NCBI GenBank assembly: GCA_963575745.1
Contig: CAUYUJ010014597.1
Coordinates: forward strand, 82,501-146,500
Reading direction: 5' to 3'
Length of the DNA: 64,000 bases
DNA from: Prorocentrum cordatum
Lineage: Eukaryota > Sar > Dinophyceae > Prorocentrales > Prorocentraceae
Shown here one piece after another: positions 1 to 64,000 of the stretch. The notes beneath the pieces are model-generated. The model worked only from the letters and a program-made list of their open reading frames with translations, did no database searches and was not told the origin of the DNA. Positions within the stretch are counted from its first letter, which is position 1, and every line of letters starts with the position of its first letter. Position numbers and translations under genes: made by a program.

Positions 1-453
1 CAGCTGTTTTGCGCGGAGGTGGAGCACCAGCGCCATGACGACAGCACTCAAACAGTTGCGCGGCAGGATTCCCAGGGGAGCCACGTCTTCTTGGAGCCAG
101 AATGGGCGGCGGACAGATGGGCCTCCCCGAGTGGAAATGTAATATTTGCGCGCGCTTTTCCAATCGAACCCCCCCAAAACTCGACCGGCCCCCCTCAAAC
201 GGTTACACCTGGTCGGGCCTACTGCAGTGAACGTGGGGGGTTGTAAGAGTTACGGGACTTGGTAAGTGAGTTGGGCCAAGTTGTAAATCCAGCTAAGTAG
301 TTGCAAGTACTTGCAAGTAGCAGACATGTTGCTGGACGCAAAACATTTTTCTGTTGGGGGATCGTATTCTACACCACGCGAGACGCAAGCTCAATGTGAT
401 GAATCACTGCAGATTTTCATAAGATCAATGCGATCGGGCGCAAACAACGCATG
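1..453. other. no gene seen
   Basis: A short open frame on the plus strand has no recognisable protein character. This stretch lies downstream of the transposase-like gene that ends at 454 on the minus strand, so it would hold that gene's 3' untranslated region. Nothing else is identifiable. Confidence 0.4.
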
Positions 454-2537
454 TCATACACGGCCGCCTACCACTTGAACATCGGAGGCACAAAGGCGAT
501 CGAGCCACCTCCACTGCGTCTGCAAGCCTTCGGGCGGCTCGCAATCCTCCTTATCCACAACGACGCGCGCCCCATGTATTGCGCAAGTGCGCACGGCTGT
601 TTTTAAGCTGGCCCAGTGTGGTTTGGGCCGCGAGAGCACGCGTGCATTTGGAAATTCACGTACATGGGGCACGCGCACTGTGAATTCGGTGGTTTGCCAA
701 CAGCCCTGCACCATCGCTGTGATGATGTCGGTCGTGTGAACCAACTGCACGTCATCGTCGGTCTCGACCAGAGACAACACCCCAATGGTATCGTCGTAAC
801 GAGTAACAGTCCAAACAGAAACCAACGATATCATAGTTCCACTGACGGAAGCATGAAACCAAACCTCGCCAACAGCCTTGTTGCCACCTGGCACTGCAAA
901 CAAAACAATGTCCCGAGAATGGCAGACAGTCAAGGAAGAACAACGAGCCGCCATGGCCGTGGTGACGGACTCCTGATCGAGCTTGGCGCCAAGCCTCTCC
1001 TCCAGGAATCTGTGCATTTTCTTTGGTGCCGACCTTTCGGGCTTCATCAGGTGCGGCGTAAAATCGAACGCGTCGGTGCTTTGTAGGTTTGCCAAGTGCA
1101 GGCATGTAACCTCAGACAACACGCTCTTCTCTGAAGCTTCCAACTGCAAGATATCATTGAGAAAGCGCTTCGGCGTCTTGTGTTTTCTCTCGTGCACGAA
1201 GCACGAAAGAAGCGTTTGAAATTTTTGCAGGTGCCTGGGAAAATGGATCAGCCAATGGTATTTGGGGGTCATGTACTCCTGCCACCCTGCTGCTTCACAT
1301 GCGTCGATGAAATCATTGGTCCTCCCCCTGAGAGTGGCGGGCGATGCGTGGCCTGAAACCCCTGCAAGTATGCACCATATCAGGTCGCACATGCGAACGA
1401 AGGCGGCGCACGCCGCTCGAGCAACCCCTTTGGGCAAAATGATTTTCATAACAAACACGTACATGACGGGAAGCAATGACAATGCCTCGCTCGCTTGGCA
1501 CTTGAACGATTTAGCCTTCACGTTGGACGTCTCGCGGCCTTTGAGAAATAGGTTCGCCAAGTTGCGCCCGCTAATGCCCCCGCGGGGCAAGGACCATAGC
1601 CCGACGTACTCATGCAACCTAGCGTACAGGTCCGACACCCCGTCGCTCTTGCAGGCAGCAAGGAAAAGGAATGTGGTGATGTTGAAAACACCCCGAATAA
1701 AGAATGCATGCATCCAGTCGTGGCAATACTGGTCCACTGGAAGAACGACGGTATCCAGCTGCGGGTCGAGCATCATGTTCTCTGCATTGTGGTTGAAACC
1801 GAACGCCTGTTCACGAATCCTGCGGAAGCGATTACCCCGCGCGCCCGCAACACATCGCCAGGGTGCGCCGAGCGCAGAGGACAGGCGATGCGCCGCACGA
1901 GCGCGGGGAATCGCGCACTTGATGCCCCCCCCCCCCCCCCCCCCCCTGCCATCCCCCAAGAAGAGATTGAGGGCGGCGAGCGGTGATGAGGAGGGGGATG
2001 ATGAGGAAGAGGAGGATGAGGAGGGGGATGGGGAGGAGACGGAAGGATGGCAGGGGGGGGGGGAGGGGGGAGCTCAGGCGGTCAAGGGAGATACCTCTTC
2101 CAACCCCCATTGTCCCCCTTCGGGAATCATTGAGCGTGCGCGTGCAAGAATTGCAACGCAGCAGGTCGGCGTTGATTCGTGCGTTTCCATAAGTGATCTG
2201 GGCGCAGCAGGCTGAATAATACACTGTAGCAACACAGCAAGTATTTGTATCATCCATGTGATGGTGATCTGGGCGCTGTGTATAATCCGACCCAGTAGAA
2301 ACGCAGCAGGCCGAATCCGACCCAGTAAGAGGGGTCCGACAGAAACCCAATGGAGCCCCATTACCGCTCAAGAGCGCCCCATGAAAGCTTTCCCAAAAAG
2401 GCAGACGAGGCAAGTTTAAGCACTCTCGAAAAGCAATGCATCCTCTTCGTAGTAGTAGTAGGTGTGGTAGTGGTAGTGGTAGTGGTAGTGGTAGTGGTAG
2501 TGGTAGTGGTAGTGGTAGTGGTAGTGGTAGTGGTAGC

Positions 2538-2580
<43 letters not shown>

Positions 2581-2706
2581 TAGTAGTAGTAGTAGTAGTC
2601 GTAGTGTTAGTCGTTGTAGTAGTAGTAGTAGTAGTAGTGGTAGTAGTATTAGTAGTAGTAGTAGTATCAGTCGTCGCAGCAGCAGCAGCAGCAGTAGTAG
2701 TAGTAC

Positions 2707-2750
<44 letters not shown>

Positions 2751-2791
2751 GTAGTGGTAGTAGTAGTAGTAGTAGTAGTAGCCTTAGTAGC

Positions 2792-2840
<49 letters not shown>

Positions 2841-3978
2841 ATACTACTACTACTAGCAGTCGCAGTTGCAGCAGCAGTAGCAGTCGCAGTCGCAGTAGCA
2901 GTGGCCGTGACAGTAACAGTAGCAGTAGCAATAGCACTAACAGTAGCAGTATATAACAGTAGCAGCAGCAGTGGCAGTAAACGGTTCGGCATCATCACCT
3001 CAACTCGCCTGGGCACCGTTTCTGGATGGGTTAGTGGGATATGCGAAGCGCCAGGCATTTGCAGCCCCCCCCCCTGCAAGTCTTGAAGTCAGCGTTGCTG
3101 TCTGTGGCGCGATGCGCAGCCAATCTGCGAACACTCCCTCTGATGTCGTCGTTCGTGGCGAAATCAATGTCGCGCTCGCGCATGACATCTGCCCGCATCA
3201 AGGTTAACCCGTCTTCGTCCTGCAGAGAGCTATCCATCGCAATGACGTTGCGGCACAGCATGCAGCACTTTGTACCAGCATCACCTTTAATCAACCAAAT
3301 CAATTTCTGAGCCCCTCCGTCTTGCAGAACCATTCCGAGTTTGCAAAATATTCTGATCGAGGGACTCAGCGAAATGCCAGTCGTTTGGAGAGAACATTGT
3401 GGGTTACAAAACAAATGTTTCACAAGCAGCTTGAAAGCTTGTGCAACGCCTGCGTGGATATCGCACACCCGTTTTGACCGCAAGGCTGCTAAACAAAACC
3501 ACGCATCCTCTTGCGAAAGCACTTCGGGCCCCAACTCCAAAAATGAAGCGTAGAATATCCACATTTTCCTTGCGTTGTCAGGCGACAATTGATTGCCAGG
3601 CGTCACTTCGTCGCCGTACATGATCAAAGACCATGGTCTGTCGAACGTGCTCGGCTTCGTCGCCAAGGTTCTGTTGATGAGGTCCCGCCAGCTTTCGCAC
3701 TGTGAGAAAGCAACGCATAACAGCGCAGGCAAGTTCGCAACAGTAAACCTCATCGGGGACGGGCTGGCATTGCATTCAATCTCGCCAAACAGCGCGCCAT
3801 ACTGCGTTTGCTGATTCATAACAGCATCCCTGGCGTCACGGATTTCCCTCCGAGACGCAGTGAAAGGCTCGTATTGGGTTCCATCCAAAAGTGCCGACAA
3901 CGCAGTGGCAGACATATGAGGGCATTTCCGCCTCAAAGACTCTATCCTGCGATACTTTGCATCCTTCTCGCCGCTCAT
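454..3978 (-). CDS. transposase-like protein, CACTA/tnp2-like, two exons
   Basis: The model starts at ATG 3978 and joins 3978-3074 to 1819-454, giving 756 codons and a TGA stop. The join is in frame: an AG at the end of exon 1 plus a G at the start of exon 2 makes one Arg codon (residue 302). Exon 1 carries YGDEVTPG (residues 121-128) and KGDAGTKCCMLC (231-242), an acidic residue followed by a Cys pair. Exon 2 carries HDWMH (335-339), a hydrophobic stretch, then PKYHWLIHFP (487-496) and HERKHK (511-516). This order resembles the C-terminal part of CACTA/tnp2-type transposase-like proteins, which would cut and paste DNA in the nucleus. The family call is from memory of motif layout. I found no terminal inverted repeats. 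No stop interrupts the spliced frame, so this copy may be intact. Alternative: a multicopy dinoflagellate family of unknown function. Confidence 0.55.
1820..3073 (-). other. predicted intron containing simple repeat
   Basis: The coding frames on the two sides fit across this 1254-nt gap. The upstream exon ends ...CTTGCAG and the downstream exon begins after ...TTCCGCAG, so both ends share CAG|G and the exact cut is ambiguous by one base. The donor would be GG, not GT, which is non-canonical; dinoflagellate introns are known to tolerate odd donors. The intron holds C/G homopolymers near 1923-1946 and 2048-2070, the GTA/GTG microsatellite, and a copy of a dispersed motif at about 2990-3050. Confidence 0.5.
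2443..2960. repeat. GTA/GTGGTA compound microsatellite
   Basis: The tract begins as (GTGGTA)n, changes to (GTA)n with scattered substitutions, and ends in CAG/CAGTAG-type triplets. Its 3-base period creates long artificial open frames in most reading frames of both strands (poly-Val, poly-Ser, poly-Leu, poly-Thr). None of these should be taken as genes. It lies inside the predicted intron. Confidence 0.9.
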
Positions 3979-5222
3979 GGCGCGGCAGCCACGTTGTCCG
4001 CGCAGCGAACGACGCAGCTTTGAGCCCAAATGGCAGCTGCGAATCACGCATGCTGGACAGCACTGCGTGGGAACGTTTGCACTGGCGCCTGCGCGCCCTG
4101 AACGCAATCTGAAAGTGCAGGCGCCCCTGCATGATATAAACTCCCGTTGCGCGCGCCAAAGGCAGATGATGAGCCTAATGCCACGTTTATCCGCCAGCGC
4201 GCGCCCGAACATATGTCTACGTCGGGTCTGACACGTATCTCGCCAATGTGCCCCCTGCACAGCGCGCGAACCCCATGCAAATACCTGCAAACAATACTGC
4301 CCGCTTCCAGCCATAAATGCACCCCTGCGCACCCCCCGACATGCCAGCGCGCATTCATATTTCCAGGCAGTCGTGCGGGCAAGACGGATGGCCCTGCACT
4401 TGCAATCATGCATGCATCCCGCTACCACCCCGCGCACCCCAAGCCATGCGCCCATGACAACATACCCGACATATTACGTTGCGCGCTGCCACGTCAACAT
4501 ACAGGCACGAATCCTGACAGCAATCGGCTGCGCGCGCGCTGCATCATCGTGCAAGCCCGTTCGCACGTCGCCCTTCTCTTACTCAATCTCCTCACAACCG
4601 CAATGGCACTCAATGCTCTTGCACACCCTTCTTCCGTGCACAGTGCATCGGCGAAGTCCGAACTTTCGCGCCAAATGGTGCCCAGCATCCCACGCGGAAA
4701 TGTATACGTGTATAATCATATTCATATGTACCATGTCGGCATTCGCATGTAGAGATGCATAGACGTGTGTGTGTGTATATATATACATATACAGCCGCAC
4801 CTGAGCGTCTATATACACGACATACATACTCAAACCTTCAATGAATGCAAACATAAAGCGAACGTCAGCGTGAAAGTGCAGCCCCCTCCCTCCCCTGGAG
4901 CTGGCATTAAAGCACACCCCGCGCGTGATGCAATCCCTGCAGGTGTCCTGCAGCAGATCACGTATAATGCCAGCGAAATCTGCACGCCAGGTGCACCGAT
5001 GCTCACGGGGATGGCGCGCTGAGTTCCAAGGGGGGTTTCTTACTGTGCATGGTTTATTTTGCAAGGGACATGTCTTCGTCGGCCTCTCTGCTCGAACCTC
5101 CTTCCCCGAACTGCAAATGATGCGAGCGGCTAACAGGGCACCCCATCTATTCGCACGCGGTGCAATAGCAACCTGCCAATCCTATGCATCAACGCCAAAA
5201 CTGGGATGCAACATCACATAAC
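3979..5222. other. intergenic, no gene supported
   Basis: This lies between the start of the transposase-like gene at 3978 and the end of the next minus-strand gene at 5223. Short open frames on both strands overlap each other and show no protein character. A short GT/AT run sits near 4765-4795. No regulatory site can be named. Confidence 0.4.
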
Positions 5223-6635
5223 TCAATCATGCTGTTTGGATTTCCAAAGCTCGCTTGCCTGCCTGTACGTATCCCTGGCAAACGTGAGCTGCTGCTTCTC
5301 GTTGCGGCCGTTGTGTTTGGACCACGTGAGCGCCCTGCCGTACCACTTAGAAGCATACGCGTTGCAAGACGTCTGGCGGTCCTCTGGTCCAAACAACACC
5401 TTGAACTCAACTACTTTAGCAGCACTATAGCCTGCGGGCCTCTTGAGCGCGGGCGACCCGACGGGCTTTTTAGCAACTCCAGGTGCCACAGCAGGCTTCT
5501 TGCCAACAGCCTTCCCCTTCTTCTTGGACTTGCCCTTCAAGGCATTGAACGCCTTCTCCTCATAAGTTTCCTGGTCCACCCGATCACCATCTGTAGCAGC
5601 CGCTGCTGTTTCGGCGCCGACGTCAGCGGGCGCTGCCCCGACAGCGGGCGCCGCCGCCGCATCGACCATGGCGAGGGGGGTTGCCGCGGGCTCACCTGCG
5701 CTGTCATGCGCAGCAGTCTTAGGCGGAACGGTCTTGGGCGAAGGCTTGAACGACGTCATTGGCACGTGCGGCACCACGCTGCCTGATGACTTCCTCGACT
5801 CGTACACGTCGCAGACATGCGCAGCCAACTGCTCGATGGAGCACGGCCCATGTTTGCCACCACGATTGCCCCCAACGGCACCGTGAGTGCCCCAAGGGCC
5901 AGCCCGTTCATTAGTCAACAACTTGCTGTCAGAACGCAAGGGTACATGCTTCCCAAGTGTGATGTACGAGTCGATGAACTTTTCCACAGGCGGGTCGTCG
6001 GCGTCATAAGCTGCATTGAAAACCGACGCTGGTAAACTCGAGGGGCTCTCGGGATATGCGAGGATACGTGACCTTGTGAACGGCCCTGCCGTATCCTTCA
6101 TATACGAAACGATATCACGGAACGTGTTGTAAATGCTATGGTAACTCGGCCAGTGCTTCATGTGCGCGTGCTCGCAGTGGAGCAATACAACAACAGCCCA
6201 TTTGATGCACTTATCGTGCCCTGGATGCGTGAGCCCCAAGCGGTGCAATCGCGTTGAGATCACATTGATTTTTTTGGTCTCGGATGCCCTGAAGTCCTCG
6301 AGAACTGCCCAATCTTTTGCCGTAAGATAATTGTATAAATGAGTCAACGACTGCGTGGCAATATCTGCACTCTCTGGCGCACCTGTGGGTACGACAACAG
6401 CTGCTACCTTGCAATCGATTGCAGTCAACACTGCATCCCTCACGTTTTTTACAGTGCACATCTGCTCCACACGGTCAGTGAGGTCAATCGCATCTTGGGC
6501 TGACAAGCAGGGCAAGCTCGCAATCCGAACGCATAGGGATGAAGACAACTTCTCCTGCAGATCAGGGTTGTCGCGCTTAGCGAGCAAAGCAGAAAAATCC
6601 TGAATGTCACGCTTGATGTCATCAATGCTTGCCAT
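5223..6635 (-). CDS. uncharacterised protein with Lys/Ala/Pro-rich tail
   Basis: This is an uninterrupted 470-codon frame with ATG at 6635 and TGA at 5223. I do not recognise a named domain. The first ~270 residues look globular, with evenly mixed composition and helical stretches, beginning MASIDDIKRDIQDF. Residues ~300-420 become Ala/Pro/Lys-rich, including KGKSKKKGKAVGKKPA and KKPVGSPALKRPA, which would be disordered and could bind nucleic acid. The last ~60 residues return to normal composition (YASKWYGRALTWSKHNGR). It is on the same strand as, and about 1.2 kb upstream of, the transposase-like gene. It could be an accessory protein of a mobile element or an ordinary host gene. Confidence 0.6.
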   Translation of the reverse strand: MASIDDIKRDIQDFSALLAKRDNPDLQEKLSSSLCVRIASLPCLSAQDAIDLTDRVEQMCTVKNVRDAVLTAIDCKVAAVVVPTGAPESADIATQSLTHLYNYLTAKDWAVLEDFRASETKKINVISTRLHRLGLTHPGHDKCIKWAVVVLLHCEHAHMKHWPSYHSIYNTFRDIVSYMKDTAGPFTRSRILAYPESPSSLPASVFNAAYDADDPPVEKFIDSYITLGKHVPLRSDSKLLTNERAGPWGTHGAVGGNRGGKHGPCSIEQLAAHVCDVYESRKSSGSVVPHVPMTSFKPSPKTVPPKTAAHDSAGEPAATPLAMVDAAAAPAVGAAPADVGAETAAAATDGDRVDQETYEEKAFNALKGKSKKKGKAVGKKPAVAPGVAKKPVGSPALKRPAGYSAAKVVEFKVLFGPEDRQTSCNAYASKWYGRALTWSKHNGRNEKQQLTFARDTYRQASELWKSKQHD

Positions 6636-6734
6636 GAGTGCAGTATGGTGAAATCGGACAGTACGACAACCAGATACAGCACGCGCAGCCCTCAGGGCTT
6701 GAGCAAATCATGGCAGCACATCGGCGGCAACGAA

Positions 6735-6784
6735 TGACAACATGCGCGTTCGCGCAGGCTGACAACATGCGCGTTCGCGCAGGC
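6735..6784. repeat. 25-bp direct repeat, two copies
   Basis: The unit TGACAACATGCGCGTTCGCG plus CAGGC occurs twice back to back, with a weaker partial third copy near 6841. It lies about 100 bp upstream of the ATG at 6635, in the likely 5' region of that gene. A regulatory role is possible but not shown. Confidence 0.75.
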
Positions 6785-7015
6785 AATAACGTGAGAACGG
6801 GGTGGCCAGCTTGACTTCTCAGGACAGGCTGGGTGGGAGTGACAATAACATGCGCATGAGCAGCAACGCAAAGCACTGGGCAAAGATGAGAGGGAAGATG
6901 GTTCGAGCGCACCGCTCGCAGAAGTCAGCGCGGAAGAGGGCATCGTCCACCGACGCGCGTGCTGAAACTCGCACTGGCCAAACGCCAGAATGGTGAAGAG
7001 CACACGCATTCACAT

Positions 7016-7021
7016 CGTCGT

Positions 7022-7058
<37 letters not shown>

Positions 7059-7061
7059 CAA
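7016..7061. repeat. (CGT)n-(CGG)n microsatellite
   Basis: A CGT run passes directly into a CGG run. It abuts the first copy of the dispersed hairpin element, which begins at about 7062. Confidence 0.85.
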
Positions 7062-7208
7062 AATCATCAAATTCTCCGGAGTTTTTGGGTCCAATCCACG
7101 GGTGGTAGGGGGCCCCATGGCCCCCTGTGGGCCGAAGGTGGTGGCATGGCCCCCCCCAATGAAGTCCCCAGGGCTAGAACTAGCATGGGCACTCGTTCAA
7201 GAGACCGA

Positions 7209-7210
<2 letters not shown>
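7062..7210 (+). mobile_element. dispersed hairpin element, copy 1
   Basis: This ~150-bp sequence matches 10013-10167 closely. Shared landmarks in order are ATCAAATTCTCCGGAGTTTT, GGTCCAATCCACGGGTGGTA, GAAGTCCCCAGGGCTAGA and CATGGGCACTCGTTCAAGA. GGTAGGGGGCC (7104-7114) pairs with GGCCCCCT (7119-7126) across a CCAT loop. The element runs straight into (CGT)n at 7211, as does the second copy, so the microsatellite may be part of it, as in SINE-like elements with simple-repeat tails. No coding capacity is seen. Confidence 0.6.
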
Positions 7211-7258
<48 letters not shown>

Positions 7259-7259
7259 G
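7211..7259. repeat. (CGT)n microsatellite
   Basis: This uninterrupted CGT run directly follows hairpin element copy 1. It produces poly-Ser, poly-Val and poly-Asp artefact frames. Confidence 0.9.
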
Positions 7260-7309
7260 TATCGTTGGCGCCCTACGGCGGCAGCTCAGTGCCCAACGTG
7301 GCTCAGTGC

Positions 7310-7876
7310 CTAACTGGACTCGGAACTGGACTCGGAGTCGGAGGACGGGCGGCCTCCATGACGGATCGGCGGCGAGTATGGCCTGTCCGCTGGGCCCCGA
7401 TTGCACGGCGGGACATAGTCCGCGGCGATCACGAGCGGGCGCTGTCCTGCTTTAGCTGCGGCTGCTGCTCCTGCTGCTGCTGGTGGTGGCGGTCCTGCGT
7501 TGGCTGCTGGCGGCGGCGCTGCTGCTGCAGCTGCCGCGGCTGCTCTGGCTGCTGGTGGTGGTTTTGCCGCTGCTGGTGGCGGTCCTTTTTTAGCTGCTCC
7601 TGCCCTTGCTGCTGGTGGCGGTGGCGGCGCTGCTCCTGCTGCCTGAGCCGCCCTGGCTGCTATCTTTGCCTGCGCCTTGGCATGCATCGCCAGCGGGCCC
7701 ACGTCGGTGTTCGCCACGAGGTCAAGGCGAGCCGCCGTCGCCCTCAGCTGGTTCGCCGCCCGCGCGGCATCTCGCTTGAACCCCCTGGCGACCTCTCTGA
7801 TGGCGGAGTTCTCGGCCTTCAACGCCGCGACCTTCGCCGCCAGTAGCTGCTCGCGGCGGGTTTGCTTAGGCGGCAT
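7310..7876 (-). CDS. small Ala/Pro-rich protein with N-terminal helix
   Basis: The 188-codon frame runs from ATG 7876 to TAG 7310. Residues 1-70 are charged and helical (EQLLAAKVAALKAENSAIRE), suggesting a coiled coil with a heptad-like Leu/Ala/Ile pattern. Residues ~80-150 are almost only Ala and Pro. The C-terminus is a Ser/Glu tail. I cannot assign a function. The GCC/GCG-rich middle could be an expanded repeat and not selected sequence, so the N-terminal helix is the main argument that this is a gene. It lies in the same orientation as its neighbours. Confidence 0.4.
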   Translation of the reverse strand: MPPKQTRREQLLAAKVAALKAENSAIREVARGFKRDAARAANQLRATAARLDLVANTDVGPLAMHAKAQAKIAARAAQAAGAAPPPPPAARAGAAKKGPPPAAAKPPPAARAAAAAAAAAPPPAANAGPPPPAAAGAAAAAKAGQRPLVIAADYVPPCNRGPADRPYSPPIRHGGRPSSDSESSSESS

Positions 7877-8798
7877 CGGAGCTGTATATGGATGCGCTGG
7901 TGTAGGCGCTGGTGTATGGATGCGCTGGTGTAGGCGCTGGGGTTGGCCTAGGCGCTGGCCTAGGAGCTAAGCCAAAACGGCTGCGGAGGAGGGGGCTGAG
8001 GGTGGCGCAGGGAGGTGCGGTGGGGCGAATGGGGGCACACAGGGAACAATGGGGCGTCGGAGATTGCATGGATGCATACCTGGTGGGTGCAACTCTGGTG
8101 GATGCAGGTCTGCATGAAAATGCAGGGGGGGGAGGGAGGCGAGGGCCAATCGAACAGAGAGCGGACATCAACATGCATGCAACTGCACTCGGTGCAACCA
8201 TGCCCTATCATGGTGCCAACCCCTGCGGACCCCGCATGTCCAGAACGCGATATCGCATGAATGGGCGTGCACATCAGGTGCAATCACAACCAAATTAGCA
8301 ATCATGGTAATCGCACGCCCCCCTCCCGCGGCAGAGAGAATGGATACATTTTGGCGCTCCGCGGCGGACCAGCGCGACTCAGCGGAGCGCTGCCCGCAGC
8401 GGACTGTCCCAGTCAGGAGGCCGATGCGACGCCTTTGCAGCGCCTCGGTGGCGTCTGACCGAGCAAGATGGGGCTCTTATGCCCCCTCGGGGGCTGAAAG
8501 GCTAAGTGCGCGATAAAGTGTGATCACACTTCTTCGTCCAAGAAATGCGCGCCAGAAAGTGTGATCACACTTTTGGGTGATGAAAAGTAGCACCTTAAAT
8601 TGTGATAACACTTTTGCGCGCGGAGTTTCACCACCCAAAAGTGTGATCACACTTTTGGGTGCTGCATCTCTCGCGGCGCGAATTGTGTTCTCACTAGGCT
8701 GGCAGCTGCCGTGGCTCGCCCACAGCTGCGGCGCCGACCCCCTCACCAGGCGGGCCAGGCGTGCGCGCACACAAAATCTCGGCTGCCTGATGCAGCAC
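7877..8798. other. intergenic region with a 28-bp repeat and palindromes
   Basis: A 28-bp unit (TATGGATGCGCTGGTGTAGG plus CGCTGGTG) occurs twice from about 7887 to 7942, just upstream of the ATG at 7876. The GTGTGATCACAC palindrome cluster lies further on at 8515-8661. Short frames on both strands overlap and are not supported as genes. Confidence 0.6.
8516..8661. repeat. cluster of AAGTGTGATCACACTT palindromes
   Basis: The 16-bp palindrome AAGTGTGATCACACTT is exact at 8516-8531. It is extended to 18 bp at 8556-8573. It is degenerate at about 8598-8615 (TTGTGATAACAC). It sits inside a perfect 30-bp palindrome at 8632-8661, where CACCCAAAAGTGTGA is followed by its exact reverse complement. 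Each could form a hairpin or bind a dimeric protein. The cluster lies between the 3' end of one minus-strand gene and the 5' end of the next. Confidence 0.8.
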
Positions 8799-10012
8799 CT
8801 AGCTCATTGGATACCGATTCTTGCCCTTGCCCTTGGTCGTCGTGATGCTGTCGAACCTGACGCGAGCCGCCTCCAAGAGCGAATCGCACGTGGCCCAGTC
8901 TCCCTTCTCGTACGCGTCGAAGACCTCCTGGGAGCGCTCGTACCAGTAGCCCGAGCCAGCCGCGATCTCACCGACCTTCGTGCCCTCGATGATCAACTCG
9001 AGCGCCTGCCAATTCCTGTTCGCCCAGTGGTCAGCCATCCTCATCAGCCTCGCGCTCCACCCGCTCCGCACCTGCCCCCCGCTGTTGTTGTAGCGGTGGT
9101 CGGGCCCAGCCATTTGGATTGGCGGCGGCGGCGCGGGGGGCTGCGGCGGAGGTGTCGACGGCGGCCTCGGAACCTTGCCGTCGGCGCGCGGGACGGCTTT
9201 GGCGTCGGCGCTGGCGACGGGCGCGCTGTCGGCGCGCGGGGCGGTGTCGCCCACGGCGTCCACGCCTGACTTCTCCTCCAGCGCCTTCTCGAGGAACTCA
9301 GCGTAGGGCATGATGTCCAGGTAGGGAAGGGCGTCGTCGCACATCCCCTGGGGCGACGCACCCAGTCGCAACGCACGCCCCGCCCCCATGGAGTGACCAA
9401 TCGGGCCCACGAGGCCCATGTCGAAAGTTTCATGCATCAAGACCTCGGGCCTCATGAACCCCGACCCGAAAATAAACCAGAAACAAACGATAATCGGTCA
9501 CTCCACGGATCAGCGGGGCGAGCGTTGCGATTTCGGGTCGGCGCTCACCGCGCAAAGCGAGGTCGGCCACTCCTTCGGGTCCCCGTCGCCGTTGGCGTAG
9601 ATGCAGCCGTCGGGGTAGCCGATGGCGGACGCGACGTCCAGCGTGCTCGAAACCAGCCACTTGCCAATCTTCTTGACATCGTCCACCACGTAGAAGAGGA
9701 ACAGCTCGCTGGCGTTGGGCGCTTCTGCATCCGCTGCAGGCTCCTGCCGCCAGATCGGCGAGTTGTTCACGTGACCAGTCTTGTACCAGACCCCCTGCAG
9801 GGACTGCACCAGGTCATCGTGCTCGGCCGTCTGGGCGCCCTCCAGCCGCCGAATGGCCAGGGAGTCGACGAACCTCGCCTGGCGCTCGCCCTTCCTGGCC
9901 TCCACCGCGTTGAGCTGCTGCTGGCACTCAGCGGTCTGGCGACGGCCCTCGACCTTGGCACGCTTGGCCGCGGAGCCCTCGGTGTCCAGGGCGTCGTCCT
10001 CTGGAGGGCGTC
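8799..10012 (-). CDS. uncharacterised protein, frame broken by two TGA codons
   Basis: One minus-strand frame runs from about 10012 to TAG 8799, interrupted only at 9512-9510 (TGA) and 9500-9498 (TGA). The upstream part reads like coding: charged helix, then NSPIWRQE, LFLFYVVDDVKKIGKWLVS and IYANGDGDPKEWP. The downstream part reads PEVLMHETFDMGLVGPIGHS, a Pro-rich linker, then YWYERSQEVFDAYEKGDWAT and a KGKGKN tail. The five codons between the stops (TGA SVE TGA) could be an undetected intron or nonsense changes. The 5' end is unclear, because the frame continues into the dispersed hairpin element; CCTCCAG just inside 10012 may be a splice acceptor. Function unknown. Confidence 0.45.
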
Positions 10013-10167
10013 CAAAAACATCAAATTCTCCGGAGTTTTGGGGTCCAATCCACGGGTGGTAGGGGGCCTCATGGCCCCCTACCATGGGCCGAAGGTGGCG
10101 GTAGGGGGCCTCAGGGCCCCCTACCACGAAGTCCCCAGGGCTAGACCTAGCATGGGCACTCGTTCAA
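10013..10167 (+). mobile_element. dispersed hairpin element, copy 2
   Basis: This is the second copy of the element at 7062-7210. It carries two hairpins. GGTAGGGGGCC at 10058-10068 pairs with 10073-10083 (loop TCAT), and the same arm at 10100-10110 pairs with 10115-10125 (loop TCAG). The copy at 7 kb keeps one clear arm pair. It is followed by a CGT-rich tract from about 10168. It borders the predicted first coding bases of the 8799-10012 gene, so it may lie in an intron or 5' region of that gene. Confidence 0.65.
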
Positions 10168-10176
10168 GAAACCGAG

Positions 10177-10223
<47 letters not shown>

Positions 10224-10295
10224 CTCGTCCCGTCTTGGGCTCGGCAGATACGATTGGGGTCGATTAGGTCCCCGCTATCGTCGTCGTCGTCGTTA

Positions 10296-10360
<65 letters not shown>

Positions 10361-10560
10361 GTAGTCTCTGTCGTCGGCGTTGTCGCCGTCGACTTTGCGA
10401 TGGTGCAACGAATGCCCAATGCGACGCGTTACAAGTTTGGTGTAAAATCGAATGCGGTTAGGGTTGGTTGGTTGGTTGCGAGATCCGCTATCCGTATCCG
10501 CCGCCGTTTCGGTTTCAAGTCCAACAAATGTCGTCGTCGTCGTCGTCGTCGTCGCTGTCG
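10168..10560. repeat. (CGT)n microsatellites
   Basis: Three CGT-rich tracts lie at about 10168-10225, 10275-10365 and 10533-10560, separated by short unique sequence. All long frames here are repeat artefacts. The first tract directly follows hairpin element copy 2. Confidence 0.85.
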
Positions 10561-11029
10561 TGTCGTTCCGTCTTGGGCTCGGCAGGCACGGAAAGCGGAT
10601 CTCGCCATCCAATGTGATTGTGACCCATCATGTCCCCCGACGGCGCCTGGGCAGCAGCGCCCTGCGGCGCCTGGGGGCCGCTGAGCATGCTCCTCGCGAT
10701 GCTCGACATGGGCGGCGGCGGGGCCACGCTGCCGAGGCAGCGACACCCCGCGAGGCACGCGGCCGCCTGAAGCACAAACGGCTACGCGCGACGAGGCGGC
10801 AGCTGAAGGCACCGTGCAATTGCAACGTACAGTGTGCACACCTATGCATAAATTGACGTGCACCGATATGCAACCATGACTGCGAGCACAACCGATGAAG
10901 ACAACAATGCACGCATATACGATCACATTTAAGACGGATGCGCTATGTGGCGCACGAGTTGGCTGCCCAACAACGGTCATGATACCGCGAGACCTAACCT
11001 ACTCGCAACTACCCTGCTGCCGTGCACCC
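10561..11029. other. no gene supported
   Basis: The stretch between the CGT tracts and the end of the next minus-strand gene shows only short overlapping frames. It may hold a 3' untranslated region and spacer. Confidence 0.35.
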
Positions 11030-11659
11030 TCATCCCTCATTCTGCTCACTTGCGCCATCACGCGCACCTGCACTACTCTCACTGCATGCGTCAGCGTCTG
11101 AGTCCGTGGCCCTCTTGTAGGCCCTCTTTGTCATCAGCATGTTCACGGTTATGCCATGTGCGGCAACGAACTGCACAGCATGACAAATGCTATCATCGCT
11201 AGCGTTCACCCAAACGCCGTCCGTGCTTTTCCAGCGTTTCAACATCTGCACAGTGCACTCCTCGAACTTCGACCCATCATCAAGTACAACAGCAGGCAAG
11301 CGGACCTCGATAGGGATTGGAGGGCCATCCTTCTGCTCCTTGATCTCCTTCTGTGATCGCCTTTTGGGCTTCCTCTTAGGACTGCTCCGCTGAGCAAACA
11401 ACCTTCGCCTGGGCTTGACCTCGCCCCCCCTCGCAGCAAGAAGTGCCTTGTACCCTGGCGTGTTGGCCAGCGACGGCCTGCTCGTCGACTTCGGGCATGC
11501 CTCCACCGAATTCTGCATGAACGCTTTGATCAACGAGAAATCGTAAGGCTGCATCAGGGCATATGTGGCGCCATTGCATTTCTGGACTTTCCTAGGGGCC
11601 CAGATGCACTCCCCTATTGTGACCTCAAGCCGCCATCTGACTGACAGCGGGGCAAACAT
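11030..11659 (-). CDS. uncharacterised basic protein
   Basis: I start this at ATG 11659 and end at TGA 11030, giving 209 residues. An upstream in-frame ATG at 11776 would add 39 residues of unlikely composition. The protein begins MFAPLSVRWRLEVTIGECIW. It has a basic central segment (RRRLFAQRSSPKRKPKRRSQ) that could be a nuclear targeting or DNA-binding patch. It then has a mixed segment with PIEVRLPAVVLDDGSKF and VWVNASDDSICHAVQFVAAH, and an acidic Ser-rich tail. No named family is recognised. Neighbouring genes on the same strand are also of unknown function. Confidence 0.5.
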   Translation of the reverse strand: MFAPLSVRWRLEVTIGECIWAPRKVQKCNGATYALMQPYDFSLIKAFMQNSVEACPKSTSRPSLANTPGYKALLAARGGEVKPRRRLFAQRSSPKRKPKRRSQKEIKEQKDGPPIPIEVRLPAVVLDDGSKFEECTVQMLKRWKSTDGVWVNASDDSICHAVQFVAAHGITVNMLMTKRAYKRATDSDADACSESSAGARDGASEQNEG

Positions 11660-11858
11660 GTGATTGGACAGTGTCGGGATATCAAGTGCTGGACTCGATA
11701 CGAGACAACTGCGGATAGCGCAAGTGCAATGGGATGCGCACGCGCAGTTGGGAAGTGGACAAGGGGATAAGTGCAATCAAACGCATGCGGCGAGGGAGCA
11801 GGTAAGACGGCGGCGACGACACCTGCGATGTCGCAAGACATGGGAGGGGAGCTCCAGC

Positions 11859-11860
<2 letters not shown>

Positions 11861-11899
<39 letters not shown>

Positions 11900-11924
11900 G
11901 GGGGGTATATGGAGAAAGAGAGAT

Positions 11925-11955
<31 letters not shown>

Positions 11956-12074
11956 GAGAGAGAGATAGAGAGGGATATATATGGATATATATATATAGAA
12001 ACGTACGGAAGGAACGTCGGCAGGATGGAACGAGATATATAGATGGAGAGATATGAAGAGCGAGGGGCGGGGGG

Positions 12075-12122
<48 letters not shown>
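11861..12122. repeat. (GA)n microsatellite with AT interruptions
   Basis: Long GA runs lie at about 11864-11897, 11921-11968 and 12078-12119, with a GGATATATATAT-type stretch between them. A further short GA run is at about 12226-12240. Arg/Glu and Ser/Leu frames across it are artefacts. Confidence 0.9.
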
Positions 12123-12125
<3 letters not shown>

Positions 12126-12644
12126 CTACATATATCGCAATATATTAAGGGAGGCCATACCAAACCAGACCAGACCCGACCATGCCATGCCATGCCAGAC
12201 CAGACCTTGGTGGAGGGCGGGGGGCAGAGAGAGAGAGAGATATGATGTGGACAAGGACTACAAGAATTGTGGTTAATGTGGAATTGCACAAACGAGACGT
12301 GCATGATGACATGGGTGCGTTATCTTGCACTGCCCGCTAATGGTCAGAATCCTGTGCCCAGCGCGAATGCGCCACTCTCGCGTGATATAATGAAAACAAG
12401 CCTCATAGCGACGGCGTCGTGCGCCTCACAACAGCCGCCGTGCGCCCGAAGGGGCGGGACAAGATGCGATACCAATGCAAATATGACACGTGTACGCGCA
12501 ATGCTGGACGCGCGCGTGGCGCGCGACGCTGTATCGCATGCCTGGAAATGCGATGCCCGCATGACGAGCGCGCGCGGGGCGAGCGCCCGTGCGCGCGCCC
12601 ACGTGCGCTGGCGCGCAATGGAACCATATCCATTGCATAGGCGA
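12123..12644. other. no gene supported
   Basis: This holds a short degenerate run of CCAGACC/CCATGCC units at about 12150-12210 and mutually overlapping small frames. It probably includes the 3' region of the gene ending at 12645. Confidence 0.35.
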
Positions 12645-15269
12645 TCACGCCCTGGACCTTTTCTTTGAATCTGCACCGCGCCCTTTCTGACCATCAGGGG
12701 CCTCCTCACGCTTGACCCTTTTAGCAGTCTGCAGAGGCACATGCTGTGCTTTGGCTTTGTAGATGAGCAACTTCTCAAACGGCTGAATCACTCTCGTGTT
12801 TTTGTATGCCTTGAAAGTAAGGTGAACCGTGTTCTGCTGAACGAGGGCAACGTTTGCCTGGTCCTCCTTGTCTGTCTCGCGAACCCACCAGTACGGAACA
12901 TAGAACACATTTTTGTCGTTCACGTTCTTCTGGTCGGTCGCCCTCGCGGGCGGCGACACGTAGAACACGTTGGGCCCGCACTTTATCTGGGCTGCGCCCT
13001 GTGACTCTTCGGGCCTGACCTTGTTCAAGTCAGAGAACGGTGCAAGTACGAGCCTACCCTTTTCGATCTTCTCTGCAGCAACGACGACGTTGGGTGTCAG
13101 GCCGTACTGCAAGGTCGCGCCATGTGCCTCCCTGGCATTCGCCTCGAACTCCTTCAGCGCTTTGAAGACCGTGCATCGCGCATCATCAATCTTCATGCTG
13201 GCATGCGCTGTCGCGCACTTGCTGATGGAAGTTGGCACAGCATATGGGATTTTACCATTATACGAGCCCCACTCCTTAATGAACTGTGCAAGGGGGACCT
13301 TCACATCGAAGGTCGGCTCAGCAAAAGCAGACAACTGCCCCATAGTGACCTCGCTGGAGTTGAAATTTGCAATCTTGTAGAGACCAGCCGCTGGCCCCAC
13401 AGCGCGCTCGAAAACGACGCCGTCTTTGGCGAAGCCCTTGTTGGCAAGGATGCGCTCTGGATTGCGCAGGTCAGCCTCTGTCATCACCACCAACGTGGCG
13501 TGGGAACCCTCTGCTTCGGGCGCCTCTTCGATACGAGTCAGGGACTTCCACTTGCCGTCTGGGTCAACCTCGGTGGTGTAGTCACCAGTCATGGCAATGG
13601 CCTCAGACACGAACAGACCGATGATCTCCTCCTGGCCCTTACGAGCGATCCTCTCTGGTCCGACCTTGTCCTTCTGCACCAAGTGCAACAGAGACCGCGT
13701 AAAGAACTGCCCGATCAACTCGTCCTCCTGCTCTGTGTCGATTTTTCCAGAGGCGCGAAGAGCGCCCGCGAGGCGATAGCATTTCCCGAGATCCCCGTCG
13801 AGCGATATGGCCTTGCTCTTGAAAGCTTTCCCTTTCAGCTTGTCAATGTCGCTGGGGAGCAGCAATCTTGCTACGCCGTCAATCACCTTATCGGACGCCA
13901 GGTTCGATAGAAGCGCCGCGACCCGAATCCAAGTGCACGGCTCGAGGTCACTGAGATGCAGGTCAACGACTGCAGTAATGAAATCCTCGCCGAGCTTTTT
14001 GTTCGCACCATACGTCTTGCCAAAACGGTCCATGAACCGCACGAGGGGCACGCCCTTCCCGCCGCCGCAGTGCGTAGCAAGCTTGCCAATCTTCTCGATG
14101 TAACCCTGTCGGCAGAGATGCAAACCCCTGAATGCCCTGCGTGGCGCAGGCGCGCCCGCCCCCTCGCAGCGCACAGAACGAACCAGAACAACGTGTAGAC
14201 GTGTACATCTGAAATCTCTGTACAGGTAAGCATACATGTATAATTATGTGCATACATACATACATACATGTGTATGGATAACATGAAAATTACATACACG
14301 CAATATGCGTGTATACGTACATGTATATAAACACATTTTTATGTATGTAAACAATCGAAAGTATATGTATATACATGTATCAGTACATGTGCATGTACAA
14401 CTATATAAACAAAATGTGCATTTCATGCTGCGGGCGCGCGCGCCTGCGCCGCGCGCAATGCGCCCGCATCAGGGCGATGCTGGCGCATTGGCGGGAATGT
14501 CAGACGAAGCATGTTGCGAGCTGCCTGCCTGGCACGGGGGCTGGTTCATCTTGACTGCCTCCACGCACGAGCTGAATGAAGAACCCGCTGGCATAAGCTC
14601 GGCAAACTCGCTAATGCTCACGCACACCTCGAGCTCGGACATCAAGCTAGCAACGTTGTTGCTCGCATTCAGAGCACGCTGCGCCAAGTCTGGAAGGTGC
14701 GGCCATGTGACCTCTGCCTGCCACGGCACAATTGTCCAGAGCCACCCCTTGGTGATGGCATTCTTGAAACGCGGGTCCCTGCACAAACCCTCGGCGTTCA
14801 ACTTGCCGCCCGACGCCGAATCAGCCAAACTCGGCTCCGAAGTTGCGCACCCGAACTTCGCGGCCTTGAAAAACTGCGTTGTGTGGCCTGTGCCAACAGA
14901 GAGGAACCGCTCGCTGCCCGACGCTGGCGCCAACATGCCCTTGCTGGCAGAAATGAGCTTCTCATTGAAAGCCACCTGGCTGGACCTCATCGGATCCATG
15001 GGCATGCGCTCGAAAGCCACACCCTTCTCGAGCTCTGCAGGGTCCACGCCGATCTGCTTGAGCATCGCGCCGACGCGGTGCACGTTGTATGCATTGACGC
15101 CAAGCCCCGAGCGGTTCGAAGGGTGAATGAGGAACTCCTCAGGCAGGCAAATGACCTTGTTGGCCACCTTGTCCGCAATAAGCCGATCGATGCAATCCTT
15201 CCAAGCGGTGATCGGAGCCAGCAGGCCATCGCGATGCATCTTGATGCGGCCCATGATGTAATCGTTCAA
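12645..15269 (-). CDS. uncharacterised dinoflagellate-type protein, two exons, 5' end open
   Basis: Exon pieces 15269-14529 and 14105-12645 join in frame (Cys-Gln | Gly-Tyr) across a GC-AG intron, ending at TGA 12645. The first exon carries WKDCIDRLIADKVANKVICL, NAYNVHRVGAMLKQIGVDP, SKGMLAPASGSERFL and PDLAQRALNASNNVASLMSE. The second carries GGGKGVPLVRFMDRFGKTYG, LGEDFITAVVDLHL, then KNVFYVPYWWVRETDKED and a Lys/Arg-rich end. No stop interrupts about 730 codons. Composition is even and looks selected. The first exon's open frame continues slightly upstream of 15269 (that codon is TTG), with a possible acceptor CTGCAG at about 15273-15278, so at least one 5' exon is probably missing. I recall it as a multicopy family without known function. 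Confidence 0.65.
14106..14528 (-). other. GC-AG intron
   Basis: The donor reads CAG|GCAGGC and the acceptor CCGACAG|GG on the minus strand, leaving both exons in phase 0. Its length is 423 nt. The interior is AT-rich with CATACATACATACATG-like runs at about 14230-14420, unlike the surrounding GC-rich exons. GC donors are common in dinoflagellates. Confidence 0.7.
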
Positions 15270-15527
15270 CTCTGCAGAATCCCAGCAGCCCTCTGTGGGC
15301 CGTAAAGGTCATGGGAGATCCCTTTTCCAAACCCCTTCTTCCCCTTCGGGGATGGGTTTGCCACTCTCCCTCATATACATGGACCTGGACGGGGCGCCCC
15401 ACGATGTGTCAGAGGGTAGCGCGTCGCCCAAGATGGCTCCAAGACGGCCTCACAGGGCCCATGGCGGCTTCAAATGGCCCGATATAGCGCAATATCGCTC
15501 AATATGGCTTCCAAGCTGCCCCATCCT

Positions 15528-16726
15528 TCGAACCGTTTGGCTGTACCCTCTTTGTTCCTACCCTTCCCTCATCACCTCAACTCGCCTGGGCGTAGTTTCT
15601 GGATGGGCATGGTGGGGATACACGCAAAGCGTCAACAATACAAATTCTGCATTGTGTGCAATATAAATCAACGACAACAATATCGTCCTCGCACGAACAC
15701 AGCTCGAGCCCGAAACGCCTCTATGCAAAGCAAAGAACACGCGCAACATGGAATGTCGACGTGGTGGAAACCACCTGCAAATTCATTGCACCCATATCGG
15801 AAATCCCTCTGCCCAGGCTGCACCATTTGCAAATTTACATGGTGCAACGTATTGCATGCCAAGTGTTGGTGTACATGGGCGCTGTTGCGATGGTCGGAAA
15901 TCATCGCGTCAGATAGGTGCGCTTCACGCGCGCTAGGTGCGTTCGGAACGTATGCCTGCCACTATGGCACAACTATCCTCAAAGCGATGCATTTCAATGC
16001 AGCTGATTGTCGACCCACATGACACAGTGCATAATAATGAAACGTATTCCGCATATGATATGCAAGATTGCCACTCTCCCTTTTGCTCGCTATCATTTCT
16101 CTTTGCCCTCCTCCTCCTCCTCCTCCTCTTTCTACACGATTTCGCATCCTTCTCCCTCATCCATCATCCATCCATCCGTCGTCATCCTTATCATAATCCC
16201 CCTTCGAACCGTTTGGCTGTCCCCTCTTTTTTCCCACACTTCCCTCATCACCTCAACTCGCCTGGGCAAAATTTCTGGATGGGATGGTGGGGATATACGC
16301 AAAGCGTCGAGAATACAAAGTCTGCATTCTGTGTGTAATATAAACCCACGATAACAATATCTTCCTCGCACGCACGCAGCTCGAGCCCGAAACGCATCTC
16401 ACATCAAAGAACACGCGCAACATGGATTGTCGACGTGGCCGAAACCGCTTGTAAATTCATTGCGCCCATATCGGGAATCCCTCTGCCCAGGCTGCGTCGT
16501 GTGCAAATCTACACAGTGCAACATGTTGCATGCCAAGTGTTGGTATACACGGGCGCTGTTGCAGTGCTCGGATATCCTCGCGTCGGATAGGTGCACTTCG
16601 CGCGCGCTAGGTGCGTTCCAAACGTATGCCTGCCAATTTGGCACAATATCCTCTAAGCGATGCATTTCAATGCAGCTGATTGTCGACCCGCATGACAAAG
16701 TGTAGAATACTGAAACGTCTTCCGCG
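15528..16726 (+). repeat. ~0.5-kb duplicated segment, two diverged copies
   Basis: Copies lie at about 15528-16058 and 16202-16726. Matching landmarks in order are TTCGAACCGTTTGGCTGT, CTCATCACCTCAACTCGCCT, TCTGGATGGG, ACGCAAAGCGTC, AGCTCGAGCCCGAAACGC, ATTCATTGC/CCCATATCGG, ATGCCAAGTGTTGGT, CGATGCATTTCAATGCAGCT and GATTGTCGACCC. The copies differ by many substitutions and small indels and are separated by ~140 bp of pyrimidine-rich sequence. No coding frame is shared. They may be non-autonomous element copies or intron sequence upstream of the 12645-15269 gene. Confidence 0.75.
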
Positions 16727-17084
16727 AATGATTGGCAATATCGGAAAAAAACAAGTGCCGAGGGTCGCGGTAAGAGAAATATGGCCAGCGAAATTGCTTC
16801 TTGTTGTCCAACATAACCGCGCGCGTTTTTTAACATGACTGAAAATCCGCTTTTACATGATTGCACTTCACCATCCCCCCCCCCGCCCCCGCCGACTTGT
16901 AAGTTGAGGTAACTCTGGATAAATGCACCCAAACTTTGAAAATGTTATGCGAGTTGCTAAGGCACTAATGCTGGTTATGAGAATGTGTAAGCAGTCATCT
17001 GACTTGCAACTACGTTGCAACTACCTTACAACTACGTTACAACTACCTTACAAGTCAACGCAAGTCACCAGTTCACACCAGTAG
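16727..17084. other. AT-rich spacer, nothing identified
   Basis: This contains a short C/G homopolymer near 16877-16890 and a small set of CAACTACNTTACAACTAC direct repeats at about 17008-17055. It leads into the 20-bp satellite. Confidence 0.4.
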
Positions 17085-17845
17085 CTTTTCCTTTGGTCCT
17101 GTCTAGTTTTTCTCTGGTCGGGTCTAGTTTTCCTCTGGTCGGGTCTAGTTTCCCCCTGGTCGGGTCTAGTTTTCCCTTTGATCAAGTATAGTTTTTCTCC
17201 GGTCGGGTCTAGTTTTTCCCTGATCGGGTCTGCTTTTCCCTTGGTCGGATCTAGTTGTCCCTGTGGTCGGGTCTAACTTTTCCCTGGTCGGGTCTGGTTT
17301 TTTCCTTGGTTCGGCCTGGTTATCCCCCGGTCTGGTCTGGTTTTCCTTTAGTCTGGTATAATTGTTCCCTGGTCGGGCCTCGTTTTCCTCTGGTCGGGTT
17401 TAGTTTTCCCCTCGTCGCGTCAATGTTTTCCTTTGGTTCGGTATAGTTTTTCTCTGGTCGGGTCTAGTTTTCCCTGGTCGGGTCTAATTGGGTCCACTTT
17501 TTACGTTGGTCGGGTCAAATTTTTCCCCTGGTCGGGTCTACATTTTCCCTGGTCGGGTCTAAGTTCCCCCTGGTCGGGCTTAGTTTTTCCCGTGGCCGGG
17601 GCCAGTTTTTCTTTGGTCGGGTCTAGTTGTTCCCTGGTCGGGTCTAGTTTTCCCGTGGTCGGGTAAAGTTTTTCCTTTGTTCGTGTCTAGTTCTTCCCTG
17701 GTCGGGCCTTGTTTTCCTCTGGTCGGGTCTATATGTCCTCTGGTCGGGCCTAGTTTGTCCTTTGGTCCGGTCTAGTTTTTCTCTGGTCGGGTCTCGTTTT
17801 CCCATGGTCAGGTCTACTTTTGTCCTGGTCGGCTCTAGTTTATTA
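17085..17845 (+). repeat. ~20-bp satellite, block 1
   Basis: Degenerate tandem copies of GGTCGGGTCTAGTTTTCCCT, with units of roughly 19-23 bp. Constant parts are GGTCGGGTCTAG and a T-run followed by CCCT. Variable parts are the second base of the box (GGATC, GGTTC) and T/C run lengths. Units close to 21 bp give false 7-residue repeat proteins on both strands. Confidence 0.95.
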
Positions 17846-18003
17846 TCCTTTCTAAAAGAATAAAAGATTCTACCCCCCCCCCCCCCGGACTTATCGCTTC
17901 CCCCGAGCGCGCTGTAAATCGCATATGATTCTGACCACATGTCCATCCTAATATGAATTCATACCATTCCAGCCAAGCCGGTGCCCCCCCCAATGCGGTT
18001 CCC

Positions 18004-18657
18004 TGTCAAGTAACACTATGCGGGGACATTTTTCTTTCTAACATATCACTTTTTTTCACGACCCCCTGTCAAATAATACCATGCGGGACACATTCGCGCG
18101 CGCAAGACGAAATCCTTCCAAAACCTGAGTGTTCGTAGCGATTCTAACATAAAAGCATCAAAAACCGAATGGTTTTTCAAAGAAAATTCAAACATTCACC
18201 CCGCGAGCTCTTGCGGATCCCTAGGGAACCCATCACTTTTTTCAACATTTCTGTGAAAAGGGCTCTTGCGAGCAACTTTTTCCTGCGCTTCGAACTTCTT
18301 CAACAACGGCTGCGCGCCTGCCAGGGGCATAATCCTTGTCAAATAATGCCATGTGGGACACGTTCGTTTTTTCTTCGCGCGCGCGCCGAAATCTTCAAAA
18401 ACAATTGGGTTTCTTGCGCGTTTCAGCACTGCGTATCATAAAAACACACGAATCGCACCGTAGGTCCTCGAAAAAAACCTGCAAGGATTTTCAAAATGTT
18501 GCCCGCTCGCGCTGTCCGAACTTTAAAAAACCAATGTTTGTTTTCGACATTTCGGTCGCACGAGCTCGTGCGAGCTACTTTCGCGCGCTCCTTCAACGAC
18601 GTTCGCGCGCCTGCCAGGGCCACTGTCCGTGTCAAATAATACCATGCGGGACACATG
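18004..18657 (+). repeat. ~290-bp tandem repeat, two diverged copies plus partial
   Basis: TGTCAAATAATACCATGCGG followed by GACAC recurs at about 18066, 18337 and 18628, with a weaker form at 18004. Between them, two ~290-bp segments share order and motifs: a GCGCGCGC box, CGAAATC, an A-rich stretch, CGCTC/GAGCT boxes, TTCAAC and CGCGCCTGCCAGGG. They interrupt the 20-bp satellite and end at the (GTC)n tract. No protein frame is conserved between copies. Confidence 0.75.
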
Positions 18658-18665
18658 CGCGCGCG

Positions 18666-18701
<36 letters not shown>

Positions 18702-18766
18702 TCGTCGTCGTCGTCGTCGTTGTCGTCGTCGTCGTCGTCGTTGTCGTCGTCGTCGTCGTCGTCGTT

Positions 18767-18840
<74 letters not shown>

Positions 18841-18843
18841 GCG
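18666..18843. repeat. (GTC)n microsatellite
   Basis: A nearly pure GTC run with a few GTT and GTCC interruptions. It follows directly on the third TGTCAAATAATACC copy. Confidence 0.95.
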
Positions 18844-18983
18844 TCGGTGTCGTGGCCAAGTGCCATCTGGCACCTACCGTCACGGTCTTGTCTGAAGAGG
18901 TCTTGCGACCAAGTTGCGGGTGGGAGGGTGGGATGTTTGCACGAGCAGTGGAGAGGACAGCTTCAAGACGGTCAAGATTATTT

Positions 18984-20735
18984 CCTTTGGTAGGGTCTAC
19001 TTTTTCTCTGCTCGGGTCTAGTCCTTCCCTGGTCGGGCCTGGTTTTCCCATGGTCAGGTCCAGTTTTTCTTTTGGTCGGGTTTAGTTTTTCCTATGGTCG
19101 GGTCCAGTTTTCCTTTTGTCTGATCTAGTTTTCCCCTGATCGGGTCTAGTTGTTCATTTGGTCCGGTCTACTTTTCCTCTGGTCGGGTTTTTCCCTGATC
19201 GGGTGTACTTTTCTCCTGCTCGGGTCTAGTTGTTCCTTTGGTCGGCTTCAGTTTTTCTCTGATCGGGTCTTGTTCTTCCCTGGTCGGGTCTAGTTTTCCC
19301 CATGGTCGGGTCTAGTTTCCCCTGTGGTCGGGTCTAGTTTTTCTCTGCTCGGGTCTAGTTTTTCCCTGGTCGGGTCTACTTTTCCTTTGGTCGGGTCTAG
19401 TTTTCCCCTTGGTCGGATCTGAATGTTTCCCTGGTCGGGTCTGATTTTCCTCTGGTCGGGTCTGGTTTTCCCCTGGCCGGGCTTAGTTTGTCCATTTGTC
19501 CGGTCTACTTTGTTTCTGGTCTGGTCTAGTTTTTCCCTGGTCGGGTCTAGTTCCCCCCTGGTCGGGTCTAGTTTCTTCCTGTGGTCGGGCGCAGTTTTCC
19601 CCCTGGTCGGGTCTACTTGTTGTTTTCCCTCGTCGGGTCTAGTCTTCCCCTGGTCGGGTTTCTTGATCCCTTTGGTCGAATGTATTTTTTTCCCAAGTCG
19701 GGTCTGCTTTTTCCTTGGTCGGCTCTAATGTTCCCCTGATCGGGTCTAGTTTTTCCTTTGGTCGGGTCCAGTTTTGCCCTGGTCTGGTCTAGTTTTCCCC
19801 TGATCGGGTCTAGTTTTCCCTTGGTCGGGTCTGGTTCTTCTTTTGGTTCGGTATAATTTTTCCCTGGTCGATCTTGCTTTCCCTGGTAGTGCTTACTTTT
19901 CCCCTGGTCGGGTCTAGTTGTTCCTTGGTCGGATATAGTTTTTCCCTGGTCGGGTCTGGTTTTCCTCTGGTCGGGTTTAGTTGTCCCTGTGGTCGGGCCT
20001 AGCTTTTACCTGGTCGGGTGTAGTTTTTCCATGGTCGGGTATAGTTGCCCCCTGGTCTGCTGTTATTTTTCATATGATCGGATCTAGTTTTTCCCTGCTC
20101 GGGTATAGTTTTCCTCTGGTCGGGTCTAATATTCCCCTGGTCGGATCTGGTTTTTCCTTCGGTTCGATTTAGTGTTTCTCTGGTCGGGTCTGGTTTTTCC
20201 CTGGTCGGGTCTACTTTTCCCTTGGTCGGGTCGAGTTGTTCCTTTGGTCGGGTCTAATTTTTCTCTGCTCGGGTCTAGTTTTCCCTGTGGTCGGGTCTGG
20301 TTTTGCCTGGTCGGTTCTAGTTTTCCCTGTGGTCGGGTCTAGTTGTTCCCTGGTCGGGTCTAATTTTTCCATGGTCGGGTCTATTTTCCCTCTGGTCGGG
20401 CCCGGGTTTTCCTTCGGTCGGATCCAGTTTTTCCCTGGTCGCGTCTAGTTTTCCTCTGGTCGGATCTAGTTGTTCCATTGATCTGGTTTAGTTTTTCTCT
20501 GGTCGGGTCTAGTTTTCCCCTGGTCGGGTCTGCTTTTCCCCATGGTCGGGTCTAAATTTTCCTTTGGTCGGGTCTCGTTTTTCTCTGGTCGGGTCTACTT
20601 CTTCCTCTTGTCGGGTCTACTTTTCCCCAGGTCGGGTCAAGTTTTCCCTGTGGTCGGGTCTAGTTTTTCTCTGGTCGGGTCAACTTTTTCCCTGCTATCT
20701 CTAGTTTTCCCTCGGTCGGGTCTTGTTTTTTTACT
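18984..20735 (+). repeat. ~20-bp satellite, block 2
   Basis: This is the same GGTCGGGTCTAGTTTTCC family and orientation as block 1, and is equally degenerate. It resumes after the 290-bp repeats and (GTC)n, so those look like an insertion into, or a break within, one original array. Confidence 0.95.
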
Positions 20736-21033
20736 TTGGCATCCAAGAATATGAAGAGAAAAGAAAACAGGACAACGAAAAGGACACATATATATCCATA
20801 CACAGAGAGCACAGGATGCGGGGGCTGATGGCGACACTGAGGACGATGTCGGCGATGACGACGATGTCGCTCGCGCGCAGGCAAGTGCGCTCGCATGCGA
20901 AAGCGCGGCCGACGGGCAGCCGCGAAAGCAGCGACGCGCTGCGCGCAAAAGTCCGCAAGCGCCAGAGGCAGCTCTTCAGAGGGTTCTGCAAGGAAAGAAG
21001 CGCCAGAAGCAGCTACTCAGCAGTGCCACGCCC
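20736..21033. other. no gene supported
   Basis: Spacer between the satellite and the first GC-rich coding block. It contains short overlapping frames only. Confidence 0.35.
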
Positions 21034-22320
21034 TCACCTTCGGCGCCGGGGCAGGCCATGGCGCCCTGTCTCCTGATGGCGCAGGCGCCGAGCATTCTTC
21101 TTGAGAGTAGCCTCCCCCGTGCGCGACTCGCTGCGCCCCTTCCTCGTCGCGAATATCGGTTGTCGGAGGCGCAACGTGCGCAGGAAGTGGCACGAGCAAA
21201 GGCGGCGCCCGTAGCTGAACATCTCCGCCAGAGTCACAAGTTACCCAGTCCTGATGAACCACGTCTCGCCAGAGGCAGAGTCGTCTTCGACGCAACTCAG
21301 AAGCGCGGTCTCGCCACCATCTAGATCCAGGATCCACTTCATCTCCGCCAGTTCCAGGAATTCCGCATCCCTGTCAGCGTTCTTCCAGGCCAGGTAATCA
21401 CGCGTCTTTTCGCTCTGGGCGCACTGGTGGCGCCAGAACCTGACGCGGCAGAGAGTGTTCACGATTTCAGAAGGCACATCCCTCCACCCGGGCCCCCCCC
21501 AGTGCCGCGCCTCGCCGCTGCGCTTTTCGAGGACGTGCTTGACGTTGGTCTCGTCGTCCTGAATTCCTGCTTTGCGCTTCGATGCCTCGAAGGCGTCTGG
21601 CGTCAGCGCCGCCCGCCCGTCGCCGAGCACGGCATTCGGGCATGCCTCGGCGAAGGGCGCGTCAGAGACAGCGCCAGGACCCCACAGCTCCCCCCACAGC
21701 CGCCGCTTGTAGCGCTGCCTCCTGGAGGCAAACGCGCGCGCGACGGGCCACAGCTGCCCTGCGTTATCTGGGCCGTCGTTTCGGCGGGGGATGCCTTCGA
21801 GAAGCTCCCTCAATGTAGGGGGCGGGTCGCGCCACGCGTCGAGCTTTCTCTGCATGCGCCGGGCGTTTCTGTCCTCGAGCTGCGGCATTTGCCAATCTCG
21901 GACGCGAGCTTGGGCGTCGGTTTCCCAGCGCTCTTTGTTGTCGACGAAGTACTGCTGCCTGGCACACTTTCGGGCGGCGCTGCGAAGCTCGGCCTTGCGT
22001 TCGTCGGGCAATCGTCTGAGCTTCCTCTCAGAGAGACGAGTCCTCAAGCTCACTTCCTCTGTTGCGCCAGAGACAGCATACTCGGGTGCGCCAGAGACAG
22101 CACCCTCCCGCTCGTCCTCTGATAAGCTACAGGAATCAACATCCTGCTCGGTCGGTCTCTGCATGCTTCTGGAACGCATCCTGCCCCGCCGCTCTTCGGG
22201 GGGCTCGGGTTGTCTCCCCCGTCGCATCGTCGTGGCGGTCTCCTCGCTTGCGTCGCCGTCGACGCCCTCGTCGGAATGCGAGCTGCCCAAGTCAGGAGCT
22301 GGAAGAGGCGGACGCGCGCT
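21034..22320 (-). CDS. uncharacterised protein, C-terminal part
   Basis: From about 22320 to TAA 21241 the minus frame looks coding. A Ser/Glu-rich stretch is followed by a charged helical domain: SLRTRLSERKLRRLPDERKA, RQQYFVDNKERWETDAQARV, QLWPVARAFASRRQRYKRRL, VPSEIVNTLCRVRFWRHQCA, then SASGETWFIRTG. After the TAA at 21243-21241 the same frame stays open to about 21034 (LVTLAEMFSYGRRLCSCHFL), so the TAA may be premature. Upstream of 22320 the frame enters Pro/Ala/Leu-rich low complexity where the correct frame is unclear. It may be the C-terminal half of a larger gene whose N-terminal half is at 22292-23736. Variants of the 14-bp motif occur at 21269, 22061, 22088 and 22391. Function unknown. 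Confidence 0.4.
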
Positions 22321-23736
22321 CCCTGTTGCAGCGGGCGGAGGCGCCGCGATCGCACTGGCCAAGGCGGGCGGAGGCGCCGCGATCGCACAGCCGCCAGAGG
22401 CAGGCAGGAGCGGCTCGGCGGCAGGAGCAGGCGCGGGAGTCAGGGGAAGCTGCCCTGGCGGCGTCGGTTCTGGCACGTCTCGGGGGGGATGACGCGGCGG
22501 CGGCGGCCGCAACTGAGCCCGCGTCGTCGTCGCCGAATCTGCTGGCCAGCTGGCGGCCGGCGGCGGCGGCGGCGAGCTGGCCCTCACCCACGCGCGCGCA
22601 ACCAAAAAAGCGGGTGTTTTTTTTTCCACGCGCGCCAGAGGCAGCGGCGTTGCTCTTCTTTGAAAGCGTGGCAGGCGGCGTCGCCGCCTTCTCATGCAGC
22701 GGAAGAAGCGGCGCCTCCTTCGCATTATCCTTTGGCGCCGCCTGCGGCCGCCACTCCAGCGGCGCAGGCCGCGGCGTGACTGGCCCTGGTGGCAGCGGGG
22801 TAGCGGCGCGGCCGCCGCCGCCCACGCTGGCTGGCGCAGGAATTTTCGCAGGGGCAGGCGGCGGTCGTGGCGCAGGAGCTGGCGCAGAAGCTGGCGCAGG
22901 AGCTGGCGCAGGAGCAGCAACCGCAGCAGCTGCAGCAGCCAGAGGCAGCGTCCGCGCCAGAGGCAGCGGACGCGCCAGAGGCAGCGGACGCGCCAGAGGC
23001 AGCGGAGACGCCAGAAAGAGCGTTATAATCCACGGCGTATATGTCGGGCACGCGGTGGGCGGCTTCGACCAAGTCGAAAAAGACTGGCCGCGCCACATCC
23101 TCTTGCTTCCTCGAGAGCTTCCTTTTAGGAGCAGGTCTCCACCACAAGCCGAGCAGCCCAGAAGTGTGTTCAGTCACCTTTTTGGCGGTATCTTTCACAG
23201 AGCACCCGATGAGCATCTCCACACGAGCCGACGCCGACAGGATCAGGTCAAATGGGCTCTGGTGGTATTTGACCGCGCGACCGAACTGATCAAACTCAGA
23301 TGGGTCGCGTTCTTTCTCTGCTTTGTATTTTCCCTACGTAATGAGTGGCGGCCAAAGCCCAGATCCCGTGGATGTTCGCGCAGTGCATGCGCGGCGCCAA
23401 CGGCCTCCCAGCCGCGCCAGAGGCAGCGGAGTACTGGGGCAACGCCACCGCTTTGCCACTGAGACGACCAGCCACTCGGACCACCTCTGCAGTGGGCACG
23501 AGGAACGGCGGAAGCCACCATTCTTGGACAACCCTGTCACTGTCGATCTTGGTGCACGCGCACAACGGACTCTGGCCGCTCGGCCCTGGCCGAGGAGCCC
23601 GCGTGAAAGTAACCCCGCCAACAGCTCGGATGGGATGTCCAACTCGCCAGGTCCTCCAGGACTCAGCTACCGACACCACTCGGTCCAACGCGCCAGAAGC
23701 AGCGTTCTGCTGCTGGCCGCCGCGGTGACTCATCAT
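22292..23736 (-). CDS. uncharacterised Pro/Ala-rich protein, frame broken
   Basis: It starts at ATG 23736 (MMSHRGGQQQ) and contains the in-frame motif reading AASGA twice. Near 23325-23332 (GGGAAAA) the sensible frame shifts by one base: ...ALAATHYVGK continues as YKAEKERDPSEFDQFGRAVK in another frame. That frame then reads ASARVEMLIGCSVKDTAKKV and FFDLVEAAHRVPDIYAVDYN, and enters four tandem AASGA motifs at 22938-23015. After that a different frame looks best: a Pro/Ala tract, then PLLPLHEKAATPPATLSKKS. Two frame changes mean either introns, decay or sequencing error in homopolymers. No function is recognised. Confidence 0.35.
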
Positions 23737-24536
23737 GGCAAAGGCGCCGCGAGCGCGCCTTCCCGGCTCGAGCCTGCAAATGCAACGGACATGCGGGAGG
23801 AGCAGGAGGAGGGGGGGGAGCAGCTGAAGCATCAAAACGAGCAGCAGCAGCAGCACAGGCAGCAGCAACATTGAGGAGCAGCCTCAGCAGGAGGGAGCGA
23901 GCAGCAGCAGCAGCAGTAGAAGAAGAGGGAGAAGAAAGAAGAGGAGAAGCAGCAGCCGCAGCACCACAAGCAGCAGCAGCAGGAGCAGCAGCATTGGGGG
24001 GCAGCCTCAACAAAGGGAGGCCGAGGAGGAGGAGGAGCAGCAACAGCGGCAACAGCAGCGACAGAAGCAAGAGGATGAGGAGGAGGAGGAGGAGGAGCAA
24101 CAGCACTAGCAGCAGCAGCAGCAACATCAACATCAAATTTGAGGAGCAGCCCCGGGAGGAGGAGTCGGAGGGGGAGCAGCAGCAGCGCGAGCAGCAGCAG
24201 CAGGGGCAGCGGCTTTCAGGAGGAGGTGGAGCAGCAGCAACAGCAGCAGCAGCAGGAGAAGCTGGAGGAGGCGGAGCAGCAGCAGCAGCAGCAGCAGCCG
24301 GCAGCAGCAACATAGGATGAGCCTGCCTGTTTTTCCCGCGCGCGGCTGCGCACCAGCAAGGCAGTCCAGAGCACCTCGCACGGAGCCCTGGTCGGGAGAA
24401 CCGCGCGCCAAAGGAAGGGAGCGCCAGAGGCAGCCTGCAAGCCACTGCTGCGTGAAAGGATATCAGCGCCAGAGGCAGCCTGCAAACCATTAAGGGGATC
24501 AGCGTCAGAGGCAGCTGGAAGCGGTCACACTCCTGC

Positions 24537-25065
24537 TCACTCCTTTTTGATGCATTTCCTGGTCGCGGAGTCCCGAACGAACTTCGACTTGTGCTTATGC
24601 GTGTCGACAAGGATCGGCAGATCCCTGCAAAGCTTGTACATGTCAAAAGCAATGCAGAACGCTGCGCCCATGTAGAACGAGTGGGCGAGCGCGACGACTT
24701 GACCAACTCGGATCTCCACGTCGAACTCACGTCTCCAAGGAGGCCGAGCGCCAGAGGCAGCGGATCCACATGGAGGCTGAGGCAGGCGGGCCCGACGGAG
24801 CAGCGTCGTCTGGCCACCATCTGTGTCCAAAACCTACGCAGCCTTTTGCCGCGCGAGCCAACCGTCGGACTTTCGATTGCACAGGCCACCTCCGCGCCAC
24901 CCCGGTCCTTGCGAACTGGGAATGCCAGAGTCTCGGATGAAGAACGTCGCTAGAGTCCAGATGCTTCCAGCCGAAGTCCTGGAGGACTCTGACTTCCCCG
25001 TCGTGTTTGTTGAACAAGTGCTTCAAGAACTCAGGAACGGTCGCGATATTCCAATCCACGCGAAG
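24537..25065 (-). pseudogene. duplicated gene fragment, copy A, frameshifted
   Basis: The minus strand reads NIATVPEFLKHLFNKHDGEV, QDFGWKHL and HPRLWHSQFARTG. It then needs a one-base shift near 24883-24886, where this copy has GGCC and copy B has GCC, to continue as TTLLRRARLP, AASGA, FDVEIRVGQVVALAHSFYMG and PILVDTHKHKSKFVRDS. The extra base is directly visible by comparing the two copies. The aligned protein character on both sides argues that this was once one exon. Function unknown. Confidence 0.5.
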
Positions 25066-25430
25066 CTACTGCCACGTGGGTAAATCCCGCGGCAAGCACT
25101 GGGCGAGCGGCCCACCGCCAGAGGCAGGTTTCAAGCGTGGCCAGGCGAGAGTAAGCCAGCATTCCTCCGCGAGAGAAACGTTTCCCAACTCCTCCCTGAA
25201 AAGGTTCAGATAATGCATCTTCTGCGACCTGAGAATTTCACAATGTCCTACCGCTCGTCCTGGCACTCGACCTTGTCGCTGAAGTGTTTCATGCCGTTGA
25301 TGATATTTGAAAGGTTCAGAACGGGCAGGCATTCGCCGTGCAGGAGGACGCGACGCCGCCTGCTCCTCGTTAGGTTTCCACTGCGCAGCCAAGCTACTGC
25401 TTCCTTTGGCCAACCTCGGTAATCAATTTT

Positions 25431-25690
25431 TTAAAAATGAATATGCGCCAACTTAAGATTCCGCGTTGCGCCAGAGGCAGCAGGAGAAGCAGCACCAATG
25501 GCGGCAGCAGGCATTGCGCCAGAGGCAGCATCACGCACTGCGCCAGAATTAGCACCACGCTCCGCGCCAGAGGCAACGTCTTCCCTGTCAGAGCCTCCGC
25601 GGTCCGTTTTGCTCCCAGAGCTGCTGTCGCTGTCGGAGTCGGAGTGGCTCTGCTCCGAAGAGCCGTCGGATTCTGTCGCCAAGTCGATTA
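25431..25690 (-). CDS. Ser/Asp/Glu-rich fragment with repeated AASGA, copy A
   Basis: The minus frame reads ATESDGSSEQSHSDSDSDSS, then GSKTDRGGSDRED, then five successive Ala-Ser-Gly-Ala-type units from the 14-bp motif. It closely parallels 28543-28893. It looks like a disordered exon of the same gene as 24537-25065, lying upstream of it on the minus strand. No start codon is convincing. Confidence 0.35.
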
Positions 25691-25873
25691 GATACGTAGG
25701 TCCAGTCTTCTTGCATTCCGCCTCCGTGAGCTCCTCGCCGCCTGATCCCGCGAGCGCGCCAGAGGCAGCTTTGGGACGGCCGCTGGATCACGACTCACCC
25801 TCGTGCATGGGAAAGACGCTCTGCACATCCAGCTCGCAGACGTCGAAGAGGACCTGCCGCGCAGCAACTGGGG

Positions 25874-26093
25874 CGGAGCCGAAACCATGGAAGCAGGAAG
25901 GCCGGCGCGAGGATCACTGGGGCTGGGCTGCGCATCGGGGAACGCTGTTGCAGGGGCCGAAGCACAAGGGTGGTGGCGGGGAGGAGCAATAATAAGAAAG
26001 CAAAGGCAAATTTGATTAGGGGGGGAGAAGGAGGATGGAAGGGGCGGAGAGGAACGGGAGGGGGGTGAGGATTTTGTGTTCCCACGCTGACCT
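25874..26093. other. G-rich spacer
   Basis: Unduplicated sequence after copy A, becoming G-rich at 25970-26070. No gene is seen. Confidence 0.35.
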
Positions 26094-26531
26094 TCACACC
26101 CGAATGTAATACATGCGCCTCGGCAGCTGATCGGGCCACCTGTAGCTCGCCACCTGGAGGCCCGAATCGTTCTCCCACATCATCATGATGAGGCGAGGGG
26201 GGCCGTGCGCAGCGGGGGGGCGAACTGGCGCGATGGTCAGGGCGGGCTGGCGTTCTGCCCAACCCGCGCCCACGCGCCAGCTGTCCACCATGCGCGCGCT
26301 CCCCCCGACAACCACGATAGCGCCGGGGCAATCAGGCCACGGCGCAGGCGACGCCTGCGCCATGGCCGCGTCCAACCATCCGCGGTTCTCCACCCGCCTG
26401 CCCGTTGGCCCCCTCCGCGGGAGCCAGCGGCCTATGGTGCCGATGTCCTGCAGGCGCCACGGGGCGCCGAGCCCTGGGGGCGGCGGAAGGCCGAGCTCGA
26501 CCGCGAACACGAGGGCCACGCAGGGTGGCAT
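26094..26531 (-). CDS. uncharacterised protein fragment
   Basis: This 145-codon minus frame ends in TGA and has natural-looking composition near its end: AQASPAPWPDCPGAIVVVGG, PPRLIMMMWENDSGLQVASY and RWPDQLPRRMYYIRV. It lacks the 14-bp motif. The N-terminus is uncertain and is more Pro/Arg-rich, so this may be an internal or last exon. It lies in the spacer between the two duplicated blocks. Function unknown. Confidence 0.35.
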   Translation of the reverse strand: MPPCVALVFAVELGLPPPPGLGAPWRLQDIGTIGRWLPRRGPTGRRVENRGWLDAAMAQASPAPWPDCPGAIVVVGGSARMVDSWRVGAGWAERQPALTIAPVRPPAAHGPPRLIMMMWENDSGLQVASYRWPDQLPRRMYYIRV

Positions 26532-26965
26532 CGCGCACCGCGATCAAAGAGCTCAAGCAAGACGTGGCAAGGAAGGGGAATGGCGAGAAAAGGTCGGGAG
26601 GACGGCAGGAGGGGAGGCAGGGGGCGGGGCCCGAAGAGTGGCTGGGGGGGTGGCGGGCGGATGCACGACAATGTGTGAAAACGAAGGATTTGATATGATA
26701 GGAAGGAATCTAAACTGGTAAGATAGAACAGCTCTGAAGCAATGGCAGACGGGGCGCTATCGAAGTCGCGTATGATCTCGCTATCGATATCAAAGCAGTC
26801 ACGAATGAATTGGCATCAGTATCTGTGCAATCTTCACCCCCCCCACTATCTAGTCACTATCCATCGTTCTCTCAGAGCAATTACCGAAATCACTGCCCCC
26901 CTTGCCCATACCCCCCCCCATATGAGAACTTCGTGAAAACTTCAGAGGGAACGAACAGCAGCAGC
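26532..26965. other. no gene supported
   Basis: G-rich, then AT-richer spacer with C homopolymers near 26830 and 26910-26920, leading into duplication copy B. Confidence 0.35.
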
Positions 26966-27599
26966 AGCAGGAGAAGAAGCGGGAGAAGCAAGAAGAGGAG
27001 AAGCAGCAGCCGCAGCACCACAAGCAGCAGCAGCAGAAGCAGCAGCATTTGGGGGCAGCCTCAACAGAGGGAGGCGGAGGAGGAGGAGGAGCAGCAACAG
27101 CAGCAGCAGCAGCAGCGACAGAAGCAAGAGGATGAGGAGGAGGAGTAGCAGCAGCACTAGCAGCAGCAGCAGCAGCGACAGCAGCATCAGCCCAGCAACA
27201 TTGAGGAGCAGCCTCGAGAGGAGGAGTCGGAGGAGGAGCAGCAGCAGCACGAGCAGCAGCAGCAGGGGCAGCGGCTTTCAGGGGGAAGTGGAGCAGCAGC
27301 AACAGCAGGAGCAGCAGGAGAAGCTGGAGGAGGCGGAGCAGCAGCAGTAGCAGCAGCTGGCAGCAGCAGCAGCAGAGGATGAGCCTGCCTTCTTTTTCCC
27401 GCGCGCGGCTGCGCACCAGCAAGGCAGTCCAGGGCACCTCGCGCGGAGCCCTAGTCGGGAGAACCGTGCGCCAAAGGAAGGGGGCGCCAGAGGCAGCCTG
27501 CAAGCCATTGCTGTGTGACAGGATATCAGCGCCAGAAGCAGCCTACAAACCATTGGCGCGTGAAAGGGGATAAGCGCCAGAGGCAGCCGGAAGCGGTCG

Positions 27600-28205
27600 C
27601 ACTCCCGCTCGCTCCTTTTTGTTGTATTTTCTGGTCGCGGAGCCCCAAACGTACTTCGACTTGGGCTTTTGCTTGTGGGCAAGGATCGGCAGATCCATGT
27701 AAAGCTTGTACATGTCACCAGCAGTGCAGAACGCTGCGCCCATGTAGAACTAGTGGGCGAGCGTGACGACTTGACCAACTCGGATCTCCACATCGAACTC
27801 CTGTCTCCAAGGAGGCCGAGCGCCAGAGGCAGCGGCTCTCCAAGGGGGCGGAGGCAGGCGGGCCCGACGGAGCAGCGTCGTCTGGCCATTATCTGTGCCC
27901 AAAACCCACGCAGCCTCTTGCCACGCGAGCCTGCAGTCGGACTTTCGATTGTACAGCCACCTCCGCGTCACCTCGGTCCTTGCGGGCTGGGGATGCCAGA
28001 GTCTCGGATGAAGAACATCGCGAGAGCTCAGATGCTTCCAACCGAAGTCCTGGAGGACTCTGACCTCCCCGTCGTGCTTGTTGAACAAGTGCTTCAAGAA
28101 GTCAGGAACGGTCGCGATGTTCCAACCAACGCGAAGCAACTGCCATGTGGGTGAATCCCGCGGCAAGCACTGGACGAGCGGACCACCGCAGGAGGCAGGT
28201 TTCAA
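27600..28205 (-). pseudogene. duplicated gene fragment, copy B, premature TAG
   Basis: The minus frame is open from about 28205 through VGWNIATVPDFLKHLFNKHD, GEVRVLQDFGWKHL, SDCRLAWQEAAWVLGTDNGQ, AASGA and EIRVGQVVTLAH, and meets TAG at 27752-27750. The same frame continues as FYMGAAFCTAGDMYKLYMDL and LAHKQKPKSKYVW. In copy A the corresponding codon is TCG (Ser), so the TAG here is a substitution at two bases or an independent event. Function unknown. Confidence 0.5.
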
Positions 28206-28542
28206 GTGTGGCCAGGCGTGAGTAAGCCAACCTTCCTCCCTGCCCTCCGCGAGAGAAGCGTTTCCGAACTACTCCCTGAAGAAGGTTCAGATAATGCATC
28301 TTCTGCGGCCCGAAAGCCTTCGCGATGTCCCATCGCTCGTCCTGGCACTCGACCTTGTCGCTGAAGTGCTTTATGCCGTTGATGATATTGAAAGGTTCAG
28401 ATTGGGCAGGCATTCGCCGTGCAGGAGGGCGATGAGCCTGGAGACGCGACGTCGCCTGCTCCTCGTGAGGTTTCCACTGCACAGCCAAGCTACTGCTTCC
28501 TTTGGCCAACCTCGGTAATCCATAACATAAACCTGCGTAAAC

Positions 28543-28893
28543 TTAAGATTCCGCGTTGCGCCAGAGGCAGCAGGAGAAACAGCACCAAAAGGCGGCAGCA
28601 GGCATTGCGCCAAAGGCAGCACCACGCACTGTGCCAGACGCAGCACCACGCTCCGCGCCGGAGGCAGCGTCTTCCCTGTCAGACCCTCCGCGGTCCGTTT
28701 TGCTCCCAGAGCTGCTGTCGTTGTCGGAGTCGGAGTGGCTCTGCTCCGAAGAGCCGTCGGATTCTGTCGCCAAGTCGACTAGAAACGTCGGTGCATTGCG
28801 TTTCGCCTCCGCGGGCCCCTCGCCGCCTGATCCCGCGAGCGCGCCAGAGGCAGCGCTGGGATCGCCGCTTGTCCACGACCCACCCTCGCGCAT
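28543..28893 (-). CDS. Ser/Asp/Glu-rich fragment with repeated AASGA, copy B
   Basis: This frame parallels 25431-25690: FLVDLATESDGSSEQSHSDS, GGSDREDAASGAERGAAS and further Ala-Ser-Gly units. On its 5' side (28893-28950) the same strand reads QVFFDVCELDAQSVFAM in continuity, with a possible acceptor at GCGGCAG. It is probably an exon of the duplicated gene. The 14-bp motif appears here in several diverged forms (28605, 28630, 28655), suggesting in-frame drift. Confidence 0.35.
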   Translation of the reverse strand: MREGGSWTSGDPSAASGALAGSGGEGPAEAKRNAPTFLVDLATESDGSSEQSHSDSDNDSSSGSKTDRGGSDREDAASGAERGAASGTVRGAAFGAMPAAAFWCCFSCCLWRNAES

Positions 28894-29125
28894 GGCAAAG
28901 ACGCTCTGCGCATCCAGCTCGCAGACGTCGAAGAAGACCTGCCGCGCAGCCCTGACGTGCGTGTCAGTCCATTATGTACCTTCTCTGCTCGGCTGCCACC
29001 AAAGACCAAACATGTCCTTGTGGATGCCCTTCGTGGCAAGGCCCATGTAAAAAAAAAACCTGTCCACTCTCTGCCAAACAGACTGACAGGATGTACGGGC
29101 TCTGGTAGCCATCGTTTGCGCGGCC

Positions 29126-29805
29126 TCAGCTATCCCGCACACTCTTGCACCCCTTCCCCTTGCGATGAATCAGGGGCGTCGCGGTGAGAGGATGCTCACT
29201 TGCCAACGCCCGCATGCGGTCCACACTCGTGGCGCGCTGCATCTGCATCGTCGCGCCGGAGGCAGCGGCACCAGGACAGATATCATGGACATGCAATGGG
29301 AGCTCTCTGCCAACTGGCTCGACGAGCGGAGGAAACCGCGCAGACATGGGAATGCAGACCTGGTCGCCGAGAAACTTGCCGCCCCGCATCATGCGCGGGT
29401 AAACCCCTCCTATCACGCCCCTCCAGAACAGCAAGGGGGTCCTGTCAATATGCAGAGCGGCCGCCCAACGTAATCTCTTGGTGGGCGCTCACTCTTCCAC
29501 CGCAGCACACGGCTGGTCAGGTCTTCCACCGCCGCTTCATCGCAACCGTCCTCGGCGCCAGAGGCAGCCGCTTGCGAGCTGCGTCGACGCTTCCCCATGA
29601 TGACGCGCGCGATGCGCGCGATGGCGGCCGCCAAGAAAAGAGGCGCACTCGAGCCGAACAGGCTGCGATAGACAACGGCGAGTCTGCGAGGGTGAGGGTG
29701 GGGCTGACTAAGACCACGCAGTAGAGGAATCAGGCAGGGGTGAGCGGCGGGAGGCGGGAGTGCTAAGCTGAGGACGAAGATGACCTCGGAGCAGGGGGCG
29801 ACCAT
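29126..29805 (-). CDS. uncharacterised protein, two frame segments
   Basis: An upstream segment begins MGKRRRSSQAAASGAEDGCD near 29600 and reads VEDLTSRVLRWKSERPPRDY. Near 29440-29480 the sensible frame changes to RTPLLFWRGVIGGVYPRMMR, FLGDQVCIPMSARFPPLVEP, HVHDICPGAAASGATMQMQR, and ends HRKGKGCKSVRDS with a stop near 29126. The change may be a short intron or an indel. AASGA occurs once in each segment. Function unknown. Confidence 0.35.
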
Positions 29806-30059
29806 GAAAGCTGAGGGCGGGAGCGACGCTGAGGATGGAGATGACCTCGGAGCTGGTCAGACTACAGAAGGTCAGGCTGATGTCGCATGCAGTGCGAGGA
29901 TCAAGCGGGAGCTCGCACGAGGATGGGGTGGAGCAGATGCACATTCACATGAAGATCTTTTCACCATGACCCAACGCATAAGAGAGGCCTCTACGCAATC
30001 TGCGCAAGGATGAAGGGGCGCCAGAGGCAGCCGCAGATATGCGCCAGAGGCAGCAACTG

Positions 30060-31840
30060 TCAGCACGGCATGCGCATCACAAAGAAGCGCTCCACCCTGT
30101 CAACGCCAGGAAGGTGCAAACACCCTCCTTCGCGGAAATGCTCGGCAAGAGCTTCGACGCGATCCGTGTTCAGCGCAAACTCGAGCGCGTACCGCGCGAG
30201 CGCCATGCACAGAAGTGCCATTTCTGCCGGAAAGGGCCGTGAAGAGAGGTAGTCGCACAAATCCACAGCGCCCCCCCCCCCCCCCCCCCCACCACCCCCC
30301 CACCACCCACACACACACACACAGCGCGATGCACGGCGCCCAGTCCCACGCCAGGGGCAGTGAATGCCGCATGAGGCATTTCCGCGATGAACATGATCTG
30401 CAAGCGCACGCGAACGGCGCCCCAGCATTCGGACCCCCACCCCCGCATAAGAGGCATGGTTTCGCGCAGCTCGAACCGTGAACTTCGAGCACATTGCGCC
30501 TGCTCAACAAACGACAAGAAGTCCAGGACGCTCGAAAGACGACTGTCCCAGACGACGTGCCAGTTGAGCAGTGGCCGCAAAACTTCAGCACGCCAACGCG
30601 GGCGCTTACGACTAGGACGAGTACCACCGTAAGAAACGGCGCCAGAGGCAGCCGAATGATCCGCAGCAGCAGCGGGGCTCGAGAGTTCAACCTGCTTTGC
30701 GCATAGCCTCGGGCGTGGAACCTCCGCACGTGCAGAAATGATGCCCGAGTCACCCGCTACAATAACAGGAGGTGCTGGCTGTGGCACCTCTTCACGCCCG
30801 ATCACCTCCTTAGTGTTCTGAGAAAGACAAAGGAAGCACACCAGATCATCCAGGTCGTACTTAGCGCCAGAGGCAGGCCAGACGTCCTCATATATGAACT
30901 GGCAAACTTCGAGGGCGCCCTGGTACTGGAGATCTCCTGCAGCCGCAACCCCCTTTTCCGCGCCAGAGCCCATGCCAACAAACACATCCCAATCCCTCTC
31001 GGATAAAGTCGGTCGAACATCTTCTGCCTTGAAAAGCCAGCGCAAAAGCGTCGTGCGCCCATGCATCGCATTCGCCCACAACCGCACACAACGCATATGC
31101 ACCTCGCAAGTGGCATACGATGCGCCAGAGGGAGCACTTGCGCCAGAGGCAGCAAAGGATGCCGCCAGCTTCTTCGCGGCATCCTCCAAGCGGCCACCTC
31201 GCAATTCCTCCATGAGGACTCCTCCTCCGCTAGTCTACTCTTGGTCGGATTCATCACGAGGCAGTAGGAAAAGATGCCAGCGGCGCCGCCGCCCAATGCG
31301 CGCACCTGACGGCGCGGCATGACGTCCACGGTGCCCTCGTGGGCATTGATTGGCCGTGCATACGACCGAGAACTTATCTGGTTGAAGAATCTCCATGGCC
31401 TCTCGCCACGCACGTTCGTACAAGGCTGCTCGGCCCTGTGCGCCGGCCACCTGGAGTTCGCCCTTGCGCCGCAGCACATTGTTGAGGATGCGCGCGTCTG
31501 GCCACCCCCAGTAGCAGGGGAACGCCGCGCAGAGAATCTCCAAACGCAACGCGCCAGAGGCAGCGACATGTTCTCGAAGCACCATACCTGCCGTTATGCC
31601 CATGCGAACGTCGCGCCTGCGACGCAGCGACGCGATGCAACCGCCCTGCACGAAGTCACCGAAGCAGTTCGCGACAGACCCGATGAATTTCCGCATCCGC
31701 TTCACCTTAAAGTGCGCCCCATTGCGCATGGGGCGGAACTGATGGCAATCCTGAGTCTTGCACGACCCGTCGTCGCGAGCACGCTGCCCGCAGATGGGGC
31801 GCCAATGCGCCATCGCCGAGTAAAGCGCCAGAGGCAGCAC
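30060..31840 (-). CDS. uncharacterised AASGA-containing protein, frame interrupted
   Basis: The minus frame is coherent from about 31735 (MRNGAHFKVKRMRKFIGSVA; the frame is open from 31840). It continues through QGGCIASLRRRRDVRMGITA, LREHVAASGALRLEILCAAF, CYWGWPDARILNNVLRRKGE, TAG at 31237-31235, then LRGGRLEDAAKKLAASFAAS, HMRCVRLWANAMHGRTTLLR, DVWPASGAKYDLDDL and CWGAVRVRLQIMFIAEMPHA. At 30271-30322 a C20 run plus (AC)n intervenes. The frame beyond it differs: AVDLCDYLSSRPFPAEMALL, ARYALEFALNTDRVEALAEH, FREGGCLHLPGVDRVERFF, ending TGA at 30060. Both flanks look like one protein. The motif is read in frame as AASGA or PASGA at five or more sites. Function unknown. Confidence 0.5.
30271..30322. 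repeat. C20 homopolymer and (AC)n inside a coding region
   Basis: Twenty C bases are followed by ACC-rich sequence and a short (AC)n. Coding frames on the two sides differ. A homopolymer this long is prone to length error in sequencing, so the frame change may not be real. Confidence 0.85.
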
Positions 31841-32560
31841 AGAAACTCATGCGCCAGAGGCAGCAGGCGCGCCAGAGGCAGCGCCTCAGTTTATCTATGC
31901 GCTCGCCTGCAGAACCGGGGAACCTGCGGTGCATTCGCCTCGGGCGGGTGGCTGCGCCACTGGCCTTGAGCCCGAGCTGCGTCTGACCTGCTGCTCCTGC
32001 TGCTGCTGCTCCTGCTGCAGCTGCTGGTCCTGCTGCTGCTGCTGTTGCTTCTCCTTTTCCTGATCCTCCTCCATCCTCCTCCTCTCCTGCTCCCAGCCCT
32101 CGCCCCCTCCTCAGCCCCCTCGCCTGGCGAAGGTGAGCAAACCCGATTTTTGTCCTCGACTGTTGCAAACAACCGAGAAGTACATGCAACATCTGCAGAC
32201 AGCCCAAAGAATGGCAGTCGCCAGCGTGGCCAACAGCCGGGTTACGAGTCTGAATTCTGCACTCGCCCGAGCTAGTTTTGCTGCGCCAATGTTGCAAACA
32301 GCCGAATCATGAAGCTCAACATGCGCAACAAACAATCGATCTGCGAAAACCGATAAGGCGAGCAGCCAAAAATGAAGAGACCCAATCGTGTAAATAGAAA
32401 GACTGCCAGACCCAATTTTGCAGACAGAAAAATTGCGAGCGTCAATCTTGCAAAGAGAAACGTTGCGAGCGCAAGTTTTCATGTTATAAGGCTAGCGAAT
32501 TTTCCTCCACCCTGGCCTTAACAACATCTCCTGATTGTCCTCCTCCTCCTCTTCCTCCAC
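31841..32560. other. CTG-rich tract and spacer
   Basis: CTG/CTC-rich triplets lie at about 31990-32090. The remainder to 32560 contains scattered TTGC/GCAAC repeats, such as CAATTTTGCAGACAGAAAAA and CAATCTTGCAAAGAGAAACG near 32410-32465. No gene is supported. Confidence 0.4.
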
Positions 32561-32564
32561 AACG

Positions 32565-32915
32565 CCACACTCGGCGACAACTGTCTTGTTTTCAGAATTT
32601 CCTCCGACAGCTTTCTTGTTTTCAGAATTTCTGCCGACAACTTTCTTGTTTTCAGAATTTCTGCCGAGAGCTTTCTTGTCTTCGAAAATTTCTCCTGACA
32701 GCTCTCTTGTTTTCAGAATGTATTCCGAGAGCTTTCTTGTTTTCACAATTTATTCCGACTGATTTCTTGTTTTCAGAATTTTTGTCCGACAGCTTTCGCG
32801 TTGTCAGAACTTCTTCCGACAGCTTTCTTGTTCTCAGATTTTCCCCCGACAGCTCTCTTGTTTTCAGAATTTCTTCCGACAGCTTTCTTGTTTTCAGACT
32901 GTCTTCCGACAGCGC
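32565..32915. repeat. 30-bp satellite, block 1
   Basis: Tandem units of exactly or nearly 30 bp with consensus CCGACAGCTTTCTTGTTTTC plus AGAATTTCTT. There are about eleven copies with scattered substitutions. Because the period is a multiple of three, a 10-residue repeat peptide (SEFLPTAFLF) appears in one frame; this is probably an artefact. Confidence 0.95.
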
Positions 32916-33204
32916 CTACGAGAGCGGAGATATCGCTGCCGGCCAAGACCCGACAACTCGGTTGCCCAACATCTTTTTTGTAAGTTATAAGGCCAGCTTT
33001 TTCTGCCATCCGCCAGCCATATAACATGAGAAATCCTTATGTTGGGCACTGGAGTTGTCGGCTGTGAGGGATTTCTAATTGACCCGACAACTCGATGTCC
33101 CAACTTAAGGATTTCCCACGTTATAAGGCCAGCTTTTTTCGCCCCGCCCTACCGTTGACAACATAGCCCCATATTCTTCATCCTTCTCCACAACGCCACA
33201 CTCG
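32916..33204. repeat. inter-satellite spacer with GTTATAAGGCCAGC repeats
   Basis: GTTATAAGGCCAGCTTTTT occurs at about 32984 and 33120, with a relative (GTTATAAGGCTAGC) at about 32483. CCCGACAACTCG also recurs at about 32949 and 33081. It separates the two 30-bp satellite blocks and holds no supported gene. Confidence 0.6.
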
Positions 33205-33685
33205 GCGACAACATTCTTGTTTTCAGGACTTCTGCCGACAACTTTCTTGTTTGCTGAATATCTTCAGACAACCTTCATGTTCTCAGGATTTCTTCCGACA
33301 GCTTTCTTGTTTTCAGAACTTCTTCCGACAACTTTCTTGTTGTCCATATGTCCTCTGAAAACTTCCTTGTTTTCAGTATTTCTTCCGACAGCTTTCTTGT
33401 TCTCAAAATTCCTTGTCCTTGTAACTTACAAAAACCCAAAGTTGGGAATGTGAGTTGTCGCCTGGACTGCTTCTGTTTTCAAATTTGGCGCTCGCAGTTT
33501 TTCGGCGACAACTTTCTTGCTTTCAAAATGTCTTCCGACAGCTTTCTTGTTGTCAGGAGTTCTTCCGACAGCTTTCTTGTTTCCCGAATATATGCCGACA
33601 ACTTTCGTGTTTTCAGAACTTATTCCGGCAGCTTTCTTGTTTTCAGAATTTCTTCCGACAGCTTTCTCATTTTCAGAATTCCTTG
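33205..33685. repeat. 30-bp satellite, block 2
   Basis: Same 30-bp family as block 1. It is interrupted at about 33407-33520 by TTCCTTGTCCTTGTAACTTA and GTTGTCGCCTGG. That interruption recurs at 33679-33740 after the last units, so a higher-order unit of satellite plus spacer is itself repeated. Confidence 0.95.
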
Positions 33686-33740
33686 TCCTTGTAACTTACA
33701 TTAAAGCAGAAGTTGGGAGTGTGCGTTGTCGCCTGGCACT

Positions 33741-34051
33741 GTTCCCGATTGCAAAATTGGCGCTGTTTTTCACACTTTGCGCTCGCAACTGTTGCGTTTG
33801 CAAAATTTAGCGCCCCCCACTAGTTTGTCAACGAGAATCAGATACATGAGCGATCAACAATGAAACGGGATAGGAAATTCGAACAGCACCGCGAGACAAA
33901 AACTACATAAGACGGAGCGACAACTTACGGAAACACGCGAAAACAGATCCAAGTAGAAAAGAATAAACGACGCGAAAAACAGAACCATCCGAAGAAGACA
34001 GATTGCGCCCTCCTCCTCCTCCACCTCCTCCTCTCAGGGCCACATCAAACA
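33741..34051. other. AT-rich spacer
   Basis: A-rich spacer between the satellite and the hAT-like gene copy. It ends in CTCCTC repeats at 34009-34035. No gene is seen. Confidence 0.4.
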
Positions 34052-37000
34052 TCAGAAACAATGAATTGAAAGCACTAGCTTGCGATGGCGATGGCGATGG
34101 AGAAAGGGAGGCGAAATCTCTTTGCCTCGCGCTCGCAAGCGCGCCCCGTCAACGCTGAGAACCTTCGGGCCCAGCTCATTCCAAACCTGCCGTGCGGAGA
34201 TTGCCCAGTTCACCACGCCCAAGAGCGCGCCAGAAGAAACGCCGTCAGACGCAGGCTCACCGCAAGCTTCCACGACGATCTTGCTTCCAGGCGCTTGGGC
34301 GATTCGCAGCAATGCGCTGCGCGCGGATGGGCGCACCACGCGCAGCCTCTCCTCAACGCGGAGTTTGGCCTTCCGCTCGCATGCCCTGGCATGTCTGAGA
34401 TATTGGCTGGGCAATAGACGACCTGGAGCGCAACTAGCAGCAGCCAGTTGAACGCTGGCGACGACGTCCAAACCAAGCGCCGCGATGTACAGGAACGATA
34501 CTGCCAGGTCCGCGTCAGCTGCCAGCGACGCAGAGTCGCGCAGAACTGCGAGATCCCTGACAACAACCAAAGATGCCAGCGCGCATCTGCGCGCCCCCTT
34601 CACTTCTCTGGAGCCCCGCAGTCGCATCTCCCCAATCGCGCCAGGGGCAGCGAGCACCGCCACCTGGCTGCGCGGCGATGGACCTCGGGCGCCATGCGAG
34701 CTCCCCGAGAGGCGGCGAGATCAACGCCCGGAGGCTTGAAAAAAACGCCGCCTGGCGCCGCCCGAACCTGCGCGACGCCAGCGACGTTGCGCACGGATCG
34801 GCCATGAAACTTCTGCAAGTCGTCACTCCAGCGGATGCTCCGATCCGTGCCTGCGCCAGGATGTAGCGCTGCACTGGCAGCGCGCGCTTGCTTGCACTGC
34901 GCGGCCGGGCGAGCAGCAGCGAGGGCGCCAACAGTGGCGCGGCGCAGGGCGCCTCTGGTAGCGGCCCTCTTCAGACTGGCCGCGCTCGTGGCCGCGGGGT
35001 TGCAGTGGCCAGAGAGCGCGCCGTAGAGCTGCCGCCAGAGGCAGGCGCACTTTCAAAAAAAAAGACGCGAGCTTGTCCCTGGGCGACATATCACCAGCCG
35101 AACCCTCGAACTCGGCGGCGGCTCGCGGACCGAGAAGTTTCGCGATGAGGCAATCGTCGAGGAAGTCTGAGTTTGATGTGCGATGTTTCACCTTCTCGTT
35201 CCGAAGGAACGCGAAATCGCGCTCGACTGAGCACTCGCCGCCCCCAATGGAAATATAAAAACGGATGAGCTTGCGGAGGGCGCAAGAACCGCTGACCAAA
35301 CGCTTCGGACACGCAGCGTGCCAGAAGGCGTCGTCCAGCAAACACGCCCACGCTTCCTGGTTAGTCTTCTCCGATAGCGGCTTGCCTGCAGGGAATGACT
35401 GCAGCATGAATGGGAGGACGTCCTGATACTGCTGCGCGGCCGCCACCTCGTCGCAACCGAGCGCCGCGGCTACCTGCCTCACGCCTCGGAGAATGGACTT
35501 GCGCGTCTCCAGACCAGGCAGATCCCCGAACCCTTTCCGAACGAGGCGGCGATCGAACATGGACAATGCCGAGCGGAGGTCGTTTTGAGGAAAATCAGCA
35601 AGAAACAATTATTTCGTCAAAATCGCAGCATTCTGCACTCTCTCTAGCAACTCTTCCTTGTGTGCGTCACGAGGCTCACCCCAGTGCAACGCTGGATTAC
35701 CACCAGCCAAGAAAATATACTTGCGCCGAAGATTTGACATGACGGTGGTCGCGATGAAGCCGGGCGCCTCGCCGTGCGCACCCACGCACGGCAGCGGTTC
35801 GGCGCTGGCGGCGGCGGCACCAGCGGCAGCCTGCATGGCGGCGGCGGCGCCAGGGGCAGCCAGCCTGATGCTCTGAAACACACGACCTTCCTTGAAGACA
35901 GCGTCAAGCGTCTCCACCATGCAATCGATCTGCAGACGCGATGCCGCGATGTCGTGGTTGGCAACATCGAATAGGCGCAAAAACCAATTTCAAATGATGC
36001 CCCAATCCGCGGACACGCCGGAAGCCATGCAAAACTTAGTGTCCAGCTTTTTCAACAAAGTCGCGGCTCGCTCACGCTGCTCGCTGTCGCGACGTTTGTC
36101 AGACGCGACGTAAGCAAGCAAAGTCGCCACTGGCAACAACATCAGCGCAATCTCCCCGACTGGCCCCGCCGTGAAATCGAACGGTTGCTTGGCGAACGAT
36201 AGACTCCGCACGACAGTTTCCAAGGGCTTGCGACCAAGACCAGCTTCCGCAAGAGGCAGGATGTTGTCCTCTTGAATGGCCACGAATCGGTTGTGCCACT
36301 TGTCGCTGTTCATTATGTCTGGCGCCAGGGCGTGTCGGTTATCGAACAGCTCGCGCCACACCTCGCCAAACACGTGGTCGCAATGCAAGGATTGGCTCGC
36401 GAGACGCATGGCATGCGCAGGGTCTCGTATCACTATCAGGAGGTTTGGGAAGAGTTCCCGAGCAGCGCGAAACACTGCTCGCCGCTCCTTCGCGGCACCA
36501 TCTGCTGCCATGCTGGCGACGGTCTCCAGAACATGCGACTTGGGCGACCCATCGCACGCCAGGGGCAATGTTTTTCTTCGGCCGCGCCCCAATGGCGTGC
36601 AGCACTTCGCGAGGAAACGGCCGAGCTGCTTCGCGGCCGTCGCGGCGCGGTCCTCCTCGAACTCCGCTGCGCGGCTCTTCCTGCAATCGGGGATGCCGAG
36701 CACGCCAGAGCGGCAATAGCCTGAAGCCCTGACGCCGCCGCCAGGGGCATGCGCGTCGGCGCGATATCAAACAACCTTGTGGTACTTCGACTCGCCCAGG
36801 GACAAATATACCGACGTGGCGTTACGAATCACCTCGCGGGTTTCAACGCGGAGTACCTCCGCCATCACGCAGAGCTGCTTGCGCCTGCGTTTCCGAATTC
36901 TGTTCTCCGTCGGGTCGTCTACGCAGAACTGCTTCCGCCGCGCGCGAGCGCACTTGCGAAGAGAAGACGCCTCAGAGAGCATCGCCCACGCATCCCTCCA

Positions 37001-38052
37001 TTCCGCGGCCGATGGTACATTTCCACGCAGAAGCGCAGCGTCTCCCGCCGCCACTTCTCGCGTTTTTCCGATGAAGAAGAATCTTCGCACGCCAGAGGCA
37101 GTGGAGACTCGCGCGCCAGAGGCAGTGGCTTGGGCGAGAATTCTGCACAAAATATATTAACCTGCTTCTCTCCCGCTGCGCGTCGATTCGCTGCTGACCT
37201 CTGATGCTGTTCCACTTGGAATCTGGCGTGGAAGCCTGTCAAAGGTCGCACCCGGAAGGAAGCACATTTGGAGAACCTTCCGTCAGCGCTTGCGCGCCCT
37301 GCGGCCGCAGCCTTCGCGCAGACTCGGCAACCCAAACCCCGCTGGCCGCGACGCTCACCTGCTGCCAGCCACGACGAACCATTTGGCAGGAGGGATAGCG
37401 CCGAGCACGTCTTGCGACGTCGGTGAAAATCGCATCTGGTACAGAACGCCTTCGCGCAAAGAGAATGCTTGGCGAAGTGCCCCGCATCGGAATGGGCCCC
37501 TGAGGGCGGGCGCGAGAAGTCCGCAGAGCGAGAGCCAAGCTTCGCCCGGATTTTGCCGCCAGCAGCTCTTTCCCCACTCTTTCTCGCCTCGGTCACAATC
37601 CGCGCGACGGCCTCGCGGGACTGAACCGCCCTGCGCTTCCCCCGCTCCTCTCCAGAGCGCGCCGGAGGAAGCGACGCTGCTTTTCCTTTTCCAAGATGCG
37701 CCAGAGGCAGCAAAGCCCTCGCCAGAGGCAGAGATTTCTTCTTGGCACAGGGCGCTCCGACCCTCGCCAGAGGCAGCGATTTCTTCTTGGCACAGGACGC
37801 GCCGACCCTCGCCAGAGGCAGAGATTTCTTCTTGGCACAGGACGCTCCGCTGCGGGTTCGCCCGCCATGTCTCCGCGACTGCAACGACTGCCCCGCGCTC
37901 GCTGCTGCCGACATCTTCTTGAAACACTCCCCGAATCGAAAATAAAGTGGCACGCGCATCGCCCAGCACCGCGCCCCCGATCGCGGCGCGCCCCAGATGC
38001 TCGTCACTCCGCCCTTGCCAAAACGGCTGTGGAGCAACGGCGGGCTCGACAA
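34052..38052 (-). pseudogene. hAT-like transposase copy with in-frame stops
   Basis: The N-terminal region (about 37440-37180) has a zinc-finger-like pattern: AFCTRCDF, WLAAGERRGQRGLGCRVC, then CASFRVRPLTGFHARFQVEQ with later His. This resembles TTF/BED-type fingers of hAT-like elements. A second frame runs from about 37080 to 34823 (LLIVIRDPAHAMRLASQSLH, VFGEVWRELFDNRHALAPDI, YISIGGGECSVERDFAFLRN); the last resembles the hAT C-terminal dimerisation motif. That frame contains TGA at 36769-36767, TGA at 35992-35990 and TAA at 35611-35609 but is otherwise coherent. Frames also change near 37090-37125, 35032 and 34626, each at a copy of the 14-bp motif. From 34660 to 34052 a further coding-like piece follows (RLLPSQYLRHARACERKAKL). 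It is most likely a dead element copy. Confidence 0.5.
37690..37855. repeat. 45-bp tandem repeat containing the 14-bp motif
   Basis: Three units of about 45 bp carry CGCCAGAGGCAG followed by AGATTTCTTCTTGGCACAGG. The spacing is 15 codons, so the minus frame repeats a 15-residue unit (LCQEEIAASGEG). A fourth motif copy precedes the array at 37696. It lies at the N-terminal side of the hAT-like gene copy. Confidence 0.8.
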
Positions 38053-38104
38053 TGAAAACTAAACACGACCATGAAAAAAAATAGCCTGGCGAAGGACCCA
38101 ACCA

Positions 38105-40135
38105 TATGCAGTTGTGAACGCCGCAATTGTGCTGGGTGGTGGCGGACGCATGCGGGCGGTGCAACTGGGACCTTCGGGGGAGCTCCCTATGGGGCCACGA
38201 AGCGCTGTACTGGGTGGGTGAGACGCGGTCAGCAAGGGCTGTGCTGCGTGGTGGCGGACGCACGCGAGCGGTGCCACTGGGGCCTTCGGTGGAGCTCCCT
38301 ATGGGGCCACGAAACGCTGTACTGGGTGGGTGAAACGCAGGCAGGGAGCAAGGGCTGTGCAGGGTGATGGCGGACGCACGCGGGCGGTGCCGCTGGGACC
38401 TTTGGTGGAGCTCCCGATAGGGCTACGAAGCGCTGTTCTGGGTGGGCGAAGCGCAGGGAACAAGGGCTTGGCTGGGTGGTGGCGGACGCAAGCGGGCAGT
38501 GCCACTGGGACCTTTGGTGGAGCCCCCTATGGGGCCACGAAACGTGCGAGGGGTGTGCCAGAATGGTGTGTGGAACCGCATGCGGGCGCAACCACTGGGG
38601 CCTTCGGTGGAGCTCCCTATGGAGCCACGAAGCGTGTGAGGGGTGTGCCAGAATGGGGGGGTGGAACCGCATGCGAGCGCAGCCACTGCGGCGTTCGGTG
38701 GAGCTCCCTATGGGGCCACGAGACGTGTGAAAGGCGGGCCGAAAAAGGGGGTGGAAACGCATGCGAGCGCAGCCACTGGGGCCTTCGGTGGAGCTCTCTA
38801 TGGGGCCACGAACCGCGTGAGGGGTGTGCCGAAATGGGGGGGGGGGAACCACAGGCGAGCGCAGCCACTGGGGCGTTCGGTGGAGCTCCCCATGGAGCCA
38901 CCCACGAAGCGTGTGAGGGGTGTGCCGAAATGGGGGGTGGAACCGCATGCGAGCGCAGCCACTGGGCGTTCGGTGGAGCTCCCTATGGGGCCACGAAGCG
39001 TGTGAGGGGTGTGCCAGAATGGGGTGGAACCGCATGCGGGCGCAGCCACTGGGGCCTTCGGTGGAGCTCCCTATGGGGCCACGAACGTGTGAGGGGTGTG
39101 CCTGGGGGGGGGGAACCCATGCGGCGCAGCCACTGGGGCTTCGGTGGAGCTCCCTATGGGGCCACGAAGCGTGTGAGGGGTGTGCCAGAATGGGGGGTGG
39201 AACCGCATGCGGGCGCAGCCACTGGGGCCTTCGGTGGAGCTCCCTATGGGGCCACGAAACGTGTGAGGGGTGTGCCAGAATGGGGGGTGGAACCGCATGC
39301 GGGCGCAGCCACTGGGGCCTTCGGTGGAGCTCCCTATGGGGCCACGAAACGTGTGAGGGGTGTGCCAGAATGGGGGGTGGAACCGCATGCGGGCGCAGCC
39401 ACTGGGGCCTTCGGTGGAGCTCCCTATGGGGCCACGAAACGTGTGAGGGGTGTGCCAGAATGGGGGGTGGAACCGCATGCGGGCGCAGCCACTGGGGCCT
39501 TCGGTGGAGCTCCCTATGGGGCCACGAAACGTGTGAGGGGTGTGCCAGAATGGGGGGTGGAACCGCATGCGGGCGCAGCCACTGGGGCCTTCGGTGGAGC
39601 TCCCTATGGGGCCACGAAACGTGTGAGGGGTGTGCCAGAATGGGGGGTGGAACCGCATGCGGGCGCAGCCACTGGGGCCTTCGGTGGAGCTCCCTATGGG
39701 GCCACGAAACGTGTGAGGGGTGTGCCAGAATGGGGGGTGGAACCGCATGCGGGCGCAGCCACGGTGGAGCTCCCTATGGGGCCACGAAACGGGCGCAGCC
39801 ACTGGGGCCTTCGGTGGAGCTCCCTATGGGGCCACGAAGCGTGTGAGGGGTGTGCCAGAATGGGGGGTGGAACCGCATGCGGGCGCAGCCACTGGGGCCT
39901 TCGGTGGAGCTCCCTATGGGGCCACGAAACGTGTGAGGGGTGCGCCAGAATGGGGGGTGGAACCGCATGCGGGCGCAGCCACTGGGGCCTTCGGTGGAGC
40001 TCCCTATGGGGCCACGAAACGTGTGAGGGGTGCGCCACAATGGGGGGTGGAACCGCATGCGGGCGCAGCCACTGGGGCCTTCGGTGGAGCTCCCTATGAG
40101 GCCACGAAACGCGTGAGGGGCGTGACAGAATGGGC
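38105..40135 (+). repeat. minisatellite, 112-116-bp units passing into 90-bp units
   Basis: All units share CACTGGGGCCTTCGGTGGAG and CTCCCTATGGGGCCACGAA. The first four (38105-38500) repeat at 112-116 bp and carry GGGTGGTGGCGGACGC. From about 38540 units are 87-99 bp with GTGTGAGGGGTGTGCCAGAA. From 39181 to about 39770 the period is exactly 90 bp and the units are nearly identical. One shortened unit lies at 39760-39800. Since 90 is a multiple of three, frames on both strands stay open (589 codons on plus). Confidence 0.95.
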
Positions 40136-40267
40136 GTGGGAGGGGGAGGAGGGGGGAGGAAGTGGAGGAGGAGGAAGGAGGAGGAAGGAGGAACGCGGGG
40201 CGACGTCTCTTCAAAACGAGGACCCAACACCACAGGATGGTTGGGAACTAAATAAGACCACGGAGCA
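40136..40267. other. GGA-rich junction
   Basis: Short G/A-rich stretch with GGAGGAGGAAGGAGG joining the 90-bp minisatellite to the 20-bp satellite. Not coding. Confidence 0.5.
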
Positions 40268-43200
40268 ATGGTCGGGTCTAGCTTTCCCTTTGGTCTGATC
40301 TAGTTGTTCCTTTGGTCGGGTCTAGTTTTCCTCTGGCCGGGTTCTAGTTTTCACCTGGCCGGGTCTAGTTTTTCCTTTGGTCAGGTCTAGTTGTTCCCCT
40401 GGTCGGGTCTAGTTTTCCCTGTGGTCGGGTCTAGTTTTCCCCTGGTCGGATCTAGTTTTCCTCTGGTCGGGTCTAAGTTTCCCCTGGTCGGGTATCGTTT
40501 TTCCTTTGGTCGGGTCTAGTTTTTCCCTGGTCGGGTCCAGTTTTCCCTGTAGTCGGGTCTAGTTTTCCTTGTGGTCGGGTCTAGTTTTCCCTGTGGTCGG
40601 ATCTAGTTTTCCTTTAGTCGGGTCTAATTTTCCCTTGATCGGGTCTAGTTTTTCCTTTGGTCGACTCTAGATTTTCCATGGTCGGCTCTGGTTTTCCTTA
40701 ATCGGGTCTAGGTTTCCCCTGGTCGGGTATATTTTTCCTTTGGTCGGGTCTAATTTTTCCCCTGGTCGGGTTTGGTTATCCCTGTGGTCGGGTCTAGTTG
40801 TTCCCTGGTCGGATCTAAATTTCCTCTGGTCGGGTCTAGTTTTCCCTTGGTCTGGTCTAATTGTTCCTTTGGTCGACTCTAGTTTTTCTCTGGTCGGGTC
40901 TAGTTTTCCATGGTCGGGTCTAGGTTTCCCTCGGTCGGGTCTCGTTTCCTTTGTGGTCAGGTTTACTTTTTCCTTGGTCGTGTCTAATTTTCCCCTGGTC
41001 GGGTCTAGTTTTCCTTTTGGTCGGCTCTAGTTTTTCCCTGGCCGGGTCTACTTTTGCCCGGTCGGGTCTAGTTTCCCGTGGTCGGGTCTGATCTAGTTTT
41101 CCTCTGGTCGGGTATGGATTTCCCCTGGTCGGGTCTAGTGTTTCCTTTAGTATGGTTTAGTGTTTCCCTGGTCGGGTCTAGTTTCCCCTGGACGGGTCTA
41201 GTTTTCCCTGGGTCGGGTCTAGTTTGCCCCCTGGTCGGGTCTAGTTGTCCCTGTGGTCGGGTCAAATTTTCCGTGGTCGGGTCTAGTTTCCCCTGTGGTC
41301 GGGTCTAGTTTTCCCTGGGTCGGGTTTAGTTTTTCCCTTGGTCGGGGGTCTAGTTTTCCTTGTGGTCGGGTCTAGTTTTCCCTGCGGTCGGGTCTAGTTT
41401 TTCCCTGGTCGAATCTAGTTTTCCGCTGGTCGGGTTTAGTTTCCCCCTGGTCGGGTCTAGTTTTCCGTTTGGTCGGGTCTAATTTTCCCTGGGGTCGGGT
41501 CTAGTTTTTCCCTGGTCTGATCTAGTTTTCCTCTACTCGGGTTGAATTTTTCCTTGGTCGGATTTAGTTTTCCTCTGATCCGGTCTATTTTCCCATGGTC
41601 GGGTCTAATTTTTCACTGGTCGGATCTAATGTTCCTCTGGTCGGGTCCAGTTTTCCCATGGTCGGGTCTAGTGGTTCCCCTGGTCGGGTCTACTTTTCCG
41701 TGTGGTCGGGCCTAGTTTTCCCTAGTCGGAACTAATTTTCCTCTGCTCGGATTTAGTTTTTCCTCGGGCGGATCTAGTTTTCCTCTGGGCGGATCTATTC
41801 TTCCCCTGGTCGGGTTTAGTTTTTCCTTGATCGGATCTCGTTTTCCTCTGGTCGGGCCTAGTTTTCCCCTGGTCGGGTTTAGTTGTTGTTCCGCTGGTCG
41901 GGTCTAGTTTTCCCTGTGGTCGGGTCTAGTTTTTTGTTTCCATGGTCGGATCTAGTTTTCCTCTGCTCTGATTTAGTTTTTCCTTGGTCGGATCTAGTTT
42001 TCCTCTGGGCGGGTTTATTTCTGCCCTGGTCGGGTCTAGAATTGCCCTGATCGGATCAAATTGTCCTCTGGTCGGGGCTAGTTTTCATCTGGTCGGGTCT
42101 AATTGTTTCCCCTGGTCGGGTCTAGTTGTCCCTGTGGTCGGGTCTAGTTTTTCCCTGATCTAGTTTTCCTCTGCTCGGATTTATTTTTTCCGTGGTCGGA
42201 TCTAGTTGCCCTCTGGTCGGGTCTATTTTTCCCCTGGTCGGGTTTAGTTTTTCCCTGATCGGATCTCGTTTTCCTCTGGTCGGGGCTAGTTCCCCTCTGG
42301 TCGGGTCTCGTTTTTCCTATGGTCGGGTCTAGTTGTCCTTGTGGTCGGGTCTAGTTTCTTCCCTGGTCGGGTCTAGTTTTCCTCTGCTCGGATCTCATGA
42401 TTCCCTGGTCGGATCTAGTTGCCCTCTGGTCGGGTCTATGTTTCCCCTAGTCGGGCTTAGTTTTTCCCTGGTCGGATCTAGTTTTCCTCTGGTCGGGCCT
42501 AGTTTTCCCTTGGTCGGTTCTGAGTTTTCCTTTGGTCGGGTCTAGCTCTCCTTGTGTTCGGGCATAGTTTTTTCCCGGGTCGGATCAATTTTCCTTTGCT
42601 CGGGTCTAGTTTTTCCCTGGTCGGATCTAATTTTCCTCCGGTCGGGTTTATTTTTCCTCTGGTCGGGTCTAGTTTTCCTCTGGTCGGGTCTAGCTTTCCC
42701 CTGGTCGGGTCTAGTTTTCCCCTGGTAGGGTATATTTCTTTCCTCTGGTCGGGCCTAGTTTTTCCTTGGTCGGATCTAGTTTTCCTATGCTCGGGTCTAG
42801 TTGTTCCTTGGTCGGATATAGTTTTCCTCTGGTCGGGTTGATTTTTCCCCTGGTCGGGGCTAGTTTTCCTTTGGTCGGGTCTAGTTGTTCCTCTGGTCGG
42901 GCCTAGTCTTTCCCCTGGTCGGGTCTAGGTCCCCCCCTGGTCTGGTCTAGTTGCCCCTGTGGTCGGGTCTAGTTTTTCCCCGGGTCGGGTCTAGTTGTCC
43001 TTTGGTCGGGTGTAGTTTTCCCCCGGTCGGGTCTAGTTGTTCCCCTGGTCGGGTCTCGTTTTCCCTGTGGTCGGGTCTAGTTTTTCCCCTGGTCGGGTCT
43101 CGTTTTCCCTGTGGTCGGGCCTAGTTTTTCCATGGTCGGATCTAGTTTTCCTTTGCTCTGATTTGGTTTTTCCCTGGTCGGATCTAATTTTCCTCTGGTC

Positions 43201-46200
43201 GGGTCTATTCTTCCCCTGGTCGGGTCTAGTTTCCCTGTTGTCGGGTCTAGATTTCCCTGGGGTCGGGTCTAGTTTTTCCCTTGTCGGATCTAGTTTTTCC
43301 TTTGGTCAGATCTAGTTGTCCTTTGGTCGGGTCTATTTTCCACTGGTCGGGTCCCTGGTCGGGTCTAGTTTTCCTTGTGGTCGGGCTTAGTTTTCCCTTG
43401 GTCGGGTCTAGTTTTCCCGTGGTCGGGTTAAGTTGTCCCTGTGGTCGGGCCTAGTTTTTCCCTGGTTGGATCTAGTTTTCCTTTGCTCGTGTTTAGTTTT
43501 CCCCTGGTCGGATCTAATTGTCCTCTGATCGGGTCTATTCTTCCTCTGGTCGGGTCTAATTTTTCACTGGTCGGATCTAGTTGTCCTTTGGTCGGGTGTA
43601 GTTTTCCCCTGGTCGGGTCTAGGTTTTCCTCTGGTCGGGTTTAGTTTCCCTGTGGTCGGGCCTAGTTTTTCCTTGGTCGGATCAAGTTGTCCTCTGGTCG
43701 GGTCTAGTTTTCCCCTGGTCGGGCCTAATTGTTTCTCATGGTCGGGTCTAGTTTTCCCTGTGGTCGGGCCTAGTTTTTCCCTGGTCGGATCTAGTTGTCC
43801 TTTGGTCGGGTCTAATTTTTCCTTGGTAGGATCTAATTTTCCGGTGGTCGGGTATATGTTTCCCCTGGTCGGGTCTGGTCGGATTTGGTTTTTCATGGTC
43901 GGGTCTAGTGTTCCCTTGGTCGGGTCTAAATTTTCCCCTGGTCGGGTCTAGTTTTCCCTGTGGTCGGGTCTAGTTTTTCCCCGGGCCGGATCTAGTTTTC
44001 CTCTGCTCGGGTCTAGTTTTCCTTCGGTCGGATCTAATTTTCCGCTGGTCGGGCTTATTTTTCCACTGGTCGGGTCTAGTTGTTCCCTGGTCGGATCAAG
44101 TTTTCCGTTGGTCGGGTCAAGTTTTTTCATGGTCGGGTCTAGTTTTTCCCCTGGTCGGGTCTCGTTTTCCCTGTGGTCGGGCCTAGTTTTTCCTTGGTCG
44201 GATCTAGTTTTCCTCTGCTCGCGTTTAGTTTTCCTTTGGTCGGATCTAGCTTTCCTCTGGTCTGGTCGATGTTTCTCCTGGTCGGGTTTAGTTTTTCCTT
44301 GGTCGGATCTACTTTCCCTCTGGTCGGGTATAGTTTTCCTTTGATCGGTTATGATTTTTCCCCTGGTCGGGTCTAGTTTTCCCTGCGGCCGGGTCTAGTT
44401 TTCCCCTGGTCGGATCTAGTTGTCCTCTGGTCGGGTCTAATTTCCCCCTGGTCGGGTGTAGTTTTTCACCTGGTCGGGTCTAGTTTTCCCTGTGGTCGTG
44501 TCTAATTTTTCCTTGGTCGGATCTAATTTTCCTCTCGTCGGGTAAATTGTTCCTCTGGTCGGGTCTCGTTTTTCCCTGGTCGGATCTACTTTCCCTCTGG
44601 TCGGGTCTCGTTTTCCCTGTGGCCGGGTCTAGTTTTTCCCTTGGTCGGGTCTCGTTTTCCCTGTGGTCGGGTCTAGTTTTCCCCCTGGTCGGGTCTAGTT
44701 TTCCCTGTGGTCGGGTCTAGTTTTTCCTTTGTCGGATCTAGTTTTCCTCTACTCGGGTATGGTTTTTCCCTGGTTGGATCTAACTTTCCCCTGGTCGGGT
44801 CTATTTTTATCCTGGTCAGGTCTAGTTTTCCCTGTGGTCGGGCCTAGTTTGTCCTTGGTCGGGTCTAGTTTTCCTCTGGTCGGGCCTAGTCTTTCCCCTG
44901 GTCGGGTCTAGTTTTTCCCTTGGTCGGGTCCAGTTTTCCCTGTGGTCGGGCCTAGTTGTTCCTTGGTCGGGTCTAGTTTTCCTCTGGTCGGGCCTAGTCT
45001 TTCCCCTGGTCGGATCTAGTTTTCCTCTGGTCGGGTCTAGTTTTTCCCTGGTCGGATCTAGTTTTCCTCTGTTCGTGTTTAGTTTTCCTTTGGTCGGATC
45101 TAGCTTTCCTCTGGACGGATCTATTTTTCCCCTGGTCGGGTCTAGTTTTTCCCTGGTCGGGTCTACTTTCCCTCTGCTCGGGTCTAGTTTTGTCCTCGTC
45201 GGGTCTAAGCTTTCCCATGGTCGGGTCTAGTTTTCCTTGTGGTTGGGCATCGTTTGTCCATTGTCGGATCTAGTTTTCCTCTGGTCGGGTTTAGTTGTTT
45301 CCTTTGGTCAGGTCTAGTTGTTCCCCTGGTCGGGTCCAGTTTTCCCTGTGGTCGGGTCTAGTTCCCCCCTGGTCGGGTCTCGTTTTTCCTATGGTCGGAT
45401 CTAGCTTTCCTCTGGTCGGGTCTAGTTTTTCTCCTGGTCGGGTCTAGTTTTTCACCTGGTCGGGTCTAGTTTTCCCTGTGGTCGGGCCTAGTTTTTCCCT
45501 GTGGTCGGATCTAGTTTTCCTCTGGTCGGGTTTAGTTTTTGTCCCTGGTCGGATATAGTTTTCCTCTGGTCGGGTCTATGTTTCCCCTGGTCGGGTCTAG
45601 TTGTTCCCTGGTCGGATCTAGTTTTCCTTTGGTCGGGTCTAGTTTTCCCCTGGTGGGGTCTAGTTTTTCCCCTGGTCGGGTCTAGTTTTCCCGGTGGTCG
45701 GGCCTAGTTTTTCCCTGGTCTGATTTAGTTTTCCGTGTGGTCGGGTCTAGTTGTTCCCTGGTCGGATCTAGTTTTCCTCTGGTCGGGTCTAGTTTTTCAC
45801 CTGGTCGGGTCTAGTTTTTCCCCTGGTCGGGTTTAGTTTTCCCTGTGGTCGGGCCTAGTTTTTCCCTGGTCGGATCTAGTTTTCCTCTCGTCGGGTAAAT
45901 TGTTCCTCTGGTTGGGTCTCGTTCTTCCCCGGTCGGATATACTTTTCCTCTGGTCGGGTCTCGTTTTCCCTGTGGCCGGGTCTAGTTTTTCCCTTGGTCG
46001 GGTCTCGTTTTCCCTGTGGTCGGGTCTAGTTTTTCCCCTGGTCGGGTCTAGTTTTCCGTGTGGTCGGGTCTAGTTGTTCCCTGGTCGGATCTAATTTTCC
46101 TCTGGTCGGGTTTAGTTTTTCCATGGTCGGATCTACTTTTCCTCTGCTCAAGTTTATGTCTTCCTTGCTCGGGTCTAGTGTTCCCTGTGGTCGGATCTAG

Positions 46201-46640
46201 TTTTCCTTTGGTCGGGTCTAGTTTTCCTTTGCTCGGGTCAATTTGTTTCCTGGCCGGGTCTAGTTTCCCCTGTGGTCGGGCCTAGTTTTTGTTTGGTCGG
46301 ATCTAGTTTTCCTCTGCTCGGGTCTAGTTTTTCCCTGGTCGGATCTAGTTGTCCTATGGTCGGGTCTATGTTTCCCCTGGTCGGGTCTTGTTTTTCCCTG
46401 GTCGGATCTAATTTTCCTATGGTCGGGGTCTAGGTTTCCCCTGGTCGGGTATAGTTTTTTTTTCTGGTCGGGTCTACTTTTCCCTGTGGTCGGGTCTAGT
46501 TTTTCCCTGGTCGGATCTATTTTTCCTCAGCTCGGGTCTAGTTTTTCCGCTGGTCGGGCTTATTTTTCCGCTGGTCGGGTCTAGTTTTGCCCTGGTCGGG
46601 TCTAGTTTTTCCTTTGGTCGGGTCTATTCTTTCCCTGGTC
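40268..46640 (+). repeat. ~20-bp satellite, block 3 (6.4 kb)
   Basis: Several hundred degenerate units of the GGTCGGGTCTAGTTTTCCCT family, all in the same orientation as blocks 1 and 2. Two box types alternate: GGTCGGGTCTAG and GGTCGGATCTAG. Local higher-order runs occur where a CCCTGTGGTCGGGCCTAG unit is followed by a TTTTCCCTGGTCGGATCTAG unit, giving a ~40-45-bp period in parts of 42.9-46.3 kb. Confidence 0.95.
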
Positions 46641-46868
46641 ACGATGTCGGTGGTCATGGCGTCGCTGACTGCGCTGATGATGTCGGTGGTCATGATGGCG
46701 ACTACGATGACGGTGATGACGATGCCTAGTTGTTCGGCCCGCAAGCGTCGCGGAGCCAGCTGCCGCGACGCCGCCTTGGCCTCAGAAGGCGCGCCAGAGG
46801 CAGCGTCACGGGCGCGCCAGAGGCAGCGAGTCGGCCACGCCAGAGGCAGCGTCTCGGGCAACCATCTC
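46641..46868. other. short unique spacer with three 14-bp motifs
   Basis: CGATGTCGGTGGTCATGGCG and a near copy (GATGTCGGTGGTCATGATGG) lie at 46642-46700. Motif copies follow at about 46790, 46812 and 46836. This may be the C-terminal end of the 46869-47891 gene if its TAG is read through (EMVARDAASGVADS), but that is weak. Confidence 0.35.
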
Positions 46869-47891
46869 CTAGCGAAGGTCTTCCCAAGGGTTGCTATTGT
46901 TCTGCCCGCTTCCTGAGGGCGGTGATGTGTCGGGGCACGCCAGAGGCAGTGCATTCTGGCCGCTTCCTGAGGCCGCTTCCTGAGGGCGGTCAGTTGGCGG
47001 GCACCCTTCGGCCGCTTCAGGCAGCTCCCTAAGACCGCTTCGTGTTGGGGCGCGCTCGCCACGGCGGGGCACGCCAGAGGCAGTGCCTACGTCCACTTCG
47101 CCCATGGCGGGGCGCGCCCATGGCGGGGCGCGCCCCTCCTGCCGCGCCCAGTTCGCCCACGTGATGGGCATGCCTTTATTGTCGGCCTTCTCGCGCCAAG
47201 CGAATTCGTCGGAGTGTCTGTCGAGAAAGTCCTTCAGCCCCCCAGGCGCCAAAAGCTTGTTGAACGTCTCGAACGCGCGCTCGTCGCGCCACTACAACTT
47301 GTCGCGGGAAATCCGCGACGGATCGAACTCACCGCCGTGCGTTTTGAGAGCGTCGCGGACTAGTTCAACCAAGCGCGCGTCAGCGTCAGGCGCGTTAGCT
47401 TCCGAGCCCGCGCCCTGGGGGCGCGCAGGGGTGCGCGCTGGCAGCGCGCGCCCGCCAGAAGCGGGGTCAGCGGCGGCGCCGGGCATATTGGCCACGAGCT
47501 CGTCGGGCGGCGCCTTCCAGTGCTTCGGTCGGAGCACAAACTGGCCTGGGTTTTCGCTGACGGGCGAAGCGATGGCTCGGAGGCAAGCGAGTTCCGACGC
47601 CCCCTCTTTCGTCGCGCTTTCCCCTATCGCAACGAGCCGACGGCCATCTCCTGGCGCAAAGCTGTTCGGCAAAGTCAGGGTGCGCCGCCAGCCCGCGCAA
47701 GAGGCAGCGCATTCCTTGCACTTGCTGACGGCTGGGACCAAAGCGCCTCCGCGCACTTGAGGGCGCGTCGAGGCATGGTTATTCAGCACGGTGCGCCAAG
47801 TGATCTTCTTGTCGCTGACGCGTTGCTCCAGCAGGTGCGCTACGACCGCTTCGACGCGCGCGGTCTCGAAGTTCGGCCATTGCGCCGCCAT
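46869..47891 (-). CDS. uncharacterised protein interrupted by one TAG
   Basis: ATG 47891 begins MAAQWPNFETARVEAVVAHL. The frame reads VSDKKITWRTVLNNHAS, VPAVSKCKECAASCAGW, PGQFVLRPKHWKAPPDEL, and ARLVELVRDALKTHGGEFDP. It meets TAG at 47294-47292 inside DKL*WRDERAFETFNKLL, then continues GGLKDFLDRHSDEFAWREKA, MPITWANWARQEGRAPPWAR, GEVDVGTASGVPRRGERA, and a Pro-rich tail to TAG 46869. Both sides of the first TAG have strong coding character with no composition change. Two Cys-x2-Cys/Cys-x3-Cys-like residues (KCKEC, AASC) could bind metal, but that is a guess. The 14-bp motif is read in frame in variant form. Function unknown. Confidence 0.5.
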
Positions 47892-48149
47892 GGGGCCCGC
47901 GCAACGCGCGACGCGCCAGAGGCAGCGACTTCGCGCGCGGCGGAATAAGGCGAAATGAGTGCGCTAGTGGCAAAGCAAGGAGCGCTGAGCAGCAGCGGGC
48001 TCGAACCGAAATGTGACGGAAAGCTGTGGCGAGGTCCTAATGGATGTTCGGGGTGATCTGGTTTCTTATGACTTCTCTTTAAGGTGGTTCATCCCGATGC
48101 CAATGACGTCGATGCTTATGACGACGACGACAAAGAGAAAACTAAGCAC
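47892..48149. other. spacer upstream of 46869-47891 gene
   Basis: One copy of the 14-bp motif at 47912. Likely 5' region of the gene starting at 47891. No other gene is seen. Confidence 0.4.
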
Positions 48150-48226
48150 GACCCTGGTCGCGTTTAGTTTTCCCCTGGTCGCGTTTAGTTTTCTCCTGGT
48201 CGCGTTTAGTTGTTCCCTGGTCGCGA
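48150..48226 (+). repeat. 20-bp satellite variant, plus-oriented
   Basis: Four units of GGTCGCGTTTAGTTTTCCCC type. The box is GGTCGCGTTTAG, a variant not seen in the large arrays. This short plus-oriented run faces the minus-oriented array that starts at 48353. Confidence 0.9.
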
Positions 48227-48352
48227 GGGGGGGGGGGGCAGAGGAGGGGGTGGGCGGCGACGCCGAAAGGGGCGACGACGACGACGACGGCCCAGGTGGC
48301 GACCTGGAGCGGCGGCGCACTCTTCCCCCCCCCCCCAAAAAAAAAAGCACCA
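48227..48352. other. spacer at the satellite inversion point
   Basis: G homopolymer, GACGAC repeats, then C and A homopolymers. It separates satellite units of opposite orientation and could be the loop of a large inverted repeat. Confidence 0.6.
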
Positions 48353-49615
48353 AGGAACAACTAGACGCGACCAGGAGAAAACTACACACAACCAAAGGAA
48401 CACGAAACACGACCAGATAAACAAAACAACGCGACCAAGGAACAACTAAACGCGACCAGGGAAAACTAAACGCGACCGCGGAGAAAACTAAACGCGACCT
48501 GAGGGAACTAAACACACCAAGGGAAAACTCAACGCGACCACAGGAAAACTAAACGCGACCAGGGGAGAATTAAACGCAGCCAGGAGAAAACTATGCCCGA
48601 CCAAGGGAGAACTAAACCCCGACCAGGGCAAAACTAGACCCGACCAAACACCAAACTAAACCCGATCAGGGAAAAATTAAACCCGACCATAGGAACAACT
48701 ACATCCGACCAGGGACAAACTAGACCCGACCAAGAAAACACTAAACCCGACCAAGGGAAAACTAGACCCGACCAGGGAAACAACTAAACCGACCATGATA
48801 AAAATACTAATCATAATAAACGACCAAAGAAAAAAACTAGACCCGACCAAGAACAAACTAAACCCGACCAAGGGAAAAGTAGACCTGGCCGGGGAAAAAC
48901 TAAACCCGACCAGAGGAGAACTAGACCCGACCAACAGAAGATTTAAACCCGACCAGAGGACAACTAACCCCGACCAATGAAAAACTAGACCCGACCGAAG
49001 AAAAACTAAACCCGACCAAAGAAAAAAACTAGCCACGACCAAAGGAAAACTCATCCCGACCAAAGGAAAACTAGACCCGGCCAGGGAAAAAGTAAACCCG
49101 ACCATGGGAAAACTAAACCCGACCAAGGGACAACTAAAGCCGGCCGAGGAAAAACTAAACCCGACCAAGGAAAAACTAGACCCGACCAAATGACAAACTC
49201 GACCCGACCAAAGGAACAACCAGACCCGACCAGGGGAACACTAGACCCGACCAGGGGAAAGACCAGGCCCGACCAGAGGAACAACTAGACCCGACCAAAG
49301 GAAAACTAAACCCGACCAAAGAAAAACTAGACCCGACCATCGGAAAAATTAGACCCGACCAGGGAAACTAGACCCGACCAAAGGAAGAGTAGACCCGACC
49401 AAAAGAAAACTAGACCCGACCAAAGAAAAACTAAACCCGACCAGAGAAAGACTAGACCCGACCAAAGGAACAACCAGACCCGACCAGGGGAAAACTAGAC
49501 CCGACCAGGGAAAAAAAACAAGTAGACCCGACCAAAGAACAGACTAGACCCGACCAAGGGAAAACTAAACCCGACCATGAGAAAACTAAGCGCGACCATA
49601 GGAAAACTGAACAGG
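48353..49615 (-). repeat. 20-bp satellite, block 4, inverted
   Basis: Same satellite read on the minus strand (CCCGACCAGGGAAAACTAGA on plus). Units next to the inversion point (about 48365-48590) have the CGCGACC box, matching the plus-oriented units at 48150-48226. Beyond about 48590 they switch to the CCCGACC box of the large arrays. Variant types are therefore arranged symmetrically about the inversion point. Confidence 0.95.
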
Positions 49616-49975
49616 AGACGTGGGATATGGTAACCAATGCCATGAGAACATGACGGAACATAACCACAAATAGCATGATTGCGCCGATGGCGATGACGAC
49701 GGAGAAATCGCGACCGCCGCGACCTGCGGCGATGGCAGCGGCGGGTGCGATATGTCCGAGCCGAGCGCAGCCGCAGCATTCGCGCCTCAGAAGGGCCCAC
49801 GCCGCCGACAGCCGTGGGGCCTACATCACTGTCGCGCGCCACCGCAGAACTCATCCTCAGAACCGATGCCACAGGGCCCCTCTCGGAAACGAATGCTCGA
49901 GCGACCTCTCACGCGGCTACGGGCGCGCCGGAGGCAGCGTCGTGGCACGCCAGAGGCAGTGTGTCAAATGCCCAC
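49616..49975. other. spacer between satellite and gene
   Basis: Mixed unique sequence with two 14-bp motif copies (49927, 49950). It probably holds the 3' region of the gene ending at 49976. Confidence 0.4.
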
Positions 49976-52920
49976 CTACTCGTCGTCCGAGCTCGCGCCA
50001 TCCCCCTCCCCCTCCTCATCCTCGCCGTCCCCGGCCACTGGCATCAACAGACGGTTCGCCTCCATCATGGCTCCGCTGAAATACTTGCTGGCTTTCTCGA
50101 CGAACTCGGCGTCGCCGCCCAATTGCTCCGCGTGCCCCTCCTCCTCCTCGTGGCCCGCCTTGTGCATCGCGCACCTGTCCACGATGGCATCGAGCCAGTC
50201 CCGGTGCGCATCGTTGGCAGCGATGCCTTCGCACTCAATAGCGCCAGAGGCAGCAACAGCCAAAGCGCCAGAACCTGGAGTGAAGTCCACGACGCGGGTC
50301 ACTTTGTGGTGCTCCACGAGAGTCTGCCACAAGCTGAGCGACTTCACCTCGGCGTGCGAGAACGGGTGGCCCGTCGAGTCGACGCCCCCCTGCAGGCGCG
50401 GTTGCCCCCCGTCAACGCCAGCGCGAGATGCAGCTCCCAAGATGCTCATCTTCGTCTCGTGGTCCACGCGAGGGAGCTCGGAGAAGCGCCGCATTGGGAT
50501 ACCGCTGTATGACGTGTCTGCGGTCGAGGACTCGCCGCGCGCGTTGAACTCCGCACGGTGCAGCACTTTCCGCGGCGGGCCCTTGAGTGGCATCGAGAAA
50601 AAAGCTGCACCCCTGTTGTTCTTCGTGTAGCTCGACGCCCTGGCCGCGGACCGCGGGTCCACCTTCTTCGCCGGTTGCTCGTGCACGAACCAGCGCTCGA
50701 CGTGCGCGCGGGCGCCTCCCGACTCCAACTTCGCATCGAAGGACTCAATTACCCTTCGGTTCGCGCGGCTCCTGCCGTCGAGGAAGATGAAGACACCATC
50801 CGTCTGCCTCTTCTGCAAGAAGAACTCGATGACGCGCTTGAACTTCGCCTCGCCACGCGCCATCTGCTCGTTCACCCTCGCCTTGGCGCCTTGCTTGACG
50901 ACGTTGGGCGGGAACGTGTCCGCTGCGAGGATGAACGCGCGAACGTCGTTCTTCTTCCCGAAGCGGCGCCCGCTGAGCGCACCCCACAAGCCCTGCATCT
51001 GCGCCACTGCGTACTCCGCGCCAGAGGCACCGCCGACAGACGGCAAACTGGCGAACTTCACAGTTTTCCTGCGGAGCTGCTTGAGCTGCTCCTGGAACTT
51101 CTGGAGCTCTGCCTCTTGCTCGTCCCCGAGCTCGGACATCCCCAACAAGCCGAGATTTGCATCCAGATCGGGGTCGGTGGTGATGGGCCCGCCCGTGCGC
51201 GCGGCCACGATGGCGCGGCACTTGGCGCTGGCGCCCTGGCTGGTCTCGGCGAGGTGCGCTTGCCAGACGGACCCAGTGGTGCTGTTCTGCAACTCCTGCC
51301 GGGCAAGCTCGGCAATTTCGTCGTCGAAAGCGCTCGACCACAGAGGCCGCGCGACGTCGATCATCGCCGTCGTCTTGATTCCGATGCTCAGCCACGGGGG
51401 GCGCAAACAATGTCTCCATCCCGTCGGCGCCGCCGCCTGAGTCGGACGCGCGGCGCGAAGCCGCGGGCCCATCCGCGCCAGAGGCAGCGAACTTCTGGGG
51501 GGCGTGGAGAGGCGTCTTAAATGCCGCCATGTCGTTCCCCACTTCCTTGTTCATGAGAAACGCCTCGTGGAAGATGTGCTCGACGAGCTCCTTTTTCTTG
51601 AAGAGCGCGCGGGGCGCCCCTGGCGTCTTCCTATCGCGCCCGACGACCCGGCGCACGACCAGTTCCTCGCCCTTCGGGGCGTCGCCCGTCAAGCGGGCCA
51701 CGCGGAAACTGTCCATGATGAAAACGAGCAATTCCCTGGCCTCGGCGTCAGAACCGCCCCTCGCGGAGCAGGCGAAGCCGATCCCCATGAGAAGCGCAGG
51801 GTCGCGAAGCTCTGGAAAATACACTTCGGCCAGCGCGAAAGCCGAACTGCAGGCACCGTCGAGGACGAAAGGGCGCAGACCTTTCAGCGCCGCGGCGGTT
51901 GCAGCGGCGCGCGCTTTTCCTTTGAACTAGAGGCCGTGGGCCTTCAGCGCAGCCTCCAGCTTCGACACTGGTTCCTGTTTGGCGAGACAGTTCTCCGCGC
52001 TGGTCAAGCGGCGCGTTTGTTCTGCGAGCCGCCAGGCGGCCTCGGCGCCAGAGGCGGCATGCGCAGAGAACATCTGCTCTGAAAATGCCAGAGCGGCCAA
52101 GCGGGTCGCGTCGCCATCAGGCAGCAAAAAGCATCCTGATGGGCACGGACAACGCGGCATTGAACTGAGGCCACGCGCGGTCTTCGTTGGACTGCTGGAG
52201 CGCCTCGCTCATAGCAGCGCGCCGCGTGGTGACCGCCGCGCGCCACGCGAGCATGGCCAGAGCCTCTGCCAAGCAAACTCCAGGCTTGTTAGGCTCAAAC
52301 CGCTGGGCGACCTTGACGTCGACCACCAAGGCGGGGATAGGCGCGTCGAAGGAGAGGCGCCGCGAGGGCGCGTGCTTGGAGGAGAAGGAGTACGCCTCCT
52401 CCGACCACGCGCCCATGGCACCCACGAGCTGGCTCACGGTGACGTCGTCGATGTCCGAGCAAATCGGGTCCAACATCCACGCCGTCCCCGCTGCCTCGTA
52501 CTCCTTGGTGCGGGAGAAGCTCGCAACCAAGTTGTCGTAGTCCATGACCTCGCGAAACGAACTGAGGTTTGCGCCAGAGGCAGCATCAGTGATGGCCAAC
52601 GGCGGAATCAAAGAACACTTGGCGGGCACCGCGAAGGACACCTCGCGCTTGCGCTGCCCCAGGAGGCTGAGCAAACTATGGTCGACGCGGTGCTTCACTT
52701 GGCGCACCCACTCCTTGACGTGACCCTGCTGCATCGACGCGTGGTCCGTCTCGAGGAGCTGCGCGATGCACAGGGCCGGCGGCGCGCCAGAGGCAGCGGC
52801 GGGCGGCGCGCCAGAGGCAGCGGCGGGCGGCGCGCCAAAGGCAGCGGCTGGTGAGGCCGCCGCGGCCGCCGCCTTCTTCGCAGGCGACGGGATCCCCGCA
52901 TCACCTGCCCTCTTGCCCAT
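49976..52920 (-). pseudogene. long uncharacterised gene with three frame lesions
   Basis: Read on minus from ATG 52920: basic start MGKRAGDAGIPSPAKKA, three tandem AAASGAPP units, then VKEWVRQVKHRVDHSLLSLL, PICSDIDDVTVSQLVGAMGA, PALVVDVKVAQRFEPNKPGV. Near 52130 a one-base shift at a degenerate motif (GCTGCCTGATGGCG) changes frame to TRLAALAFSEQMFSAHAASG. In-frame TAG follows at 51929-51927, then LKGLRPFVLDGACSSAFALA, REKELL-like and KKKELVEHIFHEAFLMNKEV. At a C-run near 51400 the frame shifts again to IDVARPLWSSAFDDEIAELA, KNDVRAFILAADTFPPNVVK, RQTDGVFIFLDGRSRANRRV and VVDFTPGSGALAVAASGAIE. It ends acidic at TGA 49976. TPGSGALA recalls the glycine-rich SAM-binding loop of methyltransferases, so a methyltransferase-like C-terminus is possible. 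It may instead be one or more expressed genes if the lesions are errors or introns. Confidence 0.45.
52785..52852. repeat. 24-bp tandem repeat built on the 14-bp motif
   Basis: Three units of CGCCAGAGGCAGCGGCGGGC plus GGCG; the third has CAAAG in place of CAGAG. In the minus frame each unit encodes eight residues (GAPPAAAS), near the N-terminus of the long gene. Confidence 0.85.
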
Positions 52921-52992
52921 GGCGGCTGCTGGTGGTTGGGAGGGAACGCGAAAAGCAAAAGCGAGCTACTCGCGTCCGAGAGCCGAAACCAC

Positions 52993-53185
52993 TGTGGATG
53001 ATGATGATGATGGCGATGATGATGATGATGACGATGATGATGATGAGGACAATGATGGTGACGACGATGATGGCGATGGTGATCATGATGATGGTGACGA
53101 CGATGATGACAACTGTTGGTTGCGTGATGACGGTGATGATGCTAACGACCGTGAGGATGATGATGTTAGCGACGCTGCAAATCCT
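52993..53185. repeat. (GAT)n/(GAC)n microsatellite
   Basis: GATGATGATG-type run with GAC and GGT interruptions. Plus frames read poly-Asp and minus frames poly-Ile; these are artefacts. It lies just upstream of the start of the long minus-strand gene. Confidence 0.9.
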
Positions 53186-53900
53186 TAATATGATGCCCCC
53201 CCGTGGTGGACCAGTCAGAAGGATGCAAGGGTACCCTCGGGAAGGTTGCCCATCTTTGCTGTGCGGGCTGACTGTCCAAAGTGTACCTTCTCCTGCACGT
53301 CCACTTCGGCACCGCCTGATCCCTGGGCTTCGCCCTCTCCCGGCCGCGTGAGGCCCCGCCTTCTTCCGCTCTTTCTCTGCTAATGAAAGCTGTGCGCGTC
53401 CCGCTCAGCTTTCAGCGGAAGAGGTTCGCTCTCGCCCTGCAGATGACAAAAATGAAGGGGCCCCAGGACACACAAATAAATACACACACATAAAAATATT
53501 CCCCATATTTTCCCATATTTTCTGGGTTTCTGTCTCTCCCCCCACTTCCCATATTTTCCTATATATTTTTGGGGAATCGAGGATTAATTGTGTCTGTGTG
53601 TTTGTCCCCTCCTGAAAAATGTAGCTCCCAAACCTTTGGTCAGGGGGCGGGAAGGGAGAGTCGGCCCCGCGTGGCCCTCAAACCCGGGTCAGCCAGAGGG
53701 GCTTGGCTGACCCCCGTCAGCGTTCAGTCGGGCCTGCCCCTCTGCGGGGGGAAGATCCAAAAATAGTCAAACATAATATGGGGATTATTTTTTTATAACA
53801 ATTTTTGAAGATTGTGGGTATGCTTTGTTTTCCGTCCAAAATCGGCCTGTAGGGGGACAGGCCCGACTTCACGTTAGCGCTGACCCCCAGTACGTGGGTA
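53186..53900. other. no gene supported; AT-rich island
   Basis: CCCATATTTTC repeats four times at about 53500-53565 in an AT-rich stretch. A palindromic stretch with GTCAGCCAGAGGGGCTTGGC lies near 53690-53715. No gene is seen. Confidence 0.45.
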
Positions 53901-54227
53901 CCAGCGTGAGTACGCCACCCTCAGCCACGAAGGCGCGCACGGTCGGGAGAAGCGAGGGCAGGGTCGGGACAAAGACTGATCGGAACAGCTCGGGAATCTG
54001 TGGGATCCGGCGGTTCCGAGCGATGGATCGGGCGCTGCGGCTTCCTCAGCGCGTTCCGCTTCTCCCCGAGGGCTTTCTGGAACGCTCTGGAGCGACCTGC
54101 CCCGTCCCTGAGCTTGCCCGATCAGGGCCGATGGCAGAGGACGCGGGGCGGGCGGGCCGCCGGGCCCCCCCCATCGGAGCCCCGCGGGGCGGGCGGTCGT
54201 GGGCCGAGGCGCCCTCCGCGCTGGTCT

Positions 54228-54356
54228 CGACGAGGAGGAGGGAGGAGGAGGAGGAGGAGGAGGAGGAGGAGGAGGAAGAGGAGGAGGAGGAGGAGGAGGA
54301 GGAGGAGGAGGAGGAGGAGGAGGAGGAGGAGGAGGAGGGAGGAGGAGGAGGAGGAG
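54228..54356. repeat. (GGA)n microsatellite
   Basis: Near-pure GGA run. Poly-Glu, poly-Gly and poly-Arg frames on plus and poly-Ser/Leu/Pro on minus are artefacts. Confidence 0.95.
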
Positions 54357-55017
54357 GACGCCCGAGGAGGGCACAACTCTCCTCGGAGGCTCCGCCCGTG
54401 CTCCACGCACGAGGAGAGCACGCGCGCGCGACCCGGGCGCGGCCTGGCCGACCCCTTCCGTGACGAGCACCCTCCGCGACGTCCCCCGCGCGCTCCAGGC
54501 CTCTCTCCGGCCGCACACGTGCGTCTTGGGGCGAGGCGAGGGGAACGTCTTGGAAGGGGGTGCTTTGCTTAGAGGCCTCTCAGATGGGGTCGGGGCAGGT
54601 GGGGTCGGAAGATCGCGCGTGGCATTGCCGATGCATCGGCAACGCACTGGCGATGAATCGGCAGTGCACCAGCGACGTCGGCGATGTATCGGCGCCGTCG
54701 ACGTGGAGAAACTCCGGCTCCACATCGAGCCGCATCGCCGATGAATCTGCGATGCGGCGCGATCCTCCGACCCCATCTACTCGGACCCCATCTTGGAGGC
54801 CCAAATTGCTATGGGGTCGGTCAAGCCGCCCCTGAGCGATGGGCAGGGCACGTGGGAGCCCCCGACGCTTCTGGCAGGGTCGGCCTGTACGGACCACACC
54901 CGACGGCGCTCCCACCGCGGGCCCCAAGACTGTCCTGGCCAGGATCCGTGCGCGTGGACCCTCCTGGTCGCCCCAACCTCTGCGCGCTGCGCGGCGCGCG
55001 GCCAAAGAGTCGCACCC
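54357..55017. other. no gene supported; CGATG-rich patch
   Basis: At 54617-54752 CGATGNATCGGC-type words recur (GCCGATGCATCGGCAACG, CGATGAATCGGCAGTG, CGATGTATCGGCGCC, CGCCGATGAATCTGCGATG). These are short inverted repeats spaced about 30 bp apart. No coding support. Confidence 0.4.
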
Positions 55018-55290
55018 TCACGACCCCACCCTGTGGAGAGGGGACGGCTCCGCGGCCCAGGCCGCGAGGTGCGAGGCGCAGCTCCTTTTGTTCGCCCCCT
55101 CGAGGCTGCCTGGCCATTCGGCGCCCCACCCCCAGGCCTTGCCCTTGCCCTTGCCCTTGCCCTTCATGGCCGCCATCATCGCGGCATAGCCGTACCAATC
55201 ATCCCAGCCATTGCCCCACCTCGAGGTAGGGGGATTCCGACCCGACCACAAATCCGGCAAGGCTTTCCAATGTCATTTCTCTCCGCTGCC
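55018..55290 (-). CDS. possible Gly/Lys/Trp-rich protein fragment
   Basis: The minus frame reads LPDLWSGRNPPTSRWGNGWD, DWYGYAAMMAAM, then KGKGKGKGKAWGWGAEW. Tracts of Lys-Gly near Gly/Trp/Tyr-rich sequence are common in dinoflagellate proteins that bind RNA, and a shorter KGKGKN tail occurs in the 8799-10012 gene. The KGKGKG part comes from an imperfect (CCCTTG)n repeat at 55138-55165, which weakens the case. No start or end is certain. Confidence 0.25.
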
Positions 55291-57120
55291 CGTCCACATC
55301 CTTCCCCTCTTCCCCCGCCCTCTCTTCGCTCCCGCCCTCGCCCTCCCTCCACCTCCTCCTCCTCCTCCCTCTCGCACCCCCTCATCCGCCCAACCCTTCT
55401 GGCTACTGACCAACCTCCTCCTCATCTTGCTCCTCCTCTGCCTCCGCCTCATCCTTAACCGTCGGTCGGAAGAAACATATAGCACCGTGAAATAGAAGGC
55501 ATTGGCAACAGGTTGGGCATCCGCCCGCCCCCTGAAGAGGAGGGAAGAGGGAAAGCCGCTCGACTCTTGAAGTAGGACGGCGGCTAAAAAATATTGGCAT
55601 CTCGGAGTCGCAAAATACTTACTTTCAACGACCCGCGCGTACTCCTCCCTCTTCTTCTCATCCGACTCCATCTCCCTCTCCTTCGACTCCCTCCTGTTGC
55701 TGCCGCTCATCCTGCTCCTCCTTCCGCTTCTCCTCCCCCTCGGGATCCTGGCTATCACTCGACGCATCACCTTCGGCACCATGATTCCCCCTCAGCGATC
55801 CCAGCTCCTGCTACCCATCCGCTGCTACTGATGTCCCTTCTCCTCCTCCTCCTCCTCCTCCTCCTCCTCCTCGTCGTCCTCCTCCTCCTCCTCCTCCTCC
55901 TCCATCACGTCCTCCTCCTCCTACTCCTCCTCCTCCTCCTCCTCCTCCTCGTCCTCACCCAACTCCTCAAACCCTTCCTCTCGTCCTCCGTCACGTCCTC
56001 CACCTGCCGATGCTCCTCCCCATCCACCACGCCACCAGGTGCTCCCCCCCCGAGCCTCGCCCTCCTCCCCTTCCCTTCCGGACAGGCCGACGGATGGAGA
56101 ATGCGAGGGGCTCTGGGCACCCGTCCCGATTCAGCACGGGCACCCAGGGGCGGCTCGAGAAAGCAGGCAGGGGATGCATGAGAGGAGGAGGAGGAGGAGG
56201 AGGAGGAGGAGGAGGAGGAGGAGGAGGAGGAGGAGGGGGAGGAGGAGGAGGAGGAGGAGAAATGCAAGGAGGATGACAATGAGCACGGAGCAGGATGCGT
56301 GGAGCAGTGCAGTCATCGTGCCACAAGCAGGGGCTCTCGATCTGTAGTCAAAGGACCGTCCTGGCCACGGCGAGCCTCGGCCACGAAAGAGGGCGGCTGC
56401 AGAGGGGGCCAGGAAGAAGAGCGAGCGAGAGAAAGGGGGGAAAGAGAGAAAGAGAGAAATAGAGAGAGAGGGAGGAGGAGGAGGAGGAGGAGGAGGAGGA
56501 GGAGGAGGAGGAGGAGGAGGGAGGAGGAGGAGGAGGAGGAGGAGGAGGAGGAGGAGGAGGAGGAGGAGGAGGAGGAGGAGGAGGGAGGAGGAGGAGGAGG
56601 AGGAGGAGGAGGAGGAGGAGGAGGAGGAGGAATGCAAGGAGGATGACAATGAGGCCTCCCCGTCCCCCTTCCTCCTCCGAAAGCCTCTGAGGGCCTCGGG
56701 AGCCCCCCCAACCCCGGGGGAGCCACGGAAAGCCTCCCAAAACCTGTGGGCCACAGCCGAAAGCGGCCCAGAATATCCAAGCAGCGCCGCAAACCTCCGA
56801 AAACGCCCCGCCATGCCCAGCAGCAGATGCCGTGCGAAAGGGCGCAGACGAAGCGAGACGGAGTGCGCGGATGCTGCTGTGCTGCTCGCCCTGAAAAGAA
56901 TACCAGCCAGCCTCGTGAGCACAAAATCTCGGAAGCCCGCGCGGGGGCCTCTTCTTTCGGTGGCGAGCCCAGGGGAAAAAGGAGAAAGAGAGGTGGAGAG
57001 AGAGGGCCGGCCTTCTTCCCAGAAGGCGGCGGAGCTTCTCAAGAGCCCTCGCGCCCTCTGTGAGAAGCCGCCTGCGGCCTCGGAACCGGCCTACGAGGCT
57101 CCTGTGAAGGCGAGGTTGCT
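55291..57120. repeat. (CTC)n and (GGA)n tracts with spacer
   Basis: CTC-rich runs lie at about 55340-55450 and 55830-55970. GGA runs lie at 56181-56262 and 56472-56632. Intervening sequence is pyrimidine- or purine-biased, and repeated words flank the two GGA runs (ATGCAAGGAGGATGACAATG at 56263 and 56632), suggesting the GGA-bearing segment was duplicated. Long frames here are artefacts. Confidence 0.8.
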
Positions 57121-57700
57121 TCTGTGAAGCCCTGCCGCCTTCTCGGAACGCCCGTACCGTTGCGCTGTCCCCCTGGGTTCGCCGCTGACTCTTGGGTCGG
57201 CACGGGCCCCCTCTCCCGCACCCTTTCCCCCGCGTGCGGAGCGCAGAGTGTGCCGGGAAGGGCCGCGGTGCAGGGGGGGGGGGCTCGGGATGCGCCGCCC
57301 GGGGGCTGCGGGGAGGGGAAGTTTCACTTGTGGAAAAGTTTAGCTTGTGGCAGAAAAGGTCCGGAAAGCACATGCCCTCCTCCATGTGATGGATCGTGCA
57401 TCCCCGTCGGCGCAGCCATTTGCGAGCAGCTGCTCCGCGAGTGGCCCGGGGGCTGCGGGGGGGGGGGGCAGCGGCGCTGGCGGGGCCAACATATCGAGGA
57501 CGAGCGCCCGACGGCGGATGCAGAACGCATCGCTCAAGGGGCCCAAGGATACACAAATCCGCCGATCCGGCGCGTGAAATTCAAAGGCCCTCAGATATGG
57601 CTCGAGCCTCAGTTCTTGAGCTTCAGCTCTGCTCGGGGGGGGGGGCCCGGGGGGGCTCTGCCAGGGTGCGGGGGGGGGTTCTGAGTCAATTTTGGCAGCA
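57121..57700. other. no gene supported; G homopolymers
   Basis: G-runs lie near 57276, 57460 and 57636-57675. No coherent frame is seen on either strand. Confidence 0.35.
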
Positions 57701-57739
57701 AAATCGGAACTCCAGCTCGCTCTGGGTCGGCCCCTCGCC

Positions 57740-58215
57740 CCGGAGAGCCCGAACGCGGGCCCATAAAAACCCAGCGGCCGCCCAGACGGCCCAAGAGGGC
57801 TCTGAGTGGCCGAAACATCGCTCCAAGACGCTCAATATGCTCCTCGGACGGCCCCAAAAGCCTCCAACATACCCTCCCGACACCTCCTAAGAGTGCCCCA
57901 AGACGGAAAATCTGCCCCATTCCCGTGGGAAAACGTGCATTTTTTGCATGTTCGCTTCTTCGGCCTTCGCAGTGTTCAACGCGGCCCAAGAGATCCCCAA
58001 AACAGGCCCAGAGGCTCTCAAGAGGGCCCCAAATCGGCCCAAGAAGGGAGGCCCCCAAGACAGCCCAAGCGGGCCCCAGGACGGGCCCAAGAAGCGCCCA
58101 AGAGGCTCCACGACTGCCCCAGAAGGGCCCAAGACGGCCCAAGAGGCGCCCAGGAGGCACCAAAATGACCCTAGGAGCCCCCAAGAAACCCCGAGAGGCT
58201 CCAAGTGTTGAATAG
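57740..58215. repeat. degenerate CCCAAGACGGCCC repeats, block 1
   Basis: Words such as CGGCCCAAGAGGGCTCTGAG, CTCCAAGACGCTC, CCAGGACGGGCCCAAGAAGC and CCCAAGACGGCCCAAGAGGC recur at loose ~12-24-bp spacing. The minus strand translates to Leu/Gly/Trp-rich low complexity. It is too irregular for a standard satellite. The same word type occurs at 15428-15525, 58884-59060 and 62848-63000. Confidence 0.6.
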
Positions 58216-58640
58216 GAAACAATGGAAGGTCGCAACGGCCCGACGTATCTGCGCTAAGCCTTGCTAAACCTCGTTAAGCCTGGGCGGGGGCGGGCCCGAA
58301 GTCGCAGATGCGCTGGGGGCGCGCAGGCGCGAACCCAAGAGCAAGCCATAACTTCCAGGGCGATGTTCTGGTTTGCTCTCCCGTGCCCCCCGTGCCAAGG
58401 CCCGTGCCTCCTGTGCCCAGGCGGCGATGGCCCGTTAAACCACCTACGCCCTAACTAACTCTGCCTCTCCTCTTCTAAACCCTCCTTCCATTTCTGGGAG
58501 GAGTTTACCCCTCCCCTACCCCCATGGCCTGGATCTGGGCGAGGGGGGGCGCCGCGAGCGGTCAGAAGATCCTGTCTCGCTCGTTGGCAGACCAAGTTCT
58601 GGCACTGCTCACTGGATCGCCCCCCCCCCACCCCCCCCGT
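58216..58640. other. no gene supported
   Basis: Mixed sequence with C homopolymers at 58620-58640 just before the (GT)n run. No gene is seen. Confidence 0.35.
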
Positions 58641-58643
58641 ATG

Positions 58644-58840
<197 letters not shown>

Positions 58841-58883
58841 GAAGGTGCGGGGGCAACAGAAGGTCCACCCCGTGCTTTGATAG

Positions 58884-59060
58884 ATGACCTCTAAAGATGG
58901 CCCCAAGAGGCCCCCCAAGGCTCAGAAAGCCTCACGAGCGCCTCAAGACACCCCAAGATGGCTCCGCGACAGCTCCAGAAGCCCCCAGGACGGCCCTAAG
59001 AGAGCCCAGGGACGGCCCAAGGCCTCCAAGACGCCCAAGATGCCTTCCAAGATCCCTCGT
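58884..59060. repeat. degenerate CCCAAGACGGCCC repeats, block 2
   Basis: Same word family as 57740-58215 (GATGGCCCCAAGAGGCCCCC, CAGGACGGCCCTAAGAGAGC, CCAAGACGCCCAAGATGCC). Confidence 0.6.
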
Positions 59061-59764
59061 CAAGGCCACTCGCCTGGCGGCACTTTTGGGATGGGCTGGC
59101 GGGGATGCGCATAGCGCGAAGACCTGATGGACATGGCGGCAAGGAGGGTGGAGGAAGAGGATGAGGTGGAGAAGGAAGAGGATTTGGCGTGGATGCCACG
59201 ATTATCGATACCCCGTGGGAAAGTGGACCTTATGGGAGCCACATGCCTGTCTCCAGGACCCAGAAGGGAAAAAACCCGCGCGCGGAATCCTGAATGCTGA
59301 GCGCTCGAGGGATCTCGGGACGAATGTCAAAACAAATTTCGCCGACGACCTCGGCCAACATGGTTCCGAAGGAAGTGGGTTGGATACTAGGTAACCTGGA
59401 CATCGGGGCACGCGCTGGGAATCTGGACACGGTCGAAGCGACGCAACCATAACGACGCGACTCGCGCGCTTTTCTCTCGCAACTGGCAAATCGGCGACCG
59501 AACCCCAACTGGCCGCCCGATGTCCCTGTTGACGGGCACCCCTTGCCCCAGGCACCACTGCCGCGCCGCGCGACAAAGGCGGGGCGCTCCCTCATCTCAA
59601 ATCTGGAATCGCAAGACTGGCGACAGCACGCTCGACCCAACGGGCAACGCCGCCTGTGAAAACTGAAAGGCACCACGGCACGCGTTGACCGGCGAGCCCC
59701 CGCGGCCCCCGAGCAACAGTCTGACCTGAGCGCGCCGCCGCGCGCCCCCCCCCCCCCCCACCAC
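59061..59764. other. spacer with a copy of a dispersed motif
   Basis: ACTCGCCTGGCGGCAC, TTTTGGGATGGGCTGGCGGG and GATGCGCATAGCGCGAAG at 59068-59117 resemble the motif at 2990-3050 and 15587/16255. The rest, up to the stop of the next gene at 59765, is probably its 3' region. Confidence 0.4.
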
Positions 59765-62682
59765 TCACGCTGAAGTCAGAGGCCCAAACATCGCCTCGGA
59801 TTCGTCTTCGGCGCGCGGGCGCTTCTCTGGCGGCGCGGCCGACGACCCCGGCGACTCCGCGGAAGGCGGGCGTTTGCTGGCCTGGAAGGGGCCCTGCTTT
59901 TCGACATATGGCTTCACGTTGGTTCTGGGGAACTCCTTCGGCTCTTCGGACTTCGCAGGGCCCTTCAGGATCTGAACCTAATACCTCGAGGAGAGGGCCT
60001 CCGTGATCCTGCCCTTCTTCTTGTCGTAGAAGTGCATGTCACGGCCGAACTGGGTGAGCACCAAGCCGCCGACCTTCAAGGGGCCCTGCGGCGCGGCTGC
60101 GCCGACTGGCTCGCTAGCCGCGGGAGCTGCCGCGGCCTGCTCCAGGCCTGCTGGGGCGTCGCCTGCCTCGTCCGCTCCGCTGGGCACCGCAGCCTGCGCG
60201 GCCTGCTGCCCGTCGGCGCCCCCCTCGGCAGCCGCGCCGCTGGCGGGCTCTGAGGCGCCAGGTTCGAGACCCTCGTCCGCCTTGGCAGCCGCAGCTGGAG
60301 CCTGCGCCTCTGCGGCCCCCTCGGCAGCCGCGCCGCTGGCGGGCGCCGCGGCGCTCTGGGGCTCGAGCCCCTCGTCCGCCATGGCAGCCGCAGCTGGAGC
60401 CAACGCCTCCGCGGCCTGCCCAGCTGCCGCGCCCGGCGCGCCAGCGGGGGCGAGCTCGGCTGGCGCCCCGCCCAGCGAGCTGGCGCCGCCTTTGCCCGCG
60501 GGCGCAGTCGCGGCGGACTTCGCAGTCGGCGCCGCGGCATCTGTTTTCGCCGTCTTGGCGGCGGGGGCGCGGGCGGCGTCGTCGGCGCCGCCCTCGTCCT
60601 TGCCGACGGCGGCGATGGCCTCGATCCCCGCGCACTTCTGCGCCGAGGTGGCCCCCGATCGCGCGCCCTTGCTCTGGTATTGGCGAGCCATGACGCCGAG
60701 GCTGCGGACGTCGGAATCACCCCGCCCTGCAGTCTTGAACGAGTCGGGGAATTCGCCCGGCACCTCCGACAAGGCCGCCCCCAAGCGGATCCAGCGCATC
60801 TCCGCCCACATGCGGCTCACGCGCGCATCTTCCAAGTGGCCCTCGCGGGGCGTCGAACGGCAAATCCGCCACCTCCGACGCCGCGTCTGGCGCGAGCCCC
60901 GACTCGGATATTTCAATGTTTCACTGCGAGCGAAAGGCTCAAACCAGAACTCGGCGCCTGAGGTTCTGGATTGGATTTGCCGCCCCCCTTGCCTGGATCT
61001 TTCGATAATCCTTCAGCAGGTCCTTGCACGCCTTGTTGGGGATGAGATCGATCAGCTCGGCGTGGTCGCGGAAGAACTCGGCCGCCTTCGCGATGGCGCC
61101 CAGCGTGGCGCTCTTCATCTGCGCGGCATCCCCGACGAGCGGCCCGACGCAGCACCGCGGGTGGCCAGGCCCCCAGTCGGACAGCAGCGCGATGCGCGAG
61201 AAGTCCTCGGCGATCCACGCCAGGCGCGCCTTGTCGTCCGCATGGCCGCTCAAGAACTCCACGGCAAACTCGAGATGGCCCCTCGCGCCCTCGTCATCCT
61301 CTGGCGCCTCTCCCAGCAGTGCCTGAAGCGCGGAGATGTCTTTCTCCGCCGGCGGTTTACCGTCCCCCAGCATGCGCTCATACGTCGCCGCCCTGCCGCG
61401 CGCGTTGTAAGCGCGGTGCATCTGCGACGGGAAGAGCGCGGAGCGATACTAAAGCTTCCCCAGCTGCTTCACCGAGTCAAGGTCGACGACGCCCTGCGGT
61501 TCCTTCATGGCCATGTCCATTATGACCTGGAGCAGAGGCGGGACCAAATACCCGAAGTCTTTGACGCGGTCTTGGACGTTCTCGGCGAAACCCCGGACTG
61601 GCACCCACTCCTTCTCCTGCAACGGCCAAATCACAATGTCGGGGAGGAACCTGCTGCAGGACGGACCCAGGCTGGCGGTGAAGTCCTGCTCCGACACCCC
61701 CCCGCGAGCCTTCTTCAACCGAGAAACATGGTCCAGGAACTGGTCTACCCAGAAGTCCATGCACTCTGGGGAGAGCTTCTTCGACGGCGAGAAGAGACGG
61801 CGGTTCTGCACGGCACCCTTCGCCGCGTTCAGCATCTCCTGGACTGCCGCGTCCTCCTCTTCCTGCGCGGCGAGATCCGCCGAAGGCGCGGGGCTGCGCG
61901 CCCCGGCGGCGGCCGCGATGGCGCCCAACTTGGGAGGCGTGACATCCTCGTCTGCCAGGGTGGCGGTGGTCTTGCCATCTGGCGTGTGTCCCGCGCCCAT
62001 GATCGCCAACGCTCCTGACGGCGCGGCTCCTGCGATCGCCGCGTCCAGTCGCGGCATGCCTCCCTTCGGAGGCTTCCACGACCTCTTCAGGTTCAGCTCC
62101 GCCTCCTCTACCACGGGCCCCAGGTCGAACTTGGGGAAGCTGCCGCTGACCACCCACGTATCCTTCGGAAGGGAACGCATTTTGAAATTCAAGCAGTAGC
62201 TCGGTCCCCATATGGCCCCTGCTTAACAAGGTTTCGGGAGCGATGTCCTCGGGAACGATCTCCTTCGGAAACTTCATCACGTCGCTTGGGCCGACGAGAA
62301 ACTGCAACGCCACAGCGCCGTGTTTTTTCTTCATGTCGGCAGGCAGGTCCGGCTTCACCGCTTTCGGCACGAGGTAGAAAATGCTCTTACGAGATACACT
62401 GATTCCCACCTTGTGCCTCCACGTTTCCATGAGCTTCTTGTTAATGCGGCCCTCTCCTGTGTTCTGCGGGTCCTTCAGGCTCCTGAAACCGACATACAGC
62501 TTCACCATCTCCTCGTGCTTCTCGTCCGCGCCCATGCCGAACCCCGCGAACGCGGAGACTGCCTGGCTGCGCTGGGCGGCCGTTATCTCCAAACCCTCCA
62601 GAGCATCCTGCACTTGCTCTGGCGTGGGGTTCTTCACAGCCAGCCGCTTCGAGGTCGCCTTCTTCGGGGCCATCTGCGGCAA
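59765..62682 (-). CDS. uncharacterised multi-exon protein with two internal TAG codons
   Basis: ATG 62682 (MPQMAPKKATSKRLAVKNPT) opens a frame reading EGLEITAAQRSQAVSAFAGF and LVPKAVKPDLPADMKKKHGA. Between about 62270 and 62215 the frame changes (TTAAGCAG acceptor) to NFKMRSLPKDTWVVSGSFPK, CMDFWVDQFLDHVSRLKKAR and ENVQDRVKDFGYLVPPLLQV. TAG at 61451-61449 (GKL*YRSALFPSQ) is followed in frame by HRAYNARGRAATYERML and AKAAEFFRDHAELIDLIPNK. A CCAG|GCAAGG donor near 60990 precedes another frame: MWAEMRWIRLGAALSEVPGE, an Ala-rich linker, FGRDMHFYDKKKGRITEAL. TAG at 59980-59978 (SRY*VQILKGPAK) is followed in frame by VKPYVEKQGPFQASKRPP, ending TGA 59765. GRDMHFYDKKKGRITEAL...VQILKGPAK resembles a KOW-like beta module. 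No 14-bp motif occurs here. Confidence 0.5.
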
Positions 62683-62738
62683 GGCTCTTCGGGGGTCCCT
62701 TCGATGGCCGGTGCCTTTCTAGAAAAGGCTCGGCTAGC

Positions 62739-62747
62739 CTTGAGCCA
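62739..62747 (-). promoter_or_regulatory. possible spliced-leader relic, TGGCTCAAG
   Basis: The minus strand reads GGTGGCTCAAGGC here, 57 bases upstream of the ATG at 62682. The last nine bases of the dinoflagellate spliced leader are TGGCTCAAG. Relics of the leader occur upstream of dinoflagellate genes that returned from mRNA. The match does not extend upstream (the leader has ATTT before TGG), and nine bases are expected by chance about once in two windows of this size. Weak. Confidence 0.2.
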
Positions 62748-62847
62748 CCAGCGTGTTGGCGAAGAGTGTGTGAGGAGGCTTTGGGGTGAAAGAGCTGAGC
62801 GCTACCTCAGTATTGAGGCGTTCTCGCCTGCTTGAATTTCTGACGTG

Positions 62848-63000
62848 GCTTCCAAGAAAGCCCACCTGACAGTCCAAGAGGCCTCGACGAGACGCCCACG
62901 ACGCCCAACACGACACCGACACGCCCAGGACGGCACCAAACGAAAACCCCGCTGGCTCCAAGATGTTTGCAAGACGGCCCACGACGGCCCGAGCAGCATG
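62848..63000. repeat. degenerate CCCAAGACGGCCC repeats, block 3
   Basis: Same word family as 57740-58215: AGTCCAAGAGGCCTCGACGA, GACGCCCACGACGCCC, GCAAGACGGCCCACGACGGC. It lies between the 5' region of the 62682 gene and the 85-bp repeats. Confidence 0.55.
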
Positions 63001-63265
63001 GGAGGCCCTGGACTCACCAGGGGGGCGGGGGTCAGGCGGATGGGCCGAAGGCCTGTCAGAATATAGTTGAACCCATTGGGCCCTGGGAGGCCCTTGACCC
63101 ACCAGGGGGGCGGGGGTCAGGCGGAGAGGCCGAAGGCCTGTCAGAATATAGTTGAACCCATTGGGCCCTGGGAGGCCCTGGACCCACCAGGGGGGCGGGG
63201 ATCAGGCGGATGGGCCGAAGGCCTGTCAGAATATAGTTGAACCCATTGGGCCCTGGGAGGCCCTG
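63001..63265 (+). repeat. 85-bp tandem repeat, three copies
   Basis: Units start at 63001, 63086 and 63171, with a partial at 63256; the period is exactly 85 bp. The unit contains CACCAGGGGGGCGGGGGTCA, GGCCGAAGGCCTGTCAGAAT and ATAGTTGAACCCATTGGGCC. Only a few bases differ between copies, so the array is young or homogenised. It is not a multiple of three and is not coding. Confidence 0.95.
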
Positions 63266-63821
63266 GCCTGGAGGCGGAGGAGGAGGAGAAGGACAATGAT
63301 GATGAGGAAGAGAAAGGGGAGAAGGAGGAGGAGGGGGATGAGGAAGAGAAATAACAGGAGGATCAGGAAGAGGATGAGGAGGAGAAGGATGATGATGAGG
63401 ACGAGGAGGAGGCCGATGAGGACGAGGAGGGTGAGGAGGGGGAGGGAGATGAGGAGTGGGATGAGGAGTATGGATGATGGATGGAGTGTGAGAAGGGAGA
63501 AATCATGGATGATGAGGATGAAGATGAGGATGAAGAGGATGAGGATGAGAAGGAGGGAAGGAGCATGGAGGAAAGAGGATGATGATGATGATGAGGAGGA
63601 GGAGGATGAGGAGGAGGATGAGGAGAGTGATGAGGAAGAGGAGGGGGGAAGACGAGGATGAGGAGAAAGAGGGGGATGATGATGATGATGATGATGATGA
63701 TGGTGATGATGATGCTGATGATGATTGTGATTATAATGATGATGGGGATGAGGATCAAGCGGATAGAAGGTAAGGAGGATGAGGAAAAAGGGGATGATGA
63801 AGAGGAGGAAGAGGATGAGGG

Positions 63822-63898
<77 letters not shown>

Positions 63899-64000
63899 CT
63901 GATGCTGATGCTGATGATGATGATGCTGATGATGAGGAGGATGATCATGATGATGATGATCAGGAAGAGGAGGAGTAGGACGAGGAGGACGAGGAGGAGG
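63266..64000. repeat. GAG/GAT compound repeat
   Basis: GGAGGA- and GATGAT-type triplets with frequent interruptions. The cleanest (GAT)n run is at about 63820-63898. Asp/Glu-rich plus frames and Ile/Ser-rich minus frames are artefacts. It continues to the window edge. Confidence 0.9.

Follow-up and report, generated by a model that had tools for sequence, protein, structure and literature searches.

A 14-base motif repeated along a 64,000-nt stretch of genomic DNA from the dinoflagellate Prorocentrum cordatum (the window) is the constant part of a predicted 16-nt RNA hairpin, NN-C-[bulge]-GCC-UCU-GGC-G-N'N'. The hairpin would have six pairs, one bulged base and a triloop (in DNA form NN-C-[T]-GCC-TCT-GGC-G-N'N'), and 75 copies, with a near-invariant bulge and loop and a covarying stem, are spread over seven genes or gene pieces (Table 1). 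Its outer pairs covary, it keeps a single orientation, it is independent of reading frame, its spacing is non-random and even, and the genes that carry it are multicopy. The first-pass annotation had described the core as a small inverted repeat, which is correct, although two variable bases on each side also belong to the element.

The exact 14-mer is present 35 times in the window, in a single orientation, where shuffled sequence would be expected to give 0.02. With up to two mismatches there are 76 copies (1.5 expected by chance), 73 of them at 20,959-52,845, all in one orientation, and the remaining three at 3,097, 4,153 and 60,880. A covariance-model scan with the filters off gave 74 minus-strand matches, all at 20,955-52,849 and each scoring above the best plus-strand match (14.7 bits); the model had been trained on 70 of the copies, whose recovery is therefore built in, and five of the 74 matches were new. 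The previous estimate of about 60 copies was a fair count, and its observation that none is reversed is borne out by all 73 copies at 20.9-52.9 kb. The two strands are far from equal in number, as a search of the window and of loci L028-L048 for exact cores, whatever the bulge base, found none on the opposite strand.

The two outermost bases on each side are variable but complementary, 60 of the 75 window copies being perfectly paired compared with 15 expected. Among 49 exact cores the -1/+1 pair is formed in 45 (28.9 expected) and the -2/+2 pair in 40 (16.7 expected), counts reached by none of 20,000 shuffles. Pairing at -3/+3 is at chance level, ie complementarity ends after exactly two outer pairs, and it does so both in the window and in other islands. 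Alignment of 70 copies, 68 of them distinct, gave 40 double-changed cells where 8.8 were expected (0 of 500 shuffles). In other islands of the genome 112 sites were scored (identical 24-nt flanks counted once, loci L020-L027 left out), and the outer pairs are formed in 101 and 84 of them, compared with 66.2 and 43.7 expected, exceeding all 5000 shuffles. Stems in the window contain 14 G.U and three A.C oppositions (one-sided p 0.006); the baseline taken from duplicates is 55 C/T and 55 A/G differences, so the excess of G.U is as expected if it is the sense strand that folds. The bulge is a pyrimidine without a partner in all 75 window copies. The stability of single hairpins is not striking (z from -0.33 to -3.79 in the six tested, one of which favours another fold), and in B1 and B2, which are recent, decayed duplicates, conservation of the elements is not visibly higher than that of the sequence beside them.

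Table 1. Genes, hairpins and tandem arrays in the window (position 1 is its first letter).
Feature	Position	Strand	Remarks
Gene C copy, broken frame	49976..52920	-	C-terminal part: predicted DNA-methyltransferase fold
Gene C hairpins (11)	49924..52846	-	52831-52846, 52807-52822, 52783-52798, 52570-52585, 52044-52059, 51474-51489, 51017-51032, 50420-50435 (weak), 50240-50255, 49946-49961, 49924-49939; last two just past stop codon 49976-49978
Gene G6 copy, broken frame	46780..47891	-	multicopy family
Gene G6 hairpins (8)	46790..47927	-	47912-47927, 47694-47709, 47451-47466 (weak), 47070-47085, 46936-46951, 46836-46851, 46813-46828, 46790-46805
Gene G5 copy, broken frame	34052..37922	-	collinear with long ORF on contig C25
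Gene G5 hairpins (11)	34637..37823	-	37808-37823, 37763-37778, 37718-37733, 37697-37712, 37112-37127, 37088-37103, 36555-36570 (weak), 36246-36261, 35846-35861, 35031-35046, 34637-34652; LPLA frame at 37.9-36.9 kb
Gene G4 region	30000..31812	-	
Gene G4 hairpins (11)	30017..31883	-	31868-31883, 31850-31865, 31824-31839, 31550-31565, 31139-31154, 31121-31136, 30863-30878, 30638-30653, 30347-30362, 30040-30055, 30017-30032
B1 hairpins (11)	27483..29569	-	29554-29569, 29252-29267, 28840-28855, 28654-28669, 28606-28621, 28557-28572, 28185-28200 (weak), 27819-27834, 27573-27588, 27528-27543, 27483-27498
B2 hairpins (9)	24420..25770	-	25755-25770, 25563-25578, 25515-25530, 25467-25482, 25114-25129, 24747-24762, 24501-24516, 24465-24480, 24420-24435
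Gene A copy, broken frame	20940..23745	-	relatives P0001, P0002, P0004-P0011
Gene A hairpins (14)	20958..23704	-	23689-23704, 23413-23428, 22989-23004, 22971-22986, 22953-22968, 22935-22950, 22631-22646, 22390-22405, 22087-22102, 22063-22078, 21658-21673 (compensated inner pair), 21265-21280, 20999-21014, 20958-20973
21-bp tandem array between element genes	40269..46640	.	no hairpin inside
Further 21-bp tandem arrays	17086-17841, 18981-20729, 48152-49612		

The hairpins follow the sense of the gene in every locus read, and are distributed along the genes with some regularity. In four genes they lie about 330 nt apart with a coefficient of variation of 0.21 compared with 0.70 for random placement, and for all seven genes the values are 0.39 and 0.77 (0 of 5000 in both cases); we chose the gene limits and the 60-nt merging ourselves, and A, B1 and B2 are paralogues. 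Neither the motif scan nor the covariance-model scan found a hairpin within the tandem arrays between the window genes.

The motif had been said to be usually read as AASGA. By a crude longest-open-frame rule AASGA is the commonest frame, with 37 of the 75 copies, but 25 copies fall in an LPLA frame and 13 in a CLWR frame, and at 37.9-36.9 kb the sole long open frame of the gene is the one in LPLA phase. A conserved AASGA peptide, serving as a linker or cleavage site, would account for the 207 occurrences of ASG in 67 homologous proteins, where 27 are expected. It is hard to reconcile with the use of LPLA and QPLA frames in other genes, or with copies that lie beyond stop codons, as those of gene C do. 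The codons are also fixed: all 11 ASG tripeptides in five reading frames of the window (frame A without roughly its first 73 codons) are coded with TCT, compared with 14 of 118 serine codons outside the elements; as "inside elements" would be defined by likeness to the core, the count is given for all ASG tripeptides. Finally, the residues flanking ASG in the homologous proteins are A-A, P-G, S-E or T-V at 152 of 164 scorable sites (105 expected), combinations that are sensible only as base pairs; the 164 sites are those of the 207 that could be scored on both sides, and 18 of the 43 dropped were G..A. We regard a function of the peptide as scarcely credible.

A tiny mobile exonic element, or a block of codons inserting into genes, would be suggested by the many near-identical copies and by local tandem copies 18-48 bp apart. 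However, where gene C aligns well, homologues without the element show ungapped replacement (AASGA compared with AAAGA, AATGA or ESGGA), and the element is present at homologous sites in sequences from other sources. At one homologous site of gene C GGASGA is read in 19 of 33 sequences; if these are coded like the window copy at 51,017-51,032, their third pair would be broken (G.G), which would speak against the hairpin there. Orthologues from distant species were to be checked for the same residues, and these are found in part, as sites in gene C are shared with homologues, which counts against recent insertion. Homologous sites alternate between complementary states, A..A and S..E or P..G and S..E, and some show the non-pairing states T..A, S..G and D..A. 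Compensatory states at one homologous site, the strict orientation and the dispersal of whole gene families all speak against an inserting element, which we think very improbable. Insertion into a palindromic tetramer would also yield complementary flanks, but two complementary states occur at homologous sites, and it was therefore rejected as the main explanation. The elements in gene C lie within continuous homologous reading frames and are neither introns nor intron ends. What looks mobile is the set of genes carrying the motif and not the motif itself. Of the three candidates put forward in the first-pass annotation, the RNA signal is supported, since frames differ between genes, copies lie beyond stops and the outer bases covary as base pairs; the mobile exonic element and the spreading linker codon block are not.

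The carriers G5, C and A are dispersed gene families of P. cordatum, with copies in genomic DNA on many contigs of the 4.13-Gb assembly; B1 is a decayed family-A-like gene, and B2 a duplicate of B1. Among the tabulated copies (81 of 91 gene-C and 80 of 148 G5 matches, second fragments and weak matches being left out), C and G5 occur together on at least 58 contigs in at least 61 pairs, on one strand throughout, and in at least 34 of the tabulated pairs G5 is 5.6-6.6 kb upstream of C. A few further contigs with both genes are present among the omitted matches, eg C4595, C13619 and C15055. The predicted structure of gene C shares the fold of a beta-class amino-methyltransferase; LDGR, read by eye without an alignment, stands at the likely place of DPPY, the usual catalytic motif of such enzymes. 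Searches of the carriers against Pfam, PHROGs and PDB sequences gave no convincing match (the weak Pfam rows were below cut-off where shown), and no virus family was matched by nine carriers in PHROGs. The long G5 ORF had no match in Pfam or among PDB sequences; it contains stretches that may resemble motifs of hAT transposases, which have an RNase-H fold with DDE residues and a C-terminal dimer region. The structure predicted for family A (mean pLDDT 46.1) was too poor for a structure search. In the window an Rfam scan at the gathering threshold and a tRNA scan gave no matches. A search of IMG/VR for family A relatives returned 76 pattern stretches, none of them confirmed. The paired-core pattern was found at one locus in viral contigs, a proline-rich repeat unrelated by inspection, and in 18 stretches of prokaryote genomes, taken from their titles as chance or local repeats. 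An origin as retrogenes is unsupported, because a 15-nt pattern for relics of the dinoflagellate spliced leader gave four matches compared with 2.1 by chance, none of them at 20.9-53 kb.

The unit on contig C25 differs from that of the window in the bulge. All three of its genes (G5, C and A) carry the hairpin with A, not T, at this position, in 22 of 22 exact cores, and only one of 26 near-cores has T. In the window and the other islands T is present in 171 of 179 exact cores, the exceptions being two A, five C and one G. Of the further gene-C copies typed, three of the C25 lineage were A-type and one of the window lineage was T-type. Bulge type follows a split in the gene C tree with support of 100/100, and with eight gene-C copies typed, shuffled labels were equally low in 17-21 of 500 trials. 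The -2/+2 pair hardly varies among the A-bulge copies (23 of 24), and covariation in that set therefore rests on the -1/+1 pair, formed in 22 of 24 compared with 9.3 expected. By these counts two deep lineages of the family differ in the bulge, one having T and the other A, and the single A-lineage unit that was read has A in all three genes. The one-letter difference looks like an RNA self-recognition mark.

The reading we favour, and consider rather probable, is that the hairpin is a repeated tag on the predicted mRNAs of a mobile-element-like family, bound by a putative trans-acting protein that is specific to the lineage and serves export, protection or packaging. The dispersed, multigene family would carry the hairpin in its sense strand, in coding and untranslated parts, at best about 330 nt apart. 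A trans-acting RNA-binding protein may recognise the bulge, upper stem and loop, while the two lower pairs may be required only to pair, and the lineages would have diverged in the specificity of recognition. Several bound copies could coat the message like beads, and by this coat the presumably intronless mRNAs of the element would be recognised as self and so be exported, shielded from decay, or packaged. Candidate binders are the products of the family-A, G5 or C genes. More tentatively, and at rather less than even chances, the hairpin may act as an orthogonal RNA barcode. Each lineage would tag all of its mRNAs about every 300 nt, with U or A in the bulge as the password for an element-encoded protein that has diverged along with it, and would export, protect or package its own messages only, escaping parasitism by relatives that share its nucleus.

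Three other explanations were considered. The sense strand might fold as single-stranded DNA and be read by a protein of the element, ie a transposase, recombinase or methyltransferase-fold protein, much as RAYT transposases recognise REP hairpins. The carriers do resemble a repeated mobile unit, one product has a predicted DNA-methyltransferase fold, and G.T pairs are tolerated in DNA too, but even spacing along gene bodies, adherence to gene sense in every locus and the lack of hairpins in the arrays between the window genes make this unlikely. Somewhat less likely still is a substrate for an RNA-modifying enzyme, perhaps gene C with its methyltransferase fold, where the mark and not a bound protein would serve the RNA. 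With U in the bulge of one lineage and A in that of the other, no common adenine is available at that position, and the apparent replacement of DPPY by LDGR makes the activity of gene C doubtful. Mutation without selection, through template switching in quasi-palindromes, can produce double changes in inverted repeats and so keep the arms complementary. It would leave unexplained the retention of an unpaired pyrimidine bulge in every window copy, the end of complementarity after two outer pairs, and the A/T difference running through three genes, and we give it very little weight.

The proposed RNA tag would work like the packaging signals of single-stranded RNA viruses, a likeness in working and not in membership. 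Dispersed recognition hairpins through coding sequence occur in RNA viruses; the MS2-type coat-protein hairpins, several per genome, are many short stem-loops with a common recognition motif inside coding sequence, as here, and the MS2 hairpin also has a bulged base. The carriers here, however, are a nuclear, dispersed, DNA-encoded eukaryotic gene family and not a packaged viral RNA genome, and the copies, which are genomic DNA, are very uniform and evenly spaced. Rickettsia palindromic elements are likewise repeated palindromic sequences inside the frames of unrelated proteins, but are longer insertions, whereas the present element is 16 nt, has one orientation and covarying outer pairs, and, at the gene C sites compared, occupies positions common to distant homologues with ungapped replacement. 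REP palindromes are also short hairpins of high copy number, but are described as extragenic and GTAG- or CGTC-tagged (PMC3733652); those reported here are inside gene bodies, sense-only and eukaryotic, with no pairing beyond the two outer pairs. Dinoflagellate introner elements, repeats with inverted repeats that spread in genes, those of P. cordatum included, lie in introns with the inverted repeats near intron ends, according to PMC10666404, unlike a hairpin within continuous reading frames. Nematomorph mitochondria have perfect coding inverted repeats of up to 284 bp, kept in coding sequence along with protein function; a short common tag is not mentioned for these in the abstract (PMC6649704). 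No earlier description of the hairpin element was found in the open-access literature (PMC), none of the five open-access PMC papers containing the motif letters is on dinoflagellates by title, and the excerpts of PMC10666404, PMC11453091 and PMC12787238 do not describe it.

If the proposed RNA tag is correct, strict, evenly spaced, covarying and lineage-coded hairpins in the genes of a repeated nuclear element would represent a novel means by which selfish DNA labels its transcripts. Tests of it could draw on a 16-nt element whose lineages differ by a single base, on the presence of both lineages within a nucleus, and on the 34 tabulated two-gene pairs at near-constant spacing. The hairpin would also make gene families easier to approach in a dinoflagellate genome that is very large and poorly annotated.

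The exact 14-mer occurs 35 times in the window (0.02 by chance over the whole window), and with up to two mismatches 73 times at 20,959-52,845 (1.5 by chance, whole window). None of the 73 is reversed, as the first-pass annotation had found. The window is eukaryotic in character, with abundant tandem arrays and microsatellites, and tRNA and Rfam scans of it gave no matches. Over the 4.128-Gb assembly, whose contig C13748 contains the window at 82501-146500, the 14-mer with up to one mismatch was counted 12,064 + 11,282 times, compared to 3,727 + 3,808 for the reversed control. Passages of PMC10666404 put the published P. cordatum assembly at 4.15 Gb and the share of genes with introns at 83.7%. 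Among the matches listed, most lie in single-orientation islands, eg contigs C689 (24.8-70.3 kb), C663 and C558; the P. cordatum protein P0025 matches C689 at 97.4%.

When the minus-strand (gene-sense) copies in the window were aligned, the bases flanking the 12-nt core CTGCCTCTGGCG were non-random. Positions -1/+1 are complementary in 45 of 49 exact cores (28.9 expected) and -2/+2 in 40 of 49 (16.7 expected); -3/+3 is at chance level. The covarying outer bases and the inner GCC...GGC together form a six-pair hairpin with a single bulged T and a TCT loop. The small inverted repeat noted at first pass is real, and two variable complementary bases per side extend it. An alignment of 70 copies, 68 of them distinct, has 95.8% of its pair cells paired and 40 cells with both partners changed, compared to 8.8 in shuffles; both outer pairs are perfect in 60 of 75 copies (15.1 expected, maximum 27 in 20,000 shuffles). 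In the copy at 21,658-21,673 an inner pair is compensated as well. Other islands with their flanks (165,653 bases) supplied 112 distinct exact cores, complementary at the first outer pair in 101 and at the second in 84 (66.2 and 43.7 expected), and there pairing stops after the second outer pair. Single hairpins have modest stability, and the element is not protected in the decayed duplicates B1 and B2.

The reading AASGA, thought usual at first pass, holds with its kin in genes C and A; G5 reads LPLA instead. By our own reading, two copies lie 15-52 nt 3' of the gene C stop codon, and further copies are bunched towards what seem to be the ends of A, G4 and G6; broken frames leave the stop less certain in these three. 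The serine of the ASG tripeptides in five window frames is TCT in 11/11, compared to 14/118 serine codons outside elements. G.U exceeds A.C in the stems (14 vs 3) while duplicates differ equally by C/T and A/G (55 each), which suggests that it is the sense strand that folds. Among 67 homologous proteins, many of them from ENA entries, the residues flanking ASG fit the base-pair rule at 152 of 164 scorable sites (105 expected, maximum 119 in 20,000 shuffles). One homologous site (n = 9) has two complementary states, P..G and S..E, four times each; a second (n = 13) has A..A seven times and S..E three; two more have T..V alongside A..A. Other states there (S..G, T..A, D..A, V..A, D..K, V..K) are non-pairing or unscorable. 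One homologous site in gene C has GGASGA in 19 of 33 sequences, which would break the third pair if coded as in the window. Mixed frames, copies past the stop, the TCT codon, the G.U excess and paired residue changes favour an RNA signal, one of the original candidates, over a peptide.

With copies less than 60 nt apart merged, the step from one cluster to the next in A, B1, B2 and G4 is 327 nt (sd 69), with a coefficient of variation of 0.21 vs 0.70 for random placement (0/5000); for all seven genes it is 0.39 vs 0.77 (0/5000). The homologue P0040, from another source, has ASG-cluster gaps of 318, 297, 306, 147, 312, 297 and 171 nt; other homologues are less even (105 gaps, mean 443, CV 0.53).

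The bulge is T in 171 of 179 exact cores from the window and other islands (2 A, 5 C, 1 G otherwise). In the C25 unit, a set of G5, C and A on another contig, it is A in 22/22 exact cores, and 25/26 with one mismatch allowed, in all three genes (QPLA in G5, AASGA in C, both in A). Across all loci, both outer pairs are complementary at 21 of 24 distinct A-bulge sites (9.0 expected, maximum 17 in 20,000 shuffles). The first loop base in the A-bulge lineage is T, A, G or C and the next two are almost fixed. Three more gene-C copies of the C25 lineage are A-type and one more of the window's lineage is T-type; in all, typing covered eight copies of gene C and a single complete A-type unit. A branch supported at 100/100 separates the two types in a tree built from 20 gene-C proteins; homologues of other origin, known as proteins alone, occur on both sides of it. 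Because homologous sites differ in the same base throughout, one-by-one substitution would hardly give this pattern unless the sites shared a reader or were converted wholesale.

Gene C has a predicted beta-class DNA N6/N4-methyltransferase fold, despite having no sequence match; LDGR seems, by our reading, to replace the catalytic DPPY. The long G5 ORF matched nothing in Pfam or PDB sequences; its stretches LAIDES, SADGAS, RDPAHAIR and ECTVERD are reminiscent of hAT-type transposases. Gene order differs by lineage in the tabulated contigs: copies distant from the window have G5 ahead of C, at about 5.9 or 6.5 kb, and in close ones C precedes G5 at varied distances. Since G6 is found downstream of C and in the same orientation in C7932, C16771, C4436 and the window, it may be part of one unit with C. 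By eye, similar 21-22-nt arrays sit between genes in both lineages; the window units include CCTCTGG, also present in the hairpin. Two fetched loci, L045 from about 4.9 kb onward and L028 in its first 2.5-3 kb, have all three frames open and third positions almost without G or C, possibly runs of N.

Carrier genes and repeats in the window and in the fetched locus L046
Feature	Window	Strand	L046	Remarks
Gene C	49976-51472	-		91 scored matches in genome
Long G5 ORF	34.0-38.0 kb	-	1-3385 (+)	
Decayed family-A-like gene, duplicated	23.9-25.9 kb; 26.9-29.1 kb	-		1755/1932 aligned bases identical
21-22-nt-unit arrays	17086-17841; 18981-20729; 40269-46640; 48152-49612		3.4-5.1 kb; 8.4-9.0 kb	
90-bp tandem array	38128-40134			~91% alike; adjoins G5 region

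Hairpin, strand, spacing, carriers and lineage-linked bulge are the layer that the sequences support directly. A DNA-level reading of the element and RNA modification at it remain as rivals to the mechanism we infer, in which a putative RNA-binding protein would recognise the bulge, the loop and the upper part of the stem, and the lower pairs would serve only to hold the stem. The modest stability of single hairpins, the unprotected elements of the decayed duplicates, the GGASGA site, the limited typed sample and the inflation of some counts by paralogy weigh against this mechanism. Dispersed packaging signals of RNA viruses, as described in part of PMC6281560, offer an analogy for the P. cordatum element, not membership. 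Even spacing would let several copies of the putative protein coat each message, the element would benefit by having its RNA exported, protected or packaged, and the lineages would keep off each other's factor.
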